From the NCBI GenBank assembly GCA_964035575.1, contig OZ037854.1, forward strand, positions 1,364,001 through 1,428,000: a DNA stretch of 64,000 nucleotides, written 5' to 3'. This DNA is from Rhynchopus sp. YZ270_cl-10. Its lineage: Eukaryota; Euglenozoa; Diplonemea; Diplonemida; Diplonemidae. Below the pieces are notes generated by a model, which saw only the letters and a list, made by a program, of their open reading frames with translations, was not told the DNA's origin and made no database searches. Numbering within the stretch: position 1 is the stretch's first letter; each line of letters begins with the position of its first letter. The position numbers and the translations under genes were made by a program. Below are positions 1 through 64,000 of this stretch, piece after piece.

Positions 1-790
1 CCCTCAGGGTCCTTAGGGTCCTGGAGGATGCGTCCAATGAAAATCACGTCGTGTAGAAGAGTTCAAGAATGTAGGTTTTATTATTTTTGTATACAACAGA
101 CGAAGCGGTACGCGTACGGTTGTAAAGAAATAATACAGACCGAAATGTTTGGGCGTCTTCGGTTCGAATGATTGGAATTGTGTGTGTAGTTCAGACATAA
201 ATACTGGCTCTTCTATCTTGTTCTTTTATTCATTGTTTTCCTTTCATTGCCCTTTGCTTGTGCTCCCCGACTCCAATTCAACCAACACTTACAGAGGGGG
301 GTCAAAAAGTTATTAGCGTTTTTCATTTAAAAAAAAAAAAAAAAAAAAGAAAGAAGGAAAAGAGATAATTGGCGTTATTGTTGTTATTGGGATTTACAGT
401 CTCACATTGTCTTTTTCGTTCGTTGTTCTATTTAGACACGTTGGGCCTCATGCGCCTGCACTGTTCGATGCTAGTATGTAAGCACAGAGCACCTAGGGTC
501 TGACTATTACGCGCAGTACCGTCGAGGGACGTACTGTTGCAACGAACTTCACACCATTTCTCCGACTGTTTAGGTAGCCGCTTACATACAGCTCACAGGC
601 GTCGCATCTGGGCAGTTTTTCACGTGGCGTTCGCCCTCACTCTTTGTCTTCCGACTCAGCAGCCATGGCGCGGGTCGTTTTACGAATTTTGAGGGAATAA
701 GCTACAGTTTTGTTGAATTGAATTGGAGAAGGGGATGCGTCCAATGAAAATCACGTCGTGTAGAAGAGTTCAAGAATGTAGGTTTTATTA
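1..790. other. Unassigned flank
   Basis: No RNA gene or convincing reading frame was found. The stretch has an A-run near 330-348 and is bounded by two copies of a 63-bp direct repeat. Confidence 0.5.
26..88 (+). repeat. 63-bp direct repeat, copy 1
   Basis: The stretch starting GGATGCGTCCAATGAAAATC recurs at 733-795. The two copies enclose about 644 bp, and the second abuts the 1688-bp array, so an insertion or array-edge duplication is possible. Confidence 0.9.
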
Positions 791-795
791 TTTTT
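733..795 (+). repeat. 63-bp direct repeat, copy 2
   Basis: Same sequence as 26-88. It ends in the T-run where the first 1688-bp unit begins. Confidence 0.9.
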
Positions 796-3700
796 CACCA
801 CTGGAAGGGACTAGACCTCGTACTTGACCCTTTCAGTGAGACGTCAGACCAATGTATTACATTGCCACACCCTGGGTAAGCTGTGCAGTCTGTAGGCCTA
901 CTACAAAAACCGCAAAACTTTGGAAAAAAAAAAAGAACGAAGATAATAGGTATATCGCAGTAGTAATTTGGTCGTGGTTTACCAATGGTAATGTCCACGA
1001 CGCAGTTTATATGGTTGTACTCAACGCGTACTATGTCACTAGTGATGAGTATTTTTCTCGCAGGAGCGATTTGGTCTTGGTGGGCATCTTAGCTTTCCCA
1101 TTTTTAAAGGGACAATAGCCTTGAGACTAAGACTCCAGGACACATATTAAATTGTTTGCAATGCACGTTTTGCTATCTCTTTGTACTACTCTAGTCTTTG
1201 TGTAGGTGTTTCAATACAATGGACAATGGATGATTAAACTGGTTTTAATCATTGCTTGGACGGCGAACTACTAAGTCCAGAAAATTCAGTATGTTTTTCA
1301 CTTTTCTATTTTTTACTTTTATTTTATTTCTCTTTCTTGTGTGTTTGCTGAGGTTTTCTATCTGATACACAGACAGGATGTGTTGGTATTTGTTTGGATT
1401 GGTAGCAATTATTGCACGGAATACTTTACGTATACACGGCAGCCATCAAGACCAAGACTCTTTAGGTTACTCTTCCTCCTGGTGATCAGACATTACATCC
1501 AGTAAGGACAGAGAAAGGAATAAGAAAAAAGAAAAAAAAAAACTTTTGTATTTTGTGTATTCCCGAAACAAAAAACTGAAGTAGAAGGTACCAAATGTTC
1601 ACACGAACATCGGTTTCACGATATTCACCCACCATTTAAAGGGAAATCACTGAAGATGTCCACCCTTTTGAATACAACTGTATGATTCTTAGGACTGAAA
1701 CAGGGTTAATATCAGAAACCAATCTACTGAAGTTTCAACTTGTGCACGAAGCATTTTACTTTTCTTTTCTACGTTTTGCAAATCACACAACATAAAAAGA
1801 AAGATGGGACCATTTTTGTTGATCCCTCACCATATACTATCAATTTATTGATTGCATATGATGAAAATACTTTTTATTTACAAGTGCCTCCAGACATGCT
1901 GTGAAAAACTGAGCCTCGCTTAGAGTATGTTGCGGAATGGTCTCTAGTACATTAGCCCTAAAAAGCTAAACACATAGTGCAAACTAGTTTATATTTATAG
2001 ATATATTCTACTGCTGCACTATGCTTTGTTTACTCATAATTACAAAGGAGTTAACAGAAAGTCGAAGCACACAATACAGCTGTCCTGTGAACTTCGCACT
2101 ACACCCCACCCCCTCCCTACCTCTTTGAAACAGTCAAAAAAGAAATCAAAATTAAAAAAAAAAAAAAAAAAACAGCAGAAAAAGAGACCAAAAAAAAAAT
2201 GATATAATAACAAGGGAGAGCAAGTAGGTTATTTAAAGTAGGTTGACGACACCGAAACCCCAATAAAAAAAATGTGTCCGTTTATGGTGTCAACGTTAAA
2301 GACTACCAGAAGCAGCTCAGTGCATTCTGAAAAAAATAAGCGAGCGATTCTAGGCTATATATGTTCATGAAGCCAATGAATCTAGATAAAGGTCCTATTT
2401 CAAAGAATTCCCACAAACAAACACCACTTTTATTTTTACTTTTTTTTCAACAAACCAAATAAAAAGAAAAAAAAACTCTTTTTCACCACTGGAAGGGACT
2501 AGACCTCGTACTTGACCCTTTCAGTGAGACGTCAGACCAATGTATTACATTGCCACACCCTGGGTAAGCTGTGCAGTCTGTAGGCCTACTACAAAAACCG
2601 CAAAACTTTGGAAAAAAAAAAAGAACGAAGATAATAGGTATATCGCAGTAGTAATTTGGTCGTGGTTTACCAATGGTAATGTCCACGACGCAGTTTATAT
2701 GGTTGTACTCAACGCGTACTATGTCACTAGTGATGAGTATTTTTCTCGCAGGAGCGATTTGGTCTTGGTGGGCATCTTAGCTTTCCCATTTTTAAAGGGA
2801 CAATAGCCTTGAGACTAAGACTCCAGGACACATATTAAATTGTTTGCAATGCACGTTTTGCTATCTCTTTGTACTACTCTAGTCTTTGTGTAGGTGTTTC
2901 AATACAATGGACAATGGATGATTAAACTGGTTTTAATCATTGCTTGGACGGCGAACTACTAAGTCCAGAAAATTCAGTATGTTTTTCACTTTTCTATTTT
3001 TTACTTTTATTTTATTTCTCTTTCTTGTGTGTTTGCTGAGGTTTTCTATCTGATACACAGACAGGATGTGTTGGTATTTGTTTGGATTGGTAGCAATTAT
3101 TGCACGGAATACTTTACGTATACACGGCAGCCATCAAGACCAAGACTCTTTAGGTTACTCTTCCTCCTGGTGATCAGACATTACATCCAGTAAGGACAGA
3201 GAAAGGAATAAGAAAAAAGAAAAAAAAAAACTTTTGTATTTTGTGTATTCCCGAAACAAAAAACTGAAGTAGAAGGTACCAAATGTTCACACGAACATCG
3301 GTTTCACGATATTCACCCACCATTTAAAGGGAAATCACTGAAGATGTCCACCCTTTTGAATACAACTGTATGATTCTTAGGACTGAAACAGGGTTAATAT
3401 CAGAAACCAATCTACTGAAGTTTCAACTTGTGCACGAAGCATTTTACTTTTCTTTTCTACGTTTTGCAAATCACACAACATAAAAAGAAAGATGGGACCA
3501 TTTTTGTTGATCCCTCACCATATACTATCAATTTATTGATTGCATATGATGAAAATACTTTTTATTTACAAGTGCCTCCAGACATGCTGTGAAAAACTGA
3601 GCCTCGCTTAGAGTATGTTGCGGAATGGTCTCTAGTACATTAGCCCTAAAAAGCTAAACACATAGTGCAAACTAGTTTATATTTATAGATATATTCTACT

Positions 3701-6700
3701 GCTGCACTATGCTTTGTTTACTCATAATTACAAAGGAGTTAACAGAAAGTCGAAGCACACAATACAGCTGTCCTGTGAACTTCGCACTACACCCCACCCC
3801 CTCCCTACCTCTTTGAAACAGTCAAAAAAGAAATCAAAATTAAAAAAAAAAAAAAAAAACAGCAGAAAAAGAGACCAAAAAAAAAATGATATAATAACAA
3901 GGGAGAGCAAGTAGGTTATTTAAAGTAGGTTGACGACACCGAAACCCCAATAAAAAAAATGTGTCCGTTTATGGTGTCAACGTTAAAGACTACCAGAAGC
4001 AGCTCAGTGCATTCTGAAAAAAATAAGCGAGCGATTCTAGGCTATATATGTTCATGAAGCCAATGAATCTAGATAAAGGTCCTATTTCAAAGAATTCCCA
4101 CAAACAAACACCACTTTTATTTTTACTTTTTTTTCAACAAACCAAATAAAAAGAAAAAAAAACTCTTTTTCACCACTGGAAGGGACTAGACCTCGTACTT
4201 GACCCTTTCAGTGAGACGTCAGACCAATGTATTACATTGCCACACCCTGGGTAAGCTGTGCAGTCTGTAGGCCTACTACAAAAACCGCAAAACTTTGGAA
4301 AAAAAAAAAGAACGAAGATAATAGGTATATCGCAGTAGTAATTTGGTCGTGGTTTACCAATGGTAATGTCCACGACGCAGTTTATATGGTTGTACTCAAC
4401 GCGTACTATGTCACTAGTGATGAGTATTTTTCTCGCAGGAGCGATTTGGTCTTGGTGGGCATCTTAGCTTTCCCATTTTTAAAGGGACAATAGCCTTGAG
4501 ACTAAGACTCCAGGACACATATTAAATTGTTTGCAATGCACGTTTTGCTATCTCTTTGTACTACTCTAGTCTTTGTGTAGGTGTTTCAATACAATGGACA
4601 ATGGATGATTAAACTGGTTTTAATCATTGCTTGGACGGCGAACTACTAAGTCCAGAAAATTCAGTATGTTTTTCACTTTTCTATTTTTTACTTTTATTTT
4701 ATTTCTCTTTCTTGTGTGTTTGCTGAGGTTTTCTATCTGATACACAGACAGGATGTGTTGGTATTTGTTTGGATTGGTAGCAATTATTGCACGGAATACT
4801 TTACGTATACACGGCAGCCATCAAGACCAAGACTCTTTAGGTTACTCTTCCTCCTGGTGATCAGACATTACATCCAGTAAGGACAGAGAAAGGAATAAGA
4901 AAAAAGAAAAAAAAAAACTTTTGTATTTTGTGTATTCCCGAAACAAAAAACTGAAGTAGAAGGTACCAAATGTTCACACGAACATCGGTTTCACGATATT
5001 CACCCACCATTTAAAGGGAAATCACTGAAGATGTCCACCCTTTTGAATACAACTGTATGATTCTTAGGACTGAAACAGGGTTAATATCAGAAACCAATCT
5101 ACTGAAGTTTCAACTTGTGCACGAAGCATTTTACTTTTCTTTTCTACGTTTTGCAAATCACACAACATAAAAAGAAAGATGGGACCATTTTTGTTGATCC
5201 CTCACCATATACTATCAATTTATTGATTGCATATGATGAAAATACTTTTTATTTACAAGTGCCTCCAGACATGCTGTGAAAAACTGAGCCTCGCTTAGAG
5301 TATGTTGCGGAATGGTCTCTAGTACATTAGCCCTAAAAAGCTAAACACATAGTGCAAACTAGTTTATATTTATAGATATATTCTACTGCTGCACTATGCT
5401 TTGTTTACTCATAATTACAAAGGAGTTAACAGAAAGTCGAAGCACACAATACAGCTGTCCTGTGAACTTCGCACTACACCCCACCCCCTCCCTACCTCTT
5501 TGAAACAGTCAAAAAAGAAATCAAAATTAAAAAAAAAAAAAAAAAAACAGCAGAAAAAGAGACCAAAAAAAAAATGATATAATAACAAGGGAGAGCAAGT
5601 AGGTTATTTAAAGTAGGTTGACGACACCGAAACCCCAATAAAAAAAATGTGTCCGTTTATGGTGTCAACGTTAAAGACTACCAGAAGCAGCTCAGTGCAT
5701 TCTGAAAAAAATAAGCGAGCGATTCTAGGCTATATATGTTCATGAAGCCAATGAATCTAGATAAAGGTCCTATTTCAAAGAATTCCCACAAACAAACACC
5801 ACTTTTATTTTTACTTTTTTTTCAACAAACCAAATAAAAAGAAAAAAAAACTCTTTTTCACCACTGGAAGGGACTAGACCTCGTACTTGACCCTTTCAGT
5901 GAGACGTCAGACCAATGTATTACATTGCCACACCCTGGGTAAGCTGTGCAGTCTGTAGGCCTACTACAAAAACCGCAAAACTTTGGAAAAAAAAAAAGAA
6001 CGAAGATAATAGGTATATCGCAGTAGTAATTTGGTCGTGGTTTACCAATGGTAATGTCCACGACGCAGTTTATATGGTTGTACTCAACGCGTACTATGTC
6101 ACTAGTGATGAGTATTTTTCTCGCAGGAGCGATTTGGTCTTGGTGGGCATCTTAGCTTTCCCATTTTTAAAGGGACAATAGCCTTGAGACTAAGACTCCA
6201 GGACACATATTAAATTGTTTGCAATGCACGTTTTGCTATCTCTTTGTACTACTCTAGTCTTTGTGTAGGTGTTTCAATACAATGGACAATGGATGATTAA
6301 ACTGGTTTTAATCATTGCTTGGACGGCGAACTACTAAGTCCAGAAAATTCAGTATGTTTTTCACTTTTCTATTTTTTACTTTTATTTTATTTCTCTTTCT
6401 TGTGTGTTTGCTGAGGTTTTCTATCTGATACACAGACAGGATGTGTTGGTATTTGTTTGGATTGGTAGCAATTATTGCACGGAATACTTTACGTATACAC
6501 GGCAGCCATCAAGACCAAGACTCTTTAGGTTACTCTTCCTCCTGGTGATCAGACATTACATCCAGTAAGGACAGAGAAAGGAATAAGAAAAAAGAAAAAA
6601 AAAAACTTTTGTATTTTGTGTATTCCCGAAACAAAAAACTGAAGTAGAAGGTACCAAATGTTCACACGAACATCGGTTTCACGATATTCACCCACCATTT

Positions 6701-9700
6701 AAAGGGAAATCACTGAAGATGTCCACCCTTTTGAATACAACTGTATGATTCTTAGGACTGAAACAGGGTTAATATCAGAAACCAATCTACTGAAGTTTCA
6801 ACTTGTGCACGAAGCATTTTACTTTTCTTTTCTACGTTTTGCAAATCACACAACATAAAAAGAAAGATGGGACCATTTTTGTTGATCCCTCACCATATAC
6901 TATCAATTTATTGATTGCATATGATGAAAATACTTTTTATTTACAAGTGCCTCCAGACATGCTGTGAAAAACTGAGCCTCGCTTAGAGTATGTTGCGGAA
7001 TGGTCTCTAGTACATTAGCCCTAAAAAGCTAAACACATAGTGCAAACTAGTTTATATTTATAGATATATTCTACTGCTGCACTATGCTTTGTTTACTCAT
7101 AATTACAAAGGAGTTAACAGAAAGTCGAAGCACACAATACAGCTGTCCTGTGAACTTCGCACTACACCCCACCCCCTCCCTACCTCTTTGAAACAGTCAA
7201 AAAAGAAATCAAAATTAAAAAAAAAAAAAAAAAAACAGCAGAAAAAGAGACCAAAAAAAAAATGATATAATAACAAGGGAGAGCAAGTAGGTTATTTAAA
7301 GTAGGTTGACGACACCGAAACCCCAATAAAAAAAATGTGTCCGTTTATGGTGTCAACGTTAAAGACTACCAGAAGCAGCTCAGTGCATTCTGAAAAAAAT
7401 AAGCGAGCGATTCTAGGCTATATATGTTCATGAAGCCAATGAATCTAGATAAAGGTCCTATTTCAAAGAATTCCCACAAACAAACACCACTTTTATTTTT
7501 ACTTTTTTTTCAACAAACCAAATAAAAAGAAAAAAAAACTCTTTTTCACCACTGGAAGGGACTAGACCTCGTACTTGACCCTTTCAGTGAGACGTCAGAC
7601 CAATGTATTACATTGCCACACCCTGGGTAAGCTGTGCAGTCTGTAGGCCTACTACAAAAACCGCAAAACTTTGGAAAAAAAAAAAGAACGAAGATAATAG
7701 GTATATCGCAGTAGTAATTTGGTCGTGGTTTACCAATGGTAATGTCCACGACGCAGTTTATATGGTTGTACTCAACGCGTACTATGTCACTAGTGATGAG
7801 TATTTTTCTCGCAGGAGCGATTTGGTCTTGGTGGGCATCTTAGCTTTCCCATTTTTAAAGGGACAATAGCCTTGAGACTAAGACTCCAGGACACATATTA
7901 AATTGTTTGCAATGCACGTTTTGCTATCTCTTTGTACTACTCTAGTCTTTGTGTAGGTGTTTCAATACAATGGACAATGGATGATTAAACTGGTTTTAAT
8001 CATTGCTTGGACGGCGAACTACTAAGTCCAGAAAATTCAGTATGTTTTTCACTTTTCTATTTTTTACTTTTATTTTATTTCTCTTTCTTGTGTGTTTGCT
8101 GAGGTTTTCTATCTGATACACAGACAGGATGTGTTGGTATTTGTTTGGATTGGTAGCAATTATTGCACGGAATACTTTACGTATACACGGCAGCCATCAA
8201 GACCAAGACTCTTTAGGTTACTCTTCCTCCTGGTGATCAGACATTACATCCAGTAAGGACAGAGAAAGGAATAAGAAAAAAGAAAAAAAAAAACTTTTGT
8301 ATTTTGTGTATTCCCGAAACAAAAAACTGAAGTAGAAGGTACCAAATGTTCACACGAACATCGGTTTCACGATATTCACCCACCATTTAAAGGGAAATCA
8401 CTGAAGATGTCCACCCTTTTGAATACAACTGTATGATTCTTAGGACTGAAACAGGGTTAATATCAGAAACCAATCTACTGAAGTTTCAACTTGTGCACGA
8501 AGCATTTTACTTTTCTTTTCTACGTTTTGCAAATCACACAACATAAAAAGAAAGATGGGACCATTTTTGTTGATCCCTCACCATATACTATCAATTTATT
8601 GATTGCATATGATGAAAATACTTTTTATTTACAAGTGCCTCCAGACATGCTGTGAAAAACTGAGCCTCGCTTAGAGTATGTTGCGGAATGGTCTCTAGTA
8701 CATTAGCCCTAAAAAGCTAAACACATAGTGCAAACTAGTTTATATTTATAGATATATTCTACTGCTGCACTATGCTTTGTTTACTCATAATTACAAAGGA
8801 GTTAACAGAAAGTCGAAGCACACAATACAGCTGTCCTGTGAACTTCGCACTACACCCCACCCCCTCCCTACCTCTTTGAAACAGTCAAAAAAGAAATCAA
8901 AATTAAAAAAAAAAAAAAAAAAACAGCAGAAAAAGAGACCAAAAAAAAAATGATATAATAACAAGGGAGAGCAAGTAGGTTATTTAAAGTAGGTTGACGA
9001 CACCGAAACCCCAATAAAAAAAATGTGTCCGTTTATGGTGTCAACGTTAAAGACTACCAGAAGCAGCTCAGTGCATTCTGAAAAAAATAAGCGAGCGATT
9101 CTAGGCTATATATGTTCATGAAGCCAATGAATCTAGATAAAGGTCCTATTTCAAAGAATTCCCACAAACAAACACCACTTTTATTTTTACTTTTTTTTCA
9201 ACAAACCAAATAAAAAGAAAAAAAAACTCTTTTTCACCACTGGAAGGGACTAGACCTCGTACTTGACCCTTTCAGTGAGACGTCAGACCAATGTATTACA
9301 TTGCCACACCCTGGGTAAGCTGTGCAGTCTGTAGGCCTACTACAAAAACCGCAAAACTTTGGAAAAAAAAAAAGAACGAAGATAATAGGTATATCGCAGT
9401 AGTAATTTGGTCGTGGTTTACCAATGGTAATGTCCACGACGCAGTTTATATGGTTGTACTCAACGCGTACTATGTCACTAGTGATGAGTATTTTTCTCGC
9501 AGGAGCGATTTGGTCTTGGTGGGCATCTTAGCTTTCCCATTTTTAAAGGGACAATAGCCTTGAGACTAAGACTCCAGGACACATATTAAATTGTTTGCAA
9601 TGCACGTTTTGCTATCTCTTTGTACTACTCTAGTCTTTGTGTAGGTGTTTCAATACAATGGACAATGGATGATTAAACTGGTTTTAATCATTGCTTGGAC

Positions 9701-10312
9701 GGCGAACTACTAAGTCCAGAAAATTCAGTATGTTTTTCACTTTTCTATTTTTTACTTTTATTTTATTTCTCTTTCTTGTGTGTTTGCTGAGGTTTTCTAT
9801 CTGATACACAGACAGGATGTGTTGGTATTTGTTTGGATTGGTAGCAATTATTGCACGGAATACTTTACGTATACACGGCAGCCATCAAGACCAAGACTCT
9901 TTAGGTTACTCTTCCTCCTGGTGATCAGACATTACATCCAGTAAGGACAGAGAAAGGAATAAGAAAAAAGAAAAAAAAAAACTTTTGTATTTTGTGTATT
10001 CCCGAAACAAAAAACTGAAGTAGAAGGTACCAAATGTTCACACGAACATCGGTTTCACGATATTCACCCACCATTTAAAGGGAAATCACTGAAGATGTCC
10101 ACCCTTTTGAATACAACTGTATGATTCTTAGGACTGAAACAGGGTTAATATCAGAAACCAATCTACTGAAGTTTCAACTTGTGCACGAAGCATTTTACTT
10201 TTCTTTTCTACGTTTTGCAAATCACACAACATAAAAAGAAAGATGGGACCATTTTTGTTGATCCCTCACCATATACTATCAATTTATTGATTGCATATGA
10301 TGAAAATACTTT
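791..10312. repeat. 1688-bp tandem repeat array, 5.6 copies
   Basis: Units start with TTTTTCACCACTGGAAGGG at 791, 2479, 4166, 5854, 7542 and 9230. Spacing is 1687-1688 bp; the one-base difference fits A-run length variation. The sixth unit stops at about 10312, where the normal continuation TTTATTTACAAG is replaced by AATTTAGTACAAGG. The unit is AT-rich with several poly-A tracts. Identical short frames of 88 and 67 codons recur in every unit on opposite strands and overlap each other, which is expected of any perfect tandem repeat, so I do not call genes. No tRNA, snRNA or SL sequence is visible in the unit. Confidence 0.95.
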
Positions 10313-11369
10313 AATTTAGTACAAGGAAACCGACAGTATTCCACAGAGCTGTGAGGCACTCGTTGAATCCCTCACAAAACCTCAAATTTACTTTGCTTTT
10401 ATTTATTGTCCTTACGCTTTATCATTGTTGTTGGGTTAGGAAATAAAATAGGTTATTTTGTGACTGTGTGGCCTGTCTTCGTGTGTGTCTAGCTGCCCTA
10501 CGTTTTGCAACAGTTTTGTTTTCATCTGGCTGTACAGTGGTGCATGGGGACAATTTTGTGTTCCCTTTGTGTTGTTCCACTCTCTCACTGTTTGTGCCCG
10601 CCTCCTACTCGATTTCTTTGTTGGGGGTTAAATAGTAGACCCTCCTAAATGCGACTCCAATTTTATTGACCCTATTTTAGGTGCTCTAAGGTGGTGTGTG
10701 GCCCCCATGTACAGACCACAAAAATTCCCTCTGAGTCCATTCAAGCAACAGATTTCATGTTTTGAGTAGTTGTGGTAAAATGTGATCCAATTTTTTGTTC
10801 AGGCAACCTGCTTGATTAGGCTGATTGACACTGTGGTAAAAAAGTGAAAAATGGGGCATGTCAATCAGCCTTCTGGATAGCTCAGGTTTTTTAGCCTGTC
10901 ACCCAAATTACAGTGAGGCAACAAACACGTGGGGTACTATCTAAGGCGGATTTTGGGATTTCAAAACTCTGAGGAGGGTTTTACGGGTTTGCCCCTCCGA
11001 TGTTTGTTGTCTTACTGTATTTGCTTCCTGTGAAAGTTCTCTGCACGTCGTCAGCAGCATCGTAACGGGTGCATAACAAGTCCTCGACTCAACGAAATGC
11101 AGCACTGTGTTGTGAAAGGGACATGCCTTTCTCCACCCCAATCGCTTCCTCGCGTTGTTTACTGGAGGCGAATAAGACATGGGGGGTGAATACGAGCTAG
11201 AGGAGTGAATCAATCTCCTGTACGCTTTTTATCTGTATCCCCCCCCCACAAAAATACCCTCTATTTTTCCACCTGTGAACCCGACTGGCTTTAAATGCTT
11301 TTTCCGCACAAAAAAAGGCCAAATCATACATGTTCAGAGAGAATCAACCATTTTTCGTTTTCACCACCT
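10313..11369. other. Unassigned region between array and left arm
   Basis: No recognisable RNA gene, no long frame, and no clear match elsewhere in the window. It ends where the duplicated arm begins, inside an ncRNA-X fragment. Confidence 0.4.
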
Positions 11370-11577
11370 TGTAAGAATAATCATCATGGGTAATATTCTG
11401 TACGAACGTACGGGATTTACATCATATGAAAGTGGTTCCGCCTTGGGCCATATCAGGCCCACAGCAGGACACATCATAAAAATTGTAAAGAATTTTCTGA
11501 TAAGAAAGGTCTTTTCAAGTTTTAGCTGTTGCTGAACGAGTTGTTTGGTTTCGAAGTAGCACACTAACTTAGCACCC
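11370..11577 (-). pseudogene. ncRNA-X, 5' fragment
   Basis: The first ~208 nt of ncRNA-X, starting GGGTGCTAAGTTAGTGTGC on the minus strand, match the copy at 36809. At plus-strand position 11370 the match stops and unrelated sequence follows. The 3' half with the closing strand AGCACCC and the terminator T-run is missing, so the paired ends cannot form. The upstream promoter element is intact. Confidence 0.75.
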
Positions 11578-11600
11578 AAACATAGGGAGAGTATGGGAAA

Positions 11601-11637
11601 ACAAGACAGGGTTGTCTTGTTGGAGGTGGGTCAGGGT
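11601..11637 (-). promoter_or_regulatory. Palindromic upstream element of ncRNA-X fragment
   Basis: Palindrome ACAAGACA-N4-TGTCTTGT at 11601-11620, preceded on the minus strand by CCTGACCCACCTCCA. A 23-bp gap (11578-11600) separates it from the RNA 5' end. Confidence 0.75.
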
Positions 11638-11705
11638 GACACACACACCTGTGCACTTTGTACATGCATCATATGTGTGAATGTTTTTTCTCATGGTGAC
11701 GTAAA

Positions 11706-11820
11706 AAAGGCCAGTCTCTTTCGAGGCTGGCCATGTTTGACAAAGTTGTGTGAGAAGAATATAATCTTCATGCTTCCATACCAATGAAGTACAGAAACTG
11801 TAGCTTTAGAAATCGTTGGT
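11706..11820 (-). ncRNA. SL RNA: Spliced leader RNA gene 1
   Basis: SL RNA donates its 5' mini-exon to mRNAs by trans-splicing. The exon is 11782-11820 (39 nt), starts ACCAACGATTTC, ends TTCTGTACTTCATTG and is followed by the 5' splice site GTATGG. The intron part has a GAAGA/TCTTC hairpin, a possible Sm-like stretch AACTTTGTC, and a terminal hairpin closed by a GAAA tetraloop and followed by T6 (11703-11708). In this copy the 5' strand of the terminal hairpin carries CC where others carry TT, leaving one C-A mismatch. The upstream box GTTTACC lies at -48 to -42 (11862-11868). It is the counterpart of the gene at 36566. Confidence 0.93.
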
Positions 11821-11984
11821 TGCCCTTTTTCTTAACATTGCTCTAAGCACCAACATGTGCTGGTAAACATGCCACTTGTGGTGAATAATGTGGGTAGGAA
11901 TGGTCTGGGCAACGTGGTGGGGTGTATCAACAACACATGTGTATGGTGATGTGGAAACAATGTTCACATGGAAAAATGTAACGG

Positions 11985-12290
11985 TTCTCCAGTTCAAGCC
12001 ATTGAGTTGGAAACACCCTCACTCTGCTCTGTGCTGCGATCCTTGAACTGTCCACTGCAGGAGTTATGAGCTGCTCTGTGAGACCAGCCTGGCCCGGTTC
12101 ACCCCATTTCACTCTGATTGTTGCCCTGGTTTACACCAAGGCCGCAAACAGGACAGTAGACTAACACGGACAACACATCAACACAGAAGTTGAAGGTGCC
12201 TTTGGTCCACCTCAAAGAGTGCCCAGTTCTGGAGAAGCTTGCCCCCCCAGAAGCTAGGGGTTTCAGGATGCAGCCAACACATCCCGGCTC
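11985..12290 (-). pseudogene. 7SL: SRP 7SL RNA copy, probably degenerate at its 3' end
   Basis: Homologue of the gene at 36088, with the same Alu-domain start GAGCCGGGATG and the same SRP54-site region. At its 3' end 8 nt including the T6 terminator are missing, and a G-to-C change in the last helix-5 strand (GAGAACC rather than GAGAAGC) breaks a pair without compensation. A T5 a few bases downstream could still stop transcription. The promoter element is present, so it may be transcribed but faulty. Confidence 0.65.
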
Positions 12291-12313
12291 AATAGATACC
12301 ATATTGTCGGAAT

Positions 12314-12350
12314 ACAAGACAGGGTTGTCTAGTTGGAGGTGGGTCAGGTC
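12314..12350 (-). promoter_or_regulatory. Palindromic upstream element of 7SL copy
   Basis: The palindrome at 12314-12333 reads ACTAGACAACCCTGTCTTGT on the minus strand, so its outer arm carries one mismatch. A 23-bp gap precedes the 7SL 5' end. Confidence 0.75.
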
Positions 12351-12439
12351 AAAAACGTGGTTTTGAAGATCCTCACTTCTTGTGTGTGTTTTTTTTTGCT
12401 TTGCACAAAGACACACAAAGACAATCATGCTAACGTAAA

Positions 12440-12553
12440 AAAGGCCAGTCTCTTTCGAAACCGGCCATGTTTTGACAAAGTTGTGTGAGAAGAGTAATCT
12501 TCATGCTTCCATACCAATGAAGTACAGAAACTGTAGCTTTAGAAATCGTTGGT
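12440..12553 (-). ncRNA. SL RNA: Spliced leader RNA gene 2
   Basis: Exon 12515-12553, identical to the other copies. The terminal hairpin has GGCCGG in the 5' strand, giving a G-U pair. T6 lies at 12437-12442. The upstream box GCTTCCC at 12595-12601 is at -48 to -42. Counterpart of 35823. Confidence 0.93.
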
Positions 12554-12774
12554 TGCTCTTTTTCTCTACACAGCTTTCGACATGTATATGCTCAGGGAAG
12601 CATGCCAGTAGCATAAACCATATGGTCGTTTTTTGAAACCAATATTTCAATGGGTTACTGCAGCCTGCCACTTGCCACCTGTGGGTGATGGGCATGTCTG
12701 CACATATGTGTTGGTCTGGGAAGCATGAAGAAGACACCAGTGTAAAAAATACGTGTGATCCGGGGGACAAAAAA

Positions 12775-12878
12775 AAAGTTGATACTTTCTCGATTAATGC
12801 GTGTCATCCTTGCGCAGGGACCATGCTAATCTTCTCTGTATCGATCCAATTTTAACGGATGTCCCATTTCTGGGGTCC
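12775..12878 (-). ncRNA. U6: U6 spliceosomal snRNA, left copy
   Basis: Reverse complement of the gene at 35498 with no difference noticed in the conserved part: ACAGAGA box, GATTAGCA, and TGCGCAAGGATGACACGC. T9 (12769-12777) ends transcription. The palindromic element lies 23 bp upstream. See 35498 for details. Confidence 0.95.
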
Positions 12879-12901
12879 AGTATATGTGCACAAGGTGGTT
12901 G

Positions 12902-12938
12902 ACAAGACAGGGGCCCCTTGTTGGAGTTGGGTCAGGGT
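12902..12938 (-). promoter_or_regulatory. Palindromic upstream element of U6
   Basis: Here the palindrome centre is GGGGCCCC rather than ACA...TGT, but the outer ACAAG/CTTGT arms and the flank GACCCTGACCCAACTCCA are kept. The gap to the U6 5' end is 23 bp. Confidence 0.8.
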
Positions 12939-13018
12939 CTGAATGTGGTTCTAAACTTCTGCTGTTGTTGTGTGGGTTTTTTTGCTTCTTGTGCACAAGA
13001 CGATCGTGTTAACGTAAA

Positions 13019-13131
13019 AAAGGCCAGTCTCTTTCGAAACTGGCCATGTTTTGACAAAGTGTGTGTGAAGAATAATCTTCATGCTTCCATACCAATGAAG
13101 TACAGAAACTGTAGCTTTAGAAATCGTTGGT
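13019..13131 (-). ncRNA. SL RNA: Spliced leader RNA gene 3
   Basis: Exon 13093-13131. The terminal hairpin is 13022-13045, followed by T6 (13016-13021). The -48 box is GATTCCC (13173-13179), the most divergent of the set. The sequence just upstream has no counterpart in the right arms, so this copy sits at a rearranged cassette. Confidence 0.93.
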
Positions 13132-13436
13132 TGCCCTTTTTCTCTACAATGTTCTAAGTGCCAACATGTTCTGGGAATCATGCCATATGTATCATTATTA
13201 TGGTGGGTTTTTTTTCTAACATAGCCGTAGAGTGGCTTATAAACATACCTAAGGATGCCCAATGTGCTCGAAAGTCCAAAAATCTTGGGAATACGGGATA
13301 TTTGGGCTCATTTGAGTCAATTGCGTGGTCGTACAATTTAATCTGAGCATTACACATATCCTAATCACCAAAATATTCGAAGAACATGGGAATCATGTGT
13401 GTTTTTTGGGTTTGCACAAGGTGATGTTAACGTAAA

Positions 13437-13550
13437 AAAGGCCAGTCTCTTTCGAAACTGGCCATGTTTTGACAAAGTTGTGTGAGAAGAGTAATCTTCA
13501 TGCTTCCATACCAATGAAGTACAGAAACTGTAGCTTTAGAAATCGTTGGT
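13437..13550 (-). ncRNA. SL RNA: Spliced leader RNA gene 4
   Basis: Exon 13512-13550, hairpin 13440-13463, T6 at 13434-13439. Box GCTTCCC at 13592-13598. Its upstream region, rather than that of gene 3, matches the upstream region of the right-arm gene at 35244. Confidence 0.93.
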
Positions 13551-13871
13551 TGCCCTTTTTCTCTACAATGTTCTAGGTACCCACTTGTTCTGGGAAGCCT
13601 TCTGCCAATGTCTATAATACGGTTGCTTTTTCGTACCTGACATCTTGGTCACTGTGAAGGTTCTACATAAAAATATCCTTAAGTGTGATCCTACAGAAGG
13701 ATATTCGACAGAGTCAACAGTGGCTTCTGAAGGGGAACAAGTGTCACAAATATGGTTTTGCAGGCGATATAAAAATGGGGTGCAGTAAGCACTTGTGCAT
13801 TAGGTCAGGTGTGAATTGGGTGTGTTTTTGGGTTTGCTTCTTGTGCACAAAGACAATCGTGCTAACGTAAA

Positions 13872-13984
13872 AAAGGCCAGTCTCTTTCGAGGCTGGCCAT
13901 GTTTGACAAAGTTGTGTGTGAAGAATAATCTTCATGCTTCCATACCAATGAAGTACAGAAACTGTAGCTTTAGAAATCGTTGGT
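13872..13984 (-). ncRNA. SL RNA: Spliced leader RNA gene 5
   Basis: Exon 13946-13984, hairpin 13875-13898, T6 at 13869-13874. Box GCTTACC at 14026-14032. The region downstream of the gene matches that of 34810, while its upstream region matches that of 34372. Confidence 0.93.
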
Positions 13985-16498
13985 TGCCCTTTTTCTCTAC
14001 AACGTTCTGAGTACAGACGTGTCCTGGTAAGCATGCCAGTAGTGTAAAAAATATGATGGATTTTTTGTACCTAACATCTTGTACACTGAGAAGGTTCTGC
14101 ACAAGTGGAAGCCTATATAAGGATATTCGACAGAGTCAAAAGGGGCTTCTGAAGGGGTATATGGGTAGTATGAGCTCATATGAATCCATTAAAAGCGTCT
14201 ATGGCATGATCTAAGCATCACATAATTTCTGAAATCAATACCAACCACAATTTACGGCTATTTTTCCAGCAATAGCCGTATCATGGCTTATAACCATACC
14301 TAAGGATGTCCAATATGCTGGAAAAGTTAATAATCTTGGGTATATAGGGTTTTTGGGCACATTTGAGTCAATTGCGGGGTCTTACGATTTAATCTGAGCA
14401 TCACACATATCCTAATCACCTATATAATCGAAAAACACATACAAAATGACCTACATAGCCGTAAAATGACCCAAATGTGCATATTCGGGTTGAAATTTCA
14501 TTTTTTCGGAAAGTTTTTTTTTCTCAACAATTACATGGGTGAGTTCCGAGTACATTATGGGGTCGTAAGTTTTTATTCAAGCATCACACATTATGTAGAA
14601 TAATTTATGCCATACAATGTTACCAAAAAAAGTCGATTTTTGGTCACTTTTTCAAAAATATGAAAATTCGATTTTTGGGTACTAGATAGGTCTTTCCGGT
14701 GCAAAAACGACCGTTAAATGGATTCTCCGGGGTCCTAAGGCCCCAAAAATCACTTTTGGACACACGGGCAATATCCCAGTATACCCTAGGAAATTGGTGG
14801 GAACCCAAAAATTGGCCTCAAAATCCGACCAAAACCAAGGTTTCTGTAGAGGTACATGTGAACCTCATGTGTGTTCTGGAGACCCATTTTGTTTTGAAAA
14901 GTGAATCTAAATAGCCTAAAATTTAAAACTCTTGTAGCGCATTCGGAATAGAGGGGGTATTCGCGAAAACCTGTGCGAAACATTTATCAATTCAGGTCTG
15001 ACCCACATGGTCATGACCCCATATTTTGGGTGCGGAAAACACCCTATCTGTTGACCTACCGGCTTGTATGCCTGTATACCTGGTTGGGTCAACTTTTTGA
15101 AAATTTCCTGGGCCATATACCCTATTTGGGCCCCCTGAATCCATTGCGACATCGTTTTTTCACATCCGAGTGAAAACTAATATATAGGATAACCCATGGG
15201 TATGGGTACCGCGCTCAATACCCCTAAAATCAGTGCTTTTGAAAATGACCCTATGGAAAAATGTATCCAAAATATTGAAATATGTTCTCCTGGCATCTGC
15301 AACACGATATTTTGGGCCCCCTGGGCCCCGGGGGCCCTACGGGCCCCCATATTCGCGAAAAGTTGGGCATCCCAGCTAGTGGGTCGGTACTGGGTATACA
15401 AACATCCCCCCAAAAAGTGAGATTTTGACCCCCCAAAAATGGCCATTTTTTTACTCCCCGGGACCTTCTCAGGTGTGTATTCGGACCCTCTCGTGGTCTT
15501 AAACCGGATTTTTGGGGCCCCCACACCCTGGAATACCCCCCATAGTGTCGTTTTTTCACCCGCAGGGCCGATTTTTTAGAAAAAATTTGGTTTTTAAGGA
15601 ACAACATTTACCCTGCGACACCTTGAAAAACAGGTGATTTTTGCCTTTTTCAGTTGTGTGTGTGCAGTGCCGAATTCCCCAGGCTTGGTGAAAGTTGTGC
15701 CTCCAATACCCCTATGTGGGTTGGAAAAATCAAATAAAGATAAAATTTTGAGGCAGCCTGGGGGTGTGCTATGGTAAACAATTTGTGTGTGTAAAAATAC
15801 CCCTAAAAAACACCCTAAAAATGGCTGTTTTTCGCCTATTTTTGGGGGTCGCCTGAGCTATTTTTTTTATTGTTTTGGCTTTTCCTGGGACCTGAAAATA
15901 GGGTCCTGGGCCCAATATGTCCCAATGAGGCCATTGGAATATCGATTTTTTCCAGATATGGGCCTCCTAGACCGAAATTTTTGATTTTGGTGTTGCAAAA
16001 ATTTTCGAAAATCCTGAAAAGTGCCCAAAAACACGTAAAAACACGTGTATAGGCACACCCTATCGGCCCCCAGCATTGCCCAGGATTGTTGCAAATTTTC
16101 CCTGCATGGGGGCCCTCCGGGCCCCCTGGACCCATTGCGACCCGATTGGTTCACATTCCTGGAAAATTTGGTCCCTAAGACACATACGTGGTTAACATAC
16201 CCCTGAAAAACACCCTATTTTTGACCCTAAAAAACACCCTATTTTTGACCCTGAAAACATGATTTTAGCAAATAGGGCAACTAGTTTGGTGATCCAGCGA
16301 CCGACTCATGGGCCCAGTATGTCCAACAGGGCCATATGTTTGGTAAATTTTACCGGGGGCAAGGGGATGTACAAAAAAAAAGTGGATTTTTTACCTTAAA
16401 AAAATGGCCAAAAATAGGCCAAAAATGGCCATTTTTCGGCCATGTGACCCCCACAGCAACCCTATATAGACCCCCAAAAACCTAATATTTTTTTCCCA

Positions 16499-16541
16499 GC
16501 GATGTGTCCTGGGGGCCCTTCGGGCCCCCAGGACACATCGC
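16499..16541. repeat. 19-bp perfect hairpin
   Basis: GCGATGTGTCCTGGGGGCC, a 5-nt CTTCG loop, then the exact complement. The same stem occurs at the inverted counterparts near 31822-31864 and 59543-59585. Confidence 0.9.
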
Positions 16542-16555
16542 AACCCCGTTTTTTC

Positions 16556-16584
16556 AAAAAGTTGGCCCTACGGGCCAACTTTTT
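16556..16584. repeat. 13-bp perfect hairpin
   Basis: AAAAAGTTGGCCC, loop TAC, then the exact complement; it lies 14 bp after the 19-bp hairpin. Confidence 0.9.
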
Positions 16585-17650
16585 GAGGTGGCCTGTAGGG
16601 TGACCCCTTCAAAAAGCTGGAACCCGGATTTTGGGGTCAGGGGTCCCTTTATGCACTTTTATGTATAAAAAAATGTCTGGGGCGAGAAAATGCAAATTTT
16701 TGCCTGCAAACACACTGCATACTACGACAGGACCATATTCCATCTTATCAGGAAAAATTTCGGAGGTGTTAGTCATAAAAACAATTTAAAATTTTTTGAA
16801 AAAACATGAGATCTGGATAAAAGTTTTGACTGTACCTGTGGAAGGTGGGATTTTGCCTGTGTTTTGACTTTTTTTTTCAGTAAATAAACTTCTACTCATC
16901 TCCGGAGGCCGTCCGAGGTCGCAATTAACTCATTTTGACAATTTAGGGCCATATACCGCCCGTTTTTTCAAAAAGTTTAAAATTTTGGCCCCCAGGATTG
17001 GGTACAGCGTGTACTGAACCCTGATTTTCGAAAAATCTCAACTTTTGAAATTCGTCACTTATGGCAGCATGTATCTGACACCCAATTTTGACTTTTCCCG
17101 TGAATCCATTCTGGTGCATATACACTATCTGGCACCCCTGAGTCCATTGCGGGGTCGTTTTTTCAAAAAGTCGACCGGACTAATACCTAATATGACCCTG
17201 GGTATAGCGTACCGTCTCAGAAACACCCCAAAATCAGTGTTTTTGAAGGGTTCTCACAGCTAAAATCGATGAAAAAATGTCAAAATCACTTTCCCGTGAC
17301 CCAATAGCGTGAAATATGGCCCATGTGGGCCCCCAGGACCTATAACACCCCCAATCGGTCGATTCCATGCATATTTCACACCCCCAGATATATGTGCCCA
17401 TGGGGTGCCAGACCCCAAAATCATGATTTTTTCATGATTTTTGGCCCGATGCACTGACCTGCAGGGCCATACCGTCTACCGGGGCAACCATATTTTTGAA
17501 AAATCGGCCTTGCATCGGGCCCAGTATGTCCCACAGGGTATGTTGCCCCAGATTCAGGTCCCCGCACAAGCCAAACCAATATTTTAAAATCGATTTTTTT
17601 GAAAAAAATATTTTTGAAAAAAAATCGTGATTTTTGGGATTTTGGTGATT

Positions 17651-18836
17651 TTTACAGTTTTGCACACCCTGAAAATCGATTTTTTCGGCTCCGCCGGTGA
17701 AATATCGACATAATTTAGGTATGTTATGTGCATAATATACCCATTAGAGCCCATTCAAGTCACATTCCGACCATTTTTCGTGAAAAAATGCAACTTTTTG
17801 TCACCGTGACCCCCAAAAATGACGATTTTTTGGTCGATTTTTTCGGCCAAAAATTTCGTACCACAGGGCCATACCATATACTGGGATTATCAACTTTTTG
17901 AAAATACGGCCTGGTATTCGGGTGTATATGTCCCATGGGGCCCATAGTAACCTTACTGGGTCATGCCCAAAGCCAATCTTAATAGTAAAATTCGATTTTC
18001 TGTGAAAAATATTTTGACCAAAAAATCGTCATTTTTCCGATTTTCGTCATTTTTACAGTTTTGCACACCCTGAAAATCGATTTTTTCGGCTCCGCCGGTG
18101 AAATATCGACATAATTTAGGTATGTTATGTGCATAATATACCCATTAGAGCCCATTCAAGTCACATTCCGACCATTTTTCGTGAAAAAATGCAACTTTTT
18201 GTCACCGTGACCCCCAAAAATGACGATTTTTTGGTCGATTTTTTCGGCCAAAAATTTCGTACCACAGGGCCATACCATATACTGGGATTATCAACTTTTT
18301 GAAAATACGGCCTGGTATTCGGGTGTATATGTCCCATGGGGCCCATAGTAACCTTACTGGGTCATGCCCAAAGCCAATCTTAATAGTAAAATTCGATTTT
18401 CTGTGAAAAATATTTTGACCAAAAAATCGTCATTTTTCCGATTTTCGTCATTTTTACAGTTTTGCACACCCTGAAAATCGATTTTTTCGGCTCCGCCGGT
18501 GAAATATCGACATAATTTAGGTATGTTATGTGCATAATATACCCATTAGAGCCCATTCAAGTCACATTCCGACCATTTTTCGTGAAAAAATGCAACTTTT
18601 TGTCACCGTGACCCCCAAAAATGACGATTTTTTGGTCGATTTTTTCGGCCAAAAATTTCGTACCACAGGGCCATACCATATACTGGGATTATCAACTTTT
18701 TGAAAATACGGCCTGGTATTCGGGTGTATATGTCCCATGGGGCCCATAGTAACCTTACTGGGTCATGCCCAAAGCCAATCTTAATAGTAAAATTCGATTT
18801 TCTGTGAAAAATATTTTGACCAAAAAATCGACTTTT
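17651..18836. repeat. 401-bp tandem repeat, about 3 copies
   Basis: Landmark CACCCTGAAAATCGATTTTT recurs at 401-bp spacing, and identical 61-codon frames recur at 17760, 18161 and 18562. The other arrays are 29508-30712 (3 copies) and 56851-58433 (4 copies). No gene is visible in the unit. Confidence 0.93.
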
Positions 18837-20340
18837 TTCAAAATATTTCTCAGTTAGACAGTGTGTGATGCTCGGATCTGAGCGTACGACCCCGCAATTG
18901 ACTCAGATGTGCTCAAATACCCCATATACCCAAGAAAATTGCATTTTCGAGTGAAAAGAAGGTTCGTACAGAGGTCATATGCCTGTGTACAGGTATATTT
19001 GCCTGTAACCCCTATGTTTGAGCACCGGCTAAGTTGTAGAGAGGGCCTGATACTCGGAATTGACCGTGCGACCCCGCAATTGACTCAGATTGGCCCAAAA
19101 ACCCTATATACCCAAGATTTCTTCATTTTCGTGCAAATTTGAGGTATTTAGATATGGTTGTTTGCATGTTACACCAAAATACAGGTGTTTGTTGCACCTG
19201 TAAAATTTGAGACATTGTGTGATGCTCTAATCTGATCGTACGACCCCGCAATTGACTCAAAAATGCCCAAAAACCCCACATTCCCAAGATTTTTGCATTT
19301 TCGAGCATATATGAGCCATTTAGATATGATTATTAGCCATTTTACCCAATATACAGGTGTTTGTTGCATAGCTAAAATTCTAGACATTGTCTGATGCTCG
19401 GATCTGACCGTACGACCCCGCAATTGACTCAGATGTGCCCAAAAACCCTATATACCCAAGATTTCTTCATTTTCATGCGTATTTGAGACATTCAGATATG
19501 GTTATATGCATTTTACACCAAAATACATGTGATTGTTGCTTTTTTGAAATTCTAGACATTGTGTGATACTCGGATCTGATCGTGCGACCCCGCAATGAAC
19601 TCAAATGTGCCCAAAAACCCCATATTCCCAAGATTATTGCATTTTAGAGCATTTTTAAGCTACTTACATGTGGTTATTAGCCATTTTACCCAAAATAGAC
19701 ATGTTTATTGCATAGTTGAAATTCTAGGTATTGTGTGATGCTCGGATCTGATCGTGCGACCCCGCAATTGACTCAGATGTGCCCAAAAAACCCATATTCC
19801 CAAGATTTTTGCATTTTCGTGCAAATTTAAGGTATTCAGATATGGTTATATGCATGTTACACCAAAATACAGGTGTTTGTTGCACCTGTAAAATTCTAGA
19901 CATTATGTGATGCTCAGATCTGATCGTACGACCCCGCAATGAACTCAGATGTGCCCAAAAACCCCATATTCCCAAGATTTTTGCGTTTTAGAGCACATTC
20001 TAATTGCTTAGATAGGGTATAAAGGCATTTTGCCCATATTTTTGCGACATTTTACCGATTAGGATACTTCTGATGCTCCAATCAAATCGTCCGACCCCGC
20101 AATGGATTCAGAATGGCCCAAAAACCCTATATTCCCAAGATTTTTGCACTTTTAAGGGTTTCTGACATCCTTAGATAGGATAAAGAGGCATTTTCAGGTA
20201 TTTTGATAAACGGACATTTTGTCTATTAGGATATGTGTGATGCTCAGATTGATTCATCTGACCTCATAATGGATTCAGGAGCCCCTAAATATGCCATTTT
20301 CCCAAAAATTTCTCACTTTTGACAATTTTGAAGATTCTCA
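18837..20340. repeat. 172-bp tandem repeat block
   Basis: The core GACCCCGCAAT starts at 18889, 19070, 19242, 19414, 19586, 19758, 19930 and 20093, mostly 172 bp apart. Each unit also carries GATGCTC, a CCCAAGATTT segment and often CAGGTGTTTGTTGC. The last part decays. The unit length is close to a nucleosome repeat, though I infer no function. Confidence 0.88.
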
Positions 20341-20548
20341 GAAAGAGTGAGGAGACAAAAAAATGAGAAAAATCTGAAAAAGTCAAAATATATTATCTGT
20401 CTCAGGTGTTGAACCCGGGACCGAAAGAATATCGGACCACGGTACAACACACTAGGATTTTCTGACGCAAGTATTTTTTTAGTTTTTTATGGATGCGCAC
20501 AGCTAAGAACCGGTCTGACAATTTAGATCTATTTTTCGGTGTATTTAT

Positions 20549-20602
20549 CCAGTTGGTCACCCGCGCCAGTACTATCCAGGCTTGGAGGTGTCTAACTTCT
20601 CA
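20549..20602 (-). pseudogene. 5S rRNA fragment
   Basis: Reverse complement of an internal 5S segment (TGGATAGTACTGGCGCGGGTG) with changes and a disrupted AAGTTAGACACC part. It lies about 55 bp from a complete 5S gene in the opposite orientation. Confidence 0.75.
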
Positions 20603-20657
20603 GGTAAAAACGGACTGGTAATAAGTCTTCCCAGCTTTTCTATCCAGACCTATTATT

Positions 20658-20776
20658 GGATTCGGCCATACTCTGGTGAATACACCTCATCCCGCCTGAT
20701 TTGAGAAGTTAAGCACCAGCAGGCCTGGATAGTACTGGCGTGGGTGACCAGCTGGGAAGTCCGGGTGCTTGAATCC
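20658..20776 (+). rRNA. 5S: 5S rRNA, copy 1
   Basis: 119 nt. The ends GGATTC and GAATCC pair (helix I). The internal control region has AAGTTAAGCACC and GGATAGTACTGGCGTGGGTG, typical of eukaryotic 5S genes transcribed by Pol III through TFIIIA. T4 follows. It lies 110 bp upstream of ncRNA-X in the same direction. Confidence 0.96.
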
Positions 20777-20826
20777 TTTTTCCTTTTCTTCTGTTGTATT
20801 AGGTGTGCACATTTGAGGATGTCCAG

Positions 20827-20863
20827 ACCCTGACCCACCTCCAACAAGACGACCCTGTCTTGT
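20827..20863 (+). promoter_or_regulatory. Palindromic upstream element of ncRNA-X
   Basis: GACCCTGACCCACCTCCA, then palindrome ACAAGACG-ACCC-TGTCTTGT (one arm base changed). The gap to the RNA 5' end is 23 bp. Confidence 0.85.
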
Positions 20864-20886
20864 ATTCCGATGTTTGCTGCATGTTT

Positions 20887-21216
20887 GGGTGCTAAGTTAG
20901 TGTGCTACTTCGAAACCAAACAACTCGTTCAGCAACAACAAAAACTTGAAAAAGACATTTTTTCCAAGGAAAATTCTTTTACAATTTTGTGTGAAGACCG
21001 GTCATGTTGCGGGCCCGATGTGGCCTGCGACGGACTACTCTCATATGATAGTAAATCCCGTACAATCTGTACAGAATATTACCATGACGATATTATTCTT
21101 ACATTCGTGTAAACTAATCTTCCGATTGCGTTCTATTTCACACTTCAAATATTAGAACTGGATGTGGGATTGCCAGTTTACTGGTGGTCCCGATCCAGCA
21201 CACAACGCAAGCACCC
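20887..21216 (+). ncRNA. ncRNA-X: structured RNA of unknown identity
   Basis: I do not recognise this RNA. It is 330 nt from GGGTGCT to AGCACCC, and the two ends pair; a second helix GTGTGC/GCACAC follows inside, and T8 lies 2 nt after the end. Near the 3' end a 12-bp hairpin centred on CCAGT-TT-ACTGG is kept, with pair-preserving changes relative to the copy at 36809. Other helices are GTTCTA/TAGAAC and a GGCC-rich stem-loop. It shares its promoter type with U6 and 7SL, so Pol III transcription is likely. RNase P or MRP RNA, 7SK-like RNA or telomerase RNA are formal candidates; I could not place CR-I/CR-V motifs at the right distance or a TTAGGG template. Confidence 0.7.
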
Positions 21217-21323
21217 AATTTTTTTTGTCCCTGCCCGTCCACAGGCCATGTGTGCACCAGTGACCGCAAACCCACAAACCCCAAGTTAGGTTGGAAATTC
21301 TTGGGGAGCTCTGAAAAAAACCT

Positions 21324-21395
21324 AGGCCGCTGTGGGGATTGAACCCACGACCCCATCATTACGGATGATGTGCTCTACCACTGAGCTAAACAGCC
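21324..21395 (-). tRNA. tRNA-Thr-CGT: tRNA-Thr(CGT)
   Basis: Acceptor GGCTGTT/AGCGGCC. Anticodon stem CATCA/TGATG, loop TCCGTAA. Position 33 is C instead of the usual T. A T-run follows. The copy at 54289 is the same. Confidence 0.9.
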
Positions 21396-21472
21396 ACATT
21401 TTAGGGAGCAAGGTGTGAAAGCTCTGAGAACCAATTTACACAGGAGAAACAAAACAGGGGAAAAAAAAACTG

Positions 21473-21544
21473 TGGACCCTGAGAGGTTCGAACTCTCGGC
21501 CTCCCGTATGCGGAACGGGCGCTCTTCCACTGAGCTAAGAGCCC
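21473..21544 (-). tRNA. tRNA-Ala-CGC: tRNA-Ala(CGC)
   Basis: Acceptor GGGCTCT/AGGGTCC, stem CCCGT/ACGGG, loop TCCGCAT with C33. T-arm GAGAG-TTCGAAC-CTCTC. Confidence 0.9.
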
Positions 21545-21622
21545 CACAATTATGATGCTTCTTTAAAACAACAAGCTTTGGGCCGAAATAGGCTTTTAAG
21601 TGATCACACAACGAAGAAAAAG

Positions 21623-21704
21623 TGACGAGGGTGAGGTTTGAACTCACGCCCCCGAAGAGACTACGACCTGAACGTAGCGCCTTAGACCACTCGGCCACCT
21701 CGCC
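21623..21704 (-). tRNA. tRNA-Leu-CAG: tRNA-Leu(CAG)
   Basis: Type II tRNA with a long variable arm (TCTCTTCGGGGGC). Loop TTCAGGT. Acceptor GGCGAGG/CCTCGTC. Confidence 0.95.
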
Positions 21705-21825
21705 TTACTAGGCTCCTTCGTTAAAAATTTTTTCACCATCGCGGAGGTATGAAGGAAATTTTTGATGCGTGCTCTGTACATTTCAAAAGACCCCCTTCAA
21801 AGAAAAGAAGATGGAGAGAAAGCAT

Positions 21826-21898
21826 GGCGCTATAGCTCAGTGGTTAGAGCGCTCGCCCAGTAAGCGAGAGGTCGAGGGTTCGATCCCCTCTAGTGCCT
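21826..21898 (+). tRNA. tRNA-Thr-AGT: tRNA-Thr(AGT)
   Basis: Acceptor GGCGCTA/TAGTGCC, stem CTCGC/GCGAG, loop CCAGTAA: both 32 and 33 are C. A34 would normally become inosine. Confidence 0.92.
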
Positions 21899-21982
21899 TG
21901 TTTTTTGTTCACTGTTCTATTTCTAGTCTGTTGTTAGGTCACAAACAACCTGTTCACATGTTGTCCACCATGACTCAGTATT

Positions 21983-22101
21983 GGATTCGGCCATACTCTG
22001 GTGAATACACCTCATCCCGCCTGATTTGAGAAGTTAAGCACCAGCAGGCCTGGATAGTACTGGCGTGGGTGACCAGCTGGGAAGTCCGGGTGCTTGAATC
22101 C
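21983..22101 (+). rRNA. 5S: 5S rRNA, copy 2
   Basis: 119 nt, no difference noticed from copy 1; a T-run follows. It is followed by repeat sequence rather than by an ncRNA-X gene. Confidence 0.95.
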
Positions 22102-22636
22102 TTTTTACTATTTTTTACTGAAGCACAAAGTTGTTCTGGATTGCTCACACAGGATCAAAAACGCGAAAACGTTGGGAATATGTGTTATTTGGGTGCTCCT
22201 GAATGCATTATGAGGTTGGACGATTTGATTGGAGCATCAGAAGTGCCCTGATCGATTTGGCGAAAATGACCCAGTAAACTGTCTTTTTTGCCTCTATTCT
22301 GCAATAGCAAAAATGGCCAAAAACGCAAAAACGTTGGGAAAATGGGTTATTTGGGCGCTCCTGAATGCATTGTGATGTTGTAACCACAAATTGGAGTATC
22401 ACACATATCCTCAGTGAAACATTCCCATTTTTCACCGGATATTTCGTAACAGCAAAAATGGTCAAAAACGCGAAAACGTTGGGATAATGGGTTATTCGGC
22501 TGCTCCTGAATGCATTATGATGTTGTAACCGCAAATTGGAGCATCACACATGCCCTAATCACTTACTCCCAGTGAAAATTTATTTGGGATGTGTGGAATG
22601 TACAGGACTTCCCCCTGCACAGCAAAAAGGCAATAA
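22102..22636. repeat. Diverged ~165-bp repeat units
   Basis: About three units with CGAAAACGTTGGGA, GCTCCTGAATGCATTATGA and GGAGCATCA landmarks. They look like distant relatives of the 172-bp family. No gene is seen. Confidence 0.75.
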
Positions 22637-22718
22637 CGCGGACGGCAGGATTTGAACCTGCGCGGGCAGAGCCCAATGCATTTCGAGTGCACCTCCGTAA
22701 CCACTTGGATACGTCCGC
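22637..22718 (-). tRNA. tRNA-Ser-CGA: tRNA-Ser(CGA)
   Basis: Type II; acceptor GCGGACG/CGTCCGC, loop CTCGAAA, long variable arm TGGGCTCTGCCCGC, discriminator G as in other serine tRNAs here. Confidence 0.95.
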
Positions 22719-22797
22719 TACTGTTCCTTTGCAACTTCTGGAGGAGTCACGAAAGACGAGGAGAACTGAACAAGATTCATCGAACAAAAAAAGGCTT

Positions 22798-22870
22798 TGC
22801 TCCCGGCGGGGTTTGAACCCGCGATCCCAGGCTCATAAGACCTGTGCCTTAACCACTAGGCCACGAGAGC
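22798..22870 (-). tRNA. tRNA-Ile-TAT: tRNA-Ile(TAT)
   Basis: Acceptor GCTCTCG/CGGGAGC, stem CAGGT/GCCTG, loop CTTATGA. Reads ATA. Confidence 0.93.
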
Positions 22871-22896
22871 GTCGAGCCCTTTTATCCCTTGATAAG

Positions 22897-22967
22897 GCGA
22901 CCGTGGTCTAGTGGCATGATGGACCCCTCCCAAGGGTTCGACCCGGGTTCGATTCCCGGCGGTCGCA
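22897..22967 (+). tRNA. tRNA-Gly-CCC: tRNA-Gly(CCC)
   Basis: Acceptor GCGACCG/CGGTCGC, loop CTCCCAA, T-arm CCGGG-TTCGATT-CCCGG. Confidence 0.93.
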
Positions 22968-23017
22968 TAGCCTTTTTTAAGCCGGGCATGTAGAAAACAT
23001 TGTTGGAAGTAATTAGA

Positions 23018-23090
23018 AGCAGAGTGGCGCAGTGGTCAGCGCGGTGGGCTCATAACCCACAGGTCATAGGATCGAAACCTATCTCTGCTA
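23018..23090 (+). tRNA. tRNA-iMet-CAT: Initiator tRNA-Met(CAT)
   Basis: A1-T72 pair in AGCAGAG/CTCTGCT and T-loop ATCGAAA with A54 are eukaryotic initiator hallmarks. Loop CTCATAA. The elongator is a different gene at 45122. Confidence 0.96.
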
Positions 23091-23191
23091 GATAACCTTT
23101 TTCGATGAACCCATTTTTTTGACCTGAAAAAAATTTTTTGCACACCAAAAAAAAGTTGGTCAGACCCTTGCCAACATCTCACTAAGTTTGG

Positions 23192-23264
23192 GCAGCTATC
23201 GTCTAGTGGTTAGGACGTCCGCCTTACACGCGGAAGATCGCTGGTTCAATCCCAGCTAGTTGTA
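23192..23264 (+). tRNA. tRNA-Val-TAC: tRNA-Val(TAC)
   Basis: Loop CTTACAC, stem TCCGC/GCGGA. The acceptor GCAGCTA/TAGTTGT uses two G-T pairs. Confidence 0.93.
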
Positions 23265-23356
23265 CTTTTCATTTTTGAATTTCCTTCACAATTTTTTACA
23301 GGTGGTGTTGACTGTGATGGGACACTTCCTTAAAGCGAGAAAAGAATATGAAACAA

Positions 23357-23429
23357 GCCCCATTGGCGCAATGGATAGCGCGTTGGACTTCTAATCCAAA
23401 GGTTGTGGGTTCGAGTCCCACATGGGGTA
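23357..23429 (+). tRNA. tRNA-Arg-TCT: tRNA-Arg(TCT)
   Basis: Acceptor GCCCCAT/ATGGGGT, stem TTGGA/TCCAA, loop CTTCTAA. Confidence 0.94.
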
Positions 23430-23517
23430 ATTCTTTTCTTTGTTTTTTATTTTTCAGATTCGGTGCGATTGAAGACTTTCTCTGGACGCATTCTTTTTAA
23501 AAACAGGCTTCATTGTA

Positions 23518-23589
23518 TCCTCGGTAGTATAGAGGTCAGTATTTCCGCCTGTCACGCGGAAGACCCGGGTTCAATTCCCGGCCGGGGAA
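23518..23589 (+). tRNA. tRNA-Asp-GTC: tRNA-Asp(GTC)
   Basis: Acceptor TCCTCGG/CCGGGGA, loop CTGTCAC. Further copies are at 45660 and 51898. Confidence 0.96.
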
Positions 23590-23692
23590 CTCTTTTTATG
23601 TGTTGTGTTTTCTTCTGTTTCTCTCTTTTTCTCCGTTTTGGTTGTCCTTTCTCATCGTTCTCATTTCATTTCTAATATAAATCTGTTGGCAA

Positions 23693-23774
23693 GGCAGGAT
23701 GGCCGAGAGGTCTAAGGCGGAGGACTCAAGTTCCTTTCTCTTCGGAGGCGTGGGTTCAAACCCCACTCCTGTCA
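23693..23774 (+). tRNA. tRNA-Leu-CAA: tRNA-Leu(CAA)
   Basis: Type II, loop CTCAAGT, acceptor GGCAGGA/TCCTGTC. No intron, unlike many eukaryotic Leu(CAA) genes. Confidence 0.94.
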
Positions 23775-23881
23775 CACTTTTTTCCTTCTGTTGTCCAGAA
23801 TCAATTTTTCAAGGAATCAGTTTTTTCACAATTTGTTTTTTCTGACAAAAAATTTGTGACACAAAATCTCGAAAAAAAGAG

Positions 23882-23953
23882 GGGCTCAGCAGGGAATCGA
23901 ACCCTGGACCTCTCGCACCCAAAGCGAGAATCATGCCACTAGACCACTAAGCC
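23882..23953 (-). tRNA. tRNA-Pro-TGG: tRNA-Pro(TGG)
   Basis: Acceptor GGCTTAG/CTGAGCC, stem CTCGC/GCGAG, loop TTTGGGT. Convergent with Leu(CAA). Confidence 0.94.
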
Positions 23954-24076
23954 TTCGTTTTGTACCCATATTCCCATTTTCTTCTGTCCAAAATTTTTTT
24001 TTTATTTTGACACAGTTTTGGGTTCTGGGTGGTGAATGCACACACCATCTCGTTTCTATGAACCATATAAATGTCA

Positions 24077-24150
24077 GCACCTATGGTCTAGTTGGTTATG
24101 ACGCCTCGTTAACACCGAGGAGGTCTCCGGTTCAAACCCGGATAGGTGTA
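24077..24150 (+). tRNA. tRNA-Val-AAC: tRNA-Val(AAC)
   Basis: Acceptor GCACCTA/TAGGTGT, stem CCTCG/CGAGG, loop TTAACAC. Confidence 0.94.
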
Positions 24151-24745
24151 CACTTCTTTTTGTGTGTTTGTTTTTTGGCCTTGTGTTGTCCATTTTTTTT
24201 GGGGTGAGCGCACATCCGCAAACACGTGTCATAATGCTAACGTTTGCGGCTGTGCTACTCTGCCTATTTTTTTGGATTTGGTGAAAAATGGTACCAAAAT
24301 CAAATCCCGGAGCGATCAGTTTTTGTTGCCGGAAGCACATGTGGAAATGGGTGGGAATTCCTTAACATTTCCGCATGTGCTTCCTTTTCAGTCCTTTCCA
24401 TCTCGAACGAACTTTGATCAGTGGGAACATGAAACAGACTGACAGGTTACATAGCGTCTCAGCTCAACCTGATTGCAGGCCAAAAAATAATTTTCGGCCA
24501 AAATTTTTTTTAAGTTTTTGTTGCCAGAAGCCATATGCTGAAACTTTGCACAGCACACAGTGAGCTGTGCGCCCACAACGGAGGGCCTGTTCTGTGCGCC
24601 CACAATGGGGGGTGTTCTGTGCGCCCGACATACCAAAAAATTTTCGTCCAAAAAATTGGGATGTAGTAGCACAGCGCACTTTTCCAATGTAGTAGCACAG
24701 CACACCTTGAAAATTGTTATTAGAGTTGAGGGGAAAAAAGAGAAG
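24151..24745. other. Intergenic stretch
   Basis: No gene seen. It contains short direct repeats: GTAGTAGCACAGC-type units near 24664-24705, and TGTGCGCCCACAA-type units near 24566-24625 that resemble the 25-bp satellite further on. Confidence 0.5.
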
Positions 24746-24762
24746 TGCCTCCACCTGGGATT

Positions 24763-24811
<49 letters not shown>

Positions 24812-24818
24812 AAGAGGC
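24746..24818 (-). tRNA. tRNA-Phe-GAA: tRNA-Phe(GAA)
   Basis: Stem TCAGA/TCTGA, loop CTGAAGA. The acceptor GCCTCTT/TGGAGGC has a T-T mismatch at the inner pair, kept in the copy at 50645. Confidence 0.94.
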
Positions 24819-24896
24819 CTTGTTTTAGGGTATGCATATTTTTTACACGGCCAACATTTTTTGAACAGGTCAAAGTCAAAGTAGTAGAAAAAGTAT

Positions 24897-24950
24897 TGGT
24901 CGTGACAGGGCTCGAACCTGGGACCGTTGGCTTATTAGACCAATGCTCTA
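24897..24950 (-). pseudogene. tRNA-Ile(AAT), 3' fragment
   Basis: Matches the intact gene at 50494 from TAGAGCATTGG to the 3' end; the acceptor 5' strand and most of the D-arm are replaced by satellite sequence beginning at 24951. It marks the outer end of the left arm. Confidence 0.88.
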
Positions 24951-24954
24951 GGTA

Positions 24955-25203
24955 TGTCGGGCGCACAGGGGGGTACCCTAATCGGGCGCACAGGGGGGTA
25001 CCCTAATCGGGCGCACAGGGGGGTCCCTAATCGGGCGCACAGGGGGGTCATTTCCTAATCGGGCGCACAGGGGGGTCGGCTAATCGGGCGCACAGGGGGG
25101 TCCCCCTAATCGGGCGCACAGGGGGGTCGCCTAATCGGGCGCACAGGGGGGTACTCCTAATCGGGCGCACAGGGGGGTCGGCTAATCGGGCGCACAGGGG
25201 GGT
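24955..25203. repeat. 25-bp G-rich tandem repeat
   Basis: About 10 units of CGGGCGCACAGGGGGGT followed by a variable 3-8 bp and CTAAT. The inverse orientation occurs at 47277-47390. Confidence 0.92.
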
Positions 25204-25337
25204 GGTTTTTTTGAAATATTTTGTTCAACATGACTTATCGTGCAAAAATTTTTTTGAGACCTCAACCCAAGGGGGGAAGACTACTGGTGGTAAAATTTGG
25301 TGGTGGAAAATTTTTTTGGTACACTGGGATCACACAG

Positions 25338-26945
25338 GCTTAGTGACCACACCAGCCAGATAACGCAACCTAGAACCAGCTAGGTCCCGCGCACCCGCAC
25401 CCACCAGCCAGCTTAGTGACCACACCAGCCAGATAACGCAACCTAGAACCAGCTAGGTCCCGCGCACCCGCACCCACCAGCCGGCTTAGTGACTACACCA
25501 GCCAGATAACGCAACCTAGAACCAGCTAGGTCCCGCGCACCCGCACCCACCAGCCAGCTTATTGACCACACCAGCCAGATAACGTAACCTAGAACCCGCA
25601 AACCCGCGCACCCGTCAACCCGCAAACCCGCACAACCACCAGCCAGATAACGCAACCTAGAACCAGCTAGGTCCCGCGCACCCGCACCCACCAGCCAGCT
25701 TAGTGACCACACCAGCCAGATAACGCAACCTAGAACCAGCTAGGTCCCGCGCACCCGCACCCACCAGCCGGCTTAGTGACTACACCAGCCAGATAACGCA
25801 ACCTAGAACCAGCTAGGTCCCGCGCACCCGCACCCACCAGCCGGCTTAGTGACTACACCAGCCAGATAACGCAACCTAGAACCAGCTAGGTCCCGCGCAC
25901 CCGCACCCACCAGCCGGCTTAGTGACCACACCAGCCAGATAACGCAACCTAGAACCAGCTAGGTCCCGCGCACCCGCACCCACCAGCCGGCTTAGTGACC
26001 ACACCAGCCAGATAACGCAACCTAGAACCAGCTAGGTCCCGCGCACCCGCACCCACCAGCCGGCTTAGTGACCACACCAGCCAGATAACGCAACCTAGAA
26101 CCAGCTAGGTCCCGCGCACCCGCACCCACCAGCCAGCTTATTGACCACACCAGCCAGATAACGTAACCTAGAACCCGCAAACCCGCGCACCCGTCAACCC
26201 GCAAACCCGCACAACCACCAGCCAGATAACGCAACCTAGAACCAGCTAGGTCCCGCGCACCCGCACCCACCAGCCAGCTTAGTGACCACACCAGCCAGAT
26301 AACGCAACCTAGAACCAGCTAGGTCCCGCGCACCCGCACCCACCAGCCGGCTTAGTGACTACACCAGCCAGATAACGCAACCTAGAACCAGCTAGGTCCC
26401 GCGCACCCGCACCCACCAGCCGGCTTAGTGACCACACCAGCCAGATAACGCAACCTAGAACCAGCTAGGTCCCGCGCACCCGCACCCACCAGCCGGCTTA
26501 GTGACTACACCAGCCAGATAACGCAACCTAGAACCAGCTAGGTCCCGCGCACCCGCACCCACCAGCCGGCTTAGTGACTACACCAGCCAGATAACGCAAC
26601 CTAGAAGCAGCTAGGTCCCGCGCACCCGCACCCACCAGCCAGCTTAGTGACCACACCAGCCAGATAACGCAACCTAGAACCAGCTAGGTCCCGCGCACCC
26701 GCACCCACCAGCCAGCTTATTGACCACAACCAGCCAGATAACGTAACCTAGAACCCGCAAACCCTCGCACCCGTCAACCCGCAAACCCGCACAACCACCA
26801 GCCAGATAACGCAACCTAGAACCAGCTAGGTCCCGCGCACCCTCACCCACCAGCCGGCTTAGTGACTACACCAGCCAGATAACGCAACCTAGAACCAGCT
26901 AGGTCCCGCGCACCCGCACCCACCAGCCAGCTTATTGACCACACC
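25338..26945. repeat. 73-bp satellite with higher-order structure
   Basis: Unit GCTTAGTGACCACACCAGCC...CCACCAGCCG, 73 bp (starts 25339, 25412, 25485). A variant unit with GAACCCGCAAACCCGCGCAC interrupts it. The 25443-25712 block recurs at 26022-26291, a 579-bp higher-order period. Minus-strand frames through it are repeat translation, not genes. Confidence 0.92.
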
Positions 26946-29307
26946 AGCCAGATAACGTAACCTCGAACCCGCAAACCCGCAAACCCGCAAACCCGCAAAC
27001 CCGTAAACCGCAAACCCGCAAACCCGCAAACCCGCAAACCCGCAAACACCGCAAACCCGCAAACCCGCAAACCCGCAAACCCGCAAACCCGTAAACCCGC
27101 AAACCCGCAAACCCGAACCGCAAACCGCAAACCCGCAAACCGTAAACCCGCAAACCCGCAAACCCGCAAACCCGCAAACCACCGCAAACCCGTAAACCCG
27201 CAAACCCGCAAACCCGCAAACCCGCAAACCCGCAAACCCGCAAACCCGCAAACCCGCAAACCCGCAACCGCAAACCCGCAAACCCGCAAACCCGCAAACC
27301 CGCAAACCCGCAAACCCGCAAACCCGCAAACCCGCAAACCCGCAAACCCGCAAACCGCAAACCCGCAAACCCGCAAACCCGCAAACCCGCAAACCGCAAA
27401 CCCGCAAACCCGCAAACCCGCAAACCCGCAAACCCGCAAACCGCAAACCCGCAAACCCGCAAACCGCAAACCGCAAACCCGCAAACCCGCAAACCCGCAA
27501 ACCCGCAAAACCCCGCAAACCCGCAAACCCGCAAACCCGCAAACCCGCAAACCCGCAAACCCGCAAACCCGCAAACCCGCAAACCCGCAAACCCGCAACC
27601 CGCAAACCCGCAAACCCGCAAACCCGCAAACCCGCAAACCCGCAACCCGCAAACCCGCAAACCCGCAAACGCCGCAAACCCGCAAACCCGCAAACCCGCA
27701 AACCCGCAAACCCGCAAACCCGCAAACCCGCAAACCCGCAAACCCGCAAACCCGCAAACCGCAAACCCGCAAACCCGCAAACCCGCAAACACCCGCAAAC
27801 CCGCAAACCCGCAAACCCGCAAACCCGCAAACCCGCAAACCCGCAACCCGCAAACCCGCAAACCCGCAAACCCGCAAACCCGCAAACCCGCAAACCCGCA
27901 AACCCGCAAACCCGCAAACCCCGCAAACCCGCAAACCCGCAAACCCGCAAACCCGCAAACCCGCAAACCGCAAACCCGCAAACCCGCAAACCCGCAAACC
28001 CGCAAACCCGCAAACCCGCAAACCCGCAAACCCGCAAACCCGCAAACCCGCAAACCCGCAAACCCGCAAACCCGCAAACCCGCAAACCCGCAAACCCGCA
28101 AACCCGCAAACCCGCAAACCCGCAAACCCCGCAAACCCGCAAACCCGCAAACCCGCAAACCCGCAAACCCGCAAACCGCAAACCCGCAAACCCGCAAACC
28201 CGCAAACCCGCAAACCCGCAAACCCGCAAACCCGCAAACCCGCAAACCCGCAAACCCGCAAACCCGCAAACCCGCAAACCCGCAAACCCGCAAACCCGCA
28301 AACCCGCAAACCCGCAAACCCGCAAACCCGCAAACCCGCAAACCCGCAAACCCGCAAAACCGCAACCGCAAACCCGCAAACCCGCAAACCCGCAAACCCG
28401 CAAACGCCGCAAACCCGCAAACCCGCAAACCGCAAACCCCGCAAACCCGCAAACCCGCAAACCCGCAAACCCCGCAAACCCGCCAAACCCGCAAACCCGC
28501 AAACCCGCAAACCCGCAAACCCGCAAACCCGCAAACCCGCAAACCCCGCAAACCCGCAAACCCCGCAACCCGCAAACCCGCAAACCCGCAAACCCGCAAA
28601 CCCGCAAACCCGCAAACCCGCAAACCCGCAAACCCGCAAACACCCGCAAACCCGCAAACCCGCAAACCCGCAAACCCGCAAACCCGCAAACCCGCAAACC
28701 CGCAAACCCGCAAACCCGCAAACCCGCAAACCCGCAAACCCGCAAACCCGCAAACCCGCAAACCCGCAAACCCCGCAAACCCGCAAACCCGCAAACCCGC
28801 AAACCCGCAAACCCGCAAACCCGCAAACCACCCGCAAACCCGCAAACCCGCAAACCCGCAAACCCGCAAACCCGCAAACCCGCAAACCCACCGCAAACCC
28901 GCAAACCCGCAAACCCGCAAACCCGCAAACCCGCAAACCCGCAAACCCGCAAACCCGCAAACCCGCAAACCCGCAAACCCGCAAACCCGCAAACCCCGCA
29001 AACCCGCAAACCCGCAAACCCGCAAACCCGCAAACCCGCAAACCCGCAAACCCGCAAACCCGCAAACCCGCAAACCCGCAAACCCGCAAACCCGCAAACC
29101 CGCAAACCCGCAAACCCGCAAACCCGCAAACCCGCAAACCCGCAAACCCGCAAACCCGCAAACCGCAAACCCGCAAACCCGCAAACCCCACCCGCAAACC
29201 CGCAAACCCGCAAACCCGCAACCCCAACCGAGCCGCAAACCACCCGCAACCACCCGCAAACCCGCAAACCCGCAAACCCGCAAACCCGCAAACCCGCAAA
29301 CCCCGCA
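26946..29307. repeat. 8-bp microsatellite (GCAAACCC)n
   Basis: About 2.36 kb of GCAAACCC units with occasional 7- or 9-bp slips. The minus strand is (GGGTTTGC)n and could form G-quadruplexes. It appears to grow out of the AACCCGCAAACCCGC variant of the 73-bp satellite and stops at the assembly gap, so its true length is unknown. Confidence 0.95.
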
Positions 29308-29507
29308 NNNNNNNNNNNNNNNNNNNNNNNNNNNNNNNNNNNNNNNNNNNNNNNNNNNNNNNNNNNNNNNNNNNNNNNNNNNNNNNNNNNNNNNNNNNNN
29401 NNNNNNNNNNNNNNNNNNNNNNNNNNNNNNNNNNNNNNNNNNNNNNNNNNNNNNNNNNNNNNNNNNNNNNNNNNNNNNNNNNNNNNNNNNNNNNNNNNNN
29501 NNNNNNN
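29308..29507. other. Assembly gap, 200 N
   Basis: Exactly 200 undetermined bases, likely a placeholder length. It joins the 8-bp microsatellite to the middle of a 401-bp unit, so order and orientation across it are uncertain. Confidence 0.98.
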
Positions 29508-30712
29508 AAAAATGACGAAAATCGGAAAAATGACGATTTTTTGGTCAAAATATTTTTCACAGAAAATCGAATTTTACTATTAAGATTGGCTTTGGGCATG
29601 ACCCAGTAAGGTTACTATGGGCCCCATGGGACATATACACCCGAATACCAGGCCGTATTTTCAAAAAGTTGATAATCCCAGTATATGGTATGGCCCTGTG
29701 GTACGAAATTTTTGGCCGAAAAAATCGACCAAAAAATCGTCATTTTTGGGGGTCACGGTGACAAAAAGTTGCATTTATTCACGAAAAATGGTCGGAATGT
29801 GACTTGAATGGGCTCTAATGGGTATATTATGCACATAACATACCTAAATTATGTCGATATTTCACCGGCGGAGCCGAAAATATCGATTTTCAGGGTGTGC
29901 AAAACTGTAAAAATGACGAAAATCGGAAAAATGACGATTTTTTGGTCAAAATATTTTTCACAGAAAATCGAATTTTACTATTAAGATTGGCTTTGGGCAT
30001 GACCCAGTAAGGTTACTATGGGCCCCATGGGACATATACACCCGAATACCAGGCCGTATTTTCAAAAAGTTGATAATCCCAGTATATGGTATGGCCCTGT
30101 GGTACGAAATTTTTGGCCGAAAAAATCGACCAAAAAATCGTCATTTTTGGGGGTCACGGTGACAAAAAGTTGCATTTATTCACGAAAAATGGTCGGAATG
30201 TGACTTGAATGGGCTCTAATGGGTATATTATGCACATAACATACCTAAATTATGTCGATATTTCACCGGCGGAGCCGAAAATATCGATTTTCAGGGTGTG
30301 CAAAACTGTAAAAATGACGAAAATCGGAAAAATGACGATTTTTTGGTCAAAATATTTTTCACAGAAAATCGAATTTTACTATTAAGATTGGCTTTGGGCA
30401 TGACCCAGTAAGGTTACTATGGGCCCCATGGGACATATACACCCGAATACCAGGCCGTATTTTCAAAAAGTTGATAATCCCAGTATATGGTATGGCCCTG
30501 TGGTACGAAATTTTTGGCCGAAAAAATCGACCAAAAAATCGTCATTTTTGGGGGTCACGGTGACAAAAAGTTGCATTTTTTCACGAAAAATGGTCGGAAT
30601 GTGACTTGAATGGGCTCTAATGGGTATATTATGCACATAACATACCTAAATTATGTCGATATTTCACCGGCGGAGCCGAAAATATCGATTTTCAGGGTGT
30701 GCAAAACTGTAA
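29508..30712. repeat. 401-bp tandem repeat, 3 copies
   Basis: Repeat landmarks at 29617, 30018 and 30419. The first unit is cut by the gap. The last copy has TTTTTTC where the others have TTTATTC. Confidence 0.93.
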
Positions 30713-33700
30713 AAATCACCAAAATCCCAAAAATCACGATTTTTTTTCAAAAATATTTTTTTCAAAAAAATCGATTTTAAAATATTGGTTTGGCTTGTGC
30801 GGGGACCTGAATCTGGGGCAACATACCCTGTGGGACATATTGGGCCCGATGCAAGGCCGATTTTTCAAAAATATGGTTGCCCCGGTAGACGGTATGGCCC
30901 TGCAGGTCAGTGCATCGGGCCAAAAATCATGAAAAAATCATGATTTTGGGGTCTGGCACCCCATGGGCACATATATCTGGGGGTGTGAAATATGCATGGA
31001 ATCGACCTATTGGGGGTGCTATAGGTCCTGGGGGCCCACATGGGCCATATTTCACGCTATTGGGTCACGGGAAAGTGATTTTGACATTTTTTCATCGATT
31101 TTAGCTGTGAGAACCCTTCAAAAACACTGATTTTGGGGTGTTTCTGAGACGGTACGCTATACCCAGGGTCATATTAGGTATTAGTCCGGTCGACTTTTTG
31201 AAAAAACGACCCCGCAATGGACTCAGGGGTGCCAGATAGTGTATATGCACCAGAATGGATTCACGGGAAAAGTCAAAATTGGGTGTCAGATACATGCTGC
31301 CATAAGTGACGAATTTCAAAAGTTGAGATTTTTCGAAAATCAGGGTTCAGTACACGCTGTACCCAATCCTGGGGGCCAAAATTTTCAACTTTTTGAAAAA
31401 ACGGGCGGTATATGGCCCTAAATTGTCAAAATGAGTTAATTGCGACCTCGGACGGCCTCCGGAGATGAGTAGAAGTTTATTTACTGAAAAAAAAAGTCAA
31501 AACGCAGGCAAAATCCCACCTTCCACAGGTACAGTCAAAACTTTTATCCAGATCTCATGTTTTTTCAAAAAATTTTAAATTGTTTTTATGACTAACACCT
31601 CCGAAATTTTTCCTGATAAGATGGAATATGGTCCTGTCGTAGTATGCAGTGTGTTTGCAGGCAAAAATTTGCATTTTCTCGCCCCAGACATTTTTTTATA
31701 CATAAAAGTGCATAAAGGGACCCCTGACCCCAAAATCCGGGTTCCAGCTTTTTGAAGGGGTCACCCTACAGGCCACCTCAAAAAGTTGGCCCGTAGGGCC
31801 AACTTTTTGAAAAAACGGGGTTGCGATGTGTCCTGGGGGCCCGAAGGGCCCCCAGGACACATCGCTGGGAAAAAAATATTAGGTTTTTTGGGGTCTATAT
31901 AGGGTTGCTGTGGGGGTCACATGGCCGAAAAATGGCCATTTTTGGCCTATTTTTGGCCATTTTTTTAAGGTAAAAAATCTACTTTTTTTTTGTACATCCC
32001 CTTGCCCCCGGTAAAATTTACCAAACATATGGCCCTGTTGGACATACTGGGCCCATGAGTCGGTCGCTGGATCACCAAACTAGTTGCCCTATTTGCTAAA
32101 ATCATGTTTTCAGGGTCAAAAATAGGGTGTTTTTTAGGGTCAAAAATAGGGTGTTTTTCAGGGGTATGTTAACCACGTATGTGTCTTAGGGACCAAATTT
32201 TCCAGGAATGTGAACCAATCGGGTCGCAATGGGTCCAGGGGGCCCGGAGGGCCCCCATGCAGGGAAAATTTGCAACAATCCTGGGCAATGCTGGGGGCCG
32301 ATAGGGTGTGCCTATACACGTGTTTTTACGTGTTTTTGGGCACTTTTCAGGATTTTCGAAAATTTTTGCAACACCAAAATCAAAAATTTCGGTCTAGGAG
32401 GCCCATATCTGGAAAAAATCGATATTCCAATGGCCTCATTGGGACATATTGGGCCCAGGACCCTATTTTCAGGTCCCAGGAAAAGCCAAACCAATAAAAA
32501 AAATAGCTCAGGCGACCCCCAAAAATAGGCGAAAAACAGCCATTTTTAGGGTGTTTTTTAGGGGTATTTTTACACACACAAATTGTTTACCATAGCACAC
32601 CCCCAGGCTGCCTCAAAATTTTATCTTTATTTGATTTTTCCAACCCACATAGGGGTATTGGAGGCACAACTTTCACCAAGCCTGGGGAATTCGGCACTGC
32701 ACACACACAACTGAAAAAGGCAAAAATCACCTGTTTTTCAAGGTGTCGCAGGGTAAATGTTGTTCCTTAAAAACCAAATTTTTTCTAAAAAATCGGCCCT
32801 GCGGGTGAAAAAACGACACTATGGGGGGTATTCCAGGGTGTGGGGGCCCCAAAAATCCGGTTTAAGACCACGAGAGGGTCCGAATACACACCTGAGAAGG
32901 TCCCGGGGAGTAAAAAAATGGCCATTTTTGGGGGGTCAAAATCTCACTTTTTGGGGGGATGTTTGTATACCCAGTACCGACCCACTAGCTGGGATGCCCA
33001 ACTTTTCGCGAATATGGGGGCCCGTAGGGCCCCCGGGGCCCAGGGGGCCCAAAATATCGTGTTGCAGATGCCAGGAGAACATGTTTCAATATTTTGGATA
33101 CATTTTTCCATAGGGTCATTTTCAAAAGCACTGATTTTAGGGGTATTGAGCGAGGTACCCATACCCATGGGTTATCCTATATATTAGTTTTCACTCGGAT
33201 GTGAAAAAACGATGTCGCAATGGATTCAGGGGGCCCAAATAGGGTATATGGCCCAGGAAATTTTCAAAAAGTTGACCCAACCAGGTATACAGGCATACAA
33301 GCCGGTAGGTCAACAGATAGGGTGTTTTCCGCACCCAAAATATGGGGTCATGACCATGTGGGTCAGACCTGAATTGATAAATGTTTCGCACAGGTTTTCG
33401 CGAATACCCCCTCTATTCCGAATGCGCTACAAGAGTTTTAAATTTTTGGCTATTTAGATTCACTTTTAAAAACAAAATGGGTCTCCAGAACACACATGAG
33501 GTTCACATGTACCTCTACAGAAACCTTGGTTTTGGTCGGATTTTGAGGCCAATTTTTGGGTTCCCACCAATTTCCTAGGGTATACTGGGATATTGCCCGT
33601 GTGTCCAAAAGTGATTTTTGGGGCCTTAGGACCCCGGAGAATCCATTTAACGGTCGTTTTTGCACCGGAAAGACCTATCTAGTACCCAAAAATCGAATTT

Positions 33701-34371
33701 TCATATTTTTGAAAAAGTGACCAAAAATCGACTTTTTTTGGTAACATTGTATGGCATAAATTATTCTACAGAATGTGTGATGCTTGAATAAAAACTTACG
33801 ACCCCATAATGTACTCGGAACTCAACCATGTAATTGTTGAGAAAAAAAAACTTTCCGAAAAAATGAAATTTCAACCCGAATATGCACATTTGGGTCATTT
33901 TACGGCTATGTAGGTCATTTTGTATGTGTTTTTCGATTATATAGGTGATTAGGATATGTGTGATGCTCAGATTAAATCGTAAGACCCCGCAATTGACTCA
34001 AATGTGCCCAAAAACCCTATATACCCAAGATTATTAACTTTTCCAGCATATTGGACATCCTTAGGTATGGTTATAAGCCATGATACGGCTATTGCTGGAA
34101 AAATAACCGTAAATTGTGGTTGGTATTGATTTCAGAAATTATGTGATGCTTAGATCATGCCATAGACGCTTTTAATGGATTCATATGAGCTCATACTACC
34201 CATATACCCCTTCAGAAGCCCCTTTTGACTCTTATGAATATCGGCTTCCACTTGTGCAGAACCTTCTCAGTGTACAAGATGTTAGGTACAAAAAAACCAT
34301 CATATTTTTTACACTACTGGCATGCTTCCCAGGACACGTCTGTACTCAGAACGTTGTAGAGAAAAAAGGCA
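30713..34371. other. Repeat-derived arm segment without genes
   Basis: Inverted counterpart of 13985-17650 plus the region up to the first SL gene. No gene found. It includes the paired hairpins at about 31782-31864. Confidence 0.6.
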
Positions 34372-34487
34372 ACCAACGATTTCTAAAGCTACAGTTTCTG
34401 TACTTCATTGGTATGGAAGCATGAAGATTATATTCTTCTCACACAACTTTGTCAAAACATGGCCAGTTTCGAAAGAGACTGGCCTTT
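34372..34487 (+). ncRNA. SL RNA: Spliced leader RNA gene 6
   Basis: Exon 34372-34410; GAAGATTATATTCTTC hairpin; terminal hairpin 34461-34484; T6 at 34485-34490. Box GCTTCCC at 34324-34330, -48 to -42. Confidence 0.94.
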
Positions 34488-34809
34488 TTTACGTTAGCAT
34501 CACCTTCTGCAAACCCCAAAAAACACACATGATTCCCATCACACACAAGTGCTTGCTGCAACCCATTTGTATATTGCCTGCAAAACCATGTGTGCAACCA
34601 TTTGTGGCACTGGTACCACATATACCCCTTCAGAAACCACTGTTGACTCTTATGAATATACTTGTGTAAGCCTCTCACCTAAGCATATTCTGTGCAGACC
34701 CTTCCCAGTGACCAATAGGTTAGGTACGAAAAAGCGACCATATTTAGGACACTGGAAGAAGGCTTACCAGTTCACGTTGGAGCTTAGAACATTGTAGAGA
34801 AAAAAGGCA

Positions 34810-34922
34810 ACCAACGATTTCTAAAGCTACAGTTTCTGTACTTCATTGGTATGGAAGCATGAAGATTATTCTTCACACACAACTTTGTCAAACATGGCCA
34901 GCCTCGAAAGAGACTGGCCTTT
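34810..34922 (+). ncRNA. SL RNA: Spliced leader RNA gene 7
   Basis: Exon 34810-34848; terminal hairpin 34896-34919 of the CC-mismatch type; box GCTTACC at 34762-34768. The upstream ~300 bp has no left-arm counterpart. Confidence 0.94.
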
Positions 34923-35243
34923 TTTACGTTAGCACGATTGTCTTTGTGCACAAGAAGCAAACCCAAAAACACACCCAATTCACACCTGACCTAATGCACA
35001 AGTGCTTACTGCACCCCATTTTTAAATCGCCTGCAAAACCATATTTGTGACACTTGTTCCCCTTCAGAAGCCACTGTTGACTCTGTCGAATATCCTTCTG
35101 TAGGATCACACTTAAGGATATTTTTATGTAGAACCTTCACAGTGACCAAGATGTCAGGTACGAAAAAGCAACCGTATTATAGACATTGGCAGAAGGCTTC
35201 CCAGAACAAGTGGGTACCTAGAACATTGTAGAGAAAAAGGGCA

Positions 35244-35357
35244 ACCAACGATTTCTAAAGCTACAGTTTCTGTACTTCATTGGTATGGAAGCATGAAGAT
35301 TATTCTTCTCACACAACTTTGTCAAAACATGGCCAGTTTCGAAAGAGACTGGCCTTT
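35244..35357 (+). ncRNA. SL RNA: Spliced leader RNA gene 8
   Basis: Exon 35244-35282; terminal hairpin 35331-35354, fully paired; T6 at 35355-35360. Box GCTTCCC at 35196-35202. Confidence 0.94.
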
Positions 35358-35436
35358 TTTACGTTAACACGATCGTCTTGTGCACAAGAAGCAAAAAAAC
35401 CCACACAACAACAGCAGAAGTTTAGAACCACATTCA

Positions 35437-35474
35437 GACCCTGACCCAACTCCAACAAGGGGCCCCTGTCTTGT
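35437..35474 (+). promoter_or_regulatory. Palindromic upstream element of U6
   Basis: GACCCTGACCCAACTCCA followed by ACAAG-N10-CTTGT (35455-35474). 23 bp before the U6 start. A TATA-like GCATATATAC lies at 35487-35496, directly before U6. Confidence 0.85.
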
Positions 35475-35497
35475 CAACCACCTTGTGCATATATACT

Positions 35498-35602
35498 GGA
35501 CCCCAGAAATGGGACATCCGTTAAAATTGGATCGATACAGAGAAGATTAGCATGGTCCCTGCGCAAGGATGACACGCATTAATCGAGAAAGTATCAACTT
35601 TT
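35498..35602 (+). ncRNA. U6: U6 spliceosomal snRNA
   Basis: Catalytic snRNA of the spliceosome. The sequence has a 5' stem with GGACATCC downstream as in kinetoplastid U6, then GATACAGAGAAGATTAGCA (invariant ACAGAGA and AGC), TGCGCAAGGATGACACGC and a T9 terminator. The GCGCAAGGAT segment is complementary to the inferred 5' end of U4 at 37895 over 10 bp including one G-U. It is flanked by SL genes on both sides. Confidence 0.97.
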
Positions 35603-35651
35603 TTTTTGTCCCCCGGATCACACGCATTTTTTACACTGGTGTCTTCTTCAT

Positions 35652-35658
35652 GCTTCCC
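35652..35658 (+). promoter_or_regulatory. Orphan GCTTCCC box
   Basis: Same 7-mer in the same sequence context (CATGCTTCCCAG) as SL promoters, but no SL exon follows at +42. Probably the promoter relic of a lost SL gene. Confidence 0.5.
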
Positions 35659-35822
35659 AGACCAACACATATGTGCAGACATACCCATCACCCACAGGTG
35701 GCAAGTGGCAGGCTGCAGTAACCCATTGAAATATTGGTTTCAAAAAACGACCATATGGTTTATGCTACTGGCATGCTTCCCTGAGCATATACATGTCGAA
35801 AGCTGTGTAGAGAAAAAGAGCA

Positions 35823-35936
35823 ACCAACGATTTCTAAAGCTACAGTTTCTGTACTTCATTGGTATGGAAGCATGAAGATTACTCTTCTCACACAACTTTG
35901 TCAAAACATGGCCGGTTTCGAAAGAGACTGGCCTTT
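35823..35936 (+). ncRNA. SL RNA: Spliced leader RNA gene 9
   Basis: Exon 35823-35861; terminal hairpin with GGCCGG variant at 35910-35933; box GCTTCCC at 35775-35781. Preceded by AAAAAGAGC where most copies have AAAAAGGGC. Confidence 0.94.
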
Positions 35937-36027
35937 TTTACGTTAGCATGATTGTCTTTGTGTGTCTTTGTGCAAAGCAAAAAAAAAAACACACACAAGA
36001 AGTGAGGATCTTCAAAACCACGTTTTT

Positions 36028-36064
36028 GACCTGACCCACCTCCAACTAGACAACCCTGTCTTGT
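36028..36064 (+). promoter_or_regulatory. Palindromic upstream element of 7SL
   Basis: GACCTGACCCACCTCCA plus palindrome ACTAGACA-ACCC-TGTCTTGT at 36045-36064; 23 bp before the inferred 7SL start. Confidence 0.82.
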
Positions 36065-36087
36065 ATTCCGACAATATGGTATCTATT

Positions 36088-36400
36088 GAGCCGGGATGTG
36101 TTGGCTGCATCCTGAAACCCCTAGCTTCTGGGGGGGCAAGCTTCTCCAGAACTGGGCACTCTTTGAGGTGGACCAAAGGCACCTTCAACTTCTGTGTTGA
36201 TGTGTTGTCCGTGTTAGTCTACTGTCCTGTTTGCGGCCTTGGTGTAAACCAGGGCAACAATCAGAGTGAAATGGGGTGAACCGGGCCAGGCTGGTCTCAC
36301 AGAGCAGCTCATAACTCCTGCAGTGGACAGTTCAAGGATCGCAGCACAGAGCAGAGTGAGGGTGTTTCCAACTCAATGGCTTGAACTGGAGAAGCGTTTC
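36088..36400 (+). ncRNA. 7SL: SRP 7SL RNA
   Basis: RNA scaffold of the signal recognition particle, about 313 nt (human about 300). The 5' Alu domain starts GAGCCGGG and folds into two hairpins, GGATG/CATCC and CCCCTA.../...TGGGG. Helix 5 is closed by AGCTTCTCCAG (about 36139) with CTGGAGAAGC near the 3' end. The S domain has AACCGGGCCAGG...GAGCAGCTCA at about 36278-36313, resembling the SRP54-binding helix 8 (CCAGG/GCAGC internal loop). T7 at 36400-36406 terminates. Identification rests on these motifs and folds, without an alignment. Confidence 0.85.
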
Positions 36401-36565
36401 TTTTTTACATTTTTCCATGTGAACATTGTTTCCACATCACCATACACATGTGTTGTTGATACACCCCACCACGTTGCCCAGACCATTCCTACCCACATTA
36501 TTCACCACAAGTGGCATGTTTACCAGCACATGTTGGTGCTTAGAGCAATGTTAAGAAAAAGGGCA

Positions 36566-36680
36566 ACCAACGATTTCTAAAGCTACAGTTTCTGTACTTC
36601 ATTGGTATGGAAGCATGAAGATTATATTCTTCTCACACAACTTTGTCAAACATGGCCAGCCTCGAAAGAGACTGGCCTTT
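36566..36680 (+). ncRNA. SL RNA: Spliced leader RNA gene 10
   Basis: Exon 36566-36604; terminal hairpin 36654-36677 of the CC type; T6 at 36678-36683. Box GTTTACC at 36518-36524. Confidence 0.94.
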
Positions 36681-36748
36681 TTTACGTCACCATGAGAAAA
36701 AACATTCACACATATGATGCATGTACAAAGTGCACAGGTGTGTGTGTC

Positions 36749-36785
36749 ACCCTGACCCACCTCCAACAAGACAACCCTGTCTTGT
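36749..36785 (+). promoter_or_regulatory. Palindromic upstream element of ncRNA-X
   Basis: CCTGACCCACCTCCA plus the perfect palindrome ACAAGACA-ACCC-TGTCTTGT (36766-36785); 23-bp gap to 36809. Confidence 0.85.
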
Positions 36786-36808
36786 TTTCCCATACTCTCC
36801 CTATGTTT

Positions 36809-37130
36809 GGGTGCTAAGTTAGTGTGCTACTTCGAAACCAAACAACTCGTTCAGCAACAGCTAAAACTTGAAAAGACCTTTCTTATCAGAAAATTCTTTA
36901 CAATTTTTATGATGTGTCCTGCTGTGGGCCTGATATGGCCCAAGGCGGAACCACTTTCATATGATGTAAATCCCGTACGTTCGTACAGAATATTACCCAT
37001 GATGATTATTCTTACATTAGCGTGTAACACTAATTCTGACTGCGTTCTATTTCACACTTCAAATATTAGAACTGGATGTGGGGCTGCCAGTTTACTGGTG
37101 GTCCCGATCCAGCACACAATGCAAGCACCC
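36809..37130 (+). ncRNA. ncRNA-X, 322-nt variant
   Basis: Same RNA family as 20887, with conserved 5' (~50 nt) and 3' (~100 nt) ends and a diverged middle. End helix GGGTGCT/AGCACCC is followed directly by T6. Relative to 20887, the GGGCC-TGATAT-GGCCC hairpin replaces GCGGGCC-CGATGT-GGCCTGC, GTAC-GTTC-GTAC replaces GTACA-ATC-TGTAC, and in the 3' hairpin A-U becomes G-U and U-G becomes C-G. These pair-preserving changes argue for a selected structure. The last ~115 nt lie outside the duplicated arm. Confidence 0.75.
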
Positions 37131-37410
37131 TTTTTTATATTACCCCACCCAGTACCCCCCCTGTGTCTGTGTTGTTGCCTGAAAAAGCATCACCTTTTAC
37201 AGGCTTCCTTGTGGGGAGTGTTCGGTCAAGTGATAGTGATGAAGAAGGACAGGGGCGAGTTTTCTCGTGAAATGCTTTGAAGCCTCTGACATTGAGAGGC
37301 TCGCTCCGACCTCTGTTTTTAATAACCCTTACCGGTAACCACTGTGTATGTATGGTATGTATGGTATGTATGATATGTTGCCTTTGTGTGTTTGTTTTTG
37401 TTTTGTTAAA

Positions 37411-37603
37411 AAAGAGGGTATGCCACTCCTGGATGTTGTGCAGCTCCAGGGCAACATGTGTGAACGGACCAGGTTGCCCTGGCGACCCGTCACCCCAATG
37501 AGAAATTGCGTTAATATCATCAGTGCACAAGGCACTGTATCAGATATTAAGCTGATAAGAACAGATAATACACTTGATCTTAGCCAAAAGGCCGAGAAGG
37601 TAT
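37411..37603 (-). ncRNA. U2: U2 spliceosomal snRNA
   Basis: Pairs with the intron branch site. The 5' part ATACCTTCTCGGCCTTTTGG, then GCTAAGATCAAGTG and stem-loop IIa (TATCAGCTTAATATCTGATA) match eukaryotic U2. The branch-recognition stretch is GTGTATTATC where the usual form is GTGTAGTATC, one base changed. A possible Sm site CAATTTCTC follows, then a hairpin CCAGGGCAAC/GTTGCCCTGG. T6 at 37408-37413 suggests Pol III transcription, as in kinetoplastids. Single copy in the window; promoter box at -48. Confidence 0.94.
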
Positions 37604-37644
37604 GACTTCTTTTTAGTCCATACCAAATTCGACACCCATGTACA

Positions 37645-37651
37645 GGGAAGC
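37645..37651 (-). promoter_or_regulatory. -48 box of U2
   Basis: GCTTCCC at exactly -48 to -42. A near copy of its surroundings (ACACCCATGTCACAGGGAAG) lies at about 37699-37718, between U4 and U2. Confidence 0.8.
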
Positions 37652-37746
37652 ATGATGATGATCAATATTACTAGGAAACAACAAGGCAAACAGATTACAC
37701 ACCCATGTCACAGGGAAGTGAGCGAAGGTGATGATCAATCGTAGTA

Positions 37747-37895
37747 AAAACAAGGCCGCCGAAGCAGCTACACAAATTGCCAATGTGGCAACGCCGAAGC
37801 GGCCCATGGCGGGAATTGGGTAGTTTTCAACCAGCAATCTCTCCACAGCGTCCCTATTTGGTCATTGCTTATGGAATTATCCCGAGCGCAAGAAT
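37747..37895 (-). ncRNA. U4: U4 spliceosomal snRNA
   Basis: Chaperones U6 before activation. The 5' end ATTCTTGCGC pairs with U6 GCGCAAGGAT (stem II). GCAATGACC fits the 15.5K/Snu13 k-turn. ATTGCTGGTTGAAAACTACC corresponds to the usual ATTGCTAATTGAAAACTTTTCC; TGCTGGTT can pair with U6 GATTAGCA using G-U pairs (stem I). CCAATTCCCGCCATG and ATTGGCAATTTGTG (Sm site) follow, then hairpin GCTGC-TTCG-GCGGC and T5. The start was fixed by U6 pairing and by the -48 box. Confidence 0.93.
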
Positions 37896-37936
37896 ACCTC
37901 CTTTTCTCCCAGTCGTGTCACAAAGCTATGTCAACA

Positions 37937-37943
37937 GGGAAGC
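37937..37943 (-). promoter_or_regulatory. -48 box of U4
   Basis: GCTTCCC at -48 to -42 from the U4 start that U6 pairing indicates. Confidence 0.8.
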
Positions 37944-38008
37944 GTGTTGGGGTGGTAACATAAAGACACCACGTAAAGCTAACACACCAGAACTACCACC
38001 ACCAATGT

Positions 38009-38015
38009 GCCTCCC
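38009..38015 (+). promoter_or_regulatory. -48 box of U3
   Basis: GCCTCCC, one base from the consensus, at -48 to -42 from AAGACTG. Confidence 0.65.
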
Positions 38016-38056
38016 TGTAGACATCTGTGCAGCCGATAGGTGGAACAAACAAGGGC

Positions 38057-38213
38057 AAGACTGTACTCTACACAGGATCTGTTTTTGAGTGCATTCGTGT
38101 TGAAGATTGTTTTCTTCGGCACAAGACCAAAGCTGGATGATGACATAGGTTGGGCATGTGCAGCATGAGCACTTGCGATGATTGTCACATACTTCTTGTA
38201 TTGTTTTGTCTCT
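38057..38213 (+). ncRNA. U3: U3 snoRNA (likely)
   Basis: U3 guides 18S pre-rRNA processing in the nucleolus. The 5' end AAGACTGTACTCTACACAGG resembles kinetoplastid and other U3 5' ends (AAGAC.GTACTCT), and CAGGATCTGTTTTTGAG lies at the box A position. GGATGATGACAT fits box C', TGAGCACTT box B and GCGATGATTGT box C. I could not place box D with confidence, so the 3' end is approximate. The predicted start coincides with the distance rule of the upstream box, which supports the call. Confidence 0.68.
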
Positions 38214-38368
38214 CCCCTGTATGGCGCAGGGAAGAGTACCAGGCACAGCCCTTCCACTTACAGCTTGTTTTTAAGAAAAACCTCAAAAAAGGCTTCACAT
38301 TACTTTTTTCACCTTCAAGGACATCTTGATCAATCAAGAAGTTACCACACTATCCTCGCTCTCAACAT

Positions 38369-38375
38369 GCTTCCA
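38369..38375 (+). promoter_or_regulatory. -48 box of U5
   Basis: GCTTCCA at -48 to -42 from ATATCACGG. Confidence 0.75.
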
Positions 38376-38416
38376 TGTGTAGCAAAGTGCATACAGCAAT
38401 AGAACAAAACAGAGCC

Positions 38417-38531
38417 ATATCACGGTTCTTGCCCATATCGAACTCATCTTTCGCCTTTTACTAAAGATGACCGTGGGTAAGAGCCACTAAGTGAAAGCAT
38501 AATTTTTGAAGGGGCCTTTGTGTCTCATCTG
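38417..38531 (+). ncRNA. U5: U5 spliceosomal snRNA
   Basis: Aligns exon ends during splicing. Loop 1 CGCCTTTTACT is exactly the invariant U5 loop, closed by CATCTTT/AAAGATG; the outer stem GGTTCTTGCCCA/TGGGTAAGAGCC has 12 pairs. Sm site AATTTTTGA (about 38501) precedes a short 3' segment. The start ATATC resembles other U5 starts (ATAC). The 3' end is placed before a T5 and is approximate. Confidence 0.95.
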
Positions 38532-38555
38532 TTTTTAAGTCTTGACAACCACTAC

Positions 38556-38562
38556 GCTTCCC
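38556..38562 (+). promoter_or_regulatory. -48 box of U1
   Basis: GCTTCCC. Applying the spacing of the other genes places the U1 start at 38604. Confidence 0.7.
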
Positions 38563-38603
38563 TGAAGGTGTTGGAGTTTCGCATGTTGTTAAACTCAGCT
38601 AGA

Positions 38604-38750
38604 GGTTACATACCTTACTGGTGTCTGACCTGATCAACAAGGGCGTCGACACACCAGTGGCCCTTGCATTGCACTGCGCAGGGGATACTGGTGGCACTAG
38701 CTTCGGCTGGCTTGCACAGTGAAATTTTTGACAGCGGCGGTGCTGTGCTT
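38604..38750 (+). ncRNA. U1: U1 spliceosomal snRNA
   Basis: Recognises the 5' splice site. The single-stranded 5' end GGTTACATACCTTACTGG carries ACATACCT where canonical U1 has ACTTACCT. Stem-loop I (CTGGTGTC/GACACACCAG) has loop GATCAACAAGG, close to the U1-70K site GATCACGAAGG. Stem-loop II presents ATTGCACT, the U1A-type loop. Stem-loop III is CTAGC-TTCG-GCTGG. Sm site AAATTTTTG is followed by ACAGC/GCTGT. The 5' start depends on the promoter-distance rule. Confidence 0.85.
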
Positions 38751-39049
38751 TGCACAAACCCGCCTTTTTAAACAAACAAACCAAAACAAACGTGATCACA
38801 CAAACCATCATGTTACCCAGTAAACCCAGTAAACCCAGCACACTGGTCTAGAGGGATCGACCACTGAGTGGTGACCTGTGAGCACACAGGCACCTGCTCC
38901 GATGCAGTAGTGCAGCGCACTAAGTGTTGTGCTAAGGACTGGCCAAACTTGTTAAACCTGCTGACCCACAAACCGGTTTTCACAACCGAAGCAAAAACAA
39001 GGTCAGAAATAAAAAGCTCTTCAAAGGTTTTCGAACCTGACTCAGTATT

Positions 39050-39168
39050 GGATTCGGCCATACTCTGGTGAATACACCTCATCCCGCCTGATTTGAGAAG
39101 TTAAGCACCAGCAGGCCTGGATAGTACTGGCGTGGGTGACCAGCTGGGAAGTCCGGGTGCTTGAATCC
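39050..39168 (+). rRNA. 5S: 5S rRNA, copy 3
   Basis: 119 nt, no difference noticed from copy 1; a T-run follows. As at 20658, a palindromic promoter element follows 45 bp downstream. Confidence 0.95.
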
Positions 39169-39213
39169 TTTTTGCTTTTCTTCCGTGTTGGTGTGTGGTT
39201 TTAGGACATCCAG

Positions 39214-39250
39214 ACCCTGACCCACCTCCAACAAGACAACCCTGTCTTGT
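39214..39250 (+). promoter_or_regulatory. Orphan palindromic element
   Basis: Perfect ACAAGACA-ACCC-TGTCTTGT with the usual GACCCTGACCCACCTCCA flank. The expected start (39274) reads CAGAGAGCAG; no known RNA is recognised there. Confidence 0.75.
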
Positions 39251-39804
39251 ATCCCTGTGTTTGTTGCACTATCCAGAGAGCAGAAATGAGGGGAGACTAC
39301 ACCACCGACGGTGCTTCAGCCTACAGGAGCATGCTGGAATGTGAATGCTGCATGACAGCATTCACAATTTCACCTTTGGTGAGATGGAGATGAGCGCAAA
39401 GGTGCAAAAATGCACAACAAAAACTGAGGAAGAGGCATCCATACTCCCCAGAAGGGACGTGCGCACCTGCAGCCAAAAATTCTCCTGTGCTTAATATCAT
39501 GCGCGCTGGGGATGCCGAAATAGCTAAACTGTTGCAAGAAGTGGGACTAATTCCCAGGCAGTTGCCCTGTACAACATGCAAGTCCACAATGCCAGAAACA
39601 CTGTACTGGACACCAAGATACTCCAAGAAGATCGCAAACTGGCCTTATTTTAGGTGAAATGACCTAATGCAGAGTGCAGCGGAACAGGGGAGACAAATAA
39701 AGTTTCCTGTACCATGCAACACCCAAGACCTTTTGCACAAGTGAAGCAAAAACAAGCTCAGAAATATAAAGCTCTTCAAAGGTTTTCCACCCAGACCCAT
39801 TATT
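39251..39804 (+). other. Possible unidentified RNA downstream of orphan promoter
   Basis: The 23-bp spacer resembles that of ncRNA-X, but GGGTGCTAAG is absent. A strong hairpin GTGAATGCTG/CAGCATTCAC lies at about 39339-39363. No T5 terminator occurs before the next 5S gene, so a Pol III product is doubtful. Confidence 0.3.
39499..39657 (+). pseudogene. 52-codon frame, possible zinc-ribbon remnant
   Basis: Frame from ATG 39499 to TGA 39657. It begins MRAGDAEIAKLLQEVGLIPR and continues with a CTTCKSTM motif and a Trp/Tyr-rich tail. This recalls the N-terminal zinc ribbon of IS1595/Merlin-type transposases, but only one Cys pair is seen and no DDE domain follows. It may be a transposon relic or chance. 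Confidence 0.25.
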
Positions 39805-39923
39805 GGATTCGGCCATACTCTGGTGAATACACCTCATCCCGCCTGATTTGAGAAGTTAAGCACCAGCAGGCCTGGATAGTACTGGCGTGGGTGACCAGCT
39901 GGGAAGTCCGGGTGCTTGAATCC
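39805..39923 (+). rRNA. 5S: 5S rRNA, copy 4
   Basis: 119 nt, no difference noticed from copy 1; T6 follows. Last 5S before the tRNA cluster. Confidence 0.95.
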
Positions 39924-40006
39924 TTTTTTCCTTATTTGTGGTGTAACACACAGAAGTTGGTTGAAAAGTGAACTGATAGTATTCAGCGCAAAGCATGATT
40001 ATTGAA

Positions 40007-40078
40007 GGGTATATAGCTCAGTGGTAGAGCATTCGGCTGCAGTCCGAACGGTCCCTGGTTCGAACCCGGGTGTGCCCT
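40007..40078 (+). tRNA. tRNA-Cys-GCA: tRNA-Cys(GCA)
   Basis: Acceptor GGGTATA/TGTGCCC, stem TTCGG/CCGAA, loop CTGCAGT. Single copy. Confidence 0.95.
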
Positions 40079-40172
40079 CTCTTTTTTGTTTCAAGATTTT
40101 CTGTGTGTTACTTTTCCCCTTTTGGTTTTGAATTTCATCCCCACCTTGTAAAGATTCGTTTAAGAAATGTAA

Positions 40173-40245
40173 GGGGGTTTAGCTCAAATGGTAGAGCGCT
40201 CGCTCAGCATGCGAGAGGTAGAGGGATCGATACCCTCAATCTCCA
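40173..40245 (+). tRNA. tRNA-Ala-AGC: tRNA-Ala(AGC)
   Basis: Acceptor GGGGGTT/AATCTCC, stem CTCGC/GCGAG, loop TCAGCAT with C33. Confidence 0.93.
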
Positions 40246-40336
40246 AACATTTTTTGGCTTGGAAACACTGTTGTGATATTTCCAGATCTCAATTCTTTTT
40301 GGTACCAAAGAAAAAGAAGGAAGCGACAGAATTGTA

Positions 40337-40408
40337 TCTCCTATGGTGTAGTGGTTAGCACTCGAGACTCTGAATCTCGCGACCGCGGTTCGAATCCGCG
40401 TAGGAGAA
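40337..40408 (+). tRNA. tRNA-Gln-CTG: tRNA-Gln(CTG)
   Basis: Acceptor TCTCCTA/TAGGAGA, stem CGAGA/TCTCG, loop CTCTGAA. Confidence 0.94.
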
Positions 40409-40501
40409 CTTTCCTTTTTCTCCGTTTCGTCCCTTGTTATTCTCCTCTGTGACTGGTTGAAACGCATTCCCACTTCCATATTCTTGTTGGCTTTTATTGA
40501 A

Positions 40502-40583
40502 GGCGAGATGGCCGAGTGGTCTAAGGCGCCAGGTTAAGGCCCTGGTCCCTTCGGGGGCGTGGGTTCAAACCCCACTCTCGTCA
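40502..40583 (+). tRNA. tRNA-Leu-AAG: tRNA-Leu(AAG)
   Basis: Type II, loop TTAAGGC, acceptor GGCGAGA/TCTCGTC. Confidence 0.95.
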
Positions 40584-40640
40584 CTTGTTATTCTTTTTCA
40601 TTTGGGGAATAGTCAGTTATGCCCTACCCTTTTTTTGAAA

Positions 40641-40794
40641 TGGTCAGAGATACCCGAAAATAAGTTCAGATATTGGTCAGAGATACCCGAAAATAAGTTC
40701 AGATATTGGTCAGAGATGCCCCATTTTCAAAAATAGGGCATAACTGACCAATATCTGAACTTATTTTCGGGTATTTCGGGTATCTCTGACCATT
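40641..40794. repeat. Long imperfect palindrome
   Basis: GATACCCGAAAATAAGTTCA units face their complement TGAACTTATTTTCGGGTATC across about 40725; relatives continue to about 40890. Confidence 0.85.
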
Positions 40795-42590
40795 TCTCAA
40801 CTTATTTTCGGGCATGTCTGACCATATCGCCAACTTTTTTCGGGTACCCCAAAAAAGTTGGTTTTCGGGTATACCCAGATACCCAGGTACCCAGGTACCC
40901 AGGTCCAGGTCCAGGTGCCCAGGAACAGGAAAAAAGTCGTGAAAGAGCAACCACAGCTCCACATGACAAACACAAAAGTGTCCAGTCACGTGGGGCATTC
41001 ATGCACTGAGGAGATAATGTTCCAACAATTTACAAGAAAGATTACTTAACCTACTGCTGGAAATTGCCAGGTCGTAGTAACACACAAAGTGTGCCTCCGT
41101 TCGGGAAGACCGGATATTCTAGAGACCAGAAAGGCCTCAAGAATATCTTCCGGTAGTCAAGGTAGAACCGAGTGAACGGCCCAAGACCCCCGTGGAGAAG
41201 TTAAATGTTGTAATGCTATCAGGTAGAAACTGCGACCACTGTCTTACCCTCCTCAATGCATGGTGGTTGATGTCTTCCACAACAAATTTCCTGTACCCAG
41301 GTACCCATATTCCCAGACCCACGCAGTACCACGTCGCAGTACTACGCAAAATTTACCACCAGACCCTGTCTTCGTGCACCTGAAGTACAACGCCGCAGAC
41401 AGGCCAAACATGCGTTGGACTCAGAGGAATGCCCGCTGTGCAGGTATCATGAGAACCAACTCCCAGCAACAAGGGGCGCCTTTTGGCGGGCGTTGTTGAG
41501 GGTGTTTGGGGTGCAAAGTTTTCCACAATTTTGATGCGCGGGTACAGAAGTGTTATCTTGTTCTTTCATCTCTAGGAATGTAAATGTCAATCGCGTTTAA
41601 CTACCACGAGGGCTTGTTCAGTGAACCCACGAGGGGTCGAAGGGGGTTGGTTATCCCGTATCTATCAAAGGTTGTGTCGACCAGGCGAAACCACTATGTT
41701 ACGCTGTACGTTGTTAAATCCGAAGAAATAACACTTTAGCAGCCGCAGGAAGTTTGCTAAAAAGAGTGCCTCACGCTACACAAACCACCACCCGCGATTG
41801 ACTTAGATGTTATAACAAAGAGAATTCAGAACAAAACAACACCCTGCCCCATACACACTAAATTGTCATGCTTCGAGAGCATGCCTGGGCCAAAATTACT
41901 TGACAAAAAAGGCAACAAGACCACCCACAAGGAGTGTGAAATGTGCACTGGTTTTCTGGGGGAACGCAATATTTTCTTGTGCCTCGTCCTCCGTAAGCAG
42001 AGGACAGACTTTCCGGAAGGTTTCCAAAGTCGAATTTCTTGCACTAGCTATGCTCCCTGGGTTAATGGCTATAGCAGTGACTGACAAAGTGTTCCCACCC
42101 CCAGGTCTTCGTCCACAAACAAATCTAGAATAGATTGATTTGGGTGAAGCCTTGTATTTTGAGTTGTTGAATGTCGGAGAGCGGCGCTCATCGTAAATCA
42201 CGGATGCAGTTCAGATTTCACGATCCTGTGATGAGTGTAAATGTGGGGTGTGATTAAGTATGGTGTACAAACGCAGTAGTCGGGAAGGGTGGGGTTAATG
42301 AAAAAAGTGGTAATAACTATGTATTTCCGCGAAATAAGGTAGCCTTTTTTCACGCTACAGAGAGTTTCCTGCTGCACTAATGGTTCCCAAGCGAAGCGAG
42401 GGACCATGTATAAGGGTTTGCGGGTTTGCGGGTATTTACCCCCACTAAAAGTAACTGTGTGTGGGGTAGAGGGGTGAAAATCATACCATGCTGCTTCAAT
42501 ACTGTCTCTGCTGTCGCATTCCCTCATGGTGGGTCACTCACCCACTGGGCAAAAAATCAAAGGGGGTACCCCCAAATAAGTGGGTACCCC

Positions 42591-42740
42591 AAATAAGTTC
42601 AGAGATACCCGAAAAAAGTTCAGATATACCCGAAAATAAGTTCAAATACCCGAAAATAAGTTCAGATATAGTCAGTTATGCCCTATTTCTGGTTTTCGGG
42701 TATATCTGAACTTATTTTCGGGTATCTCTGACCATTTCAA
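42591..42740. repeat. Second palindrome of the same family
   Basis: Four CCCGAAAA(T)AAGTTCA units on one side and the complement with GTATATCTGAACTTATTTTC on the other. Confidence 0.85.
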
Positions 42741-42849
42741 AAAAAGGGTAGGGTATAACTGACTATTCCCCTTTTCATTTTCATTTTCAATCTATCCCTT
42801 TTGTTTTGTTTTCAAGATTGTGCAAAACACAAAAAGCACACTTGTCAGG

Positions 42850-42922
42850 TCCTCCTTGGCGCAGTCGGTAGCGCGTCAGGCTGTTAACCTGCAGGTCGTT
42901 GGTTCGAACCCAACAGGAGGAG
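42850..42922 (+). tRNA. tRNA-Asn-GTT: tRNA-Asn(GTT), copy 1
   Basis: Acceptor TCCTCCT/AGGAGGA, loop CTGTTAA. The same gene sequence recurs at 48304. Confidence 0.95.
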
Positions 42923-42981
42923 ACTTTTTTCCCTTCTCAAACCATTTTCTGTTCTTTGCAAAAGTCATAAAAAACTGGGAA

Positions 42982-43063
42982 GGCGAGATGGCCGAGCGGT
43001 CTAAGGCGCCAGGTTTAGGCCCTGGTCTCTTCGGAGGCGTGGGTTCAAACCCCACTCTCGTCA
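42982..43063 (+). tRNA. tRNA-Leu-TAG: tRNA-Leu(TAG)
   Basis: Type II, loop TTTAGGC; otherwise very close to Leu(AAG) at 40502. Confidence 0.95.
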
Positions 43064-43127
43064 CGTTATTACCATTTTTCCGCAGAAAACCCACCTCTTG
43101 TGGAAAACAGTTCCGGTCATTATTGTA

Positions 43128-43200
43128 GCAGCTATCGTCTAGTGGTTAGGACGCTCGCCTCACACGCGAGAGATCGTCGGTTCAATCCCGACTAGCTGTA
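43128..43200 (+). tRNA. tRNA-Val-CAC: tRNA-Val(CAC)
   Basis: Acceptor GCAGCTA/TAGCTGT, loop CTCACAC. Confidence 0.94.
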
Positions 43201-43290
43201 ATTTCTTTTTGAACTTTCCTTCACATTTTCGTTCAATGCAACGATCGAAAAGATGTCCCCATGCAGATAATAGTTTTGCCTACTATCAGA

Positions 43291-43362
43291 TCCGCTGTAG
43301 TATAGTGGTTAGAACAGCCGGCTCTCACCCGGCAGACCGGGGTTCAATTCCCCGCAGCGGAA
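43291..43362 (+). tRNA. tRNA-Glu-CTC: tRNA-Glu(CTC)
   Basis: Acceptor TCCGCTG/CAGCGGA, stem GCCGG/CCGGC, loop CTCTCAC. Confidence 0.95.
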
Positions 43363-43456
43363 AATACCTTTTTTTAGACCAAGTTTTGGAGAGAAGAATT
43401 TCTGACTTTTGAATATTAACGCCATCATGTAAATCTGGATGAAGAAAATAATCAGT

Positions 43457-43528
43457 GGCTTAGTGGTCTAGTGGCATGATTCTCGCTTCGGGTGCGAGAG
43501 GTCCAGGGTTCGATTCCCTGCTGAGCCC
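43457..43528 (+). tRNA. tRNA-Pro-CGG: tRNA-Pro(CGG)
   Basis: Loop TTCGGGT; body like Pro(TGG) at 23882. Confidence 0.94.
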
Positions 43529-43742
43529 CTCTTTTTATTTAGGTAGTTTCTTGCTTGGGAATTGTTTAGAAAAATTATTTCCACATCTTTTCGACCACCA
43601 AAATCCCAAGATGAGGAAGTTTGGAAAAGTGCATTTTTGTGAAAGTATTTTGCCATATCTTTGTTGTCACCAAAATCCCAAGATGGTGAGAGAATCTTGA
43701 AAAATCATTTTCCATATTTTCACTTCCCAGTGAAAAAGAGAA

Positions 43743-43815
43743 TACCCATGGTGGGGATCGAACCCACAATCTTTCGCTTAGGAAGCGAACGCCTTATCCA
43801 TTGGGCTACACGGGC
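43743..43815 (-). tRNA. tRNA-Arg-CCT: tRNA-Arg(CCT)
   Basis: Acceptor GCCCGTG/CATGGGT, stem TTCGC/GCGAA, loop TTCCTAA. Confidence 0.93.
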
Positions 43816-43923
43816 CTAATAGTTTTACCTTCTTTCCTTTTCTCTGGGGTGGTCAAATTTAGGACAAGAGACTTTTCTGCATGACCACCCCCCACAATGA
43901 TTCTTTGGTTTAAATGAATGTGA

Positions 43924-43996
43924 GCCTCCCTAGCTCAGTCGGTAGAGCGCAAGGCCCTTAACCTTGTGGTCGCGGGTTCGAGCCCCGCGGGAGGTG
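43924..43996 (+). tRNA. tRNA-Lys-CTT: tRNA-Lys(CTT), copy 1
   Basis: Acceptor GCCTCCC/GGGAGGT, stem CAAGG/CCTTG, loop CCCTTAA with C33. Second copy at 48930. Confidence 0.93.
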
Positions 43997-44811
43997 CTTT
44001 TCTTTTTGAATGTTTACGATTTTGCAGGTTTCTGAGATTTTGAGGCAAATGAAAACCAAAAAATATTTCCTCCACTTGATCTCAGTTCTGTTTCGTTGGC
44101 AAGTTGAGAGTGGAATTTGGGTGAAAATATGTGTTTTCCGAACCAACACAGGACTCCCACCGACCGGTGTAGGTTTTGCGTTCAACCAGGTGTGAACTGC
44201 TTCCACTCGCGAAAAGTGCCAGACCCTTTTGCTGGGGATAGCACGTTTCAGCCCCACAACTTATCTCCTTTCTGGGCATGTCCAGTGTGCTCAGCTGCCG
44301 CTTCTTGGCGACTCACCAGTACAGAATGGTGGAATCCAGCACAGAATGGAATGGCTGGGAAATCCTTAGCAATCCATAATTCAGATGGAAAAACTCCTGA
44401 CCTGGCTATTGAATTTTCGGATCATTTTCTCAGTCACAATGCAAGCACAGAATGGAAACCAAAACCAAGCACAGAATGGAACACGGCTATAAGACTCCAG
44501 CCATTCCATTCTGTGCTGGTTTTTCGTTTCCATTCTGTGTTTGCATTGTGACTGAGAAAATGATCTGAAAATTCAATACCCGGGTCAGGAGTTTTTTTTT
44601 CCACTCCTAACAAATCCTTACAGTAAGCCTATAAGTCTCCAGCCATTCCATTCTGTGCTGGTTTTTGGAGCCCATTCTGTGAGCACTCGCTCGGGCCTGT
44701 ACTGGAGTACGGCCAGGCCATCTCCCTTCTGCGTTCCTGCCTGTCACATCCAGTGCTCAGTTGCTGCTTCTTCAGCACAACCACATCACATCACATCACC
44801 AAAAAATAGAA
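43997..44811. other. Intergenic stretch with inverted repeat
   Basis: No gene recognised. Dominated by the inverted repeat 44325-44675. Confidence 0.5.
44325..44675. repeat. Inverted repeat with ~150-bp arms
   Basis: CCAGCACAGAATGGAATGGC at the left meets GCCATTCCATTCTGTGCTGG at the right, and AATTTTCGGATCATTTTCTC reappears inverted. No coding region inside, so a MITE-like element is possible. Confidence 0.75.
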
Positions 44812-44883
44812 AGGCAACTGGGGGGATCGAACCCCCGACCCTTGGTTTACAAGACCAATGCTCTGCCACTGAGCTAAATCGCC
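44812..44883 (-). tRNA. tRNA-Thr-TGT: tRNA-Thr(TGT)
   Basis: Acceptor GGCGATT/AGTTGCC, stem TTGGT/ACCAA, loop CTTGTAA. Unlike the other two Thr tRNAs it keeps T33. Confidence 0.94.
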
Positions 44884-44965
44884 GCTGATTAAGATGCTTT
44901 TGCTGTTTCTCCTGCGAAGAAGTTTTTCAAGACAACACAGAAAGGAAAGTGTGTAAAAAAAGAAA

Positions 44966-45036
44966 TGACCCTAGACGGAATCGAACCGCCGTTGATGGAT
45001 TTGGAATCCATAGTGCTACCGCTACACCATAGGGCC
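44966..45036 (-). tRNA. tRNA-Trp-CCA: tRNA-Trp(CCA)
   Basis: Acceptor GGCCCTA/TAGGGTC, stem ATGGA/TCCAT, loop TTCCAAA. Confidence 0.94.
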
Positions 45037-45121
45037 CATGATTTAGGGCTTCAATGCGTTTAGCATGAAGGTGGAAATTTTGCTGAAAATCCCACACAAA
45101 GGAAAAAGACACACAAAAAAG

Positions 45122-45194
45122 TGCGAGGTGCCAGGATCGAACTGACGACCTTAGGATTATGGGACCTACGCGCTCCCGACTGCGCCAACCTCGC
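45122..45194 (-). tRNA. tRNA-Met-CAT: Elongator tRNA-Met(CAT)
   Basis: Acceptor GCGAGGT/ACCTCGC, stem TAGGT/TCCTA with a T-T pair as in other elongators, loop CCCATAA with C33. Confidence 0.92.
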
Positions 45195-45318
45195 CTTGAT
45201 ATTATCGTATCATTAAGAAATACATGGGGTGCAAATTTCTACAGGTTTGTGTGGCAAAAAAATTTTTTTGAGCCAAAAAATTTTATGGGCTTCTGTGAAA
45301 ACAATGACAGTTGTAGAA

Positions 45319-45402
45319 CCTCTCGTAGCTCAATTGGTAGAGCGCTCGACTGTAGAATACTCGGTTATCGAGCGGTCGCTGGTTCGATTCCGGCCGAGAG
45401 GA
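45319..45402 (+). tRNA. tRNA-Tyr-GTA: tRNA-Tyr(GTA) with 11-nt intron
   Basis: Acceptor CCTCTCG/CGAGAGG. Stem CTCGA/TCGAG encloses CTGTAG, an intron AATACTCGGTT (45356-45366) after position 37, and A38. The 11-nt length equals that known for Trypanosoma brucei tRNA-Tyr. Only intron-bearing tRNA seen here. Confidence 0.93.
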
Positions 45403-45479
45403 TTTTTTTCGTTTTCGTGTTCCAGATTATTTTCTGCAAACAGATGACTGCCTAAAAACAAAGAACGGTGAGAATTACA

Positions 45480-45561
45480 GCAGTCGTATCCAAGTGGTTA
45501 CGGAGGTGGACTAGAAATCCATTGGGCTCTGCCCGCGCAGGTTCAAGTCCTGCCGACTGCG
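45480..45561 (+). tRNA. tRNA-Ser-AGA: tRNA-Ser(AGA)
   Basis: Type II, acceptor GCAGTCG/CGACTGC, stem GTGGA/TCCAT, loop CTAGAAA. Confidence 0.94.
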
Positions 45562-45659
45562 ATTCATTTTTTGTTCACGAATTTTCGTGCATTTTCGTCG
45601 TTTCTGTGCTCATTTTAGACCATTTTGATGCGCGAAATTAAATCAGAGTGAAGATTGTA

Positions 45660-45731
45660 TCCTCGGTAGTATAGAGGTCAGTATTTCCGCCTGTCACGCG
45701 GAAGACCCGGGTTCAATTCCCGGCCGGGGAA
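45660..45731 (+). tRNA. tRNA-Asp-GTC: tRNA-Asp(GTC), core copy
   Basis: Gene body as at 23518, but the flanks differ, so it is an independent copy rather than part of the arm duplication. Confidence 0.96.
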
Positions 45732-45793
45732 TTCTTTTTTGTACAGGGCTCACATTCATTGTTTCGTTTCTTTTCTGATGAAAATCAAATCAG

Positions 45794-45866
45794 GCCCCGT
45801 TGGCGCAATGGATAGCGCGTTGGACTTCGAATCCAAAGGTTGCGGGTTCGAGTCCCGCACGGGGTT
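45794..45866 (+). tRNA. tRNA-Arg-TCG: tRNA-Arg(TCG)
   Basis: Acceptor GCCCCGT/ACGGGGT, loop CTTCGAA; close relative of Arg(TCT). Confidence 0.94.
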
Positions 45867-46152
45867 AACTTTTTGAACATTGTTTTTTTGAACTTTTTTG
45901 AAAACACAAAAAAGTGAGAGGTTGGTGTCAAATGAATTACAGTGACAAGTTACAGTCACAACAGATAAAAACATTGGGTCCAGTGGGAAGGGGTCACCCC
46001 GGGATTTTGGATTTTTTGGTAGTCAACCCACCCATAAGAACCTTGAAAAATTTTTGGGAAAAACTTGAAAACTGGAAATTCTTTGAAAAGCTGACATTTC
46101 AGAAAAAATTTTCTGAACATGAAAATTTTGCTTCCCCCTTTAAAAAAAGAAC

Positions 46153-46224
46153 TGCACTTACCGGGAGTCGAACCCGGGCCGCTCGCTTGGAAGGCGAGAA
46201 TACTAACCGTTATACCATAAGTGC
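46153..46224 (-). tRNA. tRNA-Gly-TCC: tRNA-Gly(TCC)
   Basis: Acceptor GCACTTA/TAAGTGC, stem CTCGC/GCGAG, loop CTTCCAA. Confidence 0.94.
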
Positions 46225-46313
46225 TGTTACTTTCATGCAAAGTGTTTTCTTTGTGAGGGGCGATTTCAAAATGAAAATAATTTCAAATTCTTCAAATTGC
46301 CTAAAAAAAGAAG

Positions 46314-46385
46314 CAACCGTGGCAGGACTCGAACCTGCAACCGCCTGATCCGTGGTCAGGCGCTCTTCCATTGAGCCACACGGTC
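46314..46385 (-). tRNA. tRNA-Arg-ACG: tRNA-Arg(ACG)
   Basis: Acceptor GACCGTG/CACGGTT, stem CCTGA/TCAGG, loop CCACGGA with C33. Confidence 0.92.
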
Positions 46386-46473
46386 CATGTCTTTAGGCAA
46401 TAGTATTTTTTATGTGGCCTGCATATTTTTGGAGTTGAAAAAAAATTTAGACGGTTGATTGTACAGCTAAAAA

Positions 46474-46545
46474 AGCGGTTACCGAGAATTGAACTCGGGT
46501 CTCCCGTGCCACAAACGGGTGTTCTAACCACTAAACCATAACCGC
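46474..46545 (-). tRNA. tRNA-His-GTG: tRNA-His(GTG)
   Basis: Acceptor GCGGTTA/TAACCGC, stem CCCGT/ACGGG, loop TTGTGGC. The encoded base before G1 is A, so G-1 would be added after transcription as in other eukaryotes. Confidence 0.94.
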
Positions 46546-46661
46546 TTGAATATTCCCACTTATTGGGATCTCAGAAAGGGTTTTATTTCGAGGGATATTG
46601 TGAAATATTTTTCAACCATGCAACGAGCGGCAACTCGAGCACAATTTCGACTAATATCGTA

Positions 46662-46732
46662 GCGTAATTGGTCTAGTGGTAGAATGGCCCCCCGCCACGG
46701 GGTCGGCCCGGGTTCGATTCCCGGATTACGCA
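46662..46732 (+). tRNA. tRNA-Gly-GCC: tRNA-Gly(GCC)
   Basis: Acceptor GCGTAAT/ATTACGC, stem GCCCC/GGGGT, loop CCGCCAC with C33. Confidence 0.92.
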
Positions 46733-46906
46733 CTCTCTTTTTGCGATTGACAAAAGCAAAACAATATGGTTTCGGACAGTTTCAGGTCAGTCACAAACTC
46801 GTTCAAAACGAAAAAGTGGAAATGATATGTACTCTTTCTTGTGTAAGGATTCTTAGTGGAGAAAGAAATTTTTTGTCTGATGCCGGTTTTTGCTCGACAT
46901 AGTAAG

Positions 46907-47225
46907 TCAGTTCAGTCACAACTTCCGTCACAATCGAAAAAAAATTTGACTCATATGTTTATAAACCCATGCTGACTTACATGTTTATTTGTTCACAAAA
47001 ATCCCAGTTCATAAACATGTAAGTCAGTATGGCCGCTCTGGTGGCCGCATGTTTTTGGGTTAACTTACGTGTTTATGAAAAACCTGACTTACATGTTTAT
47101 TTGTTCACAAAATTCCCTGGGTTAATAACCATGTAAGTCAGGTTTTTCATAACCATGTAAGTCAGGTTGGGACTACAACATGTTCATAAACCCAACCTGA
47201 CTTACATGTATATTTCTTCACAAAA
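46907..47225. repeat. Clustered inverted repeats around TGACTTACATG
   Basis: TGACTTACATGTTTATTTG and its complement CATAAACATGTAAGTCA alternate several times, so the segment can form multiple hairpins. Confidence 0.8.
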
Positions 47226-47276
47226 TTCCCAAGATATGGCCGGTGCACTGGTCAGAGACATCACGTTTGCGGGCCA

Positions 47277-47390
47277 ACCCCCCTGTGCGCCCGATTAGGA
47301 ATACCCCCCTGTGCGCCCGATTAGCTTACCCCCCTGTGCGCCCGATTAGGGATCCCCCTGTGCGCCCGATTAGCTTACCCCCTGTGCGCC
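47277..47390. repeat. 25-bp repeat, inverted relative to 24955-25203
   Basis: Five units of CCCCCTGTGCGCCCGATTAG type, the complement of the satellite at the end of the left arm. Confidence 0.9.
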
Positions 47391-47751
47391 CACCTACCTA
47401 GTCACTGTGACCAGGTGCCTGGTCAGATCTGACCAGGTACCCTTACTAATATGCCTTACCAATATGGCCAGGGGTGTGGTATGTTGGGTGCACAAGGGAG
47501 TTTCACGATGGGGGAATACATGCTGGACATGTGCCTTATCTTATGCACAGGTGCAATGGATGGCATAGCAAACCCGTATACCCATTGCGTGTGTGGGTTT
47601 GCTGGCCTAGGACTGTACGGAAAGTGCACGGGTCCACCACAGTACAACCAGTCATGCACCAAGGGCAACTGGCTGTTTTATCAATTTTTGAACTTTTTTT
47701 TAGACATTGCCAAACCTTCTCCATAATCTGAGATCTTGGGAAACAAGATAA

Positions 47752-47823
47752 GCTCGCGTGGCGCAATGGAAGCGCGTCGGTTCCCGACGCCGGAGGTTGC
47801 GGGTTCGATCCCCGCCGCGAGTA
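47752..47823 (+). tRNA. tRNA-Arg-CCG: tRNA-Arg(CCG)
   Basis: Acceptor GCTCGCG/CGCGAGT, stem TCGGT/GCCGG, loop TCCCGAC with C33. Confidence 0.9.
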
Positions 47824-47948
47824 CTTTTTGTTCATTCCAAAATATTTTTAGATTTCCTCCTTTTGTCACAAAACTTTGCCAAATTGAAAATTCAGAAATG
47901 CGAAAATATCAAAAAACAGCTCCGAAATTTGAAAGCAATTAAAAAGGA

Positions 47949-48020
47949 TTCCCCCTCCGGGGTTTGAACCCGGGTCGCCTGGGTGAAAGCCAGGTATACT
48001 AACCACTGTACTAAAGGGGA
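47949..48020 (-). tRNA. tRNA-Glu-TTC: tRNA-Glu(TTC)
   Basis: Acceptor TCCCCTT/AGGGGGA, stem CCTGG/CCAGG, loop CTTTCAC. Confidence 0.94.
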
Positions 48021-48117
48021 GGTGATACTTAGGCACAATCCAAAAAGGGTACTTTTGTGCAAGGAACACGGAATTTCAAACGAAAAAATAAATAAAAATG
48101 AAAATCCAAAAAGACAA

Positions 48118-48189
48118 GGGCTCGGCGGGGAATTGAACCCCGGACCTCTCGCACCCTAAGCGAGAATCATGCCACTAGACCACCGAGCC
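48118..48189 (-). tRNA. tRNA-Pro-AGG: tRNA-Pro(AGG)
   Basis: Acceptor GGCTCGG/CCGAGCC, loop TTAGGGT. Confidence 0.94.
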
Positions 48190-48303
48190 ACGAATTCTCT
48201 CGCATTCTCTTCGTACCAAGGCCATAAGTTTCCATCATTCCTTGTGTGTGTTTTCGTTTTGAATAAGGTCCCCATGTAAATGCTGTCTTCGCTAACAATC
48301 AGA

Positions 48304-48376
48304 TCCTCCTTGGCGCAGTCGGTAGCGCGTCAGGCTGTTAACCTGCAGGTCGTTGGTTCGAACCCAACAGGAGGAG
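48304..48376 (+). tRNA. tRNA-Asn-GTT: tRNA-Asn(GTT), copy 2
   Basis: No difference noticed from 42850 over the gene; flanks differ. Confidence 0.95.
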
Positions 48377-48630
48377 ATTTTTCATTTTTTTGAGTTTTTG
48401 ACTCTATTTTTTAATTTTGAGCTAAAAATCAACGTTGTGTGTCATCTTGATGTTGAAACTATTTTTCAGGATTTCCAAGGTTGTCTCATCAAAAAAACCA
48501 AACATCTTGAATGCTGTCCTAACTTGGAGATTCGTTACCTGAAGATAAAACAGATTTTGTCAGGTTTTTTTTGAGTTTGAAAAAGTTCAGAAAAGAATGA
48601 AAAAAGGGATCAATGCAGTGTATAAAAAAA

Positions 48631-48712
48631 CGCGAACGGCAAGGTTCGAACTTGCGCATGCAGAGCACACTCGCTTAGCAGGCGAGCCCCGTAACCACTT
48701 GGGTACGTCCGC
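48631..48712 (-). tRNA. tRNA-Ser-GCT: tRNA-Ser(GCT)
   Basis: Type II, acceptor GCGGACG/CGTTCGC with a G-T pair, stem CTCGC/GCGAG, loop CTGCTAA. Confidence 0.94.
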
Positions 48713-48929
48713 TTAATTACCTGTCAGTACTTAGGACGAAGCTTGTACTTTGTTTAATGACACGTTAGTGATCACTGTGGTCACGAAAAATCATCGCAAT
48801 TGTGACCACCAAAAAAAATTTTTTGGGCACGATTTCGCACGCTGGTGAGCTCATTGCACAACGACCGACACACCATGTTTTCCAACAAATAAAAAAAATT
48901 CAGAAAAATTCAGGTATCAATACAAAAAG

Positions 48930-49002
48930 CACCTCCCGCGGGGCTCGAACCCGCGACCACAAGGTTAAGGGCCTTGCGCTCTACCGACTGAGCTAGGGAG
49001 GC
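48930..49002 (-). tRNA. tRNA-Lys-CTT: tRNA-Lys(CTT), copy 2
   Basis: Same gene body as 43924, including the CCCTTAA loop with C33, on the opposite strand. Confidence 0.93.
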
Positions 49003-49104
49003 TCATATTAACTTAAATCAAAGAATCAACGTGGGGTACTTGTGTGTACCTGCAACCACCAAATTTTCCATCGTTGTTGTGTGAACAAAAGGATCCGGAT
49101 TATC

Positions 49105-49176
49105 TCTCCTATGGTGTAGTGGTTAGCACCCTGGACTTTGAATCCAGTAGCCGCGGTTCAAACCCGCGTGGGAGAA
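49105..49176 (+). tRNA. tRNA-Gln-TTG: tRNA-Gln(TTG)
   Basis: Acceptor TCTCCTA/TGGGAGA, stem CTGGA/TCCAG, loop CTTTGAA. Confidence 0.94.
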
Positions 49177-49291
49177 CTTTTCTTTTTCCAAGTGTTTTCA
49201 ACATTTTTTGGAGCTTTGTCACACACATCTTCAATCTTTGCATTTGATGGCAAAAACATAAATCACAGAAATCAAACGAAAAGGTAAAGAA

Positions 49292-49373
49292 CGCTGACGG
49301 CAGGGTTCGAACCTGCGCGGGCAGAGCCCAGTGGATTTCAAGTCCACCTCCGTAACCACTTGGATACGTCAGC
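49292..49373 (-). tRNA. tRNA-Ser-TGA: tRNA-Ser(TGA)
   Basis: Type II, acceptor GCTGACG/CGTCAGC, stem GTGGA/TCCAC, loop CTTGAAA. Confidence 0.94.
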
Positions 49374-49450
49374 ATAGTTGAGGAAGTACAACGCCCCAGA
49401 TCCTGAAAATGGGCACAAAAAAGAGAATCCAATCGATCCAAAAAAGTAGG

Positions 49451-49522
49451 CACCCGCCGTGGGGATCGAACCCACGACCATTGGATTAAAAGTCCAACGC
49501 TCTACCGCTGAGCTAGGCGGGC
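49451..49522 (-). tRNA. tRNA-Lys-TTT: tRNA-Lys(TTT)
   Basis: Acceptor GCCCGCC/GGCGGGT, stem TTGGA/TCCAA, loop CTTTTAA (T33, unlike Lys(CTT)). Confidence 0.95.
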
Positions 49523-49634
49523 ATTCGTTTTAAAGGAAAGAGTGATTTCAAGGCTTGTTGCGTTCTTGAAAAAAACTGACAAAAAGACGAACAGAAAGTG
49601 CCCCAAGTACGTCTCCTTGAGGGACATTTATCAG

Positions 49635-49706
49635 GGGCGTTTAGCTCAGTGGTAGAGCGCCCGTTCTGCATACGGGAGGCCGAGGGTTCGAACCCCTCAA
49701 TGTCCA
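49635..49706 (+). tRNA. tRNA-Ala-TGC: tRNA-Ala(TGC)
   Basis: Acceptor GGGCGTT/AATGTCC, stem CCCGT/ACGGG, loop TCTGCAT with C33. Confidence 0.92.
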
Positions 49707-50493
49707 TTTTTTTGCCTTATTTTGTTGATTATTTTTTGGTTGGGCCAGTTAACACACAAAAATATGAACTGGCACCATTGTGCAGTGCCTGCGATGAGGA
49801 TGTGTGTGATGGTCCAATTGGCGAGTCTGATGTCATAATGTGTTCAGGAACATCCAAATGACCCATTTTCCCAACGTTTTCACATTTTTGAGCATTTTGC
49901 TATTACGCAATAGTGGTACAATAGGCATTTTACTGGGTCATTTTAACCAACTCTATCAGGACACTTCTGATGCTCCAATTGGCGATTCTGACCTCATAAT
50001 GGCTTCATGAGCAGCCGAATAACCCGTTTTCCAAATATTTTCACATTTTTGAACATTTTGCCATTCGTGGAATGGTGGCACAAAAGTCATTTTACTGGGT
50101 CATTTTCGCCAACTCGATCAGGGGACACTTCTGGTGCTCCAATTTGCGGTTCTGACCTCATAATGGATTCAAGAGCACCCAAATAACCCATTTTCCCAAC
50201 GTTTTCACATTTTAGACTATTTTTGCTATTGCGGAATGGCAGTACAATAGGCAGTTTACTGGGTCATTTTCGCCAACTCGATCAGGATACTTCTGATGCT
50301 CTAATCACATCGTTTAACCTCATAATGCATTCAGGAGCACCCAAATAACCCATTTTCCCAATGTTTTCGCATTTTTGACCATTTTGCTGTTGCAGAGTAT
50401 CAGTAAGATGAGGTCATGCAAATACAGTTTTGTGCACAACAGAAAAAAAATAGTGTGTACCCCAGGTTGGCGATTCCTTTCGTCATTATTGTC
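49707..50493. repeat. Diverged ~163-bp repeat units
   Basis: Landmarks CTTCTGATGCTC and CCTCATAATGG recur about 163 bp apart (49964, 50126, 50291), each followed by CCCATTTTCCCAA and ACTGGGTCATTTT. No gene seen. This block lies outside the duplicated arm. Confidence 0.8.
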
Positions 50494-50566
50494 GGTCGTG
50501 TAGCTCAGTCGGTAGAGCATTGGTCTAATAAGCCAACGGTCCCAGGTTCGAGCCCTGTCACGACCA
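50494..50566 (+). tRNA. tRNA-Ile-AAT: tRNA-Ile(AAT)
   Basis: Acceptor GGTCGTG/CACGACC, stem TTGGT/GCCAA, loop CTAATAA. The only complete copy; the arm duplication begins inside it at 50513. Confidence 0.95.
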
Positions 50567-50644
50567 ATACTTTTTCTACTACTTTGACTTTGACCTGTTC
50601 AAAAAATGTTGGCCGTGTAAAAAATATGCATACCCTAAAACAAG

Positions 50645-50651
50645 GCCTCTT

Positions 50652-50700
<49 letters not shown>

Positions 50701-50717
50701 AATCCCAGGTGGAGGCA
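50645..50717 (+). tRNA. tRNA-Phe-GAA: tRNA-Phe(GAA), arm copy
   Basis: Inverted counterpart of 24746, same T-T mismatch in the acceptor. Confidence 0.94.
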
Positions 50718-51339
50718 CTTCTCTTTTTTCCCCTCAACTCTAATAACAATTTTCAATGTGCGCTGTGCTACTACATTGGAAAAGTGCGCTGTGCTACTAC
50801 ATCCCAATTTTTTGGACGAAAATTTTTTGGTATGTTGGGTGCACAGCGCAGACCCCGATATGGGCGCACAGAACACCCCCCCATTGTGGGCGCACAGAAC
50901 AGGCCCTCCGTTGTGGGCGCACAGCTCACTGTGTGCTGTGCAAAGTTTCAGCATATGGCTTCTGGCAACAAAAACTTAAAAAAAATTTTGGCCGAAAATT
51001 ATTTTTTGGCCTGCAATCAGGTTGAGCTGAGATGCTATGTAACATGTAAGTCAGTCAGTCTGTTTCATGTTCCCACTGATCAAAGTTCGTTCGAGATGGA
51101 AAGGACTGAAAAGGAAGCAAATGTTAAGGAATCCCCACCCATTTCCGCATGTGCTTCCGGCAACAAAAACTGATTGCTCCGGGATTTGATTTTGGTACCA
51201 TTTTTCACCAAATCCAAAAAAATTGGCAGAGTAGCACAGCCGCAAACGTTAGCATTATGACACGTGTTTGCGGATGTGCTCTCACCCCCAAAAAAAATGG
51301 GCAATACAAGGCCAAAAAACAAACGCACAAAAAGAAGTG
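50718..51339. other. Intergenic stretch, counterpart of 24151-24745
   Basis: No gene seen. It differs from the left arm by an additional GCGCAGACCCCGATATGGGC unit near 50844-50870. Confidence 0.5.
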
Positions 51340-51413
51340 TACACCTATCCGGGTTTGAACCGGAGACCTCCTCGGTGTTAACGAGGCGTCATAACCAACT
51401 AGACCATAGGTGC
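51340..51413 (-). tRNA. tRNA-Val-AAC: tRNA-Val(AAC), arm copy
   Basis: Inverted counterpart of 24077; loop TTAACAC. Confidence 0.94.
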
Positions 51414-51534
51414 TGACATTTATATGGTTCGTAGAAACGAGATGGTGTGTGCATTCACCACCCAAAACCCAAAACTGTGTCAAAATAAAAAAAATTTTGG
51501 ACAGAAGAAAATGGGAATATGGGTACAAAACGAA

Positions 51535-51606
51535 GGCTTAGTGGTCTAGTGGCATGATTCTCGCTTTGGGTGCGAGAGGTCCAGGGTTCGATTCCCTGCT
51601 GAGCCC
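51535..51606 (+). tRNA. tRNA-Pro-TGG: tRNA-Pro(TGG), arm copy
   Basis: Inverted counterpart of 23882; loop TTTGGGT. Confidence 0.94.
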
Positions 51607-51713
51607 CTCTTTTTTTCAAGTTTTTGTGTCACAGATTTTTTGTCAGAAAAACAAATTGTGAAAAAAACTGATCCCTTGAAAAATTGATTCTGGACAATAG
51701 AAGGAAAAAAGTG

Positions 51714-51795
51714 TGACAGGAGTGGGGTTTGAACCCACGCCTCCGAAGAGAAAGGAACTTGAGTCCTCCGCCTTAGACCTCTCGGCCATCCTGCC
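51714..51795 (-). tRNA. tRNA-Leu-CAA: tRNA-Leu(CAA), arm copy
   Basis: Inverted counterpart of 23693; loop CTCAAGT. Confidence 0.94.
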
Positions 51796-51897
51796 TTGCC
51801 AACAGATTTATATTAGAAATGAAATGAGAATGATGAGAAAGGACAACCAAAACAGAGCAAAAGGAAAAACAGAAAAAAACACAACACATAAAAAGAA

Positions 51898-51969
51898 TTC
51901 CCCGGCCGGGAATTGAACCCGGGTCTTCCGCGTGACAGGCGGAAATACTGACCTCTATACTACCGAGGA
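51898..51969 (-). tRNA. tRNA-Asp-GTC: tRNA-Asp(GTC), arm copy
   Basis: Inverted counterpart of 23518; loop CTGTCAC. Confidence 0.95.
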
Positions 51970-52057
51970 TACAATGAAGCCTGTTTTTAAAAAGAATGCG
52001 TCCAGAGAAAGTCTTCAATCACACCGAATCTGAAAAATAAAAAACAAAGAAAAGAAT

Positions 52058-52130
52058 TACCCCATGTGGGACTCGAACCCACAACCTTTGGATTAGAAGT
52101 CCAACGCGCTATCCATTGCGCCAATGGGGC
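52058..52130 (-). tRNA. tRNA-Arg-TCT: tRNA-Arg(TCT), arm copy
   Basis: Inverted counterpart of 23357; loop CTTCTAA. Confidence 0.94.
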
Positions 52131-52221
52131 TTGTTTCATATTCTTTTCTTGTTTTAAGGAAGTGTCCCTTCACAGTCAACACCACCTGTAAAAATTGTGA
52201 AGGAAATTCAAAAATGAAAAG

Positions 52222-52294
52222 TACAACTAGCTGGGATTGAACCAGCGATCTTCCGCGTGTAAGGCGGACGTCCTAACCACTAGACGATAGCTGC
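52222..52294 (-). tRNA. tRNA-Val-TAC: tRNA-Val(TAC), arm copy
   Basis: Inverted counterpart of 23192; loop CTTACAC. Confidence 0.93.
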
Positions 52295-52395
52295 CCAAAC
52301 TTAGTGAGATGTTGGCAAGGGTCTGACCAACTTTTTTTTGGTGTGCAAAAAATTTTTTTCAAGTCAAAAAAATGGGTTCACTGAAAAAGGTTTTC

Positions 52396-52468
52396 TAGCA
52401 GAGATAGGTTTCGATCCTATGACCTGTGGGTTATGAGCCCACCGCGCTGACCACTGCGCCACTCTGCT
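52396..52468 (-). tRNA. tRNA-iMet-CAT: Initiator tRNA-Met(CAT), arm copy
   Basis: Inverted counterpart of 23018 with the same initiator hallmarks. Confidence 0.95.
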
Positions 52469-52518
52469 TCTAATTACTTCCAACGATGTTTTCTACATGC
52501 CCAGCTTAAAAAAGGCTA

Positions 52519-52589
52519 TGCGACCGCCGGGAATCGAACCCGGGTCGAACCCTTGGGAGGGGTCCATCATGCCACTAGACCACGGTCGC
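52519..52589 (-). tRNA. tRNA-Gly-CCC: tRNA-Gly(CCC), arm copy
   Basis: Inverted counterpart of 22897; loop CTCCCAA. Confidence 0.93.
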
Positions 52590-52615
52590 CTTATCAAGGG
52601 ATAAAAGGGCTCGAC

Positions 52616-52688
52616 GCTCTCGTGGCCTAGTGGTTAAGGCACAGGTCTTATGAGCCTGGGATCGCGGGTTCAAACCCCGCCGGGAGCA
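52616..52688 (+). tRNA. tRNA-Ile-TAT: tRNA-Ile(TAT), arm copy
   Basis: Inverted counterpart of 22798; loop CTTATGA. Confidence 0.93.
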
Positions 52689-52770
52689 AAGCCTTTTTTT
52701 TGTTCTGTGAAACACTGTTCATTCCTCCTGTTCTTTCGATGACTCCTCCAGAAGTTGCAAAGGAACAGTA

Positions 52771-52852
52771 GCGGACGTATCCAAGTGGTTACGGAGGTGC
52801 ACTCGAAATGCATTGGGCTCTGCCCGCGCAGGTTCAAATCCTGCCGTCCGCG
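52771..52852 (+). tRNA. tRNA-Ser-CGA: tRNA-Ser(CGA), arm copy
   Basis: Inverted counterpart of 22637; loop CTCGAAA. Confidence 0.95.
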
Positions 52853-53582
52853 TTATTGTCTTTTTGCTGTGTAGGGGGAACCCTGTACATTCCATACATC
52901 TCAAATAGCCCAAATAAATTTTCACTGGGAGTAAGTGATTAGGGCTGATTAGGGATGTGTGATGCTCCAATTTGCGGTTACGACTTCATAATGGATTCAG
53001 GAGCATCCAAACATCCCATTTTCCCGTTAGTTTCCCATTTTTGACGATCTGGCTATTGCAGAATAGAGGTGAAAATGACATTTTGCTGGGTCATTTTCGC
53101 GAACTCGATTAGGGCACTTCTGATGCTCTAATTTGCGGTTACAACCTCATAATGAATTCAGGAGCATCCGAATGACCCATTATCCCAACGTTTTCACATT
53201 TTGGACGATCTTGCTATTGCGGAGTATCCGGTGGAAAATCGGAAAATTCCATGTGTACCGTGTTTCACTGGGAGTAAGTGATTAGGACATGTGTGATGCT
53301 CCAATTTGCGGTTCCGACCTCATGATGGCTTCAGGAGCATCCAAATAACCCGTTTTCCCAACGTTTTCGCATTTTTGACCAGTTGGGCTGTTGCGGAATA
53401 GCAGGTAAAAACGGTCATTTTGGCCACCTCAATTAGGGCACTTCTGATGCTCCAATCAAATCGTCCGACCTCATAATGGGTTCGGGAGCACCCAAATAAC
53501 ACATATTCCCAACGTTTTCGCGTTTTTGATCCTGTGTGAGCAATCCAGAACAACTTTCTGCTTCAGTAAAAAAAAGTAAAAA
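52853..53582. repeat. Diverged ~165-bp repeat units
   Basis: Counterpart of 22102-22636 but about 190 bp longer, so unit number differs between arms. No gene. Confidence 0.8.
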
Positions 53583-53701
53583 GGATTCAAGCACCCGGAC
53601 TTCCCAGCTGGTCACCCACGCCAGTACTATCCAGGCCTGCTGGTGCTTAACTTCTCAAATCAGGCGGGATGAGGTGTATTCACCAGAGTATGGCCGAATC
53701 C
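53583..53701 (-). rRNA. 5S: 5S rRNA, copy 5
   Basis: Inverted counterpart of 21983; 119 nt with GGATTC/GAATCC ends. Confidence 0.95.
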
Positions 53702-53785
53702 AATACTGAGTCATGATGGACAACATGTGAACAGGTTGTTTGTGACCTAACAACGAACCAGAAATAGGACAGTGAACAAAAAACA

Positions 53786-53858
53786 AGGCACTAGAGGGGA
53801 TCGAACCCTCGACCTCTCGCTTACTGGGCGAGCGCTCTAACCACTGAGCTATAGCGCC
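53786..53858 (-). tRNA. tRNA-Thr-AGT: tRNA-Thr(AGT), arm copy
   Basis: Inverted counterpart of 21826; loop CCAGTAA, C32 and C33 kept. Confidence 0.92.
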
Positions 53859-53979
53859 ATGCTTTCTCTCCATCTTCTTTTCTTTGAAGGGGGTCTTTTG
53901 AAATGTACAGAGCACGCATCAAAAATTTCCTTCATACCTCCGCGATGGTGAAAAAATTTTTAACGAAGGAGCCTAGTAA

Positions 53980-54061
53980 GGCGAGGTGGCCGAGTGGTCT
54001 AAGGCGCTACGTTCAGGTCGTAGTCTCTTCGGGGGCGTGAGTTCAAACCTCACCCTCGTCA
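53980..54061 (+). tRNA. tRNA-Leu-CAG: tRNA-Leu(CAG), arm copy
   Basis: Inverted counterpart of 21623; loop TTCAGGT. Confidence 0.95.
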
Positions 54062-54139
54062 CTTTTTCTTCGTTGTGTGATCACTTAAAAGCCTATTTCG
54101 GCCCAAAGCTTGTTGTTTTAAAGAAGCATCATAATTGTG

Positions 54140-54211
54140 GGGCTCTTAGCTCAGTGGAAGAGCGCCCGTTCCGCATACGGGAGGCCGAGAGTTCGAACCT
54201 CTCAGGGTCCA
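54140..54211 (+). tRNA. tRNA-Ala-CGC: tRNA-Ala(CGC), arm copy
   Basis: Inverted counterpart of 21473; loop TCCGCAT, C33 kept. Confidence 0.9.
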
Positions 54212-54288
54212 CAGTTTTTTTTTCCCCTGTTTTGTTTCTCCTGTGTAAATTGGTTCTCAGAGCTTTCACACCTTGCTCCCTAAAATGT

Positions 54289-54360
54289 GGCTGTTTAGCT
54301 CAGTGGTAGAGCACATCATCCGTAATGATGGGGTCGTGGGTTCAATCCCCACAGCGGCCT
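54289..54360 (+). tRNA. tRNA-Thr-CGT: tRNA-Thr(CGT), arm copy
   Basis: Inverted counterpart of 21324; loop TCCGTAA, C33 kept. Confidence 0.9.
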
Positions 54361-54467
54361 AGGTTTTTTTCAGAGCTCCCCAAGAATTTCCAACCTAACT
54401 TGGGGTTTGTGGGTTTGCGGTCACTGGTGCACACATGGCCTGTGGACGGGCAGGGACAAAAAAAATT

Positions 54468-54797
54468 GGGTGCTTGCGTTGTGTGCTGGATCGGGACCAC
54501 CAGTAAACTGGCAATCCCACATCCAGTTCTAATATTTGAAGTGTGAAATAGAACGCAATCGGAAGATTAGTTTACACGAATGTAAGAATAATATCGTCAT
54601 GGTAATATTCTGTACAGATTGTACGGGATTTACTATCATATGAGAGTAGTCCGTCGCAGGCCACATCGGGCCCGCAACATGACCGGTCTTCACACAAAAT
54701 TGTAAAAGAATTTTCCTTGGAAAAAATGTCTTTTTCAAGTTTTTGTTGTTGCTGAACGAGTTGTTTGGTTTCGAAGTAGCACACTAACTTAGCACCC
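54468..54797 (-). ncRNA. ncRNA-X, arm copy of the 330-nt variant
   Basis: Inverted counterpart of 20887 with the same paired ends and 3' hairpin; T8 follows on the minus strand. Confidence 0.7.
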
Positions 54798-54820
54798 AAA
54801 CATGCAGCAAACATCGGAAT

Positions 54821-54857
54821 ACAAGACAGGGTCGTCTTGTTGGAGGTGGGTCAGGGT
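54821..54857 (-). promoter_or_regulatory. Palindromic upstream element of ncRNA-X
   Basis: Palindrome at 54821-54840, gap 54798-54820 of 23 bp. Confidence 0.85.
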
Positions 54858-54907
54858 CTGGACATCCTCAAATGTGCACACCTAATACAACAGAAGAAAA
54901 GGAAAAA

Positions 54908-55026
54908 GGATTCAAGCACCCGGACTTCCCAGCTGGTCACCCACGCCAGTACTATCCAGGCCTGCTGGTGCTTAACTTCTCAAATCAGGCGGGATGAGGT
55001 GTATTCACCAGAGTATGGCCGAATCC
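54908..55026 (-). rRNA. 5S: 5S rRNA, copy 6
   Basis: Inverted counterpart of 20658, 119 nt. Confidence 0.95.
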
Positions 55027-55080
55027 AATAATAGGTCTGGATAGAAAAGCTGGGAAGACTTATTACCAGTCCGTTTTTAC

Positions 55081-55134
55081 CTGAGAAGTTAGACACCTCC
55101 AAGCCTGGATAGTACTGGCGCGGGTGACCAACTG
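55081..55134 (+). pseudogene. 5S rRNA fragment, arm copy
   Basis: Counterpart of 20549-20602: CTGAGAAGTTAGACACC then GGATAGTACTGGCGCGGGTG, truncated at both sides. Confidence 0.75.
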
Positions 55135-55379
55135 GATAAATACACCGAAAAATAGATCTAAATTGTCAGACCGGTTCTTAGCTGTGCGCATCCATAAAAA
55201 ACTAAAAAAATACTTGCGTCAGAAAATCCTAGTGTGTTGTACCGTGGTCCGATATTCTTTCGGTCCCGGGTTCAACACCTGAGACAGATAATATATTTTG
55301 ACTTTTTCAGATTTTTCTCATTTTTTTGTCTCCTCACTCTTTCTGAGAATCTTCAAAATTGTCAAAAGTGAGAAATTTT

Positions 55380-56850
55380 TGGGAAAATGGCATATTTAGG
55401 GGCTCCTGAATCCATTATGAGGTCAGATGAATCAATCTGAGCATCACACATATCCTAATAGACAAAATGTCCGTTTATCAAAATACCTGAAAATGCCTCT
55501 TTATCCTATCTAAGGATGTCAGAAACCCTTAAAAGTGCAAAAATCTTGGGAATATAGGGTTTTTGGGCCATTCTGAATCCATTGCGGGGTCGGACGATTT
55601 GATTGGAGCATCAGAAGTATCCTAATCGGTAAAATGTCGCAAAAATATGGGCAAAATGCCTTTATACCCTATCTAAGCAATTAGAATGTGCTCTAAAACG
55701 CAAAAATCTTGGGAATATGGGGTTTTTGGGCACATCTGAGTTCATTGCGGGGTCGTACGATCAGATCTGAGCATCACATAATGTCTAGAATTTTACAGGT
55801 GCAACAAACACCTGTATTTTGGTGTAACATGCATATAACCATATCTGAATACCTTAAATTTGCACGAAAATGCAAAAATCTTGGGAATATGGGTTTTTTG
55901 GGCACATCTGAGTCAATTGCGGGGTCGCACGATCAGATCCGAGCATCACACAATACCTAGAATTTCAACTATGCAATAAACATGTCTATTTTGGGTAAAA
56001 TGGCTAATAACCACATGTAAGTAGCTTAAAAATGCTCTAAAATGCAATAATCTTGGGAATATGGGGTTTTTGGGCACATTTGAGTTCATTGCGGGGTCGC
56101 ACGATCAGATCCGAGTATCACACAATGTCTAGAATTTCAAAAAAGCAACAATCACATGTATTTTGGTGTAAAATGCATATAACCATATCTGAATGTCTCA
56201 AATACGCATGAAAATGAAGAAATCTTGGGTATATAGGGTTTTTGGGCACATCTGAGTCAATTGCGGGGTCGTACGGTCAGATCCGAGCATCAGACAATGT
56301 CTAGAATTTTAGCTATGCAACAAACACCTGTATATTGGGTAAAATGGCTAATAATCATATCTAAATGGCTCATATATGCTCGAAAATGCAAAAATCTTGG
56401 GAATGTGGGGTTTTTGGACATTTTTGAGTCAATTGCGGGGTCGTACGATCAGATTAGAGCATCACACAATGTCTCAAATTTTACAGGTGCAACAAACACC
56501 TGTATTTTGGTGTAACATGCAAACAACCATATCTAAATACCTCAAATTTGCACGAAAATGAAGAAATCTTGGGTATATAGGGTTTTTGGGCCAATCTGAG
56601 TCAATTGCGGGGTCGCACGGTCAATTCCGAGTATCAGGCCCTCTCTACAACTTAGCCGGTGCTCAAACATAGGGGTTACAGGCAAATATACCTGTACACA
56701 GGCATATGACCTCTGTACGAACCTTCTTTTCACTCGAAAATGCAATTTTCTTGGGTATATGGGGTATTTGAGCACATCTGAGTCAATTGCGGGGTCGTAC
56801 GCTCAGATCCGAGCATCACACACTGTCTAACTGAGAAATATTTTGAAAAA
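55380..56850. repeat. 172-bp tandem repeat block
   Basis: Counterpart of 18837-20340, with ATTGCGGGGTCG cores in the plus orientation; a few substitutions separate it from the left arm (GGACATTTTTGAG versus GGGCATTTTTGAG near 56420). Confidence 0.88.
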
Positions 56851-58433
56851 AGTCGATTTTTTGGTGAAAATATTTTTCACAGAAAATCGAATTTTACTAT
56901 TAAGATTGGCTTTGGGCATGACCCAGTAAGGTTACTATGGGCCCCATGGGACATATACACCCGAATACCAGGCCGTATTTTCAAAAAGTTGATAATCCCA
57001 GTATATGGTATGGCCCTGTGGTACGAAATTTTTGGCCGAAAAAATCGACCAAAAAATCGTCATTTTTGGGGGTCACGGTGACAAAAAGTTGCATTTATTC
57101 ACGAAAAATGGTCGGAATGTGACTTGAATGGGCTCTAATGGGTATATTATGCACATAACATACCTAAATTATGTCGATATTTCACCGGCGGAGCCGAAAA
57201 TATCGATTTTCAGGGTGTGCAAAACTGTAAAAATGACGAAAATCGGAAAAATGACGATTTTTTGGTCAAAATATTTTTCACAGAAAATCGAATTTTACTA
57301 TTAAGATTGGCTTTGGGCATGACCCAGTAAGGTTACTATGGGCCCCATGGGACATATACACCCGAATACCAGGCCGTATTTTCAAAAAGTTGATAATCCC
57401 AGTATATGGTATGGCCCTGTGGTACGAAATTTTTGGCCGAAAAAATCGACCAAAAAATCGTCATTTTTGGGGGTCACGGTGACAAAAAGTTGCATTTATT
57501 CACGAAAAATGGTCGGAATGTGACTTGAATGGGCTCTAATGGGTATATTATGCACATAACATACCTAAATTATGTCGATATTTCACCGGCGGAGCCGAAA
57601 ATATCGATTTTCAGGGTGTGCAAAACTGTAAAAATGACGAAAATCGGAAAAATGACGATTTTTTGGTCAAAATATTTTTCACAGAAAATCGAATTTTACT
57701 ATTAAGATTGGCTTTGGGCATGACCCAGTAAGGTTACTATGGGCCCCATGGGACATATACACCCGAATACCAGGCCGTATTTTCAAAAAGTTGATAATCC
57801 CAGTATATGGTATGGCCCTGTGGTACGAAATTTTTGGCCGAAAAAATCGACCAAAAAATCGTCATTTTTGGGGGTCACGGTGACAAAAAGTTGCATTTAT
57901 TCACGAAAAATGGTCGGAATGTGACTTGAATGGGCTCTAATGGGTATATTATGCACATAACATACCTAAATTATGTCGATATTTCACCGGCGGAGCCGAA
58001 AATATCGATTTTCAGGGTGTGCAAAACTGTAAAAATGACGAAAATCGGAAAAATGACGATTTTTTGGTCAAAATATTTTTCACAGAAAATCGAATTTTAC
58101 TATTAAGATTGGCTTTGGGCATGACCCAGTAAGGTTACTATGGGCCCCATGGGACATATACACCCGAATACCAGGCCGTATTTTCAAAAAGTTGATAATC
58201 CCAGTATATGGTATGGCCCTGTGGTACGAAATTTTTGGCCGAAAAAATCGACCAAAAAATCGTCATTTTTGGGGGTCACGGTGACAAAAAGTTGCATTTT
58301 TTCACGAAAAATGGTCGGAATGTGACTTGAATGGGCTCTAATGGGTATATTATGCACATAACATACCTAAATTATGTCGATATTTCACCGGCGGAGCCGA
58401 AAATATCGATTTTCAGGGTGTGCAAAACTGTAA
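56851..58433. repeat. 401-bp tandem repeat, 4 copies
   Basis: Landmarks at 56937, 57338, 57739 and 58140. One unit more than either of the other arrays. Confidence 0.93.
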
Positions 58434-61400
58434 AAATCACCAAAATCCCAAAAATCACGATTTTTTTTCAAAAATATTTTTTTCAAAAAAATCGATTTTA
58501 AAATATTGGTTTGGCTTGTGCGGGGACCTGAATCTGGGGCAACATACCCTGTGGGACATATTGGGCCCGATGCAAGGCCGATTTTTCAAAAATATGGTTG
58601 CCCCGGTAGACGGTATGGCCCTGCAGGTCAGTGCATCGGGCCAAAAATCATGAAAAAATCATGATTTTGGGGTCTGGCACCCCATGGGCACATATATCTG
58701 GGGGTGTGAAATATGCATGGAATCGACCTATTGGGGGTGCTATAGGTCCTGGGGGCCCACATGGGCCATATTTCACGCTATTGGGTCACGGGAAAGTGAT
58801 TTTGACATTTTTTCATCGATTTTAGCTGTGAGAACCCTTCAAAAACACTGATTTTGGGGTGTTTCTGAGACGGTACGCTATACCCAGGGTCATATTAGGT
58901 ATTAGTCCGGTCGACTTTTTGAAAAAACGACCCCGCAATGGACTCAGGGGTGCCAGATAGTGTATATGCACCAGAATGGATTCACGGGAAAAGTCAAAAT
59001 TGGGTGTCAGATACATGCTGCCATAAGTGACGAATTTCAAAAGTTGAGATTTTTCGAAAATCAGGGTTCAGTACACGCTGTACCCAATCCTGGGGGCCAA
59101 AATTTTCAACTTTTTGAAAAAACGGGCGGTATATGGCCCTAAATTGTCAAAATGAGTTAATTGCGACCTCGGACGGCCTCCGGAGATGAGTAGAAGTTTA
59201 TTTACTGAAAAAAAAAGTCAAAACGCAGGCAAAATCCCACCTTCCACAGGTACAGTCAAAACTTTTATCCAGATCTCATGTTTTTTCAAAAAATTTTAAA
59301 TTGTTTTTATGACTAACACCTCCGAAATTTTTCCTGATAAGATGGAATATGGTCCTGTCGTAGTATGCAGTGTGTTTGCAGGCAAAAATTTGCATTTTCT
59401 CGCCCCAGACATTTTTTTATACATAAAAGTGCATAAAGGGACCCCTGACCCCAAAATCCGGGTTCCAGCTTTTTGAAGGGGTCACCCTACAGGCCACCTC
59501 AAAAAGTTGGCCCGTAGGGCCAACTTTTTGAAAAAACGGGGTTGCGATGTGTCCTGGGGGCCCGAAGGGCCCCCAGGACACATCGCTGGGAAAAAAATAT
59601 TAGGTTTTTTGGGGTCTATATAGGGTTGCTGTGGGGGTCACATGGCCGAAAAATGGCCATTTTTGGCCTATTTTTGGCCATTTTTTTAAGGTAAAAAATC
59701 CACTTTTTTTTTGTACATCCCCTTGCCCCCGGTAAAATTTACCAAACATATGGCCCTGTTGGACATACTGGGCCCATGAGTCGGTCGCTGGATCACCAAA
59801 CTAGTTGCCCTATTTGCTAAAATCATGTTTTCAGGGTCAAAAATAGGGTGTTTTTTAGGGTCAAAAATAGGGTGTTTTTCAGGGGTATGTTAACCACGTA
59901 TGTGTCTTAGGGACCAAATTTTCCAGGAATGTGAACCAATCGGGTCGCAATGGGTCCAGGGGGCCCGGAGGGCCCCCATGCAGGGAAAATTTGCAACAAT
60001 CCTGGGCAATGCTGGGGGCCGATAGGGTGTGCCTATACACGTGTTTTTACGTGTTTTTGGGCACTTTTCAGGATTTTCGAAAATTTTTGCAACACCAAAA
60101 TCAAAAATTTCGGTCTAGGAGGCCCATATCTGGAAAAAATCGATATTCCAATGGCCTCATTGGGACATATTGGGCCCAGGACCCTATTTTCAGGTCCCAG
60201 GAAAAGCCAAACCAATAAAAAAAATAGCTCAGGCGACCCCCAAAAATAGGCGAAAAACAGCCATTTTTAGGGTGTTTTTTAGGGGTATTTTTACACACAC
60301 AAATTGTTTACCATAGCACACCCCCAGGCTGCCTCAAAATTTTATCTTTATTTGATTTTTCCAACCCACATAGGGGTATTGGAGGCACAACTTTCACCAA
60401 GCCTGGGGAATTCGGCACTGCACACACACAACTGAAAAAGGCAAAAATCACCTGTTTTTCAAGGTGTCGCAGGGTAAATGTTGTTCCTTAAAAACCAAAT
60501 TTTTTCTAAAAAATCGGCCCTGCGGGTGAAAAAACGACACTATGGGGGGTATTCCAGGGTGTGGGGGCCCCAAAAATCCGGTTTAAGACCACGAGAGGGT
60601 CCGAATACACACCTGAGAAGGTCCCGGGGAGTAAAAAAATGGCCATTTTTGGGGGGTCAAAATCTCACTTTTTGGGGGGATGTTTGTATACCCAGTACCG
60701 ACCCACTAGCTGGGATGCCCAACTTTTCGCGAATATGGGGGCCCGTAGGGCCCCCGGGGCCCAGGGGGCCCAAAATATCGTGTTGCAGATGCCAGGAGAA
60801 CATGTTTCAATATTTTGGATACATTTTTCCATAGGGTCATTTTCAAAAGCACTGATTTTAGGGGTATTGAGCGAGGTACCCATACCCATGGGTTATCCTA
60901 TATATTAGTTTTCACTCGGATGTGAAAAAACGATGTCGCAATGGATTCAGGGGGCCCAAATAGGGTATATGGCCCAGGAAATTTTCAAAAAGTTGACCCA
61001 ACCAGGTATACAGGCATACAAGCCGGTAGGTCAACAGATAGGGTGTTTTCCGCACCCAAAATATGGGGTCATGACCATGTGGGTCAGACCTGAATTGATA
61101 AATGTTTCGCACAGGTTTTCGCGAATACCCCCTCTATTCCGAATGCGCTACAAGAGTTTTAAATTTTTGGCTATTTAGATTCACTTTTAAAAACAAAATG
61201 GGTCTCCAGAACACACATGAGGTTCACATGTACCTCTACAGAAACCTTGGTTTTGGTCGGATTTTGAGGCCAATTTTTGGGTTCCCACCAATTTCCTAGG
61301 GTATACTGGGATATTGCCCGTGTGTCCAAAAGTGATTTTTGGGGCCTTAGGACCCCGGAGAATCCATTTAACGGTCGTTTTTGCACCGGAAAGACCTATC

Positions 61401-62092
61401 TAGTACCCAAAAATCGAATTTTCATATTTTTGAAAAAGTGACCAAAAATCGACTTTTTTTGGTAACATTGTATGGCATAAATTATTCTACAGAATGTGTG
61501 ATGCTTGAATAAAAACTTACGACCCCATAATGTACTCGGAACTCAACCATGTAATTGTTGAGAAAAAAAAACTTTCCGAAAAAATGAAATTTCAACCCGA
61601 ATATGCACATTTGGGTCATTTTACGGCTATGTAGGTCATTTTGTATGTGTTTTTCGATTATATAGGTGATTAGGATATGTGTGATGCTCAGATTAAATCG
61701 TAAGACCCCGCAATTGACTCAAATGTGCCCAAAAACCCTATATACCCAAGATTATTAACTTTTCCAGCATATTGGACATCCTTAGGTATGGTTATAAGCC
61801 ATGATACGGCTATTGCTGGAAAAATAACCGTAAATTGTGGTTGGTATTGATTTCAGAAATTATGTGATGCTTAGATCATGCCATAGACGCTTTTAATGGA
61901 TTCATATGAGCTCATACTACCCATATACCCCTTCAGAAGCCCCTTTTGACTCTTATGAATATCGGCTTCCACTTGTGCAGAACCTTCTCAGTGTACAAGA
62001 TGTTAGGTACAAAAAAACCATCATATTTTTTACACTACTGGCATGCTTCCCAGGACACGTCTGTACTCAGAACGTTGTAGAGAAAAAAGGCA
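58434..62092. other. Repeat-derived arm segment without genes
   Basis: Direct repeat of 30713-34371. No gene found. Confidence 0.6.
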
Positions 62093-62208
62093 ACCAACGA
62101 TTTCTAAAGCTACAGTTTCTGTACTTCATTGGTATGGAAGCATGAAGATTATATTCTTCTCACACAACTTTGTCAAAACATGGCCAGTTTCGAAAGAGAC
62201 TGGCCTTT
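62093..62208 (+). ncRNA. SL RNA: Spliced leader RNA gene 11
   Basis: Direct-repeat copy of 34372; exon 62093-62131; -48 box 62045-62051. Confidence 0.94.
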
Positions 62209-62530
62209 TTTACGTTAGCATCACCTTCTGCAAACCCCAAAAAACACACATGATTCCCATCACACACAAGTGCTTGCTGCAACCCATTTGTATATTGCCT
62301 GCAAAACCATGTGTGCAACCATTTGTGGCACTGGTACCACATATACCCCTTCAGAAACCACTGTTGACTCTTATGAATATACTTGTGTAAGCCTCTCACC
62401 TAAGCATATTCTGTGCAGACCCTTCCCAGTGACCAATAGGTTAGGTACGAAAAAGCGACCATATTTAGGACACTGGAAGAAGGCTTACCAGTTCACGTTG
62501 GAGCTTAGAACATTGTAGAGAAAAAAGGCA

Positions 62531-62643
62531 ACCAACGATTTCTAAAGCTACAGTTTCTGTACTTCATTGGTATGGAAGCATGAAGATTATTCTTCACACA
62601 CAACTTTGTCAAACATGGCCAGCCTCGAAAGAGACTGGCCTTT
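62531..62643 (+). ncRNA. SL RNA: Spliced leader RNA gene 12
   Basis: Direct-repeat copy of 34810; exon 62531-62569; -48 box 62483-62489. Confidence 0.94.
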
Positions 62644-62964
62644 TTTACGTTAGCACGATTGTCTTTGTGCACAAGAAGCAAACCCAAAAACACACCCAAT
62701 TCACACCTGACCTAATGCACAAGTGCTTACTGCACCCCATTTTTAAATCGCCTGCAAAACCATATTTGTGACACTTGTTCCCCTTCAGAAGCCACTGTTG
62801 ACTCTGTCGAATATCCTTCTGTAGGATCACACTTAAGGATATTTTTATGTAGAACCTTCACAGTGACCAAGATGTCAGGTACGAAAAAGCAACCGTATTA
62901 TAGACATTGGCAGAAGGCTTCCCAGAACAAGTGGGTACCTAGAACATTGTAGAGAAAAAGGGCA

Positions 62965-63078
62965 ACCAACGATTTCTAAAGCTACAGTTTCTGTACTTCA
63001 TTGGTATGGAAGCATGAAGATTATTCTTCTCACACAACTTTGTCAAAACATGGCCAGTTTCGAAAGAGACTGGCCTTT
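62965..63078 (+). ncRNA. SL RNA: Spliced leader RNA gene 13
   Basis: Direct-repeat copy of 35244; exon 62965-63003; -48 box 62917-62923. Confidence 0.94.
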
Positions 63079-63157
63079 TTTACGTTAACACGATCGTCTT
63101 GTGCACAAGAAGCAAAAAAACCCACACAACAACAGCAGAAGTTTAGAACCACATTCA

Positions 63158-63195
63158 GACCCTGACCCAACTCCAACAAGGGGCCCCTGTCTTGT
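63158..63195 (+). promoter_or_regulatory. Palindromic upstream element of U6
   Basis: Direct-repeat copy of 35437-35474; palindrome 63176-63195. Confidence 0.85.
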
Positions 63196-63218
63196 CAACC
63201 ACCTTGTGCATATATACT

Positions 63219-63323
63219 GGACCCCAGAAATGGGACATCCGTTAAAATTGGATCGATACAGAGAAGATTAGCATGGTCCCTGCGCAAGGATGACACGCAT
63301 TAATCGAGAAAGTATCAACTTTT
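63219..63323 (+). ncRNA. U6: U6 spliceosomal snRNA, third copy
   Basis: Direct-repeat copy of 35498, with ACAGAGA, GATTAGCA and the T9 terminator intact. Confidence 0.97.
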
Positions 63324-63543
63324 TTTTTGTCCCCCGGATCACACGCATTTTTTACACTGGTGTCTTCTTCATGCTTCCCAGACCAACACATATGTGCAGA
63401 CATACCCATCACCCACAGGTGGCAAGTGGCAGGCTGCAGTAACCCATTGAAATATTGGTTTCAAAAAACGACCATATGGTTTATGCTACTGGCATGCTTC
63501 CCTGAGCATATACATGTCGAAAGCTGTGTAGAGAAAAAGAGCA

Positions 63544-63657
63544 ACCAACGATTTCTAAAGCTACAGTTTCTGTACTTCATTGGTATGGAAGCATGAAGAT
63601 TACTCTTCTCACACAACTTTGTCAAAACATGGCCGGTTTCGAAAGAGACTGGCCTTT
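63544..63657 (+). ncRNA. SL RNA: Spliced leader RNA gene 14
   Basis: Direct-repeat copy of 35823; exon 63544-63582; -48 box 63496-63502. Confidence 0.94.
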
Positions 63658-63748
63658 TTTACGTTAGCATGATTGTCTTTGTGTGTCTTTGTGCAAAGCA
63701 AAAAAAAAAACACACACAAGAAGTGAGGATCTTCAAAACCACGTTTTT

Positions 63749-63785
63749 GACCTGACCCACCTCCAACTAGACAACCCTGTCTTGT
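63749..63785 (+). promoter_or_regulatory. Palindromic upstream element of 7SL
   Basis: Direct-repeat copy of 36028-36064; palindrome 63766-63785. Confidence 0.82.
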
Positions 63786-63808
63786 ATTCCGACAATATGG
63801 TATCTATT

Positions 63809-64000
63809 GAGCCGGGATGTGTTGGCTGCATCCTGAAACCCCTAGCTTCTGGGGGGGCAAGCTTCTCCAGAACTGGGCACTCTTTGAGGTGGACCAAAGG
63901 CACCTTCAACTTCTGTGTTGATGTGTTGTCCGTGTTAGTCTACTGTCCTGTTTGCGGCCTTGGTGTAAACCAGGGCAACAATCAGAGTGAAATGGGGTGA
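63809..64000 (+). ncRNA. 7SL: SRP 7SL RNA, cut by window end
   Basis: Direct-repeat copy of 36088. Only the Alu domain and the first part of the long helix are in the window, so the state of the 3' end cannot be judged. Confidence 0.8.

Follow-up and report, generated by a model that had tools for sequence, protein, structure and literature searches.

A tandem repeat unit of tRNA, snRNA, 5S, 7SL and SL RNA genes in the diplonemid Rhynchopus sp. YZ270_cl-10

The repeat unit and its genes

The window, by which we mean the whole stretch of 64,000 nucleotides analysed here (contig OZ037854.1, positions 1,364,001 to 1,428,000), contains tandem copies of one long unit. A complete, gap-free copy spans 35499-63219 on the + strand (27,721 bp), and the next one begins at 63220, the period being marked by the U6 gene, which starts at 35499 and again at 63220. 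The stretch at 63220-64000 is 100% identical to the start of the unit, and the stretch at 29508-35498 is 99.98% identical to its end. The unit holds 48 tRNA genes together with genes for U1, U2, U4, U5, U6, a U3-like RNA and 7SL, four for 5S rRNA and five for SL RNA. An earlier note on this DNA had assigned the set to a core of about 34 kb; that interval spans a scaffold gap, and the complete small-RNA gene set fits into 18.9 kb (35499-54360). Chance resemblance is ruled out by the Rfam E-values and by runs of four or more T, which lie within 25 nt of 48 of the 48 tRNA genes against a background of 23.7%. T-runs likewise occur at 16 of the 16 other small-RNA genes examined.

The stretch from 35499 to 40006 is free of tRNA genes, and U3, U6 and 7SL have no divergent tRNA neighbour there. 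At gathering score, Rfam recovered U2, U4, U5, three U6, six 5S and two 7SL genes in the window. U6 lies at 35499-35604 (+; 93.7 bits), with further copies at 63220-63325 (+) and 12772-12877 (-), and 7SL at 36090-36397 (+; 129.3 bits), with a further copy at 11981-12288 (-); a third 7SL, from 63811, is severed by the window end and scores below the Rfam threshold. Five SL RNA genes occupy 34371-36680 (+; exon starts at 34371, 34809, 35243, 35822 and 36565), each with an exon of about 40 nt, an intron of about 74 nt and then a T-run; searching by exon, we found 14 exact copies in the window. They are followed by U2 (37413-37603, -; 141.6 bits), U4 (37756-37895, -; 63.3 bits), a likely U3-like snoRNA gene (38057-38266, +), U5 (38418-38528, +; 85.8 bits) and U1 (38606-38764, +), whose 5' CATACC is complementary to the SL donor G/GTATG. 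The 5S rRNA genes form two pairs, at 39050-39169 and 39805-39924 (+) and at 53582-53701 and 54907-55026 (-), each gene scoring 89.3 bits. The earlier note had named all these RNA classes, and their presence is borne out by Rfam and the SL exon. Covariance models placed most calls above gathering score, the exceptions being U1 (68.0 bits against 69.5) and U3 (Plant_U3, full model, 35.1 bits against 80); both nevertheless share a common upstream element, end in a T-run and show zero substitutions in the copy labelled C46. Sub-threshold Rfam hits to MIR405, mir-3938, Plastid-ycf2, mascRNA and astro_FSE were read as chance or as echoes of tRNAs.

Shared upstream elements of two kinds occur in the unit. 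A 42-nt element precedes U6 (35438-35479, +), and similar copies lie at 36028-36069, before 7SL, and at 36749-36790 and 39214-39255. The last two suggested further RNAs from about 36811 and about 39276, neither of which we claim: C46 shows no conservation of the former region, and around the latter the whole surrounding stretch is conserved.

ARAGORN found 63 tRNA genes in the window. Rfam recovered 61 of them at gathering score, and the remaining two, both Val(AAC), reached 60.7 bits in a lower-score search. Once introns were permitted, a tRNA-Tyr(GTA) with an 11-nt intron (45319-45402, +) replaced one of the two calls for Ser(AGA). The 48 genes of the unit represent 44 anticodons, Met(CAT) being two different genes, which agrees with the 44 anticodons plus initiator Met folded by hand in the earlier note. 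Four genes, for Cys, Ala(AGC), Gln(CTG) and Leu(AAG), lie at 40007-40584 (+); 18 lie on both strands of 42850-46733, including Tyr(GTA) and elongator Met (45121-45194, -); ten on both strands of 47752-49706; and 16 on both strands of 50494-54360, including the gene at 52396-52468 (-), which we take, from general eukaryotic features, to be initiator Met. Leu(TAA) and Sec(TCA), likewise reported missing, were not found in the window by ARAGORN. By standard wobble rules TTA is the only sense codon that the tRNAs of the unit do not read, and a pattern search for Leu(TAA) gave no match. tRNA-Sec occurs outside the unit, at 44 genomic places over the cut-off. Judged from sequence, a dedicated Pol III/snRNA domain is plausible, and would be compatible with both the T-runs and the location of tRNA-Sec elsewhere.

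The unit also carries a transposon-like insertion (40604-42771) with 70-bp inverted ends and a 9-bp duplication, TTTTCATTT, which the C46 unit lacks. Pfam gave no match in the 8 frames scanned, from 43 ORFs of at least 110 aa in the unit.

The left part of the window holds one inverted partial unit (11370-24950, -), broken inside tRNA-Ile(AAT), which contains 15 intact tRNA genes along with two 5S, U6, 7SL and five SL exons. Beyond the break, 24957-29303 is filled by satellites with 25-bp, 73-bp and 8-bp repeats, the last being AACCCGCA in about 292 copies. The sole N run of the window follows at 29308-29507, a scaffold gap of 200 N whose real length is not given by the N count; the inverted part and the tandem part are therefore different assembled pieces. 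The 'duplicated arms' of the earlier note thus reduce to this single partial unit, split from the tandem copies by the gap, in a layout that is partly a scaffolding join.

Copies across the assembly

Recurrence was judged by marker genes in one gapped assembly, full units being read in the window. U2 has 117 matches genome-wide, of which the 100 listed are identical and the 40 places scored are all 100% over 191 bp. Elongator tRNA-Met (the gene at 45121-45194) and tRNA-Trp have 82 matches each, every one exact with up to three mismatches permitted, and stand together at 81 places; SL has 658 matches, and reversed-sequence controls of the marker searches gave 0. By these counts the marker genes are present in roughly 80 to 120 copies, in tandem arrays that for the most part lie close to scaffold ends, which we infer to be near chromosome ends. 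Neighbouring markers are about 4.4 to 53.5 kb apart, so that many copies are partial or altered. These counts contradict the uniqueness of the packed set: the single locus of the earlier note is one among many. Further loci elsewhere, which that note took as evidence against its proposal, literally exist, but the Met and Trp copies are co-located in unit-like places, and the one interior outlier, on C3, is a 1.2-kb fragment of the unit. Elongator Met and Trp are the two tRNAs traced in full, and of 7,713 candidates in the genome search for the tRNA family 63 were scored, so other tRNAs may have independent genes as well.

Why should the copies lie where they do? Elongator Met has 63 copies on large scaffolds, 54 of them within 300 kb of an end, and 46 of these 54 have one polarity; of the 92 U2 matches listed for large scaffolds, 82 are within 300 kb of an end. 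Conceivably, the arrays serve primarily the chromosome ends, as a subtelomere buffer or telomere substitute, a role that was once suggested for the tRNA arrays of Entamoeba, with RNA supply secondary. This reading is favoured by the position and common polarity of most listed copies, by the arrays of C29, C33 and C67, which adjoin the end satellite at differing positions within the unit, and by the lack of any (TTAGGG)4 match in the assembly, for which the reversed control gave 43 on one strand. We consider it unlikely all the same. The 100 listed U2 copies fall at 43 ends on 40 scaffolds, so that most scaffold ends show none; C1 and C2 also have arrays in the scaffold interior; and the ends inspected mostly bear other repeats beyond the unit. 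Moreover, exactness resides in the genes rather than in the spacers (see below), and end-capping would not require exact genes.

The end satellite has the sequence TTTGCGGG. That the 8-bp repeat is an ordinary telomere is not supported: its G-rich strand points inward at left scaffold ends, and ordinary telomeres have the G-rich strand in the opposite orientation.

Identity between units and its possible causes

Comparison of units shows 0 differences in 9,259 sites of tRNA genes and 601 in 29,862 sites of spacers. From one array to another, spacer types diverge by 1-3%. Over 1.9 kb, spacer types are identical within the internal array of C1 and across the end array of C1, C2 and C126, a comparison made without C6, where 437 bp aligned; over 3 kb, C2_3 and C126 show 19 differences in 3,068 sites. 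The pattern of an rDNA-like concerted array, with genes and spacers alike within arrays and exchange between arrays, is thus present in part.

Identity over 1.9 kb is also what an assembly with unmerged haplotypes and repeated scaffold joins might yield, and copy number could be inflated in this way; the 200-N join inside the window and the 19 of 82 Met copies on small unplaced contigs point in the same direction. We regard such inflation as highly improbable as the explanation, since tandem units are present in the gap-free part of the window, spacer types diverge between arrays and satellite junctions are not the same. High numbers of U2 genes are also described in Diplonema papillatum, with 163 copies, 151 of them identical (PMC10161547).

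A different doubt concerns function. Recombination-prone ends may simply have copied a cluster, leaving the majority of copies as redundant passengers. Partial units, the transposon-like insertion and the uneven spacing fit such non-adaptive amplification, and Drouin and Tsang have reportedly published a non-adaptive view of 5S linkage. Yet zero substitutions in tRNA genes at 2% spacer divergence, and the lack of any Met or Trp copy with one to three mismatches, argue for selection on the copies, and we think it quite improbable that most are passengers.

We therefore favour, as the probable explanation, an rDNA-like repeat megasatellite for nearly all small RNAs, which would provide bulk output and in which recombination and selection likely maintain the similarity of the copies. 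The internal arrays of C1 and C2, the unit fragment inside C3, the many ends devoid of a listed U2 copy and the variable marker spacing count against this reading. How might it operate? We envision that the units spread and become homogenised through unequal exchange and gene conversion from end to end, while selection would remove mutant gene copies. RNA polymerase III would transcribe most of the genes, and Pol II probably the SL RNA genes, as it does in kinetoplastids; copy number may serve the demand for tRNA, 5S and SL RNA. To a further proposal we give an even chance: that the nuclear small-RNA genes except tRNA-Sec are one co-amplified and co-evolving 'small-RNA organiser' of the chromosome ends, with tRNA-Sec in interior clusters probably read by Pol II.

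If this is true, one repeat family feeds translation, splicing, trans-splicing and protein export, and concerted evolution, small-RNA dosage balance and selection on hugely redundant genes become directly testable. It would raise the question of why all 82 copies of one tRNA are exact, offer a natural test of what distinguishes tRNA-Sec, and, for a lineage that has received little study, provide cytology with a marker of many chromosome ends.

Comparison with known systems

Nuclear rDNA arrays consist of long tandem units with identical genes and drifting spacers. The present arrays share these properties, with the difference that each unit bears dozens of separate small genes instead of one rRNA operon. 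In the open-access literature we found no comparable unit; the available text of the Rhynchopus euleeides genome note mentions tRNA once, for a bacterium, and in it snRNA, spliced leader, 5S rRNA, telomere and repeat are absent (PMC12171722).

Tandemly repeated tRNA units, with 5S, are shared with Entamoeba. There, tandem tRNA gene arrays, some with 5S, provide about 4,500 tRNA copies in some 25 kinds of short unit with one to five tRNA types each, the largest named unit being 2,364 bp with six tRNA genes and 5S (PMC2652664). Here, in contrast, one kind of unit comprises 44 anticodons plus the snRNA, 7SL and SL genes. A location at chromosome ends has been proposed for the Entamoeba arrays (PMC2652664), to be set against the 54 of 63 Met copies near scaffold ends and the internal arrays of C1 and C2.

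Within Euglenozoa, mixed clusters of tRNA, U3, U1, 5S or U5 genes are described in trypanosomatids and Euglena, and the most dramatic case named, that of Leishmania tarentolae, packs ten tRNAs, U3, U1 and 5S into 2.7 kb (PMC2784804). The packing of essentially the whole set in one unit exceeds these small clusters in print, as the earlier note had anticipated. Whereas in trypanosomatids a divergent tRNA acts as promoter for U3 (PMC2784804), the snRNA genes here have upstream elements of their own in common, with no divergent tRNA alongside.

The closest parallels come from D. papillatum: a tandem repeat is built of alternating 5S, U2 and SL RNA genes, the SL exon and intron measure 39 nt and 75 nt, and the Leu(UAA) tRNA is missing (PMC10161547). 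In the present Rhynchopus, too, 5S, U2 and SL share one tandem unit (within 35499-55026), and the SL exon, the intron length and the missing Leu(TAA) fit a diplonemid host. In D. papillatum, however, the 5S-U2-SL repeat is described separately from the 211 tRNA genes and from the remaining snRNAs (PMC10161547), whereas here 48 tRNA genes, U1, U4, U5, U6, the U3-like gene and 7SL are part of the unit, which lies mostly near scaffold ends.

A repeat unit carrying a near-complete set of small-RNA genes

From an overall perspective, drawn from sequence alone, one assembly and a full census of two tRNA species, our strongest point is that what an earlier note described as a near-complete RNA toolkit is the unit that repeats in a high-copy array family, conserved in its genes and located mostly near scaffold ends. 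U6 occurs at 35499 and again at 63220. The stretch 29508-35498 aligns with the final part of the unit at 99.98%, and 63220-64000 aligns with the beginning of the unit at 100%; thus, the window's right side forms a tandem array whose period is 27,721 bp. The left side consists of an inverted partial unit (11370-24950) that breaks off within tRNA-Ile(AAT); satellites with 25-bp, 73-bp and 8-bp repeats come next. Because a scaffold gap of 200 N (29308-29507) separates the two sides, their order and distance are a scaffolding statement, and the proposed picture of a core plus duplicated arms was dropped. The window's unit carries a transposon-like insertion of 2.2 kb (40604-42771) with 70-bp inverted ends (99% complementary) and a 9-bp target duplication; the unit on scaffold C46 has an empty site here. 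A 401-bp tandem repeat (17585-18839, 29508-30779 and 56845-58500; three to four copies per unit, 98% alike) sits in the portion without recognised genes.

ARAGORN reports 63 tRNA genes in the window, with a tRNA-Tyr(GTA) bearing an 11-nt intron replacing one of two Ser(AGA) calls once introns are permitted. The unit (35499-63219) holds 48 tRNA genes with 44 anticodons, Met(CAT) being represented by two different genes, in agreement with the 44 anticodons and second Met type originally counted. By standard wobble rules, TTA would be the only one of the 61 sense codons that these tRNAs leave unread. The toolkit was thus correctly recognised in its gene set but not in its supposed 34-kb extent, since 18.9 kb (35499-54360) suffices to contain it. 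At Rfam gathering thresholds, the window yields 61 of its 63 tRNAs along with U2, U4, U5, U6 (three), 5S (six) and 7SL (two). The tRNAs not in that list are two Val(AAC) genes with 60.7 bits each. U1 falls 1.5 bits short of its threshold, and U3 has a full-length match of 35.1 bits against a threshold of 80. Because U1 and U3 carry the upstream element of the other snRNA genes as well as a T-run, we consider the U1 identification firm and that of U3 likely. SL RNA genes were located via their exon, of which the window has 14 exact copies. Eight of the 43 open frames of at least 110 aa in the unit were scanned, without a Pfam match.

A GCTTCCCTG-like element with zero to two mismatches starts 46-50 bases upstream of U1, U2, U3, U4, U5 and four SL genes out of five. 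At the remaining SL gene, the closest match has three mismatches and does not surpass the closest ones at U6 and 7SL, which served as controls. U6 and 7SL have in common a 42-nt element that begins 61-62 bases before the gene. Extra copies of the latter lie at 36749-36790 and 39214-39255, with no recognised gene about 62 bases downstream; possibly, unannotated small RNAs follow them. Runs of four or more T occur within 25 nt after all 48 tRNA genes (background 23.7%) and runs of five or more after all 16 other genes examined, a pattern that would suit Pol III transcription of most unit genes. In Leishmania, SL RNA uses Pol II (PMC6463643). Judged from sequence, CATACC in the 5' stretch of U1 is the complement of G|GTATG, the splice donor of SL RNA.

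Copy number and position in the assembly

The genome searched comprises 152.4 Mb in 126 contigs. A 43-base U2 pattern gave 117 matches, all 100 among the matches listed being identical, and 40 U2 places, scored out of 126 candidates, were 100% identical over 191 bp. Elongator Met and Trp each gave 82 matches, all listed and all exact with three mismatches permitted; they are paired within about 2.2 kb in 81 places, with Met alone on C64 and Trp alone on C97. The SL exon plus donor gave 658 matches (the 100 among the matches listed all exact, one mismatch permitted), and reversed-pattern controls gave none in the U2, Met, Trp and SL searches. The earlier note had placed essentially the entire set in this one locus; copies abound elsewhere, with Met and Trp together, and we regard its interpretation as partly supported. 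Assuming a full unit around each of the 82 Met copies, the tRNA genes would total about 3,900, which is an extrapolation because neighbouring markers lie 4.4 to 53.5 kb apart within arrays. The full census covers elongator Met and Trp, the tRNA family search having scored 63 of 7,713 candidates. ARAGORN found tRNA genes in seven of 23 scaffold stretches, all seven matching the unit.

Large scaffolds hold 63 of the Met copies; the other 19 belong to small contigs, meaning C103 upward (C124 and C108 being so classed by their place in order). An end lies within 100 kb of 40 of those 63 and within 300 kb of 54; the other nine are internal, with four each on C1 and C2 and one on C3. Large scaffolds also carry 92 of the 100 U2 matches listed (out of 117). 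For 69 of these an end is no farther than 100 kb away and for 82 no farther than 300 kb, and C1 and C2 account for all ten internal copies. By our own arithmetic, assuming about 102 large scaffolds, the outermost 100 kb at the ends make up roughly 14% of large-scaffold sequence. End-near U2 copies among the matches listed occupy 43 ends on 40 scaffolds, most ends showing no listed copy, and 46 of the 54 end-near Met copies point the same way with respect to the end. C1 and C2 are the two longest scaffolds; their internal arrays may be genuine, or end-to-end joins may have produced them. The C3 copy is a lone 1.2-kb unit piece inside the scaffold (3325-4511 of L075, C3:612001-621000), with 97% identity and five tRNA genes (Thr, Trp, Met, Tyr, Ser).

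On C29, C33 and C67, no more than about 35 bp separate the array from the 8-bp end satellite, the junctions falling at different places in the unit. This satellite, TTTGCGGG/CCCGCAAA, stands at the start or the end of many scaffolds. It occupies 26966-29303 of the window, opens the scaffold stretches L011, L013, L014, L017, L021 and 22 of the 34 loci of L036-L069, and closes L012, L018 and L022. At left ends its G-rich strand reads inward, the reverse of an ordinary telomere; (TTAGGG)4 has no match in the assembly. The window's scaffold, C22, has another 8-bp satellite, AGCTAAGG, at both ends (L009, L033) in the same orientation.

Divergence of genes and spacers

Nine comparisons were made with the window's units, eight against other scaffolds and one against the inverted copy; they overlap and are not independent. 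Across them, substitutions number 0/9,259 in tRNA genes (one gap column), 0/720 in 5S, 0/1,225 in snRNA/7SL and 1/223 in SL (three gap columns), and 601/29,862 (2.0%) in spacers; had the tRNA genes changed as fast as the spacers, some 186 tRNA substitutions would be expected in these overlapping comparisons, against none observed. A shared 1.9-kb stretch exists in two types, 63 sites apart: one is identical in three C1-internal units, the other in the C1-end unit, three C2 units and C126, with C88 three sites off. The window's stretch is 66 sites from the former and 23 from the latter. This identity is local: over 3 kb, 19 of 3,068 sites separate one C2 unit from C126, and at two C2 loci the unit match covers just 1.9 of 3.1 kb. 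These patterns fit homogenisation within arrays and exchange between scaffolds, both of which we infer, together with selection on the genes.

RNAs outside the unit and known systems

A tRNA-Sec family search scored 53 of 14,786 candidates, 44 of which pass the cut-off, 43 of them with 73.9 bits and one with 60.9. These 44 lie on C5, C7, C17, C18, C36, C42, C53, C60, C75 and C93. None of the 44 places coincides with a listed array place, and no other RNA gene lies within 1.5 kb of the four copies examined. The interior position of the tRNA-Sec copies follows from known lengths for C17 and C60 and from size order for the others, C18 excepted, where the copy lies 61.5 kb from the left end. On C36, some copies of this multi-copy gene are about 450 bp apart. 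On all five scaffolds with copies on both strands, every minus copy lies left of all plus copies, as would be expected from divergent transcription starting mid-scaffold. For Leu(TAA), a TAA-anticodon pattern fitted to the D-arm of the four Leu genes here, which would miss a gene with a different D-arm, has no match in the genome.

A printed Euglenozoan SL exon of 39 nt is presumably that of Diplonema. It is the nearest printed one to the 40-nt exon found here (PMC3795323). The SL intron measures about 74 nt, versus 75 nt in D. papillatum, and Leu(TAA) is missing from both (PMC10161547). Together, these features make a diplonemid host likely. For D. papillatum, the same paper describes 5S, SL and U2 joined in tandem repeats, and 211 tRNA genes separately. 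In Entamoeba, short tRNA arrays come in 25 kinds, and their proposed chromosome-end location was not testable at that time (PMC2652664); the most dramatic trypanosomatid cluster named in PMC2784804 spans 2.7 kb with ten tRNAs, U3, U1 and 5S. In searches of one open-access library, we found no report of a near-complete small-RNA set in one amplified unit. On this comparison, the unit joins two known kinds of arrangement at a larger scale.
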